A stretch of 64,000 nt of DNA. Origin: Deuterostichococcus epilithicus. Its lineage: Eukaryota > Chlorophyta > Trebouxiophyceae > Prasiolales > Stichococcaceae. Shown here one piece after another: positions 1 through 64,000 of this stretch (position 1 is the stretch's first letter; every line of letters starts with the position of its first letter). Position numbers and translations under genes: made by a program. A model generated the notes under the pieces. That model ran no database searches and had not been told where the DNA came from. It was given only the letters and a program-made list of their open reading frames with translations. Location of the stretch: NCBI GenBank assembly GCA_033439295.1, contig JAVTLE010000001.1, positions 1,240,001 to 1,304,000 on the forward strand, read 5' to 3'.

Positions 1-460
1 CGCCCTGATGTTGCAGCATCCTTGAACCAGTGCTGGCTCGTGACTCCGCAGATGTTGCGCACTGATAATGACGCTCCTGCTCACTGAAGTCATGTTGTCA
101 CCTGAACGCAGCCGGCTGATCTTCGATGCCTGCGACATACCGTACGACGCATCCTCCAGCAGGTGAGGGGTCTGGAAAGGGGATGCATTGGAGAGGGCCA
201 CCACAAAGTCAGATCTCGCTGTGGTCTTTTCTACTCAGTCGGCACCGATGTCCAAGTTGCATCCCTTCCATCGTGGCTGGGTTTGCCTGCCAAAGCCTGC
301 CTGCACTGCTGCTGCAATACATTACACTGTTGGCACCCAAAGCAGCGTGGCGCTGCAGCTGCCGCCTTTAAAGGTGCAGTTGCTGTGCTGTGCATGTGAC
401 CCAAGGAAGCATTGCTAAATGTCCCAGGCTTGCCATCTTGTGTGCATCGTGGTACTGCAG

Positions 461-1296
461 CAACAGAACGAATAGCCCCACCTCCGCACCCTCAAACGCG
501 GAGGAGCCTGCCAGCCCCATCTCCGCACCTTCCAATGCAGAGGAGCCCAGCAACGATGAGCCGGTCTCCAGGTGTGCGTTTCATGCCAGTAGCTAGCGCA
601 ATGACAGCCGTGGCAGTGGCATGGCGCAGGCTATTGCATCCCCCAACTGGTGCTGCGCTGGGCAGCTGGGCTGTGCCTCTGCCTAGGCGCTGTGTTGTGC
701 ATATTTCTTTTGCTACCTGGTTCTGTATGTGTACGGATGCTGGGCGGGCGCAGCAATTCGTAATACACGGTGGCCTTGTGCTGACAAATGGCCAACCCTT
801 CGTGCGCAGCCCAGCCGAGTCTCCCTCCGATGCGGGTGCCCCGCTGATGACGCTCGCCCCGTTCACCGATGCCCCCACTACGCACTTTCCCCCCATCGCT
901 GCCCCCACTCCTGAGCCCGCGGGCACCATAGGCATCATCTCAGTCCCAGGCGACGGCTCAACCTCAGACGACGACACCACCTCGGCGCCCACCGCCACCG
1001 CCACCAACACACCTACGCCGGCGCCTGCGCCTCAGGCCGCGTCTCGCATGGTGAGTGAGGCCGCCTGCGTGGCACTGTGCGCGGTGGCACCTGTTGGCAA
1101 ACGAATTTAGCGTTTGGCCTGTTGGCAGTCAGCAGTACCAGTCATGCAGCTGCGATTTGCCTGCCAGCCGTGCGCTTACCTTGCTGCTGCCCATTGTATG
1201 AACAGTGCGGCCCTGTGTGTCCCGCAGGCTAGCGGTGCGGCGCCCGTCGGAGCGCTCGTCACCCTGTTTGCTGCTCTGCTGACGCTTTTGGCTTGA
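461..1296 (+). CDS. 3' end of a Ser/Thr/Pro-rich surface protein with a GPI-type C-terminus (5' partial)
   Basis: Three exons join in phase: 461-571, 810-1050 and 1228-1296. The first encodes a degenerate repeat around SAPSNAEEP. The second is rich in Pro, Thr, Ala and acidic residues, like a mucin or cell-wall stalk. The last encodes GAAPVGALVTLFAALLTLLA followed directly by a TGA stop. A short hydrophobic C-terminus after a small-residue stretch is the classic signal for GPI attachment in the ER, so I infer an outer-surface protein. No enzyme domain is visible. Donors are GTGTGC and GTGAGT, with CAG acceptors. The 5' exons before 461 cannot be placed with confidence, so the N-terminal domain and the function are unknown. 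Confidence 0.6.
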
Positions 1297-2301
1297 ACTC
1301 GGAGGAGTTCACAAGCACAGGTGTTTCCGGCCTGCAGGTCTGGCTGTCAGCTGCGAATGCGTCATTGTGTCGCGCGCCTGCCAAGCAGGCCGCATTTCGT
1401 TTCCTTTTGACAATGAGCCAGCAGCGGCAGGCTTTCCGTGGCCCCATGCGAAATCGCGATCGAGCGCCGAAGTTTGGAACGAACACTGAAGCTGCAAGCA
1501 AGCGGCGGGTCATGCGCATGATGCATGCGTGCCCGGTGGCCGAGCTCGCTGCCAATTTTGGTGTGTGCATTCATTTGGTTCATCCGTGATATTACCCCTT
1601 GCCTGTTGAGCAAATGCGTTTGTTTGTCTGCAGAACGTTTTCCAACGGCAATGCCCGACTCCTGCTGCTCATACATGACTTGAATTCGAGGCCTATGATT
1701 CGTGAAGCCTGGTTGCAACGGTCCGACACACTCAGCTCCTATTCTCGGCCATGTCGGGCCAGCTGTGCGTGGTGCCGCTTGGTCATTGGTACAGGTCTTG
1801 CGGCCGCCGCCTCTCTCTCCAACAATCGGTCCACCACCGTGCTTCGGCTGCAATGTCCTCCACTTGTGCCTTCATATGTGTTGGCGTTTCATGAATTCCT
1901 ATGCGTGCAACGGTGGGGAAGGGTGTGACGTCCGGCGCCATACCGCCATGGCTGTGCTGAGGTGCGTCAGCACGCAGGTGGTGCGGTGCTGACCATGCTA
2001 CCCATGTCAACGACACTGCCTCGACGAGCACAGTTGGTAAGTGGAGCATTTGCTGGAGCAATCTAGTTTTTGCAAGCAATGATTTACGAGGCCCGTAGGC
2101 TCCTCGGCGGGGTCACAATCTTCCAATCTTCCATCACTGAGTATTTGCACAGATGGGACGTTCGGCGGTGATGCAAAAGATGTGGGATTTTGCGTGCACT
2201 CGCGTCACTGCCAGGGTGCACATGGGGAAGCAGTCTCGTCGTACAGGGCAACCGCCGTACAGTTGATGAGCGGTTCACCGCCACCCGTCATCATCTGCAA
2301 G
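1297..2301. other. Intergenic stretch, nothing recognised
   Basis: About 1 kb between the GPI-type protein and the next plus-strand gene. Open frames here are short, overlap on both strands and show no family resemblance. It presumably holds the 3' UTR of the first gene and the promoter of the next, but I see no clear core element. Confidence 0.4.
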
Positions 2302-5300
2302 ATGATCGGACGCGTGTTTTGGCTCGGCGTGGCCGCCGCGCTGCTGAGACTGGGAGGCAGCGACGCCGCCTGTGTGCAGGCCGACGGTTACGGCAATTGT
2401 TGCCTGGAATACTCGTCCGCTGCGGACGCAGTCGCGTCTTCCTTGTCGGACTGTGCCTCCAGGTGAGCTCAGATAATTCTACGAGGGTCAGGGAAGACGG
2501 TCGGGCATGCGGGGACTGCTGCTCGCTACTCCCACCAAATGTCCTATCTCGCACGACCATGCATAGATTTCCGGACGGAGGCGCGTGTTGACGATATCAA
2601 CGGGCAAAGACAAAATTGTCCGATCCGTGCTTTTGAGGATGTGAGCCGTGCACGGCGTTGTAGACTCATCGCTACGCAATGACGTGATGAGCCATATGGC
2701 AAGCAGCTTGTGGTGGTGAACCTCGGTCAAAGGCACAATATTTGTGCCTCTGATCATCACTGTCCTCGCAACAGAAGCGCGTCCCCAAAGAAAGCGGTGG
2801 GCTGCCCTCAAGCGGGGTCAAAGCATTATGTACCTTGAAATGATAAGTGCCAACCGAGCCGAGGGGTCGGTGCAGTGAGTTGGATTTAGCAGGGCATGTA
2901 GACCGTGCACCCAACGGCCCCCTTGGAAGGTGTTTGTGAATGACTGTCAAGGCATACCAGGCAGCTAGGGTGCAGGTTGTGTGCCTCTGATCAGGGAGCT
3001 GGTGCTCATGCTGACATGTGTTGGATGTCGGCGGCAGGGCGGCAGATTCGGCGAACGTGCTCAGCGCTGCGGACGTCGACTTCGACTTTCAGCCCAGTCA
3101 GTTCCTGGCTTCTTCCAACGTGACGTCAGATGGCCGCTGCGTCGCAGACATCGATCTGAATTGCGGGGCGCTGGCAGCACTGTATGCTGTACCGTCATGC
3201 GGCAACAACACCGCGGTCCTAGATGCGTGTATCGTGGCCGGCAATGCATCTTTAGGGCCCTTTCAGCCGGAGCTCGCGCCGCCATCGCCTGTACGCGGCT
3301 GTGTGTGCGGCGGAGGAGAGTACTCATGTTCAATGCCCGAATTTGACAGCTCATACCCCTGCAACGCTGTGACAGGTGCGCAACTGCTGTCAGGAAGCTT
3401 TGCTACCTGCGTTGCTCGGCGGGCTTGAAATTCAAACATGGTTTAGCATTACCCCTGATGCCGTGTGCTGCCAGGGTGCTTCTACCAACAGGCTGCGACG
3501 TCAAGCAGGAAGGGCGCATGCTCATCTGCACCAGGCCTCCCCTCCCGGATATCGTGCAGCAATCTGGAAACACAAGATGTGTGCGCCATTGCCGGCTGCG
3601 AATGGCAGTGCACATTTGCCTCGGTGCGGCTCTGCGCTTGGGCAGCCAACCTTGGACACCACGAACCTGATGCATGAGGTATGAGCTGTACAGGACTGAA
3701 TGCACATGCAACCGCCAGCCGCCACATTCTTTGGTGAGCCCTTTTGCAACAAGGGCAGCCGCTACGGATGTGACGCAGGTGCTGAGCCCCAACAGCACAG
3801 ACTTGAAGCCTCTCGCGGAGGCACTACCTGTCGCCATCGACAAAGAGACGCAGGCCGCGTTGCTGATACGCGCCGCGGAAGCGACCAACATCTGCGGCCA
3901 GGCGTCCAGCAACACGCCTATGGCGGAGGCCTTGGCTGACTGGCTACTGAACGTCAAAGGAGTGAAGAGCTCCCAGGTGGGCATGCCAGTCGCCCGTTCT
4001 CCGCCCGCAGACAGTCACTGGCGTCCGTAATCTGGATGGTGACCAGCTTTGCTCCTGTACGGATTCGCCATGCACCAGGTTGCCGCACTAGCAAATTTCG
4101 CATCGCGTCAGGCAATCTTGCATGCCAAACCCACCAGCTATAGAGAGGCCACGCTCACATCGGCATGCTGGAAACCTCGCACCGCCGTGCAGGTGGGGTA
4201 CACGCGCGCCGACCTGCTGGCCACCGTCCAGCGGGTGTACACCGCCTTCTGCCGCACCGAGGTGCTGGCCATGCCGGGCGCCTCCCTGACAGGAGGACGA
4301 CTGCAGAGCAGCAATCAGGTCCGTGCATGTCGGCAGACGACTGTCGGTGGCCAGACTTCCTCACTGGCATTGCCGTGATGACGCACAACGGCGACCGTGA
4401 CACCAGACCGCATGCTCACGGTATTTGACATTGACTTGCAGGTGGGACCGAAGTCCTACCTCTACGGCCCAGGGTTTGAAGCGCTGGTCAAAGCCACGTT
4501 CTCAGCGGATCCTGCGACCTCCGATCAGCGCATCGCTTACCCTGCCACCCGACTCAACTCTATCAGCTTCAAAGGAGATTCGTACGATGCCCGCGTGCTC
4601 ATCACATCGTTCGACATGCTGGGCTATCAGTGCGCAGCGATTCTCCTCCTTGCTTCCCATCATGTGCTGTGTGCTGCGCTGCGCTGAGAGACCGCACCAT
4701 GCGAGACCTGCTCATCTGGAAGTCGTTTGCTGTGCATGAATTGGAAGTCGTTTGCTGTGCATGGATTAAGAGTCGTCTGCTGTGCATGAATTGGAAGTCG
4801 TTTGCTGTGCATGAATTGGAAGTCGTTTGCTGTGCATGGGGAAGGCTGCATGTGGCTGCAGGGACAATCCGTCATTTGGCACGAGCCTGACGCCCATCTA
4901 CTGCGCACGCACAGAGGCCGTCGGCCAAAACGAGCAGGTGCTGCGCGGGATGTGTGTGTGTCACACAACTCATGACCAACAATTCTTCACATCTTCAGTG
5001 GCATGCAGCAAGTGGCATGCAGCAAAGAATTTACTACCCATGAGTGTGTGTGTATCTGGTCGCTATCCAGATAGCATGCCTAATTCCCCTTGTCAACGGC
5101 ACCAATGGCGTCATTTTGGAAGACCCGGATGGCGCCTCCGAAATTCGCTGCTATCTGCAGTTCAAGCCGCTGCAGGTGCGCACCCTAGTGACCTTGCCAA
5201 GCAGATCGCATCTCTTCCTGCCACAGCACTGACCACGCCAGACTCCGTGACTGGACGCAATGCACAAGATGTAATTAGACGGTTCAAGAACAGATCGCTT

Positions 5301-8300
5301 ATACTGCCAGGGTGCAATCAGACAGTGCTGTTGCTGTATTGGCCGCAGCTCAACAGGGACAGCCAGCAGCCAGTCCTGGGCCTGCAACCGGAGGAAACGC
5401 AGAGCGTCGGTGCTGCTTACAACTTCCTGCCCAATGCCACCTCTGGACCGGTAGTATATGTCCCTGGTGAGCGCTGGTTTTCCAACACACCTGCCATCAC
5501 AGCACGCATTGGCGACAACCGTTTGCCTGGAGCGCTTGAGAGCAGCCAAGTCAAGGCCTCTGCCCAAATACCCAATGCATCATTGTGATGAGCAACTACT
5601 CTGACCTTTGGAGCGGGCATATATGAGGTGGCGTTGAGTGCCTATTTGCAGGGCTGATGGGCATCGGTATCAACGACAACTCCAAATTGGACAGCCTGTC
5701 GTCCCTCTCAGGTGAGGAGACGCGCGGCAGATTCTTCGTTCGGGCTGGTCGTGCTTCAAGTCTTGGACCACGGCAGCACATAGCGTCACACTGCTTACTG
5801 CAACGATTGACGCTGATGCTGCCCTATTCGACATGCAGCCAACATTGGAGGAAATCTGGTGCCACCGTTGGACACTGGCAAGCAGCAGGTGCGCTGACGA
5901 TCATCGCGGTCACACATCGCAATTCGAAGTACAATGCTGCGGCGAGCGCTGCTGGGACCGGCAGTAACCATCACGAATGAATGCTGCTATGCATGTGGGC
6001 GTTGCTCCGGAGAACCGGCAACTGATTGCGTCAGAATGCGCATGCCATCACCACGATGCAAGCACCAAACGCCGTGCATGCTATTGCATGTCATGACAGA
6101 GAAAGTGCTCCTTCAGATCCTGGCTGTGGTGCCGGCCCACCTGCCGACGACACCCTGCTCGTCAGACGGTCTGTTCATCGACCGAGACCCGGTCTTGGGC
6201 TTCAACTCCATTCAGCCTTTCATCATCCGTTATCAAGTTGGAAGGTGCGCTTTATGCACACCCAATGCCGCCCTGCGGGCCGGCTGCGCCATGACGCAGC
6301 GGGACCACTGCATCCCCGGAACGTCCCAACTGAGACGAGTGCACATACTTGGACACTCAATCCTTGCATGTCTGACTCCGCAAAAGGGAGATCATCTATG
6401 TCATTGCGTAGGTACTGCGTGCTGGGCAGTCGCGGCACCTCGACCTACAACCTCAACCGAACAGCCGGCGAGGCATATGCAACAGACACCCCCCCGGCCC
6501 TGGCCCTGCAGCCTACGGCAGCATACCCCGACGGTAATATGTTTGCTAACCCCGAACTGTGCGAGAACGCGACGGTGGCGATTGTCCGCGACAACCTTGA
6601 GCAGGGCGGGCGGCTGTACGTCCCGAACATCCTGCCACGCAACGACTCCGGCTGCGGACTAGCCACCTACTGCAATGCCGACATCGTGTGCGGCAACACC
6701 ACCATCGCGCTCGAAGATGGAATTCAGGTGCGCTGCTGTTGCTATGTTGACAGGGGCGGCCTGCGCACGCGCGACTGCTGGCGCTGTGAGCTGCATCTGA
6801 GCTGCATCCGCGTGCGCAGCTGACGCGCAGCTGTCTGTGCCGCTTTCCACCTGTGGCGGTGCACCCTGGAAGAGCACATGCTCAGGGGCTGACTTGCTGC
6901 CAGGTCACAGTGACTCCCCGCCTCAAGCGCAACCACTCCGACTTCTTGCCGGCTTGGTCCAAGTACCTCGACAACCCCTGGAGCTTCCCGCTGGCGCTGC
7001 GCGGCGATGGAATCCTGTGCAACCTGGACGAACGGGCCCTCGACGTCTTCCGTGCGCGTCTCTGCCACTGCCAGAGGGTTTCTGCATGCATGATGTGGCG
7101 GGTGCTGCCTGATGACAACGCCACTCAAGGCCCGCGCATGCGCCCTTCAGGCGGTGCGGTCGTCCGCTTCGTGCACAAAGCGCACAAGGGCAGAGAGGGA
7201 GCCAAAAGCAAAGCGCCTGTCTTCTGTTGCAGGGGCATGTGTGAACGGTTGCATCAGAGCAGACATCTCAACCGCCAAACTTACGGTGCGGCTCTCAGCA
7301 CACGCCAACCGCTGCATTTAGTTTCGCGCCAAGCAATGCACCTGCAAACAGCCGCTCTTCATCAGCTGCACATGGTCTGGTTCTCCCCAAGCCTGAAAGG
7401 TGACTGCCAACTTTCTGAATTTGAGACGGTCGCTGATGGCCAGCAGGGTCAATTCATGGCACAATGCAGATCGGACCAGACTGCACAGCAGGCGACCAGC
7501 TGGCGTCTCAAGACGGGGACTGCGGAGTCACCATCGCAGAGTTCTACAACATGGACTTTTCTGTCAGCACCTACAACTTCCAAGTGTGCGAAGAACGGCT
7601 GCAGGAGTGACTTCTATTAAGGCACCGCTGCAATACCACAGCAGCAAAGACTTCACAGCAGCACGCTGCATTGAATGCACGTGTGTGCCTCTGAGGTAAC
7701 TTCCTATTGCATGTCTTCAGGTGGGCAGTCTGCATGCACGGACGATCAAGCGAGGCGGCCTGCCCGACGATGACAACACAAACAACACCGTACCGACCTT
7801 TGTGGGCTTTGAGTCGTCTACGAACAACGACGATCAGACAACTCTGTGCCACAACGTCAATGGCGCCATCTGTGGCGCATACCGCGGGTCATACTGTTAC
7901 CGCGAGACTTACAGCGGTGACCACCTGCGGCCCGCGGAGTGACAGACACACGGAAGCACTCGAAGTTCTGCCCGCAAACATGCGTATGTCAATTGCACTG
8001 CTGCAGCCGTCTAGCAGCTGGGCTGCTTCAGCTCGGCCTGCACATTGCTGAGCAATCGTCCATGCCAGGCAGAGAGCACTCACTGCTGCGAGCCTCTCGT
8101 GCAGGCGACATCCCAAACATTGGTGGCTCCGGCCTGGCTGACGCGCTGCCAACTCTGAACTACGACAGGGTCTACCCGCATGGCGAGTGCTGTTAGGCCT
8201 CCACTGAAGAATACCTCGCATTTCATTGTCAAGGGCTGCTGCCGTCACCCACCTGCTGAACATCATTTACTGCGTGCCTTTGCGCCAGCTTTGAGGCGGC

Positions 8301-9715
8301 CGTCACCGCGGTCATTCTGCTGGTGTCCCCACAGTGATACAGTGGGCCAATGATGTGTACGCTGTCAACGTCTTCACGGGGTCGGGCCAGCAGGTCGTGG
8401 GCGACATCCAGACGATGCTGCTCCAGGCGAGCGTGATTCATGAGCAATTCATCTTGCACGAGGGTCAACGGCGGGGCATGCATGATAAAGATTCCAGTTG
8501 CGCCATGTCAGGTGCTGCGCACCCTCGCCAGCTGAGCCCTCCGACCCCAGCAGGATCTGCCGAGCTGCAGCCTAGCTCTGGGATCCAATAAACCTGGCTT
8601 CGTTGCCTGCAAAGCCGCTGGCAGTGCGCGCAGACTTCTGACAGCATGCTCACCACCGCTGCAAGCCTGCATGAAAGTCAAGACCATTGCACTGTTGCAG
8701 GCTAAGACGATCAACCCGGAGGTGGGCCTCACCACCATCGCCCTGGCGGCCGCGACTATGATCGGCACCATAGCGGTCTTCCGTGCCACAAATGCGCGCC
8801 TTTTGCAGCCCTCCCCTGACCTCGACTCGAAGCAGCTCTGTTCAGAGGAAAGACTGCTTGGCGAGGTTGCTCAGTCTTCGTTTGGCGTCGGCAACGGGGG
8901 CAGCAGCGCCGCATGGCGCCGTTGCTGCCGCCGTCAGCGGATGTTACACAGGCGACAGACGTGCTGACAAACCCTGCTGCCGCGCAGGTGCTGGAAATGA
9001 CGCACAGGTCACTGCGCTTCCTGCCGCTCAAGTCCGTGCAGCTGGACGTGGCCTCCCGCCTCATCACCATCACTGCCATCGTGTTCATGGTCGTCACTGC
9101 CACCGTGCCATCCGCCCTCATGATCTACCAGGTGAGCCGTTGTGCAGCTGCCACAGCAGATCCGAGGCAAAAGTTATTGACATTCACAATCAAGACTGGC
9201 AATCAAGTACTGTTTATCTGCCTCTGCCCTCATGACTGCTCAGCTCTCGCCAAACGTTCCCCATCCCGCTCCTGTACCCGTTAAAACCTGCTGAGGTGCA
9301 GCGGTGCCGACCTGCAGAATGCACGAGTGCCTCTCGCAGCGGCTGCAGGCGCCCCTGGCGCCAAACCTCTTGGGCGACTGGCCGTCGGCATCCGTGCGGC
9401 AGTCCGCTCTGCCTGCTGGCCCTGACACACGACTCCGGGAACCAGAGGGTCTTTGCTACACTGCTTGTGCAGGACAGTCAGGCCAACAACCAGGAGTATG
9501 TCATCACCACCACCTCCAACTCGGACTCGCAGCTGCCACAGACTGGCATGACTGGCGACGATGCCCGGCCGCCGGTGGTCACGACAATAAGCGCAATGAC
9601 GACGCTCATCACCTTCCACACGCAGTACCACCTCGCGGTTATAATCGTGGGCTCCATCAACATCGGGGTCGCGCTGCTGTACGCTGCATACGCCTTTGTC
9701 ACTATCGTGACATGA
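2302..9715 (+). CDS. Large unrecognised Cys-rich secretory/membrane protein, about 22 exons
   Basis: The ATG at 2302 opens a signal peptide (MIGRVFWLGVAAALLRLGG). A long lumenal or extracellular part follows, rich in paired Cys and in N-glycosylation sequons (NNTA, NASL, NATS, NRTA, NTTI). The C-terminus is hydrophobic: membrane segments lie in exons 8988-9131 and 9473-9715, and perhaps at 8701 onward. Phase-consistent exons: 2302-2462, 3038-3375, 3560-3678, 3779-3976, 4193-4318, 4442-4629, 4862-4937, 5071-5175, about 5322-5466, 5652-5711, 5777-5888, an unresolved exon near 6035-6244, 6430-6727, 6904-7051, 7233-7285, 7470-7583, 7721-7916, 8105-8182, 8335-8426, 8701 onward, 8988-9131 and 9473-9715. 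Two junctions appear to use GC donors (8183, 8427). I do not recognise a family. The layout suggests a type I or multi-pass surface protein. The overall gene is fairly sure; several inner borders are not. Confidence 0.6.
4717..4841 (+). repeat. 25-bp minisatellite, five units, inside an intron
   Basis: Five consecutive 25-bp units start at 4717, 4742, 4767, 4792 and 4817. The shared core is GAAGTCGTTTGCTGTGCATG. Units 1, 2, 4 and 5 are nearly identical; unit 3 is more diverged. The array fills most of the intron 4630-4861, and the last unit runs into the acceptor region (CAG at 4859-4861). Confidence 0.9.
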
Positions 9716-10514
9716 CAGCATGGCGGCGCTGCCGCCTCATGCATGTTACATGAGCTTACATCCTAGGCTCGGCGAAGCATGAGAGCGAAGAAGGGGTGAC
9801 GATCAAGCTGAAAAGCGAGGGTGCGGCAGCGAGCAATAAGAATCCAGCGGGAAGGTGATGCTGCCAATGCGCCGGAGCGAGGCGAGTTGGCGTATCTGCC
9901 TGAAACGGCAGCTGACTGGCTGCTCAGAAACTCAGCAGCGTCAAAAGCTACAGTGAAGCATCGGCAGCGTGACGCGCAACCATGAAAGACTGGCGAAGGA
10001 GTGGAGTCGAAATAAGATTTGCTTTGGTACATGTTGGCGCTTGGCTTGCCAGTCCTGCGGCGATGTAATCCCATTGTTCGTGGTTTTGACATCGACAACG
10101 TCAGAGAATTGCGAGGTCACCACACGCAAGTGTTTATTACAGTGGAGCAACATTTCGCAGTGCCAAATGTATTTACTCAAGCCCCAGCCCCATCCCCAGC
10201 CCCAGGCCCATTGCCACAGCAGGCGCGCTGCACCACTGCACCACCTTTGGATGGGCCCTGCCACTTTGCATTCAGCAGGCGTGACGCTGGCGCATGAGCG
10301 TGAGTCTGCTGCGCCGCCACCTTTGCGGCCCCCCGACGCCGGCGCCCAGCGCCAAACCACCATACCGGGGGGNNNCNNNGCAGGACTAAGGGCCATCCAT
10401 GCTGCTGTTGCGCCGTCCGGGCGCACTGCCGCGGCGGCTGGGCGCGACAGGGGAGAGATTCGTTCAGGCCCCCAAGGCGCATCAGGAGGCCCTCGGCTGC
10501 TGGAGACCGGGGAG
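9716..10514. other. Convergent intergenic stretch with a short assembly gap
   Basis: This 0.8 kb lies between the 3' ends of the unrecognised membrane protein gene (+) and PA2G4 (-). Ambiguous bases at 10373-10375 and 10377-10379 mark an unresolved GC-rich spot. A CCCAGCCC-like pyrimidine/purine repeat lies near 10181-10212. No gene is supported. Confidence 0.5.
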
Positions 10515-13500
10515 TCACTCCGCGGCGGCGCTGGCGGCGGCGGCGTCTGCCTCCTTGGCCTTCTTCTTGTTGCTCTTCTTCTTTTTCGACTTGCTCTTCA
10601 GGCTGGTGGCCAGCAGCTTGACCAGCTCCTCGTCCTCAACCTGTGCAGGTGTTGTCGAAATCACTTATAGAGTTGAAATTATAGAGCCGCATTAGAACAA
10701 CGCGGGGGTGTTGGAGCGGCACACACGCTCACGGAACGGCACTGTGGCCAATTACATCTGGCTGCACACGAGTGTGTGCTTTCAGGAGCAGTTGCTTCAG
10801 GACAGTGCCTCGCAGACCGCTGCCGCTGAGTCACGCTTCGTGCGCAATAAGCATGATTGCCCTGGCGGCAGGACGCGTGATTCCCCTGGCAGGTGGGAGG
10901 GCGGTGGGCAGAGGCATGCGCGGCAGCTGCCTGTGCTGTTGAACAGGAGGCAGGTGCCCTTGCAGCAACCGAGGCAGCGGCGGGTAGCAGCGCGCCTTCT
11001 TGTCTGTCTCCAGCTTCTGGGTGGGCGCCGCATTGGTGACCCGGTCCGAGCCGTTGGGCATCAGCAGCACCGTCGCCTTGAACTGCGCCACCTGCGCGGC
11101 GGGAAGCAGGAAGCACACGTCGACACCGGCAGCCAGCACGAGCGGCGCGCCGCTGGCCCGGCCCGCTCGCAACCTCCCTGCGGCCCCCTGCTGCTTCGAG
11201 GCGGTTGGCCTTCAAGCGTCGTGAAGGCCGCAGGGCATAAAGGTCAACGGTCTGCCATCAACTTGATTGGATCAATGAAACAGGGGGTTGCATGTGCAGC
11301 GGGCACCCAAGCACAGCCTGTACGAATGGAGTAGGCTGGCACAGGGGGTGCGCCGCCGCATGGGACATCTCTGACAGCGCACAATGAGCATGAGCTCCGG
11401 CAGCCGTATGTGAAGCGCCCACTTGCTGTGGGCCTCGTTACCAATCTCGGGAGGCACGTGCAACGCATTGCAGCCCCGCCGAGTCTACTCTGAGGCCACT
11501 TGTTCGATCGCAGGCTGGCACTGCAGTTTGCCGGCGCATGCTTCTTGGCTCTGCGCCGGGTCGCGGATGCGCACAGCTTGCACTGCAAAGCAGTCTTCCT
11601 CCATCGTTCACTGCTGCATTCCTCCCGCAAGCGCTCAGACCAGCTCCCTCTCGATAGCAGGACGGAATCCTGCCGGACTCCAGTTCTGACACCGTTGGTC
11701 TGCACGGCTCACCAGCTCGCCGGTCTTCTCGTGCAACACGGGGTACGGGTGCAGCAGCCCGTGGTTGAGGCACTCCACGAGGCCGAAGCGAGCCTGCTGC
11801 GCCTCCAGTGCCCGCAGCGCAAACGGCATCGTCGGGAACCGCTTGTTCACCTCGCTGAACAGCGTCCTGCACGCATTTCGGGCAAGAGCGGGGTCAGCCC
11901 GCAGTCCAGCGGCTGCGATTCGTGGTGGCGTCGTCCGTGGGGGTAGGGCACAACGATGTCACAACAGCCCTCGCCGGGCGGCAGCGGCCGCGCCTCGCGA
12001 CGAGGTGTCGCTAGTCCGCAGAGGCGGTGCCCTGCGGGGCTGTGTGCCTCTGGGCCAGCTGCCGGGCCTCAAGTGCAGCCCCTCGCACGCCGCGCTGCAG
12101 CGCAGCTGCCCACGCAACCCCCAGACGACAAGGCCGTTTCCCAGACCTTAGCCACCCCAAAGCTGTGCTGCCCACAGCGAGCAGGTTGGCCGGGGGCCGC
12201 ACAGCGGTGCAGAACCGCCAAGCAAGAGCACGATGTTCTTGAGGCAAAAGTCAAGAACCCCACCGGCTGGCCTTCATCTTCAGCTTGTACTGCTCCTCCA
12301 GGGCCCGCTTGTACACAGCTGTCTCCTTCTCGTCTAGTACCTGCAGCAGGCCAGACGGAGATTTGTTTGCTGCACGAGACGAGGCAATGAGTTTGCAGCG
12401 CCTCGGTCGTCGGATGTGTGCAGCTGCTCTCCAGCTAGCAGCAGAGCTCCTGGTGCGGGTGCGGCCGACGAGGGGCCAGCAAGCCTGCCGCCAGTGGAGC
12501 CGGGGCACTGCCCGCAAGTAAAGGTACCACAGGCGGCGACACCGGCTCGGAGGGCTCGAGTCAGCACGGGAGCAACCGGGAATGATCTTGCGCCGGAAAG
12601 GCCTCCTTCAGGAGGCCTAATGGCAGCCTTGAGGAGGCCTGACGGCGCCAGTCTGCCTTGCCACCAGCTGCTTTCGCCAAGACCGTCACCTCTGCCCGAC
12701 AGGCGCAAGGCAAGGCCCCTGGCGGCGGGGCACCCAGGCAGCAGCCCCCAGCATGAGACATGAGGAGGTGGGGCCTCGACCCCACGGCAGGAGGAGCCCT
12801 CCAAGAGTGAGAGGGTGCTCCTCGGCAAATTGGCCCCGTAACTTCGGGAAGGCACCAAATGCGAAAAGAGCTAATCGAGGTATAACCCACCCGCGTCTTG
12901 CCCTCGCCGGTGGACACGACGATGTCGACGGCGTACACCTCGTTCTCCTCGAACTCCCCGTCCTCCACCTTAGCCTCCGGCGACGGCCGGTGCAGCACGC
13001 ACTTGTTGGCGTCGATCACAAACTGCTTCATCTGGTGGCTGAGCACGCCCTCCACCATCTGGCAGCCGTACGCCTCCACGACCTGCGCGCCCGGGTTTAT
13101 GGTGTGAGGCAGCGGCTGTGTCGTCAAGATGGGGTTGCGCAATGCACTGCGGTCGCAATCCCCAGCACCTGCCGGGGGCCAGGCCCTGTACAGGCCCGTG
13201 ATGACACGCTGCCGGCCGCTGCCATGACACCTGCTTGGGCGGCGCTTCCAGGGGTCCAGCCAAAATACAATCAGCAGCAGGGACGGGCCGCCGTCGCATT
13301 CGGCAATGCAGCGCCCTGCGGCGCAGGGAACGCCCCTCCCGAGGACACCACAGCTGTCAGGGAGCACTGGGTTCCAGGGGTAAGGCACCTTCTGCAGTGG
13401 CTCGGCGACGTCCGAGATCTTCCGCCCGGGCCGGATGAGCCGCAGGGCAGCCTCCAGCGCCGTCGCTGCCGCCGAGATGACGTCGGCTGCCCGCCCGCTG

Positions 13501-14593
13501 ACGACGGCGCCGGCGTCAGACTGCACTGCCACTGTCGTTGCCTCCGTGGCGATGAAGCCGTCGATGTGCACGCCCAGGTCGCTGCAAGGGTCCGGAACCG
13601 CGTGCTTGAGACATTTGTTAGTCAGCGCAACAAGGCAGTACATCATTGCAGGCTCACTGTAGTGACTGCAGATCACTGCAGTGGCTGGGTCCGAGCTTCA
13701 GGCCAAGTTTGACTGCAATTTTGTCCACGAGGAGACAGCACGCACATCTTTGCGACATCGCCCTCCTTCAGCTCTGTGGCGTCATCAGCTGAGACCGGGC
13801 AGAAGTGGCCCACCACGCTGCAGAGGAAACACAGTAATGCACTGTCAGTGGCATGCCCAACCCTGAGCATCGCGGGTGCTCATGCGCAGCCCAATCCTGC
13901 CACCGATATGCAGGCATCGCACAGCCTCACCTGTTTACGGAAACGCATGTGGGGAAAGCGACGCCCTTCTCGATCTTCTTTCCCTTGAAGACCTTGGCAA
14001 TCGCCCTGCAGGTGGGGGATGCACAGTCATGCCGCCTGGTGTGATGCCGCGCATGCACGAGGCCGAACACGTCTGCAAGTGCGGCCCGCCGCGCTCAGAA
14101 ACGCAGCGCACTCTGTGATTGCTGCGTCGCCCTTGCTGCAGAGCTCCACGATTTTTGCGCCCGGCTTTGCAGCGGCAACGACGGCAGCGATGGCGCCTGA
14201 GTGCACAGTGCAGCTGTTCAGTGAAATTTGCAAGAGGGGCACCCAGAACACGAGGGCTGCGTCCCCGGACAGCATGGTGGCGCATGCATGCAATCAACAA
14301 ACATGCAGAGTTTGCCGGGTACGCACTGTTGGCGATGTCCGCCGCAGCCTTGTACTTTGTGACAACGTCAGACTGCACAATCAAAACAGCTTGTATTGCT
14401 GAAAATTTTGGTGCTCAGGGCAGTCAGGCCTCATGCGGAAGCGACTGCATGCAGCAGGGCAGCATTGTTGACGGTGAGTCTGATGCCATGATCATGCAGG
14501 GGTGCAGGCAATGCCAGCACATGATCCTGCACTCACGTTGCTGAGATCGAGCTCCTGCTGCTCTCCCTCGTAGTCGCTGTCGCTGTCCGACAT
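10515..14593 (-). CDS. PA2G4: Proliferation-associated protein 2G4 / EBP1 (methionine-aminopeptidase-like)
   Basis: Eleven exons splice to 390 aa, the family's usual length: 14537-14593, 14327-14372, 14112-14196, 13931-14005, 13746-13817, 13389-13581, 12891-13082, 12264-12340, 11713-11866, 10996-11091 and 10515-10640. The protein starts MSDSDSDYEGEQQ. It shows the family blocks DVVTKYKAAADIAN, HIDGFIATEATT, VEGVLSHQMKQFVID, YKLKMKASR, GLVECLNHGLLHPYPVLHEK and FKATVLLMPNGSDRV, and ends in a lysine-rich tail (LKSKKKKSKSNKKKAKEAD). Family knowledge: a pita-bread fold without peptidase activity that binds rRNA and ribosomes and controls growth, shuttling between nucleolus and cytoplasm. The intron starting at 10995 reads AAG|GCGCGC, a GC donor; no GT donor there keeps the frame. 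Confidence 0.95.
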
Positions 14594-15075
14594 CGGTGCT
14601 GGCTGCAGATGACTCCGAGTTGCTGGTTCCTTCACGGACTATCGGCCTGCCCTCACAGCGGCTCTCTACTTGGGAACAGAAGCGTTTTTAATGCGCTCGG
14701 CGATGGCTGAACTCGCGAATTCTGAATTTGCGCGAAGCTGCGATAATCTCCGAGGCGGCAGGGGGGCGCTGAAAAGCTGGGCCCAAGGGCTTTTCAGCAC
14801 TTGGTTGATTTCGCGAGTCGCAGAGCAGGTGCGCCACTCTCAGCAGGTGCAGTCCCCCAGCTTGGCTCTGTGAAGTATTTACACCGTCAGGTTGTGCTGC
14901 TGGGCGTGTCCTGAACATTCTTGAAGGGCCTTCACGTCAGCCAGTGTTCCTACCAAGACTCCAGATCGTCCACCTCTCTGGACCTCACTTTCACTTCACA
15001 GCGTGCACCTTGCCAACTTGCAGCAGCAGTAGCAGGCTCGCAAATACGATGCTGTAGATTCGTCGTTTCGCAGCG
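14594..15075. promoter_or_regulatory. Divergent upstream region of PA2G4 and YOS1
   Basis: About 480 bp separates the PA2G4 start (14593, minus) from the YOS1 start (15076, plus). It must carry both promoters. I see no TATA box or other element I can defend. Confidence 0.4.
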
Positions 15076-15615
15076 ATGACGCTCTGGCCGCTGGTTCAGG
15101 CAAGCTGAATGCTGGTCCGAATGTTTGGCGGTGGACGCTAGGTGTGCACCTTGGCTAACGGAAACTTCCTGCTGCGCAGTCGGTGCTGCTGTTCGTTAAC
15201 GGTGTAGCCATCCTCAACAACGAGCGCTTCCTCGAGAAATGTGGGTTCTGTTCTGGCGTGTCTGACAATCTGCCCTGCATGCTGCCCAGCCCCGGGCGGC
15301 GGTGCGAGAAGGTGGCCCGGATGCAAATGTTACGTTCCCCTTGTGCCGCAGATGGGTGGGGATTCTCACAGATGGGCAGTGGTGACGGCACGGGCCCAGG
15401 ACACAATGCGCTGAAGAACCAGATCGTCGGGTTTTTGTTTGCAGCGCAGTACATGCGAGGTGCGTTACTGGACTGTGTGTGACAGCATGCACTGATGCTG
15501 TGGGTGGAAGTGCATATCGCATCCTCCGAGCTTAGGTCATACTCTATCGACGCTTGCAGTGCCATTGATCTTCCTCAACGCCGTCACTGTGTTCGTGAAG
15601 CTGCTGTTCGGATGA
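15076..15615 (+). CDS. YOS1: YOS1 / IER3IP1-like ER-Golgi transport protein, 82 aa
   Basis: Four exons (15076-15099, 15180-15240, 15352-15459, 15560-15615) give 82 aa, the usual size for this family. It begins MTLWPLVQSVLLFVNGVAIL, then has NNERFLEKYGWGFSQMG, ALKNQIVGFLFAAQYMR and a second membrane segment PLIFLNAVTVFVKLLFG before TGA. Plant YOS1 has the same order: a first hydrophobic helix, ERFL, a GW turn, KxQIVG, QYMR and a final helix ending in G. Yeast Yos1 works with Yip1 and Yif1 in COPII vesicle budding. The first exon is only 24 nt and its intron begins CAG|GCAAGC, a textbook GC donor. The gene sits alone between two minus-strand genes and is easily missed by automatic annotation. 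Confidence 0.93.
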
Positions 15616-15984
15616 CAAGGGAGGGCAAGCAGGCAGTTTCTCAGAGAGATTGTTACCTCGAGTGGGAACTCTAGTGCAGCAACACAAGACTGCTGCCGTA
15701 GACCTGGTTTGTTACATAATGGCCTGAATACGACTTGTCCCAACCACAGACGCGCCTTCTCGAACATGCACAACAGCCACGAGCAGAACCCGAAACGCAG
15801 CGGCGCTCAATTGATCACCCGTCACCAACACCTCCATCAGGCACCGCACTCTGATGGAGGTCCTAGAGACAGGATTTGCCGGCGGCCAGCTCCCGAATGC
15901 CGCAAACGGTGTCCAAAAAACACGCTAGCGACTGGCGTATGTGCACGACACGATGCTGACTTCAAACCACCCAGTTCTGGCGTT
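15616..15984. other. Convergent 3' region between YOS1 and TPI
   Basis: About 370 bp between two stop codons. Nothing beyond presumed 3' UTRs is visible. Confidence 0.4.
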
Positions 15985-17832
<1,848 letters not shown>

Positions 17833-18771
17833 GGCTGTGACTTGCCGCGTGCCCGTTCCGCGGGCCCGACTGAGTGTGCTGGCGACCTGCGATTTTGCAA
17901 GTCACGAATCTCAGGTGCAATAGCTCGTGGATCGGACCCAGCCGAGCTAAGTGTTGAGGGTTTGGAGGCCTGGAGAACGTGCATGCAGCAATCCTGCATG
18001 CACGCCTGCGACGGAACAACATGTGACTGGGCGCCCGATTGTGCTTGCCAATCTCGACACGACCGTCCGAAACATGAGCCATTTGAGCCCCGATCGCGGC
18101 TGCCACGGTGCACTGGACCGGCTGAGGGTGCAGGTAAGGGTCGTGGGTGGGGTGGTTGACCTTGTGCTGGAAGCTGTGGCTGGCTGGGCGCCAGAGGCTG
18201 GCAGAGCACCGAGGCTGGGCGGCTGAAATGTGCGCGCAGTGGGTGTTGACCGATGTGCGTGCGAACATTATGCGGAAGGGTTACGGATGCGAATGACGCT
18301 CTGGCAGCCACACGCCCACAGGATCTGGAACTGCAGCTTCGCACTAGGCTGTCCGGCCTGGAGTTCTATCTTTGCTGATTTACCATCGACCCCTCTTCCA
18401 ATCACTTCACTACCTCGAACGATTGGCGTTAGTTTTGAACATTGAGCAGAGGTGCAGCGAGGCAAACTCGTCAAGTGGCAGCTGTGTCTCGCTTGCATTG
18501 TGACGCGACAGAGCTTGCGCTCGGTCACTGCCGACGTTGAGTCGTTTTGATCACGCGGTAACACTTTGAGTTTGGCTCATCTGCCGGTACAGAGCAACAC
18601 CAGAAGTCCTCCGACACTTGTACACCAGCACATTCAGTCAACAGTTGTTGTTGTTTCATCGTCTGCACTGTCCATTTCATAACCGTCTTTCACAAGGCAG
18701 AGGCGCAGCAGCATAACAGCGCCGCCCACGCCGGGGCGTCCGTCCATGCTGGCGCGGCTGCGGCGGGCTCC
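17833..18771. promoter_or_regulatory. Divergent region between TPI and the ERGIC3-like gene
   Basis: About 940 bp between opposite start codons. It must hold both promoters and could hide a transit-peptide exon for TPI. Long minus-strand open frames occur (for example 17766-18344) but have no family signature. Confidence 0.4.
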
Positions 18772-21308
18772 ATGTCCCTGAAGACTCAGTCGCTGCGCAC
18801 ATTGTCGGGCGTCGATGCATACGCCAGAGCAGAAGGGCACCTCGTGGAGCGCACTGCCGTCGGCGCAGTCAGTGAGTGTCGTGGTGCTAGCAGGTTGTGC
18901 GCCGAATGCGAACCGTAGGACGTCGCAGCTCGTGTCATGACTGTATCCTCTCCCGCAGTCACGATCATCGGCGCGATCATGGCGGCAATGCTCTTTGCCA
19001 ACGAGTTCAGCGTCCTGATGCGGCACCAGCGCACAGAGCAGGCGAGGTCCATGGAAATTCATCCGCCCTGATGTTTTAGGTTGATCTCTACAATGAGTGC
19101 TCACCGCATTCAATCAGTGCTCACAAACGAGTGCTCACAGCAATCAATGCGGTGCTCACCACAACCAATGCGGTGAGCAAAGAGTGCTCACGGCAACCAA
19201 GTCGATGAGTGCTCTCTGCAAGCAATGCAGATGGGCGTGGACATGCATCGGTCCACGCTTCTCAAACTGAGCCTCAACATGAGCTTCCCTAGCCTGCCAT
19301 GCCAAGGTGAGCGCCTGCTTCTGGACGATTGGCGGCATTTTTTAAGTCTGCATGTGCATTGATGTGCAGTCGAGTGATTTGCAAATCTCGTCCTGCAATG
19401 CAGCCGTCAGCATGGACCTGGCAGATCTGGCGACCGGGGTGCATAATGTGGCGGTGAACACAGAAGACACGCGGCTGGCGCGTGGCGGTCAGGCACGCTT
19501 CATGTGTCAAAGACACACGTGCAAATTGAACATGACCGCGTGTTATACAGTGTGGACTGGAGCCTCAGCATGCGGCAATGCACATCATCCTGCAACGCCA
19601 TGTGAGCATCCGGGTGTGCTGCAGATACACAAGTACCGCCTAGACTCGCAAGGGAGGCACATAGGAGGGCATGAGTACATCCGGCCGCGCCCGACCGGAG
19701 GGTTCTTCATCGGCCTCATGTCTGACATCCAGGTTGGGCACTCTGCGCGTCTGCCAGTAATGTCCAACGGCGACGTGATGCGTGTATCCTCACAAACACC
19801 TCTGCATGCCGGGACCTCTTGCATCAGCTGATCAAGTCGCAATGCCGCCGTCGCGCAGGACCCGGCAGCGCTTTCGCAAGCATTGAGGGACAAAGAGGGC
19901 TGCCAGATCAGCGGGTGGCTGGAGGTGGGCCTGCTATCTGTATGTCGCTTCGTTTGGTGCCAGCACCCTCGCTCCATTCCAGGTGATGCAGCCAGTCACC
20001 CAGCCAACACGCCCGGATCACGGCAGACTGACGCCTGGTTGATGACACAGGTGCAGCGCGTCGCCGGCAACTTCCATGTCTCAGTCACGGCAGAGGACTT
20101 CTTCATGCTCGAGGACACACAGGCGAGTCCTGGCAGGGGATCACACACTGTGCTGTGTTGCACACCACAGTAAGCTATGCCCAGCGTCTGACGTGAGCAT
20201 CGCTGCGACACGCAGGCAGAGATGCGGGCAGCTTTGAAGGAGGCGCAGGAGAAAGCTGGTGGCGCAGGACACCCAGTGTTCTTGGACGTGCGCCTGCTGC
20301 TGCTCAAGCCTGCTTCCTTCCTGACTGCATATCTCGAACGACTTTCCTGCCAAAACAGCCCACAACATGAAACTGAAGTTGTCAAAACAGCACTTCCCAG
20401 GCTTCAAACGCCTTGCCTTCAGTGCATGCTGACTTTCATACCGTATGCATACGCAGGTCTCGCCAGACACCTCGCGCATCAACGTGAGCCACATCATCCA
20501 TCACATCTCCTTCGGCGAGGAGTTCCCCGGGCAGGTGACACACACACATTCTCCGCACGGCTTCAAAGATTGAAATTTTAGCTCCGGCATGTGCACATTG
20601 TGCGAGCAATCGCCTCGCCTCCGGACTGCCGCCGCAGGTGAACCCCCTGGACGGGTACCAGCGCATGTGCGACCGGGGCAGCGGCACCTTCAAGTACTTT
20701 TTGAAGGTGGTACCCACAGAATACCAGGATAAGCGAGGCGCGTCGCTTTTCTCAATTGCCTTGTAAAGTGTACACACTCCTGAGTGTTCCAATCTTCGCT
20801 TGCTGCTTGGTACGACCCCGATCAAATCCAGGTGAGGTTGCCGCATTGCGGGGAGACTTGCCGTGAGCCCTGGTGTCGTGTTCGGCGCACAGGCCATCGA
20901 TTTGACACCAGCCAGTTCAGCGTGACAGAATACTACAGCAGGATCTCAAAGGGGCGGGGGCAGATGCCGGCGGTGTTCCTGATCTACGATCTGTACCCCA
21001 TCAGCATCTCGATCAGCGATTCGAGGCGCAGCATCGCCCATTTCCTCGTTAGGGTGTGCGCCGTGCTGGGCGGTGTGTTTGCAGTCACAGGTGCGGGCTC
21101 CAATTTGCCTCGTGTGCTGTGATGAAGCCTCCTGGTCCTGCATCGCCACCGCATGCCCCCGCAGTGGTCCTCTGCAGAATGCCCGCAGGGCAAAAGCTCT
21201 TCGTTTGCTGCCGCAGGAATGATCGACAGGTTTGTGCACCGATTCATTTTGACGCTGTTCCAGCCGCCGCGGCCGCGGCTGCGCCCCGGCCTGGCGGGTC
21301 TCTCATGA
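18772..21308 (+). CDS. ERGIC3: ERGIC3 / Erv46-like ER-Golgi cargo receptor
   Basis: Twelve exons close to 364 aa: 18772-18871, 18959-19041, 19231-19306, 19404-19453, 19625-19732, 19859-19924, 20051-20122, 20216-20287, 20457-20534, 20638-20737, 20893-21090 and 21217-21308. It starts MSLKTQSLRTLSGVDAYARA with a first membrane helix (AVITIIGAIMAAMLFANEF). Family blocks follow: NMSFPSLPC, KEGCQISGWLEVQRVAGNFH, RINVSHIIHHISFG, NPLDGY, KVVPTEY, TSQFSVTEYYS and IYDLYPISISI. A second helix (HFLVRVCAVLGGVFAVTG) and MIDRFVH end it. Family members cycle between ER and Golgi, helping load COPII cargo. Three introns start with GC (19042 CAG|GCGAGG, 20123 CAG|GCGAGT, 20738 GAG|GCGCGT). Each is the option I found that restores the conserved frame. 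An extra 24-residue Ala/Glu-rich loop comes from exon 20216-20287. Confidence 0.93.
19093..19230 (+). repeat. Degenerate ~22-bp minisatellite filling an intron up to its acceptor
   Basis: Units built on GAGTGCTCAC plus GCAATCAATGCG-like sequence recur at about 19093, 19115, 19128, 19151, 19181 and 19206. The last unit ends GCAAGCAATGCAG, which is itself the splice acceptor of exon 19231-19306. The array fills most of the GC-AG intron 19042-19230. Confidence 0.8.
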
Positions 21309-22378
21309 TCTATTGTAAACAGGCACTCGCAGCAACTAGATGCGGTTTGCCAGGAGACGAAGAAGAAAGGGGTCAGGGTGCCAAGGGGGCCATCATTTTG
21401 CGGCCTTATGAGTCACCCACACGTGCTACAGCTTCGTCCCGGCCCGCGATCATGGCACCCACCACCACATCCAAGCTTCAATTGTACCAGTGTGGAATTT
21501 AAGGGACGCTGCAGATTAAGCAACACACCCGCAACCGGACTTCAGAATCTGGAGTGTTCCAACCAGCACTCTGCAGCCCGGCGAGGTGACAGGTTGTGGC
21601 TCTTGGACCTAGCACTGACTGGCGTGTGGCGGAGGGCGGAGCCATGGCGAGGTGGGCACGACGGCTCGGGCGCAGCAGCTGAAGGCGACCGACCTGAGAG
21701 CAGCAGGAGAGCGTGACTGCTCCAGCCAGGTGCCGCGAGGCCCTGCCACCTGCCGTTGCCTCCCAAGTAGACACCAGGTGCCTTTAGCTGTGCATGGCGG
21801 GCAGTCCAGCTCTCGCAGCCCATCGACCAGTCGCGCGAAACTCGTTCCTGAGACGGTTCAGGGCCGGGGTTCGGCATGCGCAAGCGGTAACACTTGCTAA
21901 GGGCTTTTCCCCTTCGTTGTTGACTACACCGCACAGACCCTCGTGTTGCAAGCTGCGACCTTGCAGAGCTCTGCGTTCAAAAAGACGCAGTGGTCAGCAT
22001 GCGGCTGCTGAAGCCCACTGCGCGACGGGCAATGTGCACACCTCCCGCTAGCTGACATTCTGCAGATGTACAACCTCGGCTTCGGGGTGCACTTGCCCAT
22101 CTGGTCGCCCCGTTGCCGCACCATACCACGCGATGCAAATTTGCATTCTTCTGGCTGCACACGCGCGGCGGACGCTGCTGCGCTGCGTTCCAGGATCCAC
22201 AGCCAGCAGCCAAGAGTGCTTGTTGCTCCTCAACGCGTCAGCAAATCACGCGACACATGTGGCTGTTCCCGAACCACGGGCGTGCAAGCCGACATCATCG
22301 CCACGCCTTCCGCAGGCGCGCCTAGCATCTCGGTGCTTCAGCCGAACGATCTGACGGCCGGCGCTAGGCGGCGCCACC
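21309..22378. other. Intergenic stretch, nothing recognised
   Basis: About 1.07 kb between the ERGIC3-like stop and the start of the Kelch-RING gene, both on the plus strand. Open frames on both strands overlap and lack family features. The start codon at 22379 sits in a strong context (GCCACCATGC). Confidence 0.4.
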
Positions 22379-25300
22379 ATGCGCGCCACCGGCGATGACG
22401 AGCTGGTCGTGGAGCGCTCCCGCCACGGGCCCTGCTTCGACAGCTTCTCCGAGAGCTGCGACTCGAGAGAGGGCTCCCGCAAGGCCGGCGCCGCAGCAAG
22501 CGGCGCCTTTGGCTCCTTCAGCGGCGCGCAGGTCCGCCTCGGCGGTGGCGGCGGCAGGAATGGCAGCGGCAGGCATGGCAGCGGCAAGCACGCGGCGTCG
22601 GCCTGGCGTGCCGGCCGGTCGCTGCACAGCGGGCTGGAGTTCTACCGCGCGAAGCAGCAGCAGGAGGCGGAGCGCGCCGCCCCGCAGCGCCTGGGCGGCG
22701 GCTCCCTGCAGCGGGGCAGCGCCTTCCAGGCGGCGCAGCAGCCGTGCCGGCCCGAGGGCTCCGTATCGCGGCACCGCGGCGCGCAGTTCTACGCGGAGGC
22801 CGCGGCGCGGTGGCGGGCGGCCGTCGAGAGCGGCGACCCCCGCCGCGTCGCCGAGCTTGAGCGTGAGTTTCAGTACCACTGCCGCAGCGGCGCGCTTGCC
22901 TGCATGCATTCATTCAGTGTCAGTGCATGGCCAAGGTGATCGGGGTGGCTTTTTCAATGTGGCCTTTCCACTCTTCCCTCCCATCTGATTGATCATGCAT
23001 CGCCCTTTACATGTAAGGATCTGCATCATCTCACAGAGCGGGAGGCGGCGGAGAGCCGTGAGGCCCCTGCGGCAGCGCCGGCGGCGGATTTGCCAGCCTC
23101 GGCTGGCGTGTTCTTCGACTTTCCGGAGACTGGCGGCAGCGGGCTGCACGCGCGCTGGTGTCACGCCGTCGCCTCCGTCGGCGAGCGCCTCTACGTATAT
23201 GGCGGCCTGGGCCTTGGCGACCGGCCGCTGTCCGACATCCACTTCTTCAGCGTCAGTGAGCGCCTGGCCCTCTAAGTGTCACCCAGTATCAGGGATTCTG
23301 AAAACCTCGTCTGCTGTGTGTGGTGCCCAGCGCTCGCAGGCTTCAGCAGCCTCGGCATGGTTCTGCTTACCAAAGGTTCCTCAGCTTGCTCATGGGCAGT
23401 CACGCCAGTGCAACGCTACAATGAAAGCTTGCTCGCCGACTGTGTCACTTGCCGTGTGCGCAGCAACGAATATGTGGCGGCCGGTGCACCCTGCGGGTGG
23501 CAGGAAGGACGCGCCGCCCGCGCTGTGGGGCCACGCCATCGCGGCGTCGCAGGGCAAGATCTGGGTGGCCGGCGGCCGCAGCGCCCGGAAGCTGCAGCGC
23601 AAGACCTTCAGCCTGGACATAGGTGGATGCCCCCAGGCGCCCAGTACTGCAGCACTGATGAAAGTTTGTTCCTGTGTTCAGAAGGGCCTCAACAGGTCGC
23701 ACCCTGATAGCGACGCCGCAGTCTACCATCTTGGCCGGGTCCAGTCAGGTGTGCTGTCAGGTCTGCTGCATCGCCGCCACGAGGCCCGACATGCCGGCTT
23801 TGCGCGCCGTGCAGAAACGCTGGCGTGGAAGGCACTGAAGGACAGCCAGCACGCGCCGGCCGGCGTGGCGGAGCTCACCCTGACCGCCGTCGGCGAGCAG
23901 GGCGTCGTGGCCTTCGGCGGCCTGGGGTCCAAGCGCGCCTCGGCGAAGCTGCACCAGCTGCAGCCCGCCACGAGCACCTGGTGTACGCTGGACGCCACGG
24001 GGGTAGGCCTTCTGGCCGTGTGCTGGCCGTGCACTCCATGCTGACGGTGTACGGGGCTCCCAGCTGCCATCTGCTCCGTAGCTTGAGGGAGGCCCCCAGC
24101 ATGCACCACGTGATGCTGCCGGCGCCTCTGTGCACGAGCGGCTGGCTCCCGCTGCTCGATGCTCTGTGCAGTGCAAGCTCCCGTTGTCACCCGGCTGCCA
24201 CGACCCCCCTCACAGGCGGCGCCGTCGCCGCGCGGGCAGCACACTGCGGTCTTCGACGGCGACGACCAGCTCATCATCTTCGGCGGCGTCGACGCGAACG
24301 AAGGCTACGCAGCGCCGGCGGTGCACGTGCTGAGCCTCAGCCAGCGGCGCTGGTGGACGCCCGAAGTTTCAGGGGAGGGCCCCGGGCAGCGGGCCCGGCA
24401 CTGCGCCGCGATGCTGGGCCAGAACGGGACGCGCACCATGGCAGTCTTTGGCGGCCGCTCCCCCACGGTGAGCCATTACTGTGCAGCGCGCGGCCAGGCT
24501 CGCACCTCGTAGAGCACTGCACGAGCAGGCATGACGAGTGCCGACCTGGAAACAGCGCCTTCCCGGTGCTGGCCTTGATGCGCCAACCACAATCCAATTC
24601 TGCCTCACATGCACCCGCCCGAAGTCCAGCGTCGCCAGCGCTGACATGCCTTGCATGCGCCATCGCAGGGCGGCCTGCTGAACGACGTGTGGCTGCTGGA
24701 CGTCGCCTCCTGGCGCTGGCTGCGCGGCGCGCCGCTGGGGGCGTCGCCCACGGGACGGCAGGGCGCCGCGGCGACGGTGCTGGCCGGCGCGCGCATTGCC
24801 GTGTGCGGCGGCATGTCGGGCGCTGGCCCCCTGGACACTCTGCTGCTGCTGTCTGGCGACTTCGGGCCAGAGCTGGCGCCGCTCGCGGCGCAGCTGTCGC
24901 TCATCCGGCGCTCGGCGCCTGCGGCGCCGGACGCCGGTTCATGGAGTGCCGCCGGGGCGGCCGCTCGNCCTGGGGACGGCNGCGGCCTGGGCGTTGTCGC
25001 CGGGCGAGCCCGCCCGGGCGGTGCCGCCGCCGGCGACGCAAGCAGGAGCGACAGCGCCGGGCCCGGGACGCTGCTGGCGGAGCGGCCAATGCCGCCGCCG
25101 CCGCCGGCGGGGGCGACCGCCGCCGCCCGCGACGGCCAGCCGCAGCAGGAGGTGCGCTGGGCGGACGACGTGGGCGTCGCGGCGGTGCAGCTGACGGAGC
25201 TGCTGCGACGGCGCAACGTTGCGGAGGCGGCGGCGGAGGCCGNCCGCCGCGCGGAGCTCGCTGAGCGCCNNTTCCAGGGCGAGCGCCGGCNCAGCGNGGC

Positions 25301-26797
25301 GCTGCAGGCCGAGGTGCCCGCTGCTGTGCCCACACACATGACCTGGCTCTCAATGTTCATCTTCTGCCAGCAAGCTTCAAAACTGGTCTGCCTCGAGCTA
25401 GAATCACAGCATCCACGCCGGTCAGAGACTGGCCGCTTGAAGGTGACTGCCAAGCGTACATCCTTCGCTTTGTGGCGCCCTGAGAGGCGCAAGGCCGGGC
25501 GCGGCGCACAGGCAATCGAACCATGCATGCCCACATCATCACTGAAGCGCAGGCAAGCGTTGGAGTCAGCCCTGCTGCTCTCCCGGTTGCGCAGGTGGCG
25601 CAGCTGCGGCTGCTGGCGTCGGAGGCGGAACAGGCGGCGGCGGACGCCAGCTCGGCGCTGCGAGACGAGACGCGGCGGGCGCAGCGCGACCAGGGCCTCG
25701 TCCGCGCAGAGCTCTCCGCCGCCACCGAGCAGATACAGGCGCGCTAGCAGCAGACTGTCGCAGCTGCAGCAACTGGACCCGCATCCGACAGTTCAGTCCT
25801 TGCATCTGGCAGACCTTCCAGGCAACAGGCATGCAGCCATCCATTGACGGGTTATCCTGTTGCATTGCATTGCATGTAGCATGCTGCTGTAGGACGGATG
25901 CCACCCAGCCCGGAACAACCACCTGATGAACCGCAGTCTGTGCCCACCGCAGCAGCTGGAGTCGCGCTGCAAGGCTGATGCCACAGAGGTGTCAGAACCC
26001 GGTCCGAACGTAGCACGCTTCTGCTCACCGCAGGAGCTCAAGTCTGAGCTGGCGGTGGCGCAGCAGCAGGCGTCCGACTGCATGCGCATGCGCGAGGCCG
26101 CGGTGACGGCCGCCGCGCGGGAGCGCGNCGCNAGCAACGCTGCCGCCGCGGCGCAGGCGCAGTGCGCGTCGCTGCGCCGCCGCTGCACCGACCTGTCCCA
26201 GCGGCTGCACGCGCAGCGCAGTGCCGCGGCGGCGGCGGCGGCCGGCGGCAACGGCCCGGCGCGGCAGGCCGGGTCGGGCGGCGGGCCGCCGTCGGCGGCG
26301 TCGATGGCGCGTTCATCGTCGGGAGGCACGCCGCTGAGCCACCTGCCCAGCATTGGGGAGGAGGTTGCCGCTTCAGTAGCTTCCTCCTCCCAGCATCAGC
26401 AGGATACTGCAGCCGCTGCCTTGCCCGCCGTCGATGCGCCCGCCGTGTGCTTGACTGTGCGGACATCCTCTGCCGAGGCGGCGGCGGCATGGGCAGATGA
26501 GGTAACAGTCAGCGGTGGCCAGACCGGGCAGGCTGCCGACGGCGGCGGCAGCGGTGCCGCTGCGTTTGCAGACAGCCTGGACTCTGCCTTCGAGCGCTGG
26601 TCCATGGGCGGCGCTGCGACGCCGCCGCCGACGCCGCCTGGCGGCGAGGCCCCGGCCGACACGCCGACGGCGGGCGTGCTGGGCATGTTTGCCAGCATTC
26701 TGGCCGAGGCGCAGCCCATGCTGCATGCCAGATCGGCGCCAGACGCCATTTCGCTGCCGGCGTCGTCACCGCAGCAGCAGCAGCCACAGCAGCAGCC

Positions 26798-26836
<39 letters not shown>

Positions 26837-28404
26837 GGGCTGGCCTAGCCGCCACGTGCTTGGCTTTGCACCGCCGCCGCCGCTGGCAAGGCGGTCCCCA
26901 CCGTCGCCCCAGGCCGCCTCACCGCCCCGGCGCAGCAGCCTGGAGGAGGCTGGTGCGTTTCTGGAGCCGCTGGCTGCCGCCCAGCACAAAACCACCCGTT
27001 CATGGCCATTAGGTCAGCTGTGTGCGGCGCCTCGTGTCACAGTGCGCCTCAAAGGTGCATGCCGACCCTGCGCCGGCCCCCGGCATTCACAGTCTGCCCG
27101 CCGGGGGAGCCGCGCCCAACAGGAGCAATACACACATGTGGCGCAAACAGGCTCATCCAGCTGACACTATCCGACTGACGCTTCCCCTCGTTTGTGCATT
27201 TCCCAGGACCCAGCGGCGCTGGCGCGGCGGACCGGCGGCGGCTGGGCGACGCCCTCGCGGCACTGGCGGCGGAGCGGGAGCGCGGCGCCCGGCTGGCGGC
27301 GCTGTTGACGGNGCGGCAGCAGGCGGCCGACGAGCGCGCCGCGCAGCTTCAGCGCCGCCTCGCGTGCGTCGCCGGCGAGGAGGCGGCGCTCGCCGCCTGC
27401 ACGCCCGCCGAGCTGGAGGCGCTCGAGAAGGTGACTTTCTGGAAATGGTCGGCCAGCAGCAACCGGGCTCCTAGACTGTGGATGCCGTGCCTCCGGCGGA
27501 ACTCGCCGCGTGCATGCTCGCAGAGTCGAGGGCGCTCGAGAAGGTGGGGATTGGGTTCCCGGGCCTCGTCTTTGTTTATGCATCCCGACTTTTGTGCTCT
27601 GGACTTTGTATCGGGTGTGGCACTCGGTCGCTTTGCAGAGCTGGGGCGCTCGAGAAGGTGTGGTTTGGGGTCTGCCAGCTCGCTCTTGGTCCGCTGGACG
27701 GCTGCATTCCGGGCATTGCACCAGTGGAAGCTGGGCCCGACGGGGGACGCCGCCCGCCTGTGCCGGTCTTAGAGCTGGTCACGAAAGAACATGTCGACAG
27801 TGAACATTCGATACGCCCCAGGAGCTGGAGGGCGGCATCGCAGCGGCACGGCGGGCGGCGGCGCACGCCGCGGCCCGCGAGGCGGCCGCAGAGTCCTCGA
27901 CCTGCTCCCTGTGCATGGAGCGCCCGCAGGGCGTCGTCTTTGGCTGCGGCCACCAGGCAGGCTCCCTTGTGCTTCACTCCCTGCAGTTCCACTCCCCTCC
28001 ATCCCCCTTCGGAGCATGCAGGCTGCAGGCGCATTGGGCTGCCGGCTCTGGCGACTGCCTGCACAGTGGACAGCCTCCAGCAGCACTTTCGCTGAGGCCG
28101 CCATGGATGCTGCGAGCCGAGGCGCTCGGCACTTGGCGCTTGCGGGCTGGAATCCCGGGCCTGAACGTGTAGCACTTTCAGAAACCTGCCTGTAGGCATG
28201 CCTGTGGTGTGCGGCTCACCTTCCGGAGGTGCCAGCAACCCGGTTGCCTCAGGTACTCGTTTATGGCATCAAGTGTAGTCTAACATTAACACTTCGCCTC
28301 CCGCTGTGTAGGTGTGCCCGCAGTGCAGCTCGCAGCGATGCCCTGCGGAGTGCCCTTTCTGTCGCACGCCCATCACCACACGTATCAACGTCTTCAGGAG
28401 CTAA
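22379..28404 (+). CDS. Kelch-repeat, coiled-coil, polyQ and C-terminal RING protein (putative E3 ubiquitin ligase)
   Basis: Eleven exons sum to exactly 1,174 codons: 22379-22862, 23037-23255, 23464-23622, 23815-24002, 24216-24467, 24669-25313, 25595-25738, 26034-27012, 27207-27430, 27822-27956 and 28312-28404. Residues 1-190 are Gly/Ser/Ala/Arg-rich. Kelch blades occupy about 190-540 (ERLYVYGGL, GKIWVAGG, GVVAFGGLG, LIIFGGVD, TMAVFGGR, LNDVWLLDVASWRW, RIAVCGGM). Heptad-rich, Ala/Glu/Arg-rich helices span about 600-790, then a Ser/Pro-rich linker with a CAG-encoded polyQ, and another coiled coil to about 1110. The RING is C-terminal: Cys1126, Cys1129, Cys1140, His1142, Cys1145, Cys1148, Cys1157 and Cys1160, ending ITTRINVFRS. 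I infer an E3 ligase with Kelch blades for substrate binding. Introns at 25739 and 27957 use GC donors. Several N bases fall in exon 24669-25313 and two in exon 26034-27012. Confidence 0.88.
26771..26836 (+). repeat. CAG tract encoding polyQ in the Kelch-RING gene
   Basis: An interrupted CAG/CCACAG run encodes about 20 residues, mostly Gln, in exon 26034-27012. It lies in the low-complexity linker between the two coiled coils. Confidence 0.9.
27492..27662 (+). repeat. Two intronic copies of the end of exon 27207-27430 with its splice donor
   Basis: The exon ends GGCGCTCGAGAAG|GTG at 27430. The same block recurs inside the following intron near 27534-27547 and 27648-27661, spaced about 113-114 bp. 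For the first copy the resemblance extends about 50 bp upstream (27493-27545 against about 27381-27431), with substitutions. For the second it extends about 35-45 bp. Both copies keep the donor GT. Confidence 0.85.
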
Positions 28405-29429
28405 TCAAGGATTCGATTTGTGCCCACCTCTCAAGAGAAGAAGCAAGGCCCATGGGCCACGAGCGTGCAGCTGCGACAACATGTCGGCGAGGTGTGACGG
28501 AGAGGGTGTGTGGACGGAGGGAGGCGGCACGCACGCGATTTTGAGGTTGTGTTTTGCAGAACTGCCCCGGTGCTCTCCCAGACGCATCAGAACTATGCTC
28601 AAACCTATGAACAGAATTGATCTGGTTGCAGTGACGAGAATCAGCGTTTGAGTTTCACTTCGGGAGTGCAGATCGTCTTCAGAACATGACGCTGGCCCTC
28701 CAGCTAGCAGCATGCTGCGACAATGTGGTCAACTTTTGGCAATCTGCACAAGGTCATGGCTGCAGAGCACGCAAACATGTGAGAACCTTGAATGGCTGGA
28801 CCTTGAATGGCTGGGCCGATTGGCGTCCGATTGCACCAACCATGAGACCTTTGTGTTCCTGATGAAGGGTGGACCTAATTTGACCGGAATCCAGGGATCA
28901 CAGACGTCAGTCACTGCTTGGTACCACATTACATCTTCCCGAGATGTAGGTAAATGCGTCGAGGCCTGCAGGGCGGAGCTCGCATCTTGTAGCTTTAGGC
29001 AAGCTGGGTGCTGCCTAGCCGAAGAAACGGAATGGAGCATGCGCAATTCAACCTTGAGTCTGTGCACAACCGGTTGAATTATGAAAGCTCTGAGCGGCAG
29101 TGCCCGCCAAATGGCATAGCAGTGTGGCGCCCGACTGCAAGTCTGTGCCCCACTCCGTCCCCAAGGTCCAGACTTTGTTCCCGAATCTGATCTGGCGCCC
29201 AGCTGTTCAAATGCCACCAACCATGCCTGGCGACCCCCAAATTTGATCCCCCAGCTGTGCGATGGCAGCAGCATCGCCTGTGCAGCCCCAAAACGAGCCT
29301 CCTGCACATCCTCCCCCTCACGGGCTGCCCCAGCAGCACCGCTGCTCTGCCCAGGCCCCGCTACCGCTGCTGGGGCGGCCCGGGTGTAGCCCGACGCCAG
29401 CTGCAGGGTCCCAATGCCCGATGCCCGCT
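28405..29429. other. Convergent intergenic stretch
   Basis: About 1 kb between the 3' ends of the Kelch-RING gene (+) and the 4E-T-like gene (-). A short direct repeat (CCTTGAATGGCTGG) occurs twice near 28788-28815. No supported gene. Confidence 0.45.
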
Positions 29430-30489
29430 TCACTGCATGCTTCGCAGATGGTCCTGCAGGCTCAACTGCGGCGGCTGCGCGTTGCCAGACGCGCCACCGC
29501 CAGGGTTCAGCGACCCTGGCGCCAGCGACCCGGAGGAGGCTTGCTGCAGCAGGCGAAGGAGATCGCTGGAGGCCCCATTGCCGCCGCCGCTGCCGCCGAA
29601 GGGGTCACCGCCGCCAAGGATGCCCGCCTGAGGCGGCTGCGAGGTGAACTGACCAACGCCCGGCACGCCGCCGGACGCACCCTGCGATGCAGCAGCATTG
29701 TGTGCGGGGTGAGGTTGACGAATCCTCAAGAAAGCAGGGTGCACAGCCTCCTGGCGTGCTGATTGGCATTTTCAGGTCTCAGCTGGCATTCGAGATCCAG
29801 GCACAGAGTTGGCCGCCCTGAGAAACGGCTGCACGCCTGGAACAGGTGGGCGAGTCCGCCGCCCGGCTGTTGCTGCTGCTGCGGCAGCGGCGCGCCGCCA
29901 TACCCAGGGTACCCTTGGAAGGATGCCTGCTGGCTGCTGCCCTGCGCCGACCTGTGCAGGCAGCGGCAACGGACGATTGGGTTCGAAATGGCTTTAGGTT
30001 GGCGCCGCCAGGAGAAGCAATGGCATCTCGTGCCTGCAGCAGCCGGGGGAGGGCATGGCCGCACTGGCAAGGAGCTACCATGGCGACAGCATGACAAAAC
30101 GGTCTGCAGCAAAGGTAGCGGCAGGGGTCACACCCCGAGCGCTGGAACAGCATGGAGTCCGGCTGCTGCTGGCCGGGCAGGCCTAACTGTGGTAGGCCCA
30201 GCTGCTGCATTGGCGGCGGAGTGCGCCGCTGCTGCTGTTGCTGCTGCTGTTGAACCTGCCGCATCTGGGGCCAGAGAGTGGGGTGTCAGCCAAATGGACG
30301 ACGCGGAAATGAGTGCTGAAAATGAGCTGGGGTAGCAAGTCTGGGCACCATCCGGATTTGCGCAATGTCGACTCGATCGCACAGCGCATTCTTGCGTGAA
30401 ACAGCTCTGCATACAAGAGCATGAACCCACCTGCTGCTGAAACTGCTGCTGCCGCAGCTGTTGCTGCTGCAGCTGCTGCTGCTGGAACG

Positions 30490-30537
<48 letters not shown>

Positions 30538-31917
30538 AGCGCTGCTGCTGCAGCATCTGGTGCTGCTGCGCCTGTTGTTGCTGCTGCTGCAGCTGCTGAG
30601 CCTGCAGCTGGGCCTGGTAGCGCTGCAGCTGCTGCGCCTGGTGCTGCGGCTGCAGGAAGGCCGGCGGGCCCGGCTGCTGCTGGGAGAAAGGGCCGCCGGG
30701 CGGCAGCCCCTGCTGCTGCAGCGCGGTGCCGGGCGAGCCCGGCGGCCGCGACGCCTGCTGCTGCTGCTCCAGCAGCCGCAGCAGCTGATCGGTTCCCTGA
30801 CAAGCAGCAGGTACAAGGTTTTGTGCTTGCCAAGGGAGGTGTTCAGGCTAGGCATCTCCCAGTCCCAGGTGTGAGATGGCCCTACGTGTTGCTTCATGTC
30901 TTGGTAGGGGGGAGATGCGGATGAGGTGGTGGCAGCCCAGACTTTGCCTGTGTGGCTGCATGCTCCTGGGGGGCGCATTCCACAGTGCAACTGTCCTTTC
31001 CCAGCCCCAGTGGGGAAGCACGGTGCCCTACAGTGGCACCAGGGGGAACGGCAAAACGACAGGGCACCTGGGGCTGCGAGAGGGTGGGCGGCGGGAGGCC
31101 GCCCGCGCCAATGGCGCCGCGTCCTTGCAGCAGCGACAGCAGCGTGTTGCCGCTGCCTGGCGGCGTGCCGACACCGCCGCCGAGGCCCGGCATCTGCTGC
31201 TGCTGCTGGAAGTGCTGCGGTAGGTCGTGCTGCGGCGGCGGCTGGCCGCGGCCCACGCCCCCAGAGTGCAGCTGCAACAGCGACTGCGGCAGGCCTGCGG
31301 CAGGAACGAGCACTGATGTCAAGTGATGCTCTCGCAAGTGCATGAGCCAGTCCTATGCAGTGAGTCTGCTGAGAACCCGCAGAACATCTCTGGCTCGGCC
31401 GAGGAACCAGCTGTGAAGCGATCGCCAGTCTCGGATACTGCACCTGCCCGACAACAACTCCTCCCCTCCTTCTGGCCACCAACATGAAATCAGCTCGGAA
31501 TCTAATCGCGCAGCCTCGTATTGGCCAGAGACATCGATTAAGAACCAGTTTCTCTGGCGGAATCACACCTGCCATTGTGCGGGGAGCGCCAGAGATGGGG
31601 CCGCCGCCGCCGCCCTCGAGCTCCGCCAGGGTGCGCGCGCGCACAGGCATCGCCGGCAGCGGCGCCGGGCCATCCGGCTGGCCACCAATAAAGCCGGCCT
31701 GCGACGCGCTTGGCTGCACGCCGCCGCCCTGTCGAGAGATCGAACAAGCATTTCGGGCATGCATACGCCGAGCTTCGATTCCCAGGAGACACAAAGCCAG
31801 GTTTTCGGCCTAGACATCGGGGTGGGGCCAGAAAACGTGGCTGACATAGCACTCGAGATTCTGTCCTGATGTGAGACTATAAAGACATGCACCTGGAAGA
31901 ACGCGTCAAAGCTGAAG

Positions 31918-31967
<50 letters not shown>

Positions 31968-34900
31968 GAAGGGAAGCTGCATGGAGCCGTGTGGTGACGG
32001 CGGCGGCAGCTGCGCTGAGAATGCATTGCCCATCGGCTGTGGCACTGGGAAGGCATTCCCCGGCGGCTGCTGAGCCGAGAAGGCGCCGGCAAGCAGCGGC
32101 GCCGGAGCCGACGGCTGCGCGGCCGGCTGCTGCATGGAGGCTGCCCGGTTTGCACCTGGACAAGGGAAACCATGGAAATCATTAGCGACACATCGTTATG
32201 CACGCTTCATGACGAAGATGACGTCATGAAGCAGGAACCGAGCACAAGTGCGATGCACGACTTAAAGCGCAAGGATTTAGCAAGACAAACTGTGCGTCAT
32301 GCGTCAAAACATGCATCACCGCCTCAGGGACGCAAACTACACGTTTTTCTTCAATTGTTGACGTACCCGCAAGCAGCTGCTCCAGGCTGGAGGAGGCCGT
32401 GAGCTGCGGCGCCTGCGCAAGCGCCGCAAAGGGGGAGGACGCCGGCCCTACAGGGCCCTGCTGCTGATGCGGCGGCGGCGGCGGCGTCCCAAAGCCCGGC
32501 GTGTNCGCGGCCCCGGCGGCGGGGGCGAAGGGCGACGTCGAGGGGCCGGGCGGCGCCGTCGCAGCGGGGCCCTGCGCCGAGGTGGCGTTCGCTGCCGTGG
32601 GAGCGGGCGGCGGGGCCGCCGAGCCGGCGGGCGCCGGCGCAGCGAGCTCGGAGGGGTCGTCTTCCAGCTTGATGAAGGAGAAACGGGAGCGTGTCTGCTT
32701 GCCGCCGTCGCCCGCGGGAGTCAGCACGCCTGCCTGTGGAGGGGCCTCCTGCAGGCGGGATGCAATGATCAGCGACCTGTCCAGCGGTGAGACCTACTGT
32801 GACTCGCGCCGCAATGATGGCTCCGATCAGACAGCTGACCAGGTGCAGACGTGGTGACGGCAAGATCAGGTCCGCTGGGTCCAAGCAGCAGCGCGGCGCC
32901 CGCCACTCACCGAGGCTGACGCTGACGCTGGCGGCGCCGCAGGCTGGGGTCCACCGCCCATGAGGGCCGCCAGAGCGGCATCCCCCCCGCCGAAGGAGCG
33001 CCCATCGCCCCCCTCCGCCTGATGCGGGGGACCCACCGCCTCTTGCCGCTGGCCCCCCGCTGCCGCGGGTCCCTCGAAGCCCGGCGGGGCTGCCTTGCCG
33101 GCCGCGCGGCCCGCTGGCGCTTTCGGTGCCCCGGCGTTGCCCGCGGCGGCACTGGGCTTGTCTCCGTCGTCCAGCAGATCGGCCCAGTCCTTGTCCGTCA
33201 TCTGATCCGGCTCCCCCTGCCGGCGGCCAGACACAGGACATTTTCCACGATGGCCGCAGGAGCATGCTCGGAAAAGAGCGAATGTCGCCACCGCCCCTCA
33301 TTCCTGCACATGCTTGGGCTGCTACGAGAATGAGGCCCCTGACCATGTGTGCAGCAGTCGACAGCATGTCGCAATGAGCTGAGAAGACAGGGACCAATGG
33401 AGCCGAGACAGAAATGTGCAGCGCTGGGCACGGATGATCAGGGAGACGCACGGCTGGGCGCACGGCGCGTGTGGGCGCGGAACGGGCCTTGCGGAACTGC
33501 TCCTGCATCGCCTGGCGCTCAGCCTCCATGTCGGCCGCCGTCATGACCGGGCGCCTGGCGCCGCCGCCGCCGGCCTCGGCCATCCNCGGCGGCTGGTNGC
33601 CCCGGCGCCGGCGCCCGCGTGGCTCGGGTCGCCGTCGCTGACGCCCGGCGCCTGCGGCGGCCGTCCCGCCGCGCCCGCCATCGCGCTGGCCGCCGTGCTG
33701 CGGGCCGCGGCTGTCGCGGCCGTGCTGCTGCTGCTGCTGCTGTTGCTGAGGCGGCGCCTGCGCCGAGCCCTGGCGCTGGGGCCCGATGGGCTGCCCCATC
33801 TGCTGCCACTCGCGCGAGGGCTCGGGCCGCTCGCCTCGCCCCTTGGACGAGCGCCAGTCACCGTCGCTGCCAGCGCAGGCGGCACACAGTCAGCACCACG
33901 GCCCTGCAGCTTGAACTTCCTGCTGCAGCTGTTTGGAGCTATAACCTGATTGCAAAACGTCACCGACATATTCGGGCCGTGGACGAGTTGCACTGGACCG
34001 CATGGGCAAGCGAGTCATGCAAGCACACCTGGGCGGTGGCGGCGCCTCAGAGGGCGGCGGCTGCTGCTGCTGCTGCTTGGCGCTCGGCGGCGCCAGCAGC
34101 TTCGTCCGGCTGCCAGGGCCTCCAGGCCCAGCGGGCGTAGGAGGCCCCAGCGGACCGCCGCCGCCGCGGCCGCGCCCGATGGCGAAACCGTCAGACGGTG
34201 TGCGGGATGGCTGCCGGGGACCCTCCGGCGCCTCTCGCGCCTGCTGTGGTGACAGGCAGAGGTGGTAGGCGGGGAGGTGGCTGCAATCCAAGCCCTTTGA
34301 GTAGGGCTCAGAAGGTGCACAGACTCCCGCACTTGTTGGTTGCAATGCCAGGGCAGTCGCAGGCCCTGCAGGAAAACCACACAGCTTCCGCGCCATGCTC
34401 AGCTGCCTGGCATGTGCATGTCGGTGCGCAAGCGCTCACATGCATCATGCCGCCTGGCCGCAGTGCGCCACGCGGCAGCGGGCCGTCACCGGCGTCGCCG
34501 CCGCCGCGCCAACCGCCGCCGCGCTGCCACGATGTTGGGCCGCTTGCCGCGCGCTGGAAGCCGGGTGGCCCGCTGGGGGAGCCGGGAACCGGCGGCTGCG
34601 GCCCGACGCCCTCCCCCTCATCCACCAGGCGGCTGCGGATGCCCCCCATCATGTGGCCGCCAGAGCCTGGGTCGGTCAACCATACACTTGGCTCAGCAAT
34701 TTGCGCAACAGGGAATGAAACGCGCAACAGGGAATGAAATATCTGGGCATTCGGTTGGCACAACGCAGCACATGCACAGGTTATGCGGCTCGGTCGACAC
34801 CCTACCCGCAGAGCCGGGCCCATTGAAGGGGCCGCGCCAGTTGGAGCCTTTCCGTCCATCTGGCGGGCCGCCATTGTGCAGCGGGCCGCCGCTGTGAGGG

Positions 34901-36045
34901 CTCGCAGTAGGACCCTGCGCCGAGCATGGAGGTATCTGAAGTGCCGCAGGAAGAAAGGAAGGAAGGTGACAACGGTGTCAGATGTCTGCTGAGCGGCTGT
35001 CCCGCTGGTGACGACTCGAAACAGTGCGTTGCCGCAATGGCAGCTGCAGCAAGCCACGGAGTCTGGCGCTTTCCAGGCAGAGGCTTGTTCCCTGCACAGC
35101 ACTGGGCCCTCACCTGTGGTCGCAGTGACATTGGGCGTGCTGGGCTGGCGGGAGCGCCGGCGCCAAAGTGGCCTGGGGGCGGCAGCCCCACCTGTCCTGT
35201 CTGCTGGTCGAAGAATGTCGCCTCGTGCAGGTCCCTGCACGAGGCATTGCAGGGCACATAAGCTTTGACATTTGGACCTATACCGTCAGGGCACCCCAGC
35301 GGTGTGCGGATTGCAGTCTTTATAAGTTTGTGGTCCAGGGCACGACTGGAGTCCACTGTTGACAGTCTCAGCTCCACATGAACAATACGGCTTCAAATGC
35401 ATTGCATGGTCGAACAATTAAAACCTGAAGGCGTCGGCATCCCAGTCCGCCGGCGCATTGCGGCATTGTGGCTTCTCGCCGATGCTCCGCAACACATCAC
35501 TGCACGGGACGAAAAGTGATGTGGCTCATGCATGCAGATCACCTGTGGCTGTTCAGCGCCATTATAAACATTTCACTCACCAACGCTTGCGCGCCAGCCA
35601 ACGCAAGATGCAGCGACAGGAGAGTCTACCAGCTGCTACCTCGCTTTGCATTCTCTCATGCTTTGAGTAACAGGGCAGCAGGAATCGAGAAACGGCAGCA
35701 CCTGCTGTAAGCTATCCTGACAGTCTTCTCTGAAATGCCACCTTCGCTGGTCACGCTGGGTTGCGTTTCGGCCCCATTGGCTTTCCTGCATTGCAGGGCG
35801 ACCAGATATAAGTTTTAGCATGTCCATCGCAGCCAGCCTTGCACGCAAGTCGAAACAAACTTCTGCTTGGGGGTTGCACAAGCGAGGGCAGCCTTTACTC
35901 ACCCGCGAACTTCCGTGGTCACGCTCGCATCATCTGCAGAGTTGCACTGCTGATCTGCGGCGAGTTTCGGCTGTGCATCTGCTGTGTGTGCGGCGTCATC
36001 TGCTTTGCTGACAGCTGCATCATCACTCGACGCAGAGCTTGCCAT
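29430..36045 (-). CDS. Q-rich protein with a 4E-T (eIF4ENIF1)-like N-terminus; putative eIF4E-binding repressor scaffold
   Basis: Seventeen exons close to 1,192 aa: 35903-36045, 35702-35785, 35425-35499, 35114-35234, 34806-34914, 34440-34666, 34029-34243, 33464-33866, 32911-33216, 32367-32748, 31893-32155, 31569-31728, 31068-31294, 30431-30796, 30134-30264, 29837-29951 and 29430-29681. An acidic start (MASSASSDDAAV) leads to AYSSDVLRSIGEKPQCRNAP around residues 73-92. That matches the YxxxxL eIF4E-binding motif and the following E-x-P-x-C/S-K/R pattern of animal 4E-T. A motif RSRFSFIKLEDD lies near residue 581. The rest is Pro/Gly/Gln-rich with polyQ tracts and short Leu motifs (SLEQLLAG, NTLLSLLQ, SSDLLRLLQQ). 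4E-T represses translation and drives mRNA decay in P-bodies; applying that here is inference. The intron at 29836 has a GC donor. The donor after exon 33464-33866 could instead be AAG|GCCCGT. Confidence 0.8.
30491..30535 (-). repeat. CAG tract (15 codons) in the 4E-T-like gene
   Basis: CTG on the plus strand, CAG in the sense strand. It encodes an uninterrupted glutamine run within a much longer Q-rich exon (30431-30796). Confidence 0.9.
31919..31964 (-). repeat. CAG tract (about 15 codons) in the 4E-T-like gene
   Basis: Pure CAG repeat in the sense strand near the 3' end of exon 31893-32155. A shorter CAG run occurs near 33725-33747 in another exon of the same gene. Confidence 0.9.
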
Positions 36046-36508
36046 GCTGCAACAACTGCCGCGGTGCTCAGAGGACAAAGCAGTAGGGAATCACGAACTT
36101 GCCATCCGTTTGCAGACTTGCATGCAAGCGTCTTCCTCACAATGGGCAGAAGTTCGCAACGAAGTGCCTTGAGGGGCCTAGCAAAAGAGCTGCAAAAGAG
36201 TCATCCCTCGAAAGACTCTAATCCATTCGCCAGAGTGACGGGGAGCGCAGGCTCAAGCCGAGCTGGCAGCATGATCGCGAGCACGCAACGTCATTGCTGC
36301 CCAGCTTGACCTGTCTCATATCGATCAGCTCCAGATTCTTTGGGGACTTGTCGCCGTATACGGTTTCGAGAGTTTTTGAAGTGTTGTGCAGCACGCATAT
36401 CGGTGTCACGAGCACGCAGGAAACGTTGGCCTCAAGCATTTGCTGGTCTGCTCGTCACATCAGCAGTACCGCAGTCTCGGTGAACATTGTGCTGAACGGC
36501 CAATCCAG
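36046..36508. promoter_or_regulatory. Divergent promoter region of the 4E-T-like gene and dapB
   Basis: 463 bp between opposite start codons (36045 minus, 36509 plus). A minus-strand open stretch at 36297-36439 (MLEANVSCVLV...) reads like protein, but I could not join it in phase to the gene below. It may be UTR or a missed upstream exon. Confidence 0.5.
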
Positions 36509-38971
36509 ATGCATTGTGAGGGGGTGGCGCCGACGTGCCAAACTCCCCTCCATGCACGGCGGCTAGGCTGCAGCAGCTGGGGTGCGAAGTCGTGCTGGCG
36601 TGCCAGCGCCCAGATCAGGCAGCAGCAGCATAGGCAGCAGCGCGGCCGGCGGTTGTGCGTCATGGCCGCGGGGTCGCACGACGCAGCGCCGCCCATCATG
36701 GTCAACGCCTGCTCCGGCAAGGTGGCGCCTCGGTATCCTACAGAGACTCAAGGCACCCTGCGCAGGGTATTGGACTGCCGTTGAATCGGTCCACTCATCA
36801 TGTGCATCACCTTCCCTTGCGGCAGCTGGCGGATGTGCCCAATCTCGCATGGCCTCAACCTGGTTGTGTGCGGACCCTTCCACCAGATGGGCCACGCGAC
36901 GGCGGAGGCGGTGGTACGCGCGGGCCTGAAGCTGGTGCCCTACACCTTCACCGGCCAGTCGGAGGGCGTCGCCGTCGAGTCGATTGGTGTGTCTGGCATC
37001 CCCGTGGAGCTCATCCTCCCGGACGCGCGGCAGGCGGCCATGGAAAAGGCGCGGGCCTGTTGCCTCTGATGGCGCCTGCAGCTTGACGCTCTCGGATGTC
37101 GCAAGCTTTCGCTGATGTCTTGTTTGAGCCAGGGTCTTGCGTGGCACGGCATAGCGCTGCAGCAGTGTGGACGTTGGCAACGCAAGCGCTGATGCCGCAT
37201 GTTGTGATGTGCAGGTGAAGGCAGAGTACCCCGACATGCTAATGATCGACTACACGTTGCCGACAGCGGTGAACGGTGCGCCTGCAGCACAGTGCACATC
37301 CGGAGTGGCAGCCCCCGCGACCTGTCTGTCTTTGCATGCCTGCTGCCCGAAGGCCTTACCACACAGCCTCCCAATCGCCAATTGGGAGTGCTGGCCTGTC
37401 CGAAAACCGCATGTCAATTTTGTTACATACCTGCAGACAATGCACGGTTCTACTGCCACAACGGGGTGCCTTTCGTGATGGGCACCACGGGCGGCGACCG
37501 CGAGCAGCTGCTAGCCGATGTGCAGGGCGCGGGCACCTACGCGGTCATCGCGCCCAACATGGGCAAGCAGGTCCGCGGCCTTTCGATGTTTCCAAGGACG
37601 ACTTCGTGATCTCCCGGCGTCGGAAGTCTTCGAACTCCACTGCGGCACAGCGTTTGGAGAGCCGCCCTTGCCGGCTTACCCCAACGACGTTGTCGTGCAG
37701 CCGCCCAGGAGGCATCCTTCAGCCCGGCCCTGGAGACGCGTGTGCGCAGCCGCACAGCAGACGATTGCAGCCTGGCCCGCTGCAACTGAAGACGAACCAA
37801 TCGCCCGCCCTAAAACCCTGTTACTTTGGACCCGCAGGTGGTGGCCTTCCAGGCGACAATGGAGCTGATGGCGGAGCAGTTTCCGGGCGCTTTTGCCGGG
37901 TACACCCTGGAGGTGGTGGAGTCGCACCAGCGCACCAAAGCAGACACTTCAGGCACCGCACGCGCCGTCGTTGGTTCCTTCCAGAAAATGGGCCTCGACT
38001 TCAATGAGGTGCGCAGTTGAAGCCCCCCGCGACGAGGGAGGGGAGTGACATGGTACTTTTAGGCGTTTAGGCGTCAAGGGCGCGGCGTGGTTGCCTCTGT
38101 CCAGAAGATGGGCCTCGAACTTACCGTGCGCCCATGGACTATGTTTCAAACTTTCGCCCTGCTGAGCACGCTATTGTCGATGCTGAAGAGTGGAACCCGC
38201 GCGGTGGTTGGGCAATAGAGATACACCCGAGCAAGCAGGCACGTCACCTTCTGCAGTTCAGTCAGGCTGGGCCGTACTTCGACAGTGCAGCGCCTCCATC
38301 ACCGCGGCTCCTGCTCCTGAAGCCCGTTGGGAGGTTGGATCTCAGGTCGGGCTTGCTCTGCTACCGTGCCACAGGACCAGATCGAGTGGGTGCAGGATAG
38401 TGTGGCAGATGGACGCAGCGCATTGTTCAGGAGATGGTGATTGAAAGTTTGTTCAAGCAGGTCTTCCTGTTGCCGTGTCGCAGGACCAAATCGAGCGGGT
38501 GCGGGACAAGTCGCGGCAACTGGACATGATGGGCGTCCCGGAGTCCAACATTGACGGCCACGCCTTCCACACCTACAGGTGTAGGGTCCGTAGCTTGCAT
38601 GAAGATGCGAGGGGCTGCTGCTGACAGACAGAACGCAAGCTTCGTGCACCTGCAGCGCCGCCTGTGCAGGCGCCGTGCATCGAGGCGTCATCTGCTGCTG
38701 CGCTCGCGCGCATCCTGTCTCGGGAATTGTGCAAGGTGCCCGCTTGAAGCGTTGCGCACCGTCTGAGGCTGCCTACGTGTGCTGCAATCGCAGCCTGCTG
38801 TCGCCGGACAAGTCGGTGTTTTTCAGCTTCACGCACAATGTGTGCGGGCGGGACATCTACGCAGAGGGCTCCGTGGACGCCGCACTGTTTCTGGCGCAGC
38901 AGATCCGAGCAGGCTCCGACAAAAAGATCTTCAACATGGTGGACGTTCTGCGTGCGGGCGCGATGCGATGA
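36509..38971 (+). CDS. dapB: 4-hydroxy-tetrahydrodipicolinate reductase, plastid form (lysine synthesis)
   Basis: Seven exons (36509-36721, 36887-37048, 37215-37275, 37437-37570, 37838-38008, 38484-38578, 38794-38971) give 337 aa. Residues 1 to about 50 are Arg/Ser/Gln-rich and poor in acids, fitting a chloroplast transit peptide. Then come MVNACSGKMGHA (nucleotide-binding Gly motif), LMIDYTLPTAVN, GVPFVMGTTGGDR and ESHQRTKADTSGTARAV, with the active-site His220 and Lys224 of the plant form. The protein ends HNVCGRDIYAEG and FNMVDVLRAGAMR. The enzyme reduces the DapA product with NAD(P)H in the lysine and diaminopimelate route. The intron at 37049 starts AAG|GCGCGG (GC donor). The intron 38009-38483 contains copies of both flanking exon edges. 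Confidence 0.96.
38097..38410 (+). repeat. Copies of both flanking exon edges inside one dapB intron
   Basis: Block 38097-38132 resembles the end of exon 37838-38008 plus its donor (CCAGAAGATGGGCCTCGA and GTGCGC shared). Block 38353-38410 resembles the acceptor and start of exon 38484-38578, that is 38463-38520 (CAGGACCAGATCGAGTGGGT against CAGGACCAAATCGAGCGGGT). Both are same-strand, diverged by substitutions and not in a usable frame. Confidence 0.85.
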
Positions 38972-39393
38972 CGCAACGGAGGTGGCGACCCAGTTGTTGG
39001 GGCGGCAGTGCGTGATGCCTGGCGAGTGGTGTGCAAGCGGCTTTTGTTGATGCCTCGATTGGGACGAGACGCTCGATTGAAGGCTTGCTGCCTGCTAGCT
39101 GCCCATCTCACAGTCGGCAAGTTTTGGGCTAGAATTCTTGATATAAGCTGGCTTAGCCGTGGAGGATTGTTGCAAGTGAAATCCGGACGGTGTGCACTTC
39201 AACAACATCCTCTAGCGCACATGATGCACAATGTGATAAAGAAGTAATTCATGAGACACTACCTAGAAAGTGTGCAGCGTCACAAAGACTGGGGGCACCA
39301 GCATGTGCGGTGGTGGGCTGGAGTGTGGGCACAGCTGCCGCCTCCGTCAATCAAATTCGTGTGGAATTCGCGATCGATCTGGAGCTGCTGCGA
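38972..39393. other. Convergent intergenic stretch between dapB and the ABC transporter
   Basis: About 420 bp between two stop codons. Nothing recognisable beyond presumed UTRs. Confidence 0.45.
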
Positions 39394-42300
39394 TCAGCTC
39401 GGCAGTGCGACAGCCTCCAGGTCCGCTTCTGTCAGCCCTTCTGCCGACTGCACGCTCCAGTTCCGCTCGCCCTCGCTGCCCTCCTGCCCAGCAGCCAGTG
39501 GCTGCAGCCGCAGCACCTCCTGGTGGAAGCGCACCTGCAGTCCAGGATCGAGCACCGTGATTCGGCGATATATAGTAGCAAATGGTCGAACCTCCCTCCA
39601 TCTGCGAGGCTGCTCGCCATGACATCCCGCAGCAGTAGATGTGCCGCAGAACGCATCCTGGGTTGGTTTGCAGGCATAGGGCTGAATGCGCAGACCCCTG
39701 TGCAAACATGCATCAATTGCAGGGCATCGCAGCTGCAGACGGCACCTTTGCCGACCAGCGTGCATCAGGCCGACAGGCAGCTGCGTTCGTCCAGTGAATT
39801 GTCCAAGAGCTCGCCAGACACAAACGGATTCATGGCGACAGACACTGACCAGCGAGGGCCGGTGGCCAACACTGACGAAGGTGATGCCGGCGCCAGCAAG
39901 CGCCTTGTAGAGCGACGCCTCATTGGCGGTGTCCAGCGCCGACGTCGACTCGTCCATCAGCACCAGGCGTGGCTTGGACAGCAGCACCCTGCAGACGGCA
40001 GAGTTGCCCTGTTCAAGTGCTGTCGTTTGGAGCTCGGTCGCGTGCGGAGAGACTGTACCACTGAAACCAAGTCCTTCTGCTGTGCCTCACAGCCACGGCT
40101 TGTGAGTGCGCCCCGAGTGAATCAGGTCACTAGTCGACTCGTGCAGCCTAGCGGCCATAGGCCGAATGGTCGTACAGGTCATGCATTGCAGTATTGCACC
40201 CTCCGGATCCCATCACAGACCACATCATCTTTCTACTTTGTTGGTGCAATCCTTGCAATCCTTGAACCGCGATCCTTGCGAAGTGCGATCCCTTCTCCCC
40301 CTTCATCCTTGATCCCCCTTGATCCCTCTTGACCCACCTAGCGACGCAGCGGCATTCACGAGGACAGACAACGTCAGTCAAGCGACACACCTGGCGAAGG
40401 CGAGCCGCTGCTGCTCGCCCAGCGACAGGATGCTGGCCCAGTCCTGCACGACGTCCAGGGCGGCGGCGGCAGATCCGCTGTCGCTGCCGTTTCCGCCGCC
40501 GCCGCCGCCGCGCTGCCGCGTCAGCAGGCCGTCCAGCCGCACAGTCGCCAGCGCCGCCGTCAGCTCGGCGTCGCAGGGCGGTGGCCGGGCGGNNCCGGCC
40601 GCCGGCGTGTCATCACCCTCTGAAGAGGCGCCGTTCTGGCCGCTGCGGCTTGCGGCGGCGCCGCCCTGCACGCTGGGGCTGCCCGAGTCTGCTGCCGCGC
40701 CGGTTGTTGCGTCGCCGCCGCTGGCGCCATTGCTGCTGGCTCCACCGCTGCTACAAGAGGTGTTCAGGTCCTTGAGATGAGGCAGTCACTGCCAGCTGTG
40801 ATGGTGACGTACAGACAGGGCTGGTCGAGACGCGAGGGGCGAGAGGCGTGCTTCCGGCAGACATGCCTGTACAGCGACAGCTAGAGTTCTCCTGACCTTT
40901 CTGCAGCTCCGCCAGCCCAGGTGGGGTACAGCAGCTGGTCGCGCAGGCTGCCGAGCACCATGTAGGGGCGCTGCGGGAGGAAGAACAACTCTCCGCCGCC
41001 AGAGCCCGCCGCCACGGGCCGCCCCGCGCGCCGCACTGTGCCACGGCCGGCGTTCCACAGCCCCGCGACCGCGCGCAGCGTCGAGGTCTTGCCGGCGCCA
41101 GAGGGGCCCACGATCAGCAGCGACCGCCCCGCCCTCACCTGCATGAGCGGGGGACACAACGGGCGAGGCTCACCCTCTCCAGCGCTGTCCGGTATCGTCC
41201 AAGACATGTCATCTGCGGGCGCTGGCTTGGTCGTGTGGCACCCCAGACGAGCACCCCAGAGCTGTGACCCGGCACACAATGCAGACAAAGCCGCTGCTGG
41301 GCCCGGCTATTTCTGTGCACAAGGTAACAACACGAGAGAGGTTCCCAGGCAGCAATAGGCTGCCAGGCTGCAGACTGCATTGCGTGTCGCCAGACAAAAT
41401 GAGGACCTGTAGGTCCAAGTTCTGGACGAGGGTGCTGCCGCCGTCAGGCGTGCGCAGCGTCACTCTGTCCAGCTCCAGCAGCACATCGCCACTGCCGCTG
41501 CTGCCATTGCCGCCGCTGCTTCCTGCCGCCGCCGCCATCTGGCTGATCTGGATGCGCTCCCCCAGGGCGAAAGCCACTGCCGCTGCTGCCGCCTCTGACA
41601 CTGCCTCCGGTGCGTCTGGGCCACTGGTCGCCACCGGTGAAGAAGCGGCAGGTGCTGCACCTGCCGCGCCGTCAGGCTGCGCGGCGGCTGCCTGGGCGGC
41701 CTTCGGTGCATTGACAATCTCGTCGAACTCGCCCAGCCGGTCGATGACAGCGCTGAAGCTGGCCAGCGACTCCAGCTGCGCAGCAATCGATGAGACGTCA
41801 AGCTCGTTTTCAACATCAGCAGAGCCACTGCTGTTGTGCACCGAGTCACTCACAGAGTGAATCATCAACTGCGAGTGTGCTTGTCCCTTGCAGCAGGAGC
41901 ATCCAGAGTAACAAGGCTTGCATGTGCGAAGTTTGAGCAACCGTTCCATGACAGATCCGCAGCAAAATCGCAGCTGTGTACCTGGTAGACAACGAGGGAG
42001 ACGTCGGATAGGATATGATTGAAAGCTGAGGAAGACTGGTTGATGACGCCAAAATCGATCTTGCCCTGGAAGTACAGTGGTGCGACCACCGCCGACGGCA
42101 GTATCTGGATCAGGAACCTGCGCGTGTTCCAAACTGCTCTCACAGCTCCGCGCCAGCAGCAAGAGGAGCAGAGCAGCCGTCATGGCTCGGTAAGCAATGA
42201 GCTGCAAGGCGGGTTGACGCTGCTGCGGCTGCCTGCACCGAAACTGTGTTCGCAACGGGGCAGGCTGTGGCTGCAGCATGGTGGGGCCGTGCCCTTCGGC

Positions 42301-44776
42301 AGCCGATATAAAAATCCTATCCGCTGCTTCTTGCAAGCAGTCGTGACTTGCGCACCCTGGTGGTGACTTGCGCACAAGCGCAAGTCCGGCAGATGCATAC
42401 AATAGGTAGAAGGACAGCCAGGGAGCAGGGGCGTCATCACGTCTTCTACTTACACACGGATCGAGAAACGAGCCTACCTGTAGAAGGAGGTAAAGAACTG
42501 CAGGTTGCGCGACGCGATCAGCAGCTTCGCATAGTTGGCGACGGCGGCGCCGAGGCGACGGCCCAGCAGTCGCTCCTCGGACCCCTCGCCGCCGTAGAAG
42601 GCGATGCTCTCCGCGTTCTCCCTCACCCTCACCAGCCCATACCTGGCTTATGGCAGGCAGCGTCGACTCCATGCACAGAGGTATCGACAGAAGAGTGCAA
42701 CACGACTTCCGTGATATGCTTGAGGTGCAGACTCGTGCGTCATGAGCACGGCGCCGTGGCGCCGCTGCTGGGCACCAGCGCTGCCAGTAAACGCACTGGT
42801 GCACCTTCACAGCAGGCGTCTGAGGCGCTGGTGATGCTACCAACAGATCACCCCTTGAACCCTGATCCCTGACCCCTGAACCCATTCAACCTCAAAGATC
42901 CTTCCAGGCTCAACAATTTATCAGCCCTAACTGCAGAAGAAGCCCACCTGAAGTTGGCCTCCTGCGCCTCCTGCGCGAAGTTCAGCCCCACCAGCTTGCG
43001 GCCCAGGAACAGCGACACGCCGGTGCCGCCGAGCGAATACACCAGCAGCGCCACGAACAGCGGCGGGTAGATCGAGTACAGGATGCCGGAGAAGGAGATG
43101 AGGTCGATGCCCGCGTTCAGCAGCACCATGCTCAGGCCCAGCGCCGTGTCGGTGAACTGCCTGAAGGTGTCACATCCGAGATGGCTAGAACCGCGGCGAG
43201 TGCCCACAATGCTATCTGTATAACAGATCATGTGGGGCTCAGATGCATGAGTTAAATGCAGCTGCAGCCTTGGCCATTCAAGTATGCGGGGTTGATCACC
43301 ACTGTCCCCTGATCGGGCAATCTTTCTCTCTGGCGTATGTACACCTGATGTCGGAGGTGATGCGCTGCTCGGGTTCCAGCAGGCCGCCGCAGTTCGCACA
43401 CACCTGGCAGAACAGGCAAACGCTGTCGACAATATGCACCTGATGTCGGAGGCGATGCGCTGGTCGGGGTTGTCCAGCAGGCCGCCCGCCTGGACCTGGT
43501 AGAAGGTGCGGTCCGCAAAGTACTGCGCTGTCAGTCGCTCTGTCATCCACTCCCGCCACTCCAGCGCCAGCTTGCTCTGCGGTGAAAGGAGACTGGCATT
43601 CGTGGATCTGAGCCGGAGCGCCGTCAGATGCCAATGCCCAGGCTGTGCACAGCGCGACCGTTAGCACAATGCGACTTGCTTCTGAGCAGCCGTCGTGTGC
43701 ATGTGCTGTACTGCACATATCTTCTCGATGCAGGACAGTCCCTGGCGCGGCTGGCAGGCAGCGCTGTGAGTGGACTGAAAGTGCAGGGTTTACTATTTTA
43801 GGGTCTAGGACGACCGTGCCTGGTAGTAGTCCCGGAACACGAAGACCGGGATGCCAGCGCAGAGCGCGCACAGCCACTTGATCAGCATCTCAGTGAACTT
43901 GTCCACGTCCTTATTGGACAGTGCCGTGAAGAAGTCGCGACCCAGGAAGTTGAACAGCACGCTGTGGCGGCACGCAAACACCCTCGTTATGCATGTGCGC
44001 GGACACACTGGGACACGTTTGAGCACCGCAGGCCGTTGCGGGCTGCCATGGCCTCCTTCTTATAAAGGAAGTGTGCGCTCGGACGTCGTAACATTGGTTT
44101 GATGTCTCATAAACGCGTATAAACCAGCACTGATGCTTGAGACAGGAGCCGCTGATCCATCTGATGTCGCACACCTGACACCAGTTGTGCCCAGGGTGAG
44201 AGCCACGACGCCTGCAAGCTTGATCTTTGCGCGGTCATTCGTCTCATCGTCCAGCCAGTAGGGCATGCCGAGCTGCAGCAATAGGAGGCTGTCAGCCGAG
44301 ACTTCACATCAAGGCGGCTTGCATTGAGGTGGTAGCCGCTGTGACGCAGCTGCTGGATTTATTTTATATGATTCTGAAAGCCACCAAGGATAGCCACCAA
44401 GAACTCAACAGACTTGCAAACAACCCAAGATTCGAAAGGTTCCTGCCTTCAGCAGGCGGCCCCAGATGACGGAAATATCTGTAGAGGGACCCTCATCCGC
44501 CAGCTCGATAGCGCTGCTCCCCTCCTCCTTGCCCTTGGCGTTCTGATCTGCCTTGCCGGCATCAGCACGGCACAGTGCGGACTTTGATGCCTTTCTGAAC
44601 CGAAGCGGGCTCCTCGCTGTGCACATGTGGGCGTGCACAGGCGCAGGCAGCGGCCCTATGCATCGGCGAAGCCCTGCCGCATGCGCTGGCCCATGACCAC
44701 CAACTGCCGGCTGAGAAATTAAATGAGGCCCTCTCGCAACCGGTGCTACCATAGCACCCGTGCCGTGGCTGTACAT
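39394..44776 (-). CDS. ABCD2: ABCD-type (SbmA/BacA-related) ABC half transporter, probably plastidial
   Basis: Twelve exons sum to 822 aa: 44447-44776, 44175-44272, 43820-43961, 43440-43576, 42948-43160, 42478-42642, 41982-42117, 41407-41775, 40897-41138, 40391-40747, 39850-39988 and 39394-39534. About 80 N-terminal residues are Ala/Arg/His/Ser-rich and look like a plastid leader. The membrane domain has ALTLGTTGVSVLFNFLGRDF, WREWMTERL, DNPDQRIASDIR and ENAESIAFYGGE, the peroxisomal/SbmA-type signature. The ATPase has Walker A GPSGAGKT (about 541-548), signature LSLGEQQR, Walker B LVLMDE and the switch His in SVGHRPSL. A low-complexity Ser/Gly/Ala insert (exon 40391-40747) separates FLPQRPYMVLGSLRDQLLYP from the signature. 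Plant ABCD2 is the nearest type; its substrate is unknown. Introns at 43819 and 44446 start with GC. Confidence 0.93.
42850..42893 (+). repeat. CCCTGAA-rich tract in an ABC transporter intron
   Basis: The motif CCCTGA(A/T) recurs about four times in this stretch. It resembles a degenerate CCCTAAA telomere-type repeat but has no exact copy. Confidence 0.5.
43341..43416 (-). repeat. Intronic copy of the end of ABC transporter exon 43440-43576
   Basis: On the minus strand this block repeats about 70 bp of the exon end and donor. It carries GGCGGCCTGCTGGA, CGAGCAGCGCATCACC and CTCCGACATCAGGT, with substitutions and a small deletion. It lies about 20-95 bp downstream of the true donor. Confidence 0.88.
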
Positions 44777-45173
44777 GGCGCCGATCAACCGGGTGGTGAT
44801 GCTCAAAGGATGAGTGAAGTTTATTTCAGTACACCGATTGGGAGCAAGCCCGTTGCACTAGCCGAGAAGCAGATGGATAAAAGACATGATTGATGCTGGT
44901 GCAGGCGTCAGTAAAGGGCAACCTGCTGTGCTGCACCTCGGTTTTCATGTCGGGTCTCGGAATTTGGGCCGGAAGAACTGGAAATTGCTCACAGCCCTTT
45001 TTTGACACACTGCGTCTTGCATTCTGCATTCAAACGGTGACAGCAAACAGGAACGAATACCTTCTTCGGTCTGACGGCACACGGGTAACCCATTTGGCAG
45101 CTCCGACGCCATACAGCGACGTGTACCGCCGATAGCGTCGTGTTGCTGAGCTGCAGTAGGAGAGCGCGACCGG
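44777..45173. promoter_or_regulatory. Divergent promoter region of the ABC transporter and importin alpha
   Basis: About 400 bp between opposite start codons. No core element is clear. Confidence 0.45.
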
Positions 45174-48100
45174 ATGGAACGACGACACTCCGCATACAAG
45201 TCAGCTGGCGCGAGCAGCGCGGCAGTCGGCGCAGACAGACGAAGAAACCAGGTGACGCTGGTTGCGCTGCATGATGCGGAGCTGCACATGGCGGCGCATG
45301 TCAGCCGTTGCCAATGATCGAGGGGCCTGAATGCTTCACAGGTGCTGGCGGTCACCAAGGAGCGGCGAGACGCGCTGTTGCGCAGCAAGCGGCTGCGGCG
45401 GGAGCCCACTGACGGCTCGGGCAGTGGTGCCGCCGATGGCGCAGCCGCATCTGGCGGCGGGGCACGCCAGGCTGTCTCGGGACCGGCGCTGCTTGCGGAA
45501 GTGCAACAGGCGGTGGCAGCGCTGCAGCAGCAGAGAGTTGTCGGCAGCCAGTCCCACCTGGATGCACTGCGGCGACTCCGCAAGTATCTGTCCACTGGTG
45601 AGGGTCCATGCAAGCATGGCAGACGGGCCCTGGTCCCCGCAGCTCTGACTGCTGTTGTCTTTGACCTTCAGTTGATATGCGAAAAGAGAATATCAGGCGA
45701 AACAGAATCCAGTCTTGTTGTTGATCGGAGTCTCGCATGCATTGCAGATGATCAGGCGCCCTGCCAGGCGGCAACACAGGCCGGCGCGGTGCCGCTGCTG
45801 ATCAAAGCCTTGCAGCCAGCTAGGTGATGATGGTTGTCCCCATCGTGCGAGCTGCGCCAAGTATCTCCGGCACACAGCCGAGCTGTCCTTGCGGCAGGCT
45901 GATCTTGCCCTGGCCACCATCGAGCCTGTCCTCTTCTGCTCATGCACCACTTCTAAATGAGCGTAGCACAATCAGCGACGAGGGAGCTGCGGCAGTGGCG
46001 GCGCTGGAGGCAGCCTGGGCGCTCACGAATCTGGCAGCGGCTGACCACGAGGTGGCGGGCGCTGTGTTGCCGGCAGCGCCGGCGCTGATCCTGCACCTGG
46101 CTGGTGGCAGTGGCATTGCGGTTGCACAGCAGGCCGCATGGGCATTAGGTGAACCTGAGCATGGCAGCACTGCTGCGGAAAGTCAGCTGCATGAAAGCAC
46201 GACGGTCAATCCTGGCAAATGCGACGTCTGATACATATGCGCTGTGTGACCGCGCCTGTGGCAGCCCACAACCATGCCTGCAAGTCAGCCATCATGGGCA
46301 CAGTCTCCTCGTGCCGGGCATCGAGCCCTTGCTTGATTGCCACAGCCCCAACTACTGCTTGACCTTTCATGTGCTCTCACTGCAGGTAACCTGGCGGGCG
46401 ACTGCGCCGATTTCCGGTCGACGCTCGTGGCGAATGGCGTGCTGCAGCCGCTGGCGCGGCTGGTCACTGCGCCCGTGGCGCCGGGCGCTATGCCCACAGG
46501 CATGGATGTTGCGGCAGCTGCCACAGGCGCCTGGGCGCTGTCCAACGTTGTCAAGGGCGCCGGCTCGGAGGTGCGCTGAGCGTTTCTGGCATCCATGTGC
46601 CAGTTTTTTTGGGGGGGGGTGCAATCATGATTTCCTGCTTTCAAATCTCTCCAACGGGTCCTGAGAAGCAGAGCTCCCTCTCAACATGGCCCATGGGACA
46701 GCCTGCACCCTCAGCAGCTGTTGATGCCACTGCTCGCAGAGTCCATCACATTGCTCCTCTGGCACACGCCCACAAGTTGGGCCACTGCCAGTGATGCTGG
46801 GCTCTGCAGATGCGCCACCCGCTTGAATAAACAGCTTCCAATCCAATGTGAACCAAACACGCGTGCAGTGTTTAAACCAAGTAGCCCCTATAGGGTGGGA
46901 ACATCCTCCGCAGGTGGGGCAGCTGCTGGCGGTGCCGGGCGCAGCAGAGGCGCTGGTGCGGCTGCTGGCGCCCGAGGCGGACGCGGCGCTGGCCTCAGAG
47001 GCGGCCTGGGTGCTGACCTACCTCACCGCGGGTTCGGAAGGGCACCTGGCGCGGCTCGCACAGGCGGGGCTGGTGCCGCTGCTGCTCGACCGCCTCATAG
47101 GTGACTCGCCCCTCGCATCAGGAAGGAATCCACCCTGCGGCGGTGAAGCTCGAACAGGAAGCCGGGAGCATACGCCTGCTGCCGCACTCGCAGGGTCGAC
47201 AGCTCATTTCATGGCTCGGTCAAGGAACGTGTTCTCAACAACGCAACTGGCGAGCAACTCGTGGCCTGTGCATCACGCATGGTTTGCCGCACAGGGTTTG
47301 ACGGTGCTGCCCTGTGATGCCTGCGGACAGCGGCGGCGCCGGACCAGGCGGCAGCGGAGGCGGCGGACCGGACCCTCCTCACGCCGGTGCTGCGGACAGT
47401 GGGCAATGTGGCGGCCGGTGGCGGAGCGCCTGCCATCTCGCAGCTCCTCAGCCATGCCTCAGGTGTGGGCCTGTGCCTTATACGGCCGTGGGTTGGCGGC
47501 TTGCGCTGTGCAGTGCCGAGCGCCCCGCACAATCCGAGCAGTGTGCCTATGCCTGCTGCAAGTGTCTGCCGCAAAGTCGCGCAGCAGAGCTGCTGTCCTG
47601 TGCGGGCAGCAGGGGCATACGTTGACACACTTGCGCCTAAGGACATGTGACACAGCTCGTTGCCTTTGGCGCAATGCAGGCGCGGCGGTGCCGGCGCTGC
47701 TGCGGTGCATGCAGAGCGCGCACCGCGGGCTGGCCAAGGAGGCTGCCTGGGCGGTGTCCAACGTTGCCGGGTCGCCCGGGCGTGCCGGCGTGGACGCCCT
47801 CGCTGCCGCCGGCGGCGTGCCCGTGGTGGTGGCCACGCTCAAGGAGTCGGCATTCGACATCCGCAAGGAGGCGGCATATGCCCTGGCCAACATATGCGCA
47901 GGTGGCTGGATCCGGGGAGTTTTCTTCAGTTTGGGGTCCAGAAGCGGTGTCTGTGCGGCATCGATGCAAAGCACATCGTCTCGTCATTGCCTCGCAGCCT
48001 GTGTCAATCTCTCAGCAATATTGACACAGTGTCAGGGAGCAGGGCATCCAGGTGTGTGGCACGTGACAGGCTCGCATGCGGCCTGACATCGCGCCCCGCC

Positions 48101-48718
48101 TGCACGCAGGCGGCGGCGCTGGGTCGGGCGACCCCGAGGCGCTGACGGCTATCGTGGGAAAGGACAGGGCGGCCCTGGAGGCGATGCTGGACCTCATTAG
48201 GTGAGCCATTCGGGTCGGCTGACCATCTGCCGCAAGCCTCTGAGATGATACACTGGTGCTAGGTGTGCAGTCAGGGTGTGAGAGCGGACGCAGGGCTGTC
48301 ATGATGCTGTCCCTTCGCTGCATCTTCAGACTCTTTGCTGCTCGCCTGCCGCAGAATACAGTTTGTCGAGGTTGTTCGAACTTTGTGCAGGTCGCCAGAC
48401 ATGGACGCGGCGGCGCTGGGCGTGCAGTTTGCAGAGATGGTGCTGCGCGTCATGCCTCGGGGGCCCGCCGCCGTGGAGGCCGCCGACGGCATCGACGCCC
48501 TCGAAGCGCTTCAGTTCAGGTGGAAAGCGTGACAGGCGGAACGCCGTATTCAATGGGACAGCCTGCACCATCTCAAGCATTGATGTTGAGCAAGGGGTGA
48601 CGAACCGGGTGCCAAACCGCCTGGCTGCCTGCCGCGCAGGGGACCATCGGATCTGCAGACGCTGGCGACCGAGCTGGTGGACCACTATTTTGGAGACGAC
48701 TATGGCCTCGACGAGTAG
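45174..48718 (+). CDS. Importin subunit alpha
   Basis: Eleven exons give 538 aa, normal for the family: 45174-45251, 45342-45597, 45748-45823, 45967-46148, 46386-46570, 46914-47100, 47331-47462, 47680-47901, 48110-48200, 48391-48519 and 48640-48718. The basic N-terminus (MERRHSAYKS, DRRRNQ, KERRDALLRSKRLRRE) fits the importin-beta-binding domain. Armadillo repeats follow with the hallmark motifs AAWALTNLAA, QQAAWALGNLAGD, ATGAWALSNVVKG, SEAAWVLTYL, LRTVGNVAAG, AAWAVSNVAG and KEAAYALANICA. The Trp/Asn ladders of these repeats bind nuclear localisation signals. The C-terminus is acidic (DHYFGDDYGLDE). The protein links cargo to importin beta for nuclear import. All ten introns are GT-AG. Confidence 0.95.
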
Positions 48719-49093
48719 AGGAAGATTTTGATTCGGACTGAGCCAGTGCGACTTTTGAATTTGTGTGCACGTGCGTACTCGGATGCTCACCATGCAACGG
48801 CAAACTTGCTGGCGGGGTGTAGTCCAGGAATCAGAGAAGCAATGTTTGTCCCTGAGGTGTTGCGTTGAAGATCTCTGACGCGGTTGTCTATACATAGTTT
48901 ATTGGATTTGGCGCTTCTAGAAGATCAGTTCCAACTTGCCTTCCACGTCACACGCAGTCTGCCTCGCAAGTGGACTGATCCGGAACAACATCACTCTCCG
49001 GCAATTGATGACAGCTCCGGTGTACCGTACCGTTGCTGAAAGAATGGCTGAATCTATTGATACAAAGTGGTGCCGCCTGTGCGGCCTCAGTAG
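48719..49093. other. Convergent intergenic stretch between importin alpha and XPB
   Basis: 375 bp between two stop codons. It is relatively AT-rich, with no supported gene. Confidence 0.45.
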
Positions 49094-52000
49094 TCATCGG
49101 CGCATGGCCTTCTTGAAAAGCGTTGAGTGCTGCTTCCTGCCGCCGCCGCCGCCGCCCCGGCCACGGCCCCTGCCATGGCCTCCGGTGTCGTATTCCATGT
49201 ACACCTGCGATCGGCAAAGCATATCTGCTTGGATGGGCAGTGAGCGCAGTCGGGAGTGATGCAGCCTGAACAATGCAGAAGCGAGGACTGGTGGGAGGAC
49301 TGCCGCGGCGCTGAGCCGCCGGCCAGCACCCAGGAGCAGCTGCCACGAGCTCTGGTGATGAACAGGTCATGCAGTAAACAAGATCTGTGGTCGGCTCCTG
49401 CACGAAGGCAGCGTGCAGGAGTGCCCGGGGGGGCCACAGCGNNCCAGGCCGCCGGCGCCAGACATGGCAGCAAGGGAGCCCTGCGTGCGGCGCACAGCCC
49501 GCTTTGCGACGCCGACGTCGTCCATCACCCCATCATCCTCCTCCGCCTCTGCCACCTCCCCCTCGCTGGCCACCAGCACCTGGCAATCAAGGCGGGACTG
49601 AACGCTGTGGCAATTGTATGTGGACTTCACGCTGTGCCAAATGCATGTGGACTCACATGCGCTTGACTGGTGCATCTTATTGTGGCAGAGTCAGCAGGCT
49701 GCCGCCGCTGGAGCCGCCAGGCACACCGTGCCCGGGTGGACCCAATCACTCAAGCAGAATCTAAGCCGGTTGGGTGATGGCTGTTGCAAGCATCGACGAA
49801 CCGACGCACCTGGGCCAGCAGGTTGACCTGCTCCTCCCTCGTCGAGTACAGCAGCTCTGCGCCGCCTGCAGAAAACATAGAAATCCATCATTGAAAGGTA
49901 GAAGAGCAGACAGCCACCGGCTCGCCGGCCCCAATCCGGTGTGCATGGTGCAGCGAGGAGGCTGCAGCGCAACGCCAGGTTTTGCCAGGTACATGCCCAG
50001 TCCAAATTGTTCAGCAAACCCTCCCAACAAAACGGTCTGCTGCACGAATTCCCCCACAAACATTCTCCTGAGATAAAAGCGCACCCGCGCTGTCCAGCAG
50101 GTTGGTGATGACCTTGAAGGCGTAGCCCTGGTCGATGAGAAACTGCTGCCGCTTGGTCGAGTAGTACATCTCCTGCGTGTCGGTGGACACCAGCGTGTAG
50201 AAGAAGGCGTTGTACTCGTCGTGCCCCGGCGCCGCGCCCGGCTTCGCCTGCAAACAATCAAGAATCGATCACAAATACTCGTGTCTCGAACTCCCGATCG
50301 CAGCCGAGTAAATTCAGTACATGCGGTGCGAACGAGTGCCAGGCGCGCCGGGCGTTTGGCCCAATCCCGCAGTAGATGCCCCCTGGGGGCGGAGACAGCG
50401 TGTTTCATGGGGCTGAACGCGCAGCAGCAGGTTCGATGGTAGGAGAAGATTACGTGGCTGCACTTTGTTGTGGAGGAAAAGTCCCGAGCACCATCGGTCA
50501 CGGAGGCAAAGGCAGGGCAGACCTTCTTGGCACGCAGGATGCGGCCGAGGCGCTGCGCCTCTTGCCGCCGCGAGCCCGCGTGGCTGCTGATCTGAATGAG
50601 CACGTTGGCCTCCGGGATGTCGATGCTGTTGTCGCCCACCTTGGACAGGAACAGCGTGTTTATCTGCGTGAAGGGGACACGAGGACTTAGTAAAATCAGC
50701 GCGCACATGATCCGCGGTGTCACAGGCATGCGATCTGGTGGTGGGACGCAGGCAGAGGCAGCAGCCGCGGTGCCTGGACGGCATCTCGCTCCAAGATGAC
50801 CACAGCACAACAGACGGGTCACATGTTGCGGAACCTGTTCGTGGGATGCGGCATCTTTGACAGCGGCGAAGGAGACACCGGGGCTGTGGTTGGAGGCGTG
50901 CAGGTCGCAATGTGCGCAGCAGGCCTTAGGGTTTGCAGTTCTCCTGCTCTGCAGAAGCCCCCCGCCGCGATCAACACATGGAAGCGGGTTGCGACGACAG
51001 GAGCCAGTTAGAGATGATGGAAGCACCTCCTGGCAACCTCGAGACGGGCGGCGAAGGGGAGGCACCTTGGGGTTGTGTTTGAAGGTGTGCAGGATGCGGG
51101 TGCGCTCCGCGTGGCTGGTGCCGCCGTAGATGCAGGGCTTCCGCAGCGCCTTCGCATACTGCATCAGCGCGAAGATGTTGTCGCTGAAGACGATGATCTT
51201 GTCGCCACGCACCTGCGGGTGCACTCAAGCACAGCGAGTCGACCGACGGACAAGCAGCGGAAGACGGAAGTGCCGGCCGGGAGCGTCCCAGCAGAGCTGA
51301 CGCCATCAACCAGCTTTTGAGAATGTCCGTGTCGTTAATAATGTCAGGCTTTGACAGGCCGGCAGCGTGTACAGTCGTTGCTAGGGCAGCCAGCAGCGGG
51401 CACCTGCCTTGCTGCTGCCTTGCTGCCGCGGGGAAACCGCAGGATCTATAGGGGGGTGACGGGCAAAGGGGTTACAAAGGGCGCACCTCCTCGTGGTACT
51501 GCACCAGGAACTGGCAGGCCTGGAACTTGTTGGGGTTCATGACGTACAGCAGCTGCCGCCGCGCCGCAGAGTCCAGGCGCAGGTACTCGCGCATAAACTC
51601 CCGCGTCATGGGGCACCACACCTGCGAAATGGGAGATCGGGCAATGCCGTCAGACCAGATCCCGCATGAAAAGTTCAGGTAGCCGCAGCCGTTTGTTCAC
51701 AGAACTTTTGTTTGGTCCCAGGCCGAGGTATTCCTGCATGGACTGCCGTGTCATGGAGCACCGAACCTGCAGCCGCAGCAGCAGCCAAGGTCGTCAGAAC
51801 ATGGAACTCGGAGAACTTCCGCACCATGGGGCACCTCCCGACCTGGCAGCCAGCGAAACCCCTACAATCCCATCTGAAACGTACCGTCAAGTCACAGGGC
51901 GTCTGCGGAACAGCGGCAAACAAGCACAGGGATAGTGGGCATCAGCTGCGCCTGACAGAGTGACAGGCAGGCAGGAGACTCTGGCCTGGACCCTTGGAAG

Positions 52001-55000
52001 CGTGCAGCGGCCGGCGCCTCAAAACCAAAGCTAGCACTGTGGCACGCGGCGCCGCGGCGGCACCGCAACGGCTGCGAGGAGAGCGCGCACCTCGGCACAC
52101 TGCACGTTGGCGATGTGGCCGTCGCGCGTCAGGTCCAGCCAGTTGGCTTCGTAAAGCTTGGGGCCTGCAGCAATGGGAGGAGAACGGTACCAGTGATGCA
52201 ATTTAAACCCCGGAGTACGAGGGTGATCGGTACGAACTCTAAGGCGCATATTGGGACCAGCACATCGGCGGTGAAAGTGCATTGGAGACTGGGAACTGGC
52301 ATGTGCAGGCGTCTTGTTGTTTGACACTGCAGATCTCTCTGTGCCGACATTTTGCAGATGCATGCACACCCCACCAACGGAAAGAGTGAGCCGATGGCTG
52401 CTCCGTTGATGTACATGCACATGTGTGCACAAAACTGCAATGACACCGACCGGAGTTGACCTGAGACTTGCGTCAGAGTGCTAACCGATGAAGAAGTTGA
52501 GGTCGGAGATGCGAGTTGCATGACTGAATATTTCTTTAATCGAGTTTTGATAGATCGGGTCTTGGTCAGACCCCCTACCGATGAGGAAGTTGAGGTCGGA
52601 GATGCGGTCGTCCTCGCGCACCAGCGTGGCGGTCAGCCCCAGCTTGGTGTGCGCGTGGATGATGCCCACCACCCGCCGGAACATCGCCGCCGGCACCACG
52701 TGCACCTGCGGGTGACGACGGGACGGGGTCAGCGGAGCTGGCTGCGCGCTTTGGGGTGCTCCGACCTGAATTGCCCAGTCTCACAGGGGAATGTTTTTGC
52801 ACCGCGCGGGGCCCTCCTCCGCAGGGCAAGGTTGTCCTGCCAGGAACTCCGCACATGCACGATGTATTATGCAATGACACGGCTCAAACTCCCTGGACCG
52901 ACCCGACAATCGGCATGTATCAAGTCATGCAGCGTACCTCGTCCAGCAGGATGAGGCCCCACTCCCGCGACTGTATCTGCTCCATCACCTGCGGCGGCAT
53001 CGAGCCAGGCTGTTTAGGCATCCTGTCAACCACATGAGGGCTGGAATCATACAGCTGATGATGCATCCTCACAAGCACCATTGCGAGCTCCTCGGGCCCG
53101 CGCTGCTGAATCGAAGTGCCGAGGATCATTTGCCCAATGCGCCTCTCTGGGGTGGCCCCCGGAGAAGGCATCATCCTCACAGAAACTGCCGCGCGCCCCC
53201 GAGCCATGGATTGGACATCAGATTCTCGTATCTGGGTGATAGGACTGCAGCGACAAAGGGAGACGCACCCGCTGGGCCTCCTCGGACCGGCGGCCGGAGA
53301 AGGCGATCATAGTGTAGGTGGTCACGCACACTGCCGCATCCGTCGTGAACATCTCCTTGTGCTCGCTGGTGAAGCGGGTCACCTGGCGCATTGCACAGCC
53401 AGTGTTTGTACAATCCTATCAATATACAATTCTGAATGTCGCAGGGTCGAGAACCTGCTGCGCTTTGGCGGGCGTCTGCGCCCAGCTGCTAAAACGACCC
53501 GTTTGACACAGCAGCTGCGGTGACTGCTGGGCACGGCAGCTAGAGCCGCCGCACGACACACAGACAAGGGCAGCACCAAAAAGGGGAAGCAGCAGAGCCG
53601 GGGATGTGAGCAAGGGGTCGCGCCTGCTCCTGCTGCAGGGTGGACCACAGGGTGAACTGGTAGCGCCACTGGTCCACGCTCACGCTGTTGGTGCACAGCA
53701 CAAGGCAGCTCTTTTTGATGCGCGCCGCTGCGCTGATACCTGCGAGGCAACCATGTCAGGGCTCGTGGCCAGCAGGATAGCATCGGCAGCCAGAACCACA
53801 GCATGATAAGGGCCGTGCGGACGCATCCCTTGCAAGCTGATGCGCAAGCACTGCCGACTGCTGCTGCGCTGATTCCTGCGATGCTGCAGGCATGGGCATT
53901 GAAGGGCCGCCCTGCTTGCCAGGGGCTGGAGAGGATGCCAGATGGTCAGGTTGTATGACGACCAGATAAGACACTCTTGACACAGGAGCAGACATGCAAC
54001 ACGTGATGCTGACACAGGAAGCCGACGTGAAACGGAGTGCGCACCCACGAGGCTCTTGCCGGCGCCGCAGGGCAGCACAATGATGCCCGAGCGCGCCCGC
54101 CCATTGCCAAACATTTTGCTCATGGACCGCGCCTGTAATCCCGTAGTACTTGCCGGTTGAGGTTTAGGGTGTTGGACTTCGACTTGTGATGCGGCAGCAC
54201 GCCACCGTGATGCTAGGGCAGATGAGAGCAGATGAGCCGAGGGCGGAAGCAGGCCCGCAGCGGGCTTGATGAGCAGGCGGCTTGAGACGACGCTCAAACG
54301 AATCCAAGGGACGTGTGCACAAGAGGGTGATCCCCTCGGAACCCATGGGACATGTGCACAGCAACCGCGAAGCGGGCAGCAGCGCCAGGGGGCGAACAGA
54401 ACCGCGAGAACCGCACGCACCTGGAAGGGGCGGTGGACCACGGTGGGCTTGAGGTCGATGGGCAGGTGCGGGTTGACGCGGTCGTTTTTGAAGTCGTACT
54501 CCTCCAGCATCGGGTAGTTCAGCCCGCCCGGCAGGCAGCGCGCCTTCACGTGCTCCACCTTCAATGCAAGACTTGTAACAATAATAACAATGATAATAAT
54601 AACGATAATAATAATGATAATAATAATGATAAAAAAGATTAGCCCACCCGGCAGGCGGGGCGCCTTCACATGCTCCACCTGCGCGGGTCCGCAGAGCGAG
54701 TCAGGAGACTGGACCTGCGTCAGGCGCCAAGTGTTGTATGTGGTCTAGGCGGCTGCACAGTTACTCGGCCCAGGATCCTGGCAGTGGCCGCAACATGCCG
54801 CAGATGGACCACCAAGGGGCGAGGCCGATCGACCGGCAGAGGAGCGCCACATGTTGAAGGGTTTCGGGAATGCTCAAGGTGTGAACCCCATCCCTGTGCT
54901 TTGCGTGCTCTGCGCTCCCAGCCGGAGGCACCAGGCACTGCCCATGAAGCTCAAGAAGAGCTCCACACACGTGTAAGCCGGCTGCAAGGAGCGCGATTCC

Positions 55001-57626
55001 ACCAATGCTAGCACAGAGCTCAAGCCCACCACACATCGATACGCTGATCATCACACATTGCGGTCAGGCAATGACGGGTGCGGAAGGCAAATTGCTCACA
55101 TTGGCGCCCTGGATCTCAAAGGCGTGCAGCTCCGAGGCGGTGTCTTCCATCGGCCCCGACTCGCCGTCGTCGTCCGCAAAGACGCCCTCCTGCCCTGTCA
55201 GGTCAATCGCATCGGCAGCCCCCAGCTGGTCCGCCACCCGGTCCTGCAGCCCATGCCGCCTCTGCAGGACAGAGGAGAGCCAGTTGATCCGTTGGCGGCT
55301 CCGGCCCTGGGGCGCGCTGCATCGGTGGTCTGCCGCAGCATGAAGGGCATGCCGGAGGGAAGCGCCACGGGTGCCGCCATGCATGCTCGACCTTCTGTGT
55401 GCGCGCAGGCGCGAAGACAGGCAGGCGCGCCACCGCGGCTGCCGAGCATAAGAGGGATGGGTTCCAGAGCACAAAGCTGCTGCGGCGACGGCTGCGCGCC
55501 GGTGAGGTTTAGGCAAGTGGGCACCTGGAAGTCTTCACCGGCGCCATCGCCGTCGCCATCGCCGTTGCCGGCGCCATTACCAGCGCCAGCGCCGGGGCCT
55601 GGCATCACGCGCGCCTCCTGGATGACGGGGTCCCGCAGCAGCTTGCGCAGGATAGCGGGGTCGGGGCTCTCCACGTAGAACTTATTGTGCTGCAGCACCA
55701 GCTTCACCTGCGGGTTGGAGGCGCACAGTAAAGATAGCAAAATGATTTGGGAAGAGGGACTCAGACGCGCTGCAGCGGGCCAAGCTGCACATGAACCGCC
55801 TGGCTTGCCACCGCGAGCGGAAGGCAGCACAGTGAGCAGCCCTCACGATGCAGGATGCGAGTGTGCTGACTCGTCCAACATCCGGTATAGTCAACATCGT
55901 CAATCCGCTTGAGCACCCATGCGTCGTCTGTTGACAGAGGGGTGCGCACCTTGCCATAATTGGCGGTGGAGTCGTGGATGAACTTGACAATCTCTGCCGG
56001 CAGCGCCACCTTCGACAGCTTGTTCAGCACCGCGACGATGGCCTGCACCACAGGTGTGGCACCTCTGAAATGCGTGGTTGCCGCCTCCTACACATTTATC
56101 TGTTGCCACCCGGCTGCCCGCTGACGACACGACGCCCGTGCCGGGCTGCAGCATGTGGCGCAGCGCACCAACCAGTGCACTACGATGACGATGTTCACAG
56201 GATCACAGCAGTCCAGATCGTTCCAGGACCCATTCTAGGCTGACAGAGACAGCGGCGTACAGCCGGGCGGGGCATTGACGGGGTCTGACTGAGGGCAGGC
56301 AGTCAGAGTAGGGTAGGGTAGGCTCACGGTGGTCTGGAGACCGACGGACACCGCGGCATACAGCGAGTGCGGCGTGAGCGCGTACTCGTGCATGCACTCG
56401 GGGCGGCACACCGGCTCCGCGATGGCGATCAAGAAGTCGGACGCCTGCTTATACACCGGCGAGTAGGTCTCCAGGAAGATGCGGCCGTCGGGGCACACCC
56501 ACAGCGGCCTGTGGCCGTGGGATCATCGAGCAGGGCATCAGTTTCGACTGCGCCTTCCTTTAAGGATTGTGCGAAGACGGGTGTGCAAAGCAGGCGGTAT
56601 GCTGCCTGAGCTACCACCCGCTAAAGTCTGCCATGAGTCCCTGCAGGGTCACCGGTATGGCTTGGACACTGGCGAGGGCTTTGCGCGATGTGCTGTTGAG
56701 CCCTTCCTCAGTGTGGGAGCTGCCAGCAGCCTGGACCCCACCCTGCTATGCAGCCTCTTGACATGGACGCGGCGCCCAACTCGCAGCAGGAGATGTATCT
56801 CCAACCAAACAGGCAACAATGCTCGCATAATCACTCCTCGCCCTCCGATCCCCACCCCTACCTGTTGCGGGCGTCCTCCTTGAGCGCCAGGCTGCTGTAG
56901 TCGTGGAACTCTTCATCCTGCTGCCCAAGGCGGAAGGTGCCGCCGTCTTCGGCTTCATCGTCCTCGGATAGCTCCTCGAGTTCCTCTTTCTCATCCGCGA
57001 CTTCGTAGTCGCTCTCGTCCTCCTCCTCGTCTCGCGCCTTCCTCTGCAGCACGCAGTCTGCCGCTTAGCAAACTCGCACGCCACTGTTGAGCGCTGCCCC
57101 AACCGCAGAATCCAAAACGCATGCTGTGGCGCGCACTCGGCATGCTGACAGCAGAGTGCGGCAGAAATGCGCCACAAGAACAAGAACCTGATAGGAGTTG
57201 CACTAATTTGGAGGACTCAAGTACAGCTGATGCCGTTTGGTGCCTGAACGCAAGCTCGCAGCCAGAGGCACTCTACCGGCTCCACAAACATGCTGCGGGT
57301 AAGCAGCTGCTGGGCGGGCAATGGCGAACTGCCACGGCTCAACCATGTCCCGTGGGACTATAACCACTAGCAAGCACCTTCTTTGTCTCGGCTGCTTTGC
57401 GTGACGCCCGCCGCGGCCGCTTCTCCGCCTTTGCGGGCGCAGTGTCAGCTTCCTGTGCTTCTTCGACGGCCTTTTTCGAAAACTTGATCTTCAGTTTGGG
57501 AGCGCCTGCGGCTAAGCAGCACGCACGAGGTGATCACACCAGCGCAACTGCCTCGTGAAGCTGCACACAGCACGCGAATCATGTCACCTCACCTTTGGGC
57601 TCTACGCTGCTGCCGTCATTCACCAT
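49094..57626 (-). CDS. XPB: XPB / ERCC3 / Ssl2 helicase-translocase of TFIIH
   Basis: Twenty-one exons close to 852 aa. Borders, N to C: 57593-57626, 57378-57505, 56862-57043, 56328-56508, 55950-56042, 55525-55707, 55100-55261, 54421-54558, 54045-54132, 53624-53739, 53269-53382, 52938-52988, 52579-52705, 52091-52164, 51487-51621, 51066-51212, 50523-50663, 50085-50247, 49810-49865, 49445-49579 and 49094-49204. An acidic N-terminus precedes the XPB-specific domain ([20 protein letters not shown]). Walker A is PCGAGKS near 388-394, the DEVH box is 489-492, REDD follows near 520, and motif VI is QRLGRILR near 688-695. [20 protein letters not shown] is the C-terminal lobe. XPB opens promoters and lesion DNA as a 3'-5' translocase. 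Odd points: a Gly/Asp/Asn-rich insert, an RG-rich tail, a GC donor at 53623, and a donor hidden by Ns at 49442-49443. Confidence 0.97.
51723..51836 (-). repeat. Two intronic copies of the start of XPB exon 51487-51621
   Basis: Block 51723-51773 reproduces the acceptor and about 50 bp of the exon start (TGCTCCATGACACGGCAGTC against TGCCCCATGACGCGGGAGTT, then ATGC-AGGAATACCT). Block 51816-51836 is a shorter second copy (GTGCCCCATGGTGCGGAAGTT). Both lie upstream of the real exon, inside its intron. Confidence 0.85.
52480..52517 (-). repeat. Intronic copy of the end of XPB exon 52579-52705
   Basis: This block and 52574-52610 share CCGATGA-GAAGTTGAGGTCGGAGATGCG with few differences. On the sense strand both read ISDLNF(L/F)IG followed by GT. 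The copy sits about 60 bp into the intron. Confidence 0.9.
54569..54640 (+). repeat. AT-rich trinucleotide microsatellite (TAA/GAT type) in an XPB intron
   Basis: Imperfect AATAATGAT/AACGATAAT units fill about 70 bp between exon 54421-54558 and its duplicated edge at 54641-54680. Confidence 0.9.
54641..54680 (-). repeat. Intronic copy of the start of XPB exon 54421-54558
   Basis: Forty bases match 54521-54560 with about four differences (GTGGAGCA-GTGAAGGCGC and CTGCCGGG-GGGCT). The copy is preceded by a canonical GCGCAG acceptor. The exon kept in the model is preceded by the weaker TTGAAG. Confidence 0.9.
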
Positions 57627-57832
57627 CTGGCACGGGATTCAATCATTTCTCGTTGAAGTTTTTGCTGCGCAAACGTTTTGTGCATGAGCGCGAGGCGACC
57701 TGTTGTTGTTGGCTCTTGTCTTTATGTGATCCTCCGGAAGCAGGGGAAGCTGGCGTGCGCCTGTGTCTTCCGAGACAGCAGGTTCTGCGGCCTTGTCGCC
57801 ACGCACCCATTCCCAGTCTCAGCAAACTTGAC
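57627..57832. promoter_or_regulatory. Compact bidirectional promoter region of XPB and TatA
   Basis: Only 206 bp separate the XPB ATG (57626, minus) from the TatA ATG (57833, plus), so a shared promoter is likely. No core motif is certain. Confidence 0.5.
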
Positions 57833-58694
57833 ATGATGGCGTCCTCGATCCTCTCCATGCGCGCCGCGCCGGCAGCTGCGGCTCAAAGCCCCGCCCGGGA
57901 GTCGCTGCGATGCAGCTCCAGCTTTGTGGGGGGCAGCGGCAGCGCTTTCCGGACAGGCAGCAGCGCTCTGCGGACGACACCGATGTCACACCAGCGTCAA
58001 CAACCGTCGCGGCAGGTGCAGAGGCCGCAGCATGCAAGTGCATGGCGGTGCCGCTGCCATCTTGCCACGGCGCCCTGAAATGAGACCCTCTTAACACCAC
58101 AGGTGACGCGTATGGGCCTCTTCGGCCTCGGCGTGCCAGAGCTGGCGCTCGTTGCCGGCGCCGCAGCCCTGCTGTTCGGTGCGTCGTCTGGACTGAAGAT
58201 ATCACTCATGGATAATATATGTGCATCCCGGCATTATTGGGTGTCTTGCAAGTGGTAGTCAGGGCATTTATGCATGCGTCGGACTCGTGTCCGAAGCTTT
58301 GATACTCCACTCGAACTCACGCATGTGACGAAATATGCAGGCCCAGCAAAGATTCCTCAGCTGGGGCAGGCGCTCGGCAAAACCGCCAAGAGCGTCAAGG
58401 CAGCGGCAGATGTGAGCCGCCCTGCCTAGCTTCCGCCCTGCCTGGCTTCTTTCCTTCTGCAAGCTAGTCGTACATACCATTGGCAGTCGTATTGGCATTG
58501 TCTGCCGCACGTCTGCGCTGTGTCGCTGCTGACTCTGCAGGTTTCGATCGTTTCAGCTGGGCCTGCAGGAGTTCCAGAAGGAGCTGCAGAGCACGGACGC
58601 CGATGGCTCGGACGCGACTGCCAGCGCGACCCAGAAGCTGAAGGAGAAGCACCCAGCAGCGGGCGAAGGCGAGGACGTGAGGGGGATTGAGTGA
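57833..58694 (+). CDS. TATA: Sec-independent protein translocase subunit TatA / Tha4, thylakoid
   Basis: Four exons (57833-58015, 58103-58178, 58341-58411, 58557-58694) give 155 aa. The first exon encodes a Ser/Ala/Arg-rich plastid leader of about 60 residues (MMASSILSMRAAPAAAAQSP). The mature part begins near MGLFGLGVPELALVAGAAAL, the single membrane helix with the functional acidic residue after Pro. The FGPAKIPQLG hinge, an amphipathic helix (ALGKTAKSVKAAADLGLQEF) and an acidic-basic tail ending GEDVRGIE follow. TatA/Tha4 polymerises at the TatBC (Hcf106-cpTatC) complex to move folded proteins across thylakoids. Resemblance to Hcf106 (TatB) is less likely because the tail is short. Exon 4 has two possible acceptors 16 nt apart; only the second (58556) keeps the frame. 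Confidence 0.92.
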
Positions 58695-59053
58695 ATTTTG
58701 ACAGCTCAACTGTTTGCGGGTCGTTGATCGATGATGGATTTCGTGGGTGGCGATCTCACTTGCCGTTGAAAGCCCGTCTAGAGGCTGCTGTAGGTCCTGC
58801 CCACAACCTCTGTGGCGGAGGCTTTTGAGTCCACGGACTCAAGTCCGTGGGATGATGTGTTTTACACTCTCAAGGCTTTAGTTGTGCACTTGCAATGGCT
58901 ACACTGCACCCCAACAACCCACCATGATCCACGCCCTCCAGACAAAACCATTCTTCAACACAGGAAACAGGACACCAGGGCGCTCAGCAAAGTGCTGACA
59001 AACACACATGCAACGTTCGGCTCCCGCTGTGTCGACCGCCATCCACTGGTCCA
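58695..59053. other. Convergent 3' region between TatA and SKP1
   Basis: About 360 bp between stop codons. A short inverted repeat, GAGTCCACGGACTC, at 58828-58841 could form a hairpin; whether it helps 3' end formation is unknown. Confidence 0.45.
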
Positions 59054-61026
59054 TCACTCGAATGCCCTGCACATCAAACAAAAATTGGTTGTCGTACAGG
59101 TCACGCCTTTGCATGTTTGCAGGGCAGAGACAGCACGTATGTACAGCTGGACCCACCATTGGTTCTCCCTCCGGACCTCCTCCTCCTCCTGTTGCACACC
59201 AAGCAACGAATTATTGCGCAAGAAAAGCAACGAATAGGGAGGAGGTCCTCGTATGCAGGACACCAAAGCCACTGCTCAATCATACTCAGGCAGTGTTGCA
59301 AATGCTGCCAGAGCAACGCTGCAAATGTTGCCAGAGCGACGGTGGTCGTTGTGCAACTGCCGAGAACACTCGCCTCTGGTGTGAAGTCGTTCTGCAGACA
59401 GGCACGAGAGAGTTTTCGAGGCATGCGAAAGTTTGCAAGAGAAGCCTCCAAGCCAAACAAGCACAAGCTCTCTTGCTTCCAGCGCATGCAATGCCAAGCT
59501 CGAGCTCACCGGGATGTTGAAGGTCTTCCGAATCTCCTCTGGCGTCTTGCCTGTTCAGAGTCGTGTCATCGAAAGTCACTCACGGGTCTCAGAATGAGGA
59601 AAGCACAGTTGCTGCCGGCAACAGCGTCTGGTAGCAGCTCCAGTCAGACACACGTTGTACATGCAGGATGCTGGAGAACGTGCAGAACCTGTGAACAGGT
59701 CCCTGCGCACCCTTGATCATGTTAGCGACCGTCAGGCATGTGAGGTCCAGCAGGCTCTTGATGTTCAGGTAGTTGGCCGCCTGCGATGCACCGGGCACAT
59801 GCGCGTGTGAGCTGTGCACAAAGCCCGCACCCTCTGCCGTCGTACTGCAATGTCCATGCACTCGAGCGACACTCCCTCCTGTCGGCGAGGTCCGCTACAG
59901 TGGGGCCGGGGAATGAAATTCCTCATTGTAAGGGGTTTGTTGGACTGGAGCCGCAGCGCGTCCAGCGTTTTGCCACGGTTGTCATGTTACCGGGACACGA
60001 GGCTTCCGGCGGCGCACCAAGATGAGCTCGAACAGGGTGCCCTGGTCCACCTTGACGAATTCGGAGTCCCACGACTTGACCTCGTCCTCGCTCTTGGCGG
60101 GCTTGTCCTCGCCGTCCGGCTTCTTTGCCGCATCCACATGGTACTTGCAGTACTCGATAACCTGCGCCGCGGCGCACAGCCCCGCTGAAACGGCCCCAAA
60201 TTCCCCCACGACATGTCTGACACCTGCCAAATTCCTGCCCCTGCTGGAGGCAGATCTTCTGAGATGCCAAGCACGCTGGGTGCTGAATGCTGGATGAGAT
60301 GAATGACCATCCACTGCAAATGCGATCGGCGACGGCTGCAAGCTGCATCTTGACTTCAAGGCGAGGAATGGGCTCAGAAAGTACCTTTGCGAGGATCTTG
60401 CTGGACACGTTGGGCAGCGGGATCGGGTCGCCCTTGCCCGAGTCCTCCATGTCTGCAAAACCCGGCAAACAGCGTCCTATCAGGCTCGTGGCGAGCATGC
60501 TGATGCCGTGGCTGCCATGAAAGCAAAGGAGGCAGGATCTGGCACCGCTATGCGGATCGGAGACACTCTCCGACGAAGCAGCGGTCAGCCAGGCTTCCGC
60601 ATGCGCCGCATGCGCGCTCACCCTCGATCATGTTTTTTATGGTTTGTGACTCGTTCGCGACCTCAAGGTCGACGTCAAACATCTGCAAGCAAGGAAAATA
60701 TGCTTCCACTGCTAGGAATCGCAATGCTGGCGCTGTCAAAAGCCTTTAAGAAGCTTGAGCAGACTGATCGAGTGTGACGAGCCAAGGCCTTTGAGGCGAG
60801 AGTAGGGGCGACATACCTCCGCATCGGAACTGCGCAGCTTGACCTGCAGGCCATTCGTACAAGCTGTCAGTGCTATGTCGCCCGAAATGGGTTTTGGGAA
60901 TTTTGACGAGGCATCGGTCGTCCTGGGATCGAGATTGACCGTCTATCATATGAGCGAGGTCGGACATAATGTGCACACAGATGTGCTGATTGGTGTCGAG
61001 TGCTGTACCGGCTGCTCGTCTGCCAT
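59054..61026 (-). CDS. SKP1: SKP1, core subunit of SCF ubiquitin ligases
   Basis: Ten exons close to 163 aa, the normal length: 61009-61026, 60817-60843, 60622-60682, 60385-60452, 60018-60161, 59711-59780, 59510-59550, 59374-59391, 59157-59188 and 59054-59066. The protein reads [100 protein letters not shown], then [14 protein letters not shown], the plant-type C-terminus. SKP1 bridges cullin 1 and F-box proteins. Two exons are 18 nt and the last is 13 nt. The microexon 59374-59391 supplies NDFTPE and is followed by GAG|GCGAGT, a GC donor. Without it the conserved C-terminal F-box-binding segment would be broken. Confidence 0.95.
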
Positions 61027-61295
61027 CTTTGCTAGCTGTGTCGGGTCTACTGAATGGGTTGGTCACAACTCTGCTCTGCAGGCTATCGTTGCGCGCAGCG
61101 CGATTGGTCAGCGGTTCTAGGTGGATCGAGCAGTGCAGAATCAAGCCTGAGGTGGATACAACAGGCTATTTTTTGCGAATGCACCAGGTTCGTCTTCGCA
61201 TTGACAACCAGGAGTGCTATTCATTCGTATTGTGACCAGCCCCGCAACTCGCACCCGCCAAACAATCTGCCGCTTTGATCGACACACGACTTACC

Positions 61296-61328
<33 letters not shown>

Positions 61329-61572
61329 CTCGACCGGGCAGCGTGATCGCTGCCCCTTGTCACCGGGTGAGGCACTCAATCATTGGCAGCGTGCTTTGGA
61401 GCCGCTGCTGAGTCGTCGGCAGCCAGAAACTGTCTCTGCTATGATTGTTGTGCAGAACCGGGCACGGCTCAATTCCTCACTTCAGGGCAGTTCAGAACTG
61501 TCTCTTTCCTCAGTTGACATCGGCCAATGAGCTACGGAAATTTCGAATAGGAACCTTGCCATGGCGTTCAGC
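61027..61572. other. Intergenic region with a CT/CA microsatellite
   Basis: About 550 bp between the helicase stop and the SKP1 start, both minus strand. A (CT)n run at about 61294-61316 passes into (CA)n to about 61328. It presumably contains the SKP1 promoter. Confidence 0.6.
61294..61328 (+). repeat. (CT)n-(CA)n microsatellite
   Basis: About eleven CT dinucleotides are followed by about six CA dinucleotides. Confidence 0.95.
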
Positions 61573-63988
61573 TCAAGTCTCAAGATCGAGCTCCGCGACG
61601 CTGGAGTATGTGCCGTGTGCCTCGAAGTAGTCTACAAGCCGCTGCAGGAAAGGGTCCTTGCCCACGGTTTCCGTGTCGCAGAAGATGGCGCAATGCCGCC
61701 GTGCCCGCGTCACTGCCACATTCATCCTCCTGCAGACCGCACGACAGCCCACATAAGTGTGTTTTCCGATATGCCGCGCCACATTGCACCCACCACATTG
61801 CGTCGGCGTCGTGCGCCCAGCTTGGCCGCCCGGCAAATGTTTGACAACAGCTCTGCAAGCAAGCAGTCACCTGCTGTCCGACAGGAAGCCGACTGTGCCG
61901 CTGTCATTCGAGCGAACCATGGAGATGATGATGGCCTCTTTCTCACGGCCTGCAAGGGGGTTCATGGGTTTCAGGGCTATTCCGTTCCCCCCTCCACCTG
62001 TCTTCATGTGCAGCTGCCTTGCCGACGCACAGCAAGCCACAGGAAGGCAGCCGCTGGAGCACCCCGGCATGAGGCAGCTACACGTGTCAGCTCTGTGGCG
62101 ATATGGCCGCAGGCCAACGCCGAGCGAAACCCTAAACCGTAAACTCGCCTTGGAAGCCGTCGACGGAGCTGATCTCCATTCGCTCCAGCCGTGGCCGTGG
62201 CCGCAGCTCTCGCAGCAGTGTCACCTGAGAACAAGTACGTGGCATGACGTTCCCAAATGATGCAGGATCTGCTTGCAACTGATGCCAAAACCCTGTTCGG
62301 CATTGTGGCTCCTGTTGCACGACTGCGAGCAAGCGCCTGTGCTGCCAGAGCGGGGCAGCACGTCACCTGAGCATTGTAGGGCGTGATGATGCCGATGTCA
62401 GCAGGGCTGACCCCGGCCTTCACCAGCGCCTCTGCATGTGCGATGACCGCCTGCATGCCAGCGCACACCGTGCATGACTCGCGGCGCCCCACAGCAAAAG
62501 TCAGGCGAGCGAAGGCTGCACTGCTGCACCGACTGCTCCCGCGGCGAACCAGCAACCGCCTGCGACCAGCATGGACAGGGGCGGCCTCACCATGTGTGCC
62601 ATGGCGCGACCAAGCAGCAGCATTCCCCATTCAACACACCTGGGCTTCGGCCGGGTTGCAGGTGCTGTCCCCGCCTTCCTCAGCCACCTCCTCCATGTCA
62701 CACCCGGCCGTGTCCACCAGCAGCAGCACCGGCTGCTCGCCGTCCACCGACGCCTGCTCCACACAAACACGAGTACCCGTGACTGGCTGCAGCGCCAGAT
62801 ATTCGAACAACGAGTGCTGTCGCTGGCGCTCGGACTGATGCTTGCACGCCACCGGCGCCTTGTCCACACTCCCAGGGCTCCTGCTGGCATTCGCCGCGGT
62901 GCCCGGGTTGCTGCCTGGGCAGACAGCCGCGCCTGGCGCGCGCCCGCGCGTCGCAAAGCAGGCCCCTGAGGAAGCTGTCCCAACGCCCATGCTGCCCCAA
63001 GAGGCCCACATCTGACAACATCCGTGCACACAACTCGGCATGCCAATGGGAATCCGCAGCCCGNCCGATNTCCTTCATGGTATGGAGGGTGTGGTCCGCA
63101 ACGGAGGCGTGCGCCGCCAGGCGGCCGCCGTAAAACTCGTCTGAGGACCAGCGCATCACATCCTCGTGCATGCGGTACTGCACCGTCAGCATTGCGCTGG
63201 CGGCGCTGCCGTGCTGCCGCTGCAGCCGCTCGAACAGCGTGCTGGCCAGGCCCTGCAGGTCGACAACGACAATCTTCACAGGTGGATGACATTGCACAGG
63301 ATGTTTGGCCGCCGCGCCACGCAGAGAATGCATGGGCAAGCCTGTGTGTACTGGACGAAGCGACTGGTAAGCGGCAAGGCGATCCTGAGCTTCAGCAGCT
63401 TGCTGCGCTTGCTGAATCAGTTCCAGCAGAGCAGACAGCTGTGCAGCGAAGCATAGCAGTGGGCAGCTGGCGGGGCGGCCTCTGCCCTGCGAGCGGCCTC
63501 CTCCTGCTGAGGATGGTGGGCAGGTCGCTTTCAGCAGAAGTGACAGCCGCATAAGGAACGGCGAAAGTATGCAGCACGTGGACCATGCCTTGCGGGCAGC
63601 CTCCTCGCTGATGATGGTGGGTGGCAGCTGCAGGTGGTCGCCAGCCAGCACCCCGCGCGGCGCCCGCAGCAGCGCGCCCCATGTCGACACCTCCAGCGCC
63701 TGCACACACACATGAATCACTCAGTCTCCTCTGCATCCGTGTCTTAGTCTGGTCTCTGGGGCAAACGGTTGCGATCGTCCCTGTGCTGAACCTAGACGAA
63801 TTTCGTCCTGAGTCAGCTTGCGCATCGCCTATTGTCAATCGGGTTTAATTCTGTTTGCTGCTGCAACCGCCGTTCGACGTGCAGGGCAGGCTTGCCTGGG
63901 CGGCCTCGTCGATGTAGACGACGTCAAACATGCCGTTCTTGCCCTGCAGGTTGCGCCCCAGCACGCCCGTCAGCGTTGCGCACACCAC
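61573..63988 (-). CDS. IGHMBP2/SMUBP2-like superfamily 1 helicase (5' partial)
   Basis: C-terminal helicase part; the gene continues past 64000. Exons, N to C: 63896-63988, 63589-63699, about 63065-63252, 62640-62753, 62367-62450, 62149-62224, 61871-61949 and 61573-61729. Motifs: FDVVYIDEAAQ (motif II), VLAGDHLQLPPT (motif III), LTVQYRMHEDVMRW (motif IV), DIGIITPYNAQV, SSVDGFQGREKEAIIISMVRSN (motif V) and RRMNVAVTRARRHCAIFCD (motif VI). The closest family is IGHMBP2, a 5'-3' RNA/DNA helicase linked to ribosomes and tRNA. No C-terminal R3H or zinc-finger domain follows. Three introns begin with GC (63895 CAG|GCAAGC, 63588 AAG|GCATGG, 62148 AAG|GCGAGT). Ns at 63064 and 63070 blur the end of the third exon. 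Confidence 0.92.
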
Positions 63989-64000
63989 CTGTGCCGCACG

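Follow-up and report, generated by a model that had tools for sequence, protein, structure and literature searches.

Little is known of how introns grow and are turned over, since the traces of the process vanish. In algae, introner elements are responsible for mass gain or enlargement of introns; they come with flanking repeats and share sequence with one another. Paired nicks in plants reportedly give local duplications, an observation credited to Schiml et al. in 2016, and we know of no preference for exon borders among the duplications formed at offset nicks or at breaks with overhangs. The tandem genomic duplication model, as outlined in its sources (Rogers; Hellsten et al. 2011; review PMC3443670), makes a new intron out of a duplicated exonic segment with the copy becoming the intron end; in that model a copy of the upstream exon end is required at the 3' end of the intron, or a copy of the downstream exon start at its 5' end. 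The potato RdRp gene is presented as a case of this type of gain (PMC4974935). Daphnia neointrons, attributed in outline to the repair of staggered double-strand breaks, have repeats of 4-17 bp, and of 4-12 bp with the exon (PMC4202315), while CST-Pol alpha-primase is credited with small tandem duplications where breaks carry overhangs (PMC8355091). In the titles and abstract openings of the literature searched there was no account of exon-edge copies such as those reported here.

In this work we analyzed copies of exon edges lying within introns in 224 kb of a single genome, including the window (the whole stretch of 64,000 nucleotides). The host genome is intron-rich, alga-like and nuclear. 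Gene models came from our own HMM gene finder, run without RNA, and included 377 introns. Each 60-bp exon edge was scored against the adjacent intron (match +1, mismatch -1.1, gap -3/-1) and a copy was called at a score of at least 16. A same-strand copy in the edge's own adjacent intron was found for 28 exon edges, 11 donor and 17 acceptor. The original prediction had named equal frequency in unrelated introns as the outcome that would count against it, and the finding survived this comparison: shuffled exon-intron pairs lead to an expectation of about 0.5-0.7, so that about 0.7 of the 28 is due to chance, and rotated controls over the 377 introns gave 0.3 donor and 0.15 acceptor copies against the 11 and 17 observed. 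Among 45,240 shuffled edge-intron comparisons 40 reached 16, two reached 18 and none reached 20 (maximum 19.1). Introns on the wrong side of the exon carried no exon-edge copy (0/366), exon middles had a copy in 2/366 cases, and reverse-complement matches at 16 or above numbered 0 for donors and 3 for acceptors. Roughly one modelled intron in 14 (about 7%) thus carries a decaying exon-edge copy, splice site included. In 164 kb with low complexity masked, direct repeats scoring at least 22 numbered 24 at lags of 30-600, versus 1, 1 and 0 at lags of about 3, 6 and 9 kb and 3 in inverted orientation. It should be added that event L012 8547, a coding-like repeat with a lag of 69, is a poor case which was counted among the 28, and that the likely events big -87063 and big -73153, where the gene models seem wrong, were kept outside them.

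Within the window 10 of the 208 tested exon edges score at least 16, with about 0.2 expected. The loci are the following.

23472..28404, + strand: gene model for a Kelch and RING protein (HMM finder; Kelch domains within residues 1-301 from Pfam, RING by eye)
27382..27433, + strand: true exon end and donor of the Kelch-RING gene, source of its copies
27495..27546, + strand: first Kelch-RING donor-edge copy (lag 113; score 31.0, exon part alone 28.0)
27635..27690, + strand: second Kelch-RING copy (lag 228; score 22.5, exon part 17.9)
36662..38971, + strand: gene model for dapB, dihydrodipicolinate reductase (Pfam DapB_N/DapB_C)
38081..38128, + strand: dapB donor-edge copy of exon end 37961-38008 (lag 120; score 23.3)
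38358..38414, + strand: dapB acceptor-edge copy of 38467-38525 (lag 109; score 27.9)
39394..44049, - strand: gene model for an ABCD-type half transporter (its first 237 residues match ABCD entries in phmmer)
43337..43412, - strand: ABCD donor-edge copy of exon end 43432-43504, from alignment (lag 95; score 36.6)
46770..46815, + strand: weaker acceptor-edge copy of 46908-46953 in an armadillo-repeat-like gene, named by eye (lag 138; score 18.7, exon part 16.9)
49094..57143, - strand: gene model for the XPB helicase of TFIIH, 20 exon segments (phmmer to human XPB, E 2.6e-248, residues 8-762)
50863..50917, - strand: XPB donor-edge copy of 51048-51105 (lag 185; score 24.1)
51718..51801, - strand: XPB acceptor-edge copy of 51573-51657 (lag 145; score 29.8)
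51816..51836, - strand: claimed second XPB acceptor-edge copy, marginal (score 15.7)
52467..52513, - strand: XPB donor-edge copy of 52561-52606 (lag 94; score 30.4)
54636..54680, - strand: XPB acceptor-edge copy of 54516-54560 (lag 120; score 25.7 masked, exon part 30.4 unmasked)
63483..63520, - strand: donor-edge copy of 63586-63621 in a helicase-like gene, named by eye (lag 103; score 23.6)

The exon border is right in the ABCD gene, where the gene model runs through it, and in XPB, where the spliced model aligns with human XPB across residues 8-762. The original prediction had named nine places in four genes, all of them same-strand and in the intron adjoining the edge copied, which is true of every one. 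Scores against the 60-bp exon edge, judged by the shuffled comparisons, bear out eight: in Kelch-RING, where one donor-edge event has two copies, 27493-27547 (28.0) and 27615-27662 (17.9); in dapB 38097-38132 (donor, 22.3) and 38353-38410 (acceptor, 19.3); in ABCD 43341-43416 (32.8); and in XPB 51723-51773 (24.0), 52480-52517 (donor, 25.9) and 54641-54680 (30.4 for the exon part, unmasked). XPB 51816-51836, at 15.7, is too marginal to be established as a separate copy. Three cases were absent from that prediction (50863-50917, 46770-46815 and 63483-63520), two of them in new host genes, the armadillo-repeat-like and the helicase-like, so that six genes and not four are involved. Exon-edge copying is confirmed as genuine and is broader than previously described. 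That it should be an assembly artefact is hardly credible, since, although the window contains 25 N, the copies are 4-32% diverged, decay as by mutation, and are present not only on the main contig but also on four of the six other contigs sampled.

The copies extend over about 25-60 bp of exon edge, the copied exon length being below 60 bp in 27 of the 28 events, and lie 69-189 bp from the edge copied. The splice dinucleotide was kept in most donor copies (GT/GC in 9/11, chance 0.17) and in 8 of the 17 acceptor copies (AG, chance 0.06). Differences from the exon are spread evenly across codon positions (0.178, 0.159 and 0.202) and comprise 72 synonymous and 142 non-synonymous changes and 18 gaps; the exon-edge copies decay like neutral DNA. 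It is improbable that the copies function as decoy splice sites or splicing enhancers under selection: the often intact dinucleotide, and the greater similarity of the copy than of the surrounding intron, would be in keeping with such a role, but decay is even over codon positions, two changes create stop codons, AG is missing from 9/17 acceptor copies, and by our own arithmetic dinucleotide retention is no better than the neutral expectation and so does not suggest that a function, as decoy or alternative splice site, has been kept up. Gene conversion from exon to copy as a cause of slow decay was rejected, the differences not being patchy, as was recombination between diverged alleles, in view of the lack of a marked synonymous excess (72 of 214 differences). 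A spliced mRNA was not the template, since none of the 28 copies runs into the next exon. A LACS paralogue (L018) has largely different intron positions, and the event could therefore not be dated by shared copies.

The original prediction held that introns were being born or enlarged by tandem duplication of an exon segment bearing a splice site. Birth from a duplicated exonic AGGT segment (Rogers/Hellsten type) is very improbable here; an exon segment with its splice site has indeed been doubled, but none of the 28 copies sits at the intron end demanded by that model, the copied junctions lying inside the intron 69-189 bp from the edge, and the introns without the insertion are of normal length. 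Gain "caught in the act" is thus not what these loci record. Enlargement, on the other hand, is upheld by the copied splice dinucleotides and by intron length. The 27 introns with copies have a median length of 352, versus 214, and length minus lag fits the background (P 0.11; gene-matched P 0.15) whereas length minus the copy alone departs from it (P 1e-5, 7e-6). Copy-bearing introns exceed the others in length by roughly the full offset, which argues that spacer and copy came together. Placement of a copy in an old intron without a spacer is disfavoured (P 0.013 against all introns and 0.0007 gene-matched, with a weighting of our own choice).

The spacers range from 6 to 131 bp and measure 40-100 bp in 22 of the 28 events; that of the XPB copy at 54636..54680 is an ATT-type microsatellite. 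Those of at least 20 bp (27/28) had no notable match elsewhere in the 224 kb, the exceptions being one microsatellite and two partial matches, both short, and four event introns searched against the whole genome showed, at the sensitivity of the search tool, no further copy besides the exon itself. Three of 27 spacers resemble the rest of their own intron at P<0.05 (L012 8547 omitted). A transposed element was rejected because the spacers are unrelated, and inverted templated insertions were rejected on the reverse-complement edge matches given above and on a comparison of spacers with the reverse complement of the rest of the intron (combined P 0.72).

The pairs are head to tail on the same strand, as plain tandem duplication requires. 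Such a duplication would double one contiguous border-spanning unit, all parts of which decay neutrally, the exonic part alone staying recognisable because the exon is constrained; it would also account for the nearly constant inclusion of the junction, as viability requires. Intronic homology passes the controls at P<0.05 in seven of the 28 events, where about 1.4 are expected (big -83851, -81107, -51277 and -52901; L013 5503; window 38374 and 50876), with weaker hints at window events 51766 and 63485. The dapB acceptor copy also shares 17 intronic bases (intron extension P 0.008), and in the alignment of the Kelch-RING triplet the two copies have intronic bases in common, while for the XPB copy at 51718..51801 intronic homology is only suggestive (P 0.09). 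Against this, the set rejects doubling of the whole unit (P 4e-16, 27 events, L012 8547 omitted). The intronic half is mostly not duplicated even where copies are about 90% identical, and is missing from eight of the nine young events (copies at most 13% diverged), each below 0.05; furthermore, copied exon length stays below 60 bp although lags are about 115, and intron-only pairs scoring at least 15 are absent. The predicted tandem route, with one contiguous unit, fits roughly 7 of 28 events and fails for the set, as an explanation of which we consider it doubtful.

The best explanation, which we put forward tentatively, is that the copies are remnants of recurrent local duplication with filler, arising by break repair at exon borders and enlarging old introns. 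The simplest route would be repair of two offset nicks, or of a staggered break, across an exon border; the overhang would be filled on both sides, so that the segment is doubled, and filler would be joined between the copies. Each event would take place beside an existing splice junction and add about 70-190 bp net, made up of a spacer (in most cases 40-100 bp) plus another exon edge of about 25-60 bp with its splice site and, as a rule, no more than a few intronic bases, a minority of events being plain head-to-tail duplications. With the outer splice site still in use, spacer and copy would be absorbed into the growing intron, and the copy would then decay neutrally. Direct repeats do flank unrelated inserted sequence, with a net gain equal to the lag, as staggered-break repair with filler requires, and we infer that break repair gave rise to the events and that the spacers derive from filler. 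Several points tell against this reading. No origin for the spacers came to light in the 224 kb or, with four event introns as queries, in the whole genome; an acceptor-side spacer has to furnish a functional 3' end for the intron, and random filler would do this in only some cases; and over all 28 events an intron reach of 2-25 bases fits (P 0.52), which leaves room for some duplication of intronic sequence.

Break repair as such should also be blind to exon versus intron. At lags of 60-200 and scores of at least 15, 30 intron-junction pairs were seen and no intron-intron pairs (controls 1.0; at 14 or above, 1 versus 1.4), although simulated border-blind duplication predicts about 1.0-1.45 intron-only pairs per edge event. 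Other classes at these settings exceed their controls: exon-exon 6 versus 1.4, exon-junction 7 versus 0.8, exon-intron 4 versus 0.8, junction-junction 3 versus 0.6 and intergenic 5 versus 0.8. By eye, most exonic pairs reflect coding sequence of repetitive composition, and most intergenic pairs are short tandem repeats. The preference for borders is unexplained by break repair with filler. It would follow from copying tied to splicing or transcription, in which breaks or stalls at exon-intron junctions (e.g., where polymerase pauses or RNA-DNA hybrids form) would be repaired by use of the adjoining exon as a template, the copy reaching slightly beyond the splice site. Introns would grow in this way, on extrapolation of 28 events per 224 kb perhaps some 6,000 times across the genome, intron interiors being spared and intergenic DNA largely so. 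Besides the border specificity and the rarity of copies from exon middles, the outer CDS ends gave no matches (0/49 and 0/49, one match in a mis-modelled gene set aside), and the young copies end about 2-6 bases past the splice site (a reach of 2-6 fits, P 0.69, and 2-25 is rejected, P 0.001; n=9). Yet the young events are few, over all 28 events a reach of 2-6 does not fit (P 0.02), the outer CDS ends amount to only 98 tests with about 3.6 matches expected, and intergenic pairs are not wholly absent. We know of no mechanism of this kind, and regard it as possible but rather unlikely.

About 7% of the modelled introns keep a datable trace of enlargement, datable because the adjoining exon, held by selection, shows the copy's original sequence. 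Should the preference for borders lie in mutation and not in survival, then exon-intron structure is read by a process that writes to the genome, something that standard break-repair models do not predict. The copies also call for caution with gene finders, since they carry near-authentic splice sites and exon ends; by eye, our own HMM finder seems to have mis-modelled two loci through them. Compared with the known systems, the 27 spacers share no sequence family, in contrast to introners. Duplications at overhang breaks and offset nicks are likewise local and same-strand, differing in that the filler spacer here is putative. As the Daphnia neointrons are described in outline (PMC4202315), direct repeats flank inserted sequence and lengthen introns there too, and are common to the adjacent exon, but the intron is new and has the exon repeat at its opposite end, whereas here copies of about 25-60 bp lie in established introns. 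With Rogers-type gain, as summarised in its sources, these events share the doubling, on the same strand and within a gene, of a short exonic segment with splice signals; there a new intron ends in the copy, whereas here an existing intron has been lengthened and holds the copy in its interior.

Local duplication has repeatedly left its mark at exon borders in Deuterostichococcus epilithicus. The signal is real, and the process has lengthened established introns; the strange property of these duplications is their near-restriction to the borders. From the 46.8 Mb assembly (21 contigs) we sampled 224 kb, composed of the window (G+C 61.7%, dense introns), the 100 kb upstream of it and six 10-kb stretches from other contigs. 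A self-trained HMM gene finder run on the 224 kb gave, at convergence, 59 genes and 395 introns, with a modelled donor close to CAG followed by intronic GTGCGC and an acceptor close to (C/T)GCAG followed by exonic G. GC instead of GT starts 34 of the 393 modelled introns with both flanking exons, the finder's preset expectation being 1%. Because the alignment of the XPB model with the human protein covers residues 8-762, the ABCD transporter alignment passes through the exon border at issue, and Pfam domains are present in the dapB, Kelch, ORC4 and polyprenyl synthetase models, the true borders in these genes are well placed. Two long-chain acyl-CoA synthetase-like paralogues (named by eye; L017:746-3944 and stretch L018) share 1 of 8 intron positions by eye, which suggests extensive intron turnover.

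In the edge test, 60 exon bases on either side of 377 introns (60-3000 bp) were compared with that intron, and 11 donor and 17 acceptor edges matched at a score of at least 16. Rotating introns among genes gave 0.3 donor and 0.15 acceptor matches per set, the reverse complement 0 and 3 at this threshold, exon middles 2/366, and exon edges set against the wrong-side intron none of at least 16 (0/183 and 0/183). Scores of at least 16 were reached in 40 of 45,240 control comparisons, and of at least 20 in none. The events fall in 17 of the 51 intron-bearing genes and 5 of the 7 sampled stretches; in the window alone 10 of 208 edges match.

An unbiased scan for direct repeats (low complexity masked first, pairs scoring at least 22 at 30-600 bp) counted 24 in 164 kb; control lags of about 3, 6 and 9 kb gave 1, 1 and 0, and inverted pairs numbered 3. 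Across all 224 kb there were 28 direct pairs: 19 join an exon-border segment to the interior of the neighbouring intron, two an exon segment near the border to the intron, two lie in mis-modelled loci and are of the exon-border/intron kind by eye, four are intergenic, one is exon-exon and none is intron-intron. Short intergenic tandem repeats (lags 34-50 bp) lie at window 474-547, 4721-4838 and 19092-19209, and an inverted duplication of about 570 bp (88% identity, about 3 kb apart, flanked by shorter matches) at L002:447-1011 and L002:3406-3977. At L004:6847-7060 (-73153 to -72940, upstream of the window) a gene which its motif leads us to take as purple-acid-phosphatase-like was apparently split by the finder because an exon-edge copy was mistaken for an exon; this is likely one more acceptor-edge event (lag 121).

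The lag between exon edge and copy is 69-189 bp in the 28 events, and the aligned exon part 25-60 bp in 26 of them (24 and 85 in the others). GT/GC is retained in 9/11 donor copies (chance 0.17) and AG in 8/17 acceptor copies (chance 0.06); the true donor is GC in 3/11 donor-edge events, where by eye the copy has GC too. Differences between exon and copy (72 synonymous, 142 non-synonymous; 18 gaps) are spread nearly evenly across codon positions and no clustering of them was found; the copies behave like dead sequence, the exon being the constrained partner. Introns with a copy have a median length of 352 bp vs 214 bp without, and are of ordinary length once the lag, but not the copy alone, is subtracted; therefore copy and spacer most likely arrived together, beside a pre-existing intron. 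In one of the XPB acceptor-edge events the spacer (window 54561-54635) consists of an ATT/ATC-type microsatellite.

Intron birth via exon duplication, one reading in the original prediction, does not fit the geometry of the copies, none of which (0/28) sits at the intron end that it requires. No copy runs on into the next exon. Under plain tandem duplication the unit's intronic part would be doubled as well, with roughly twice the divergence of the exon copy. Apart from the bases nearest the junction, the intronic side of the copies looks like unrelated introns; intronic homology reaches P<0.05 in seven of the 28 events. Copies that end 2-6 bases beyond the splice site agree with the nine young events (at most 13% diverged), and copies that end 2-25 bases beyond it do not; over all 28 events the reverse holds. 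Simulation rejects plain duplication over 27 events together (Fisher P 4e-16) and in 8/9 young events, while a minority of events is compatible with it. It could be rescued if, within one and the same intron, DNA of intron origin lost similarity about 10 times as fast as DNA of exon origin; by eye no such difference is evident in the tandem cases, though these are few. Duplication with filler is consistent with the anatomy and length of the events; if border-blind, however, it should also yield intron-only pairs.

By simulation, a border-blind process predicts 1.0-1.45 intron-only pairs per edge pair. At lag 60-200 and score at least 15 there were 30 intron-junction pairs (0.4 in the control), no intron-intron pairs (1.0) and 5 intergenic pairs (0.8), the last mostly short tandem repeats by eye. 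The preference for exon borders is therefore real within this sample. Outer ends of coding regions gave one match in 49 + 49. It falls in a mis-modelled gene, and the edge copied there resembles a splice acceptor, which leaves 0 of the kind sought; about 3.6 were expected at the splice-edge rate, a deficit which is a hint only.

The near-restriction to borders merits genome-wide and comparative study. Related cases are intron gain by tandem duplication (Rogers; Hellsten), duplications reported from paired nicks in plants (Schiml) and introners. Mechanisms of intron gain are the subject of PMC3443670; further sources are PMC8355091, on small tandem duplications at breaks, and PMC4974935, on a potato RdRp gene. 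In PMC4202315, Daphnia neointrons have repeats of 4-17 bp attributed to staggered breaks, those common to an exon being 4-12 bp.
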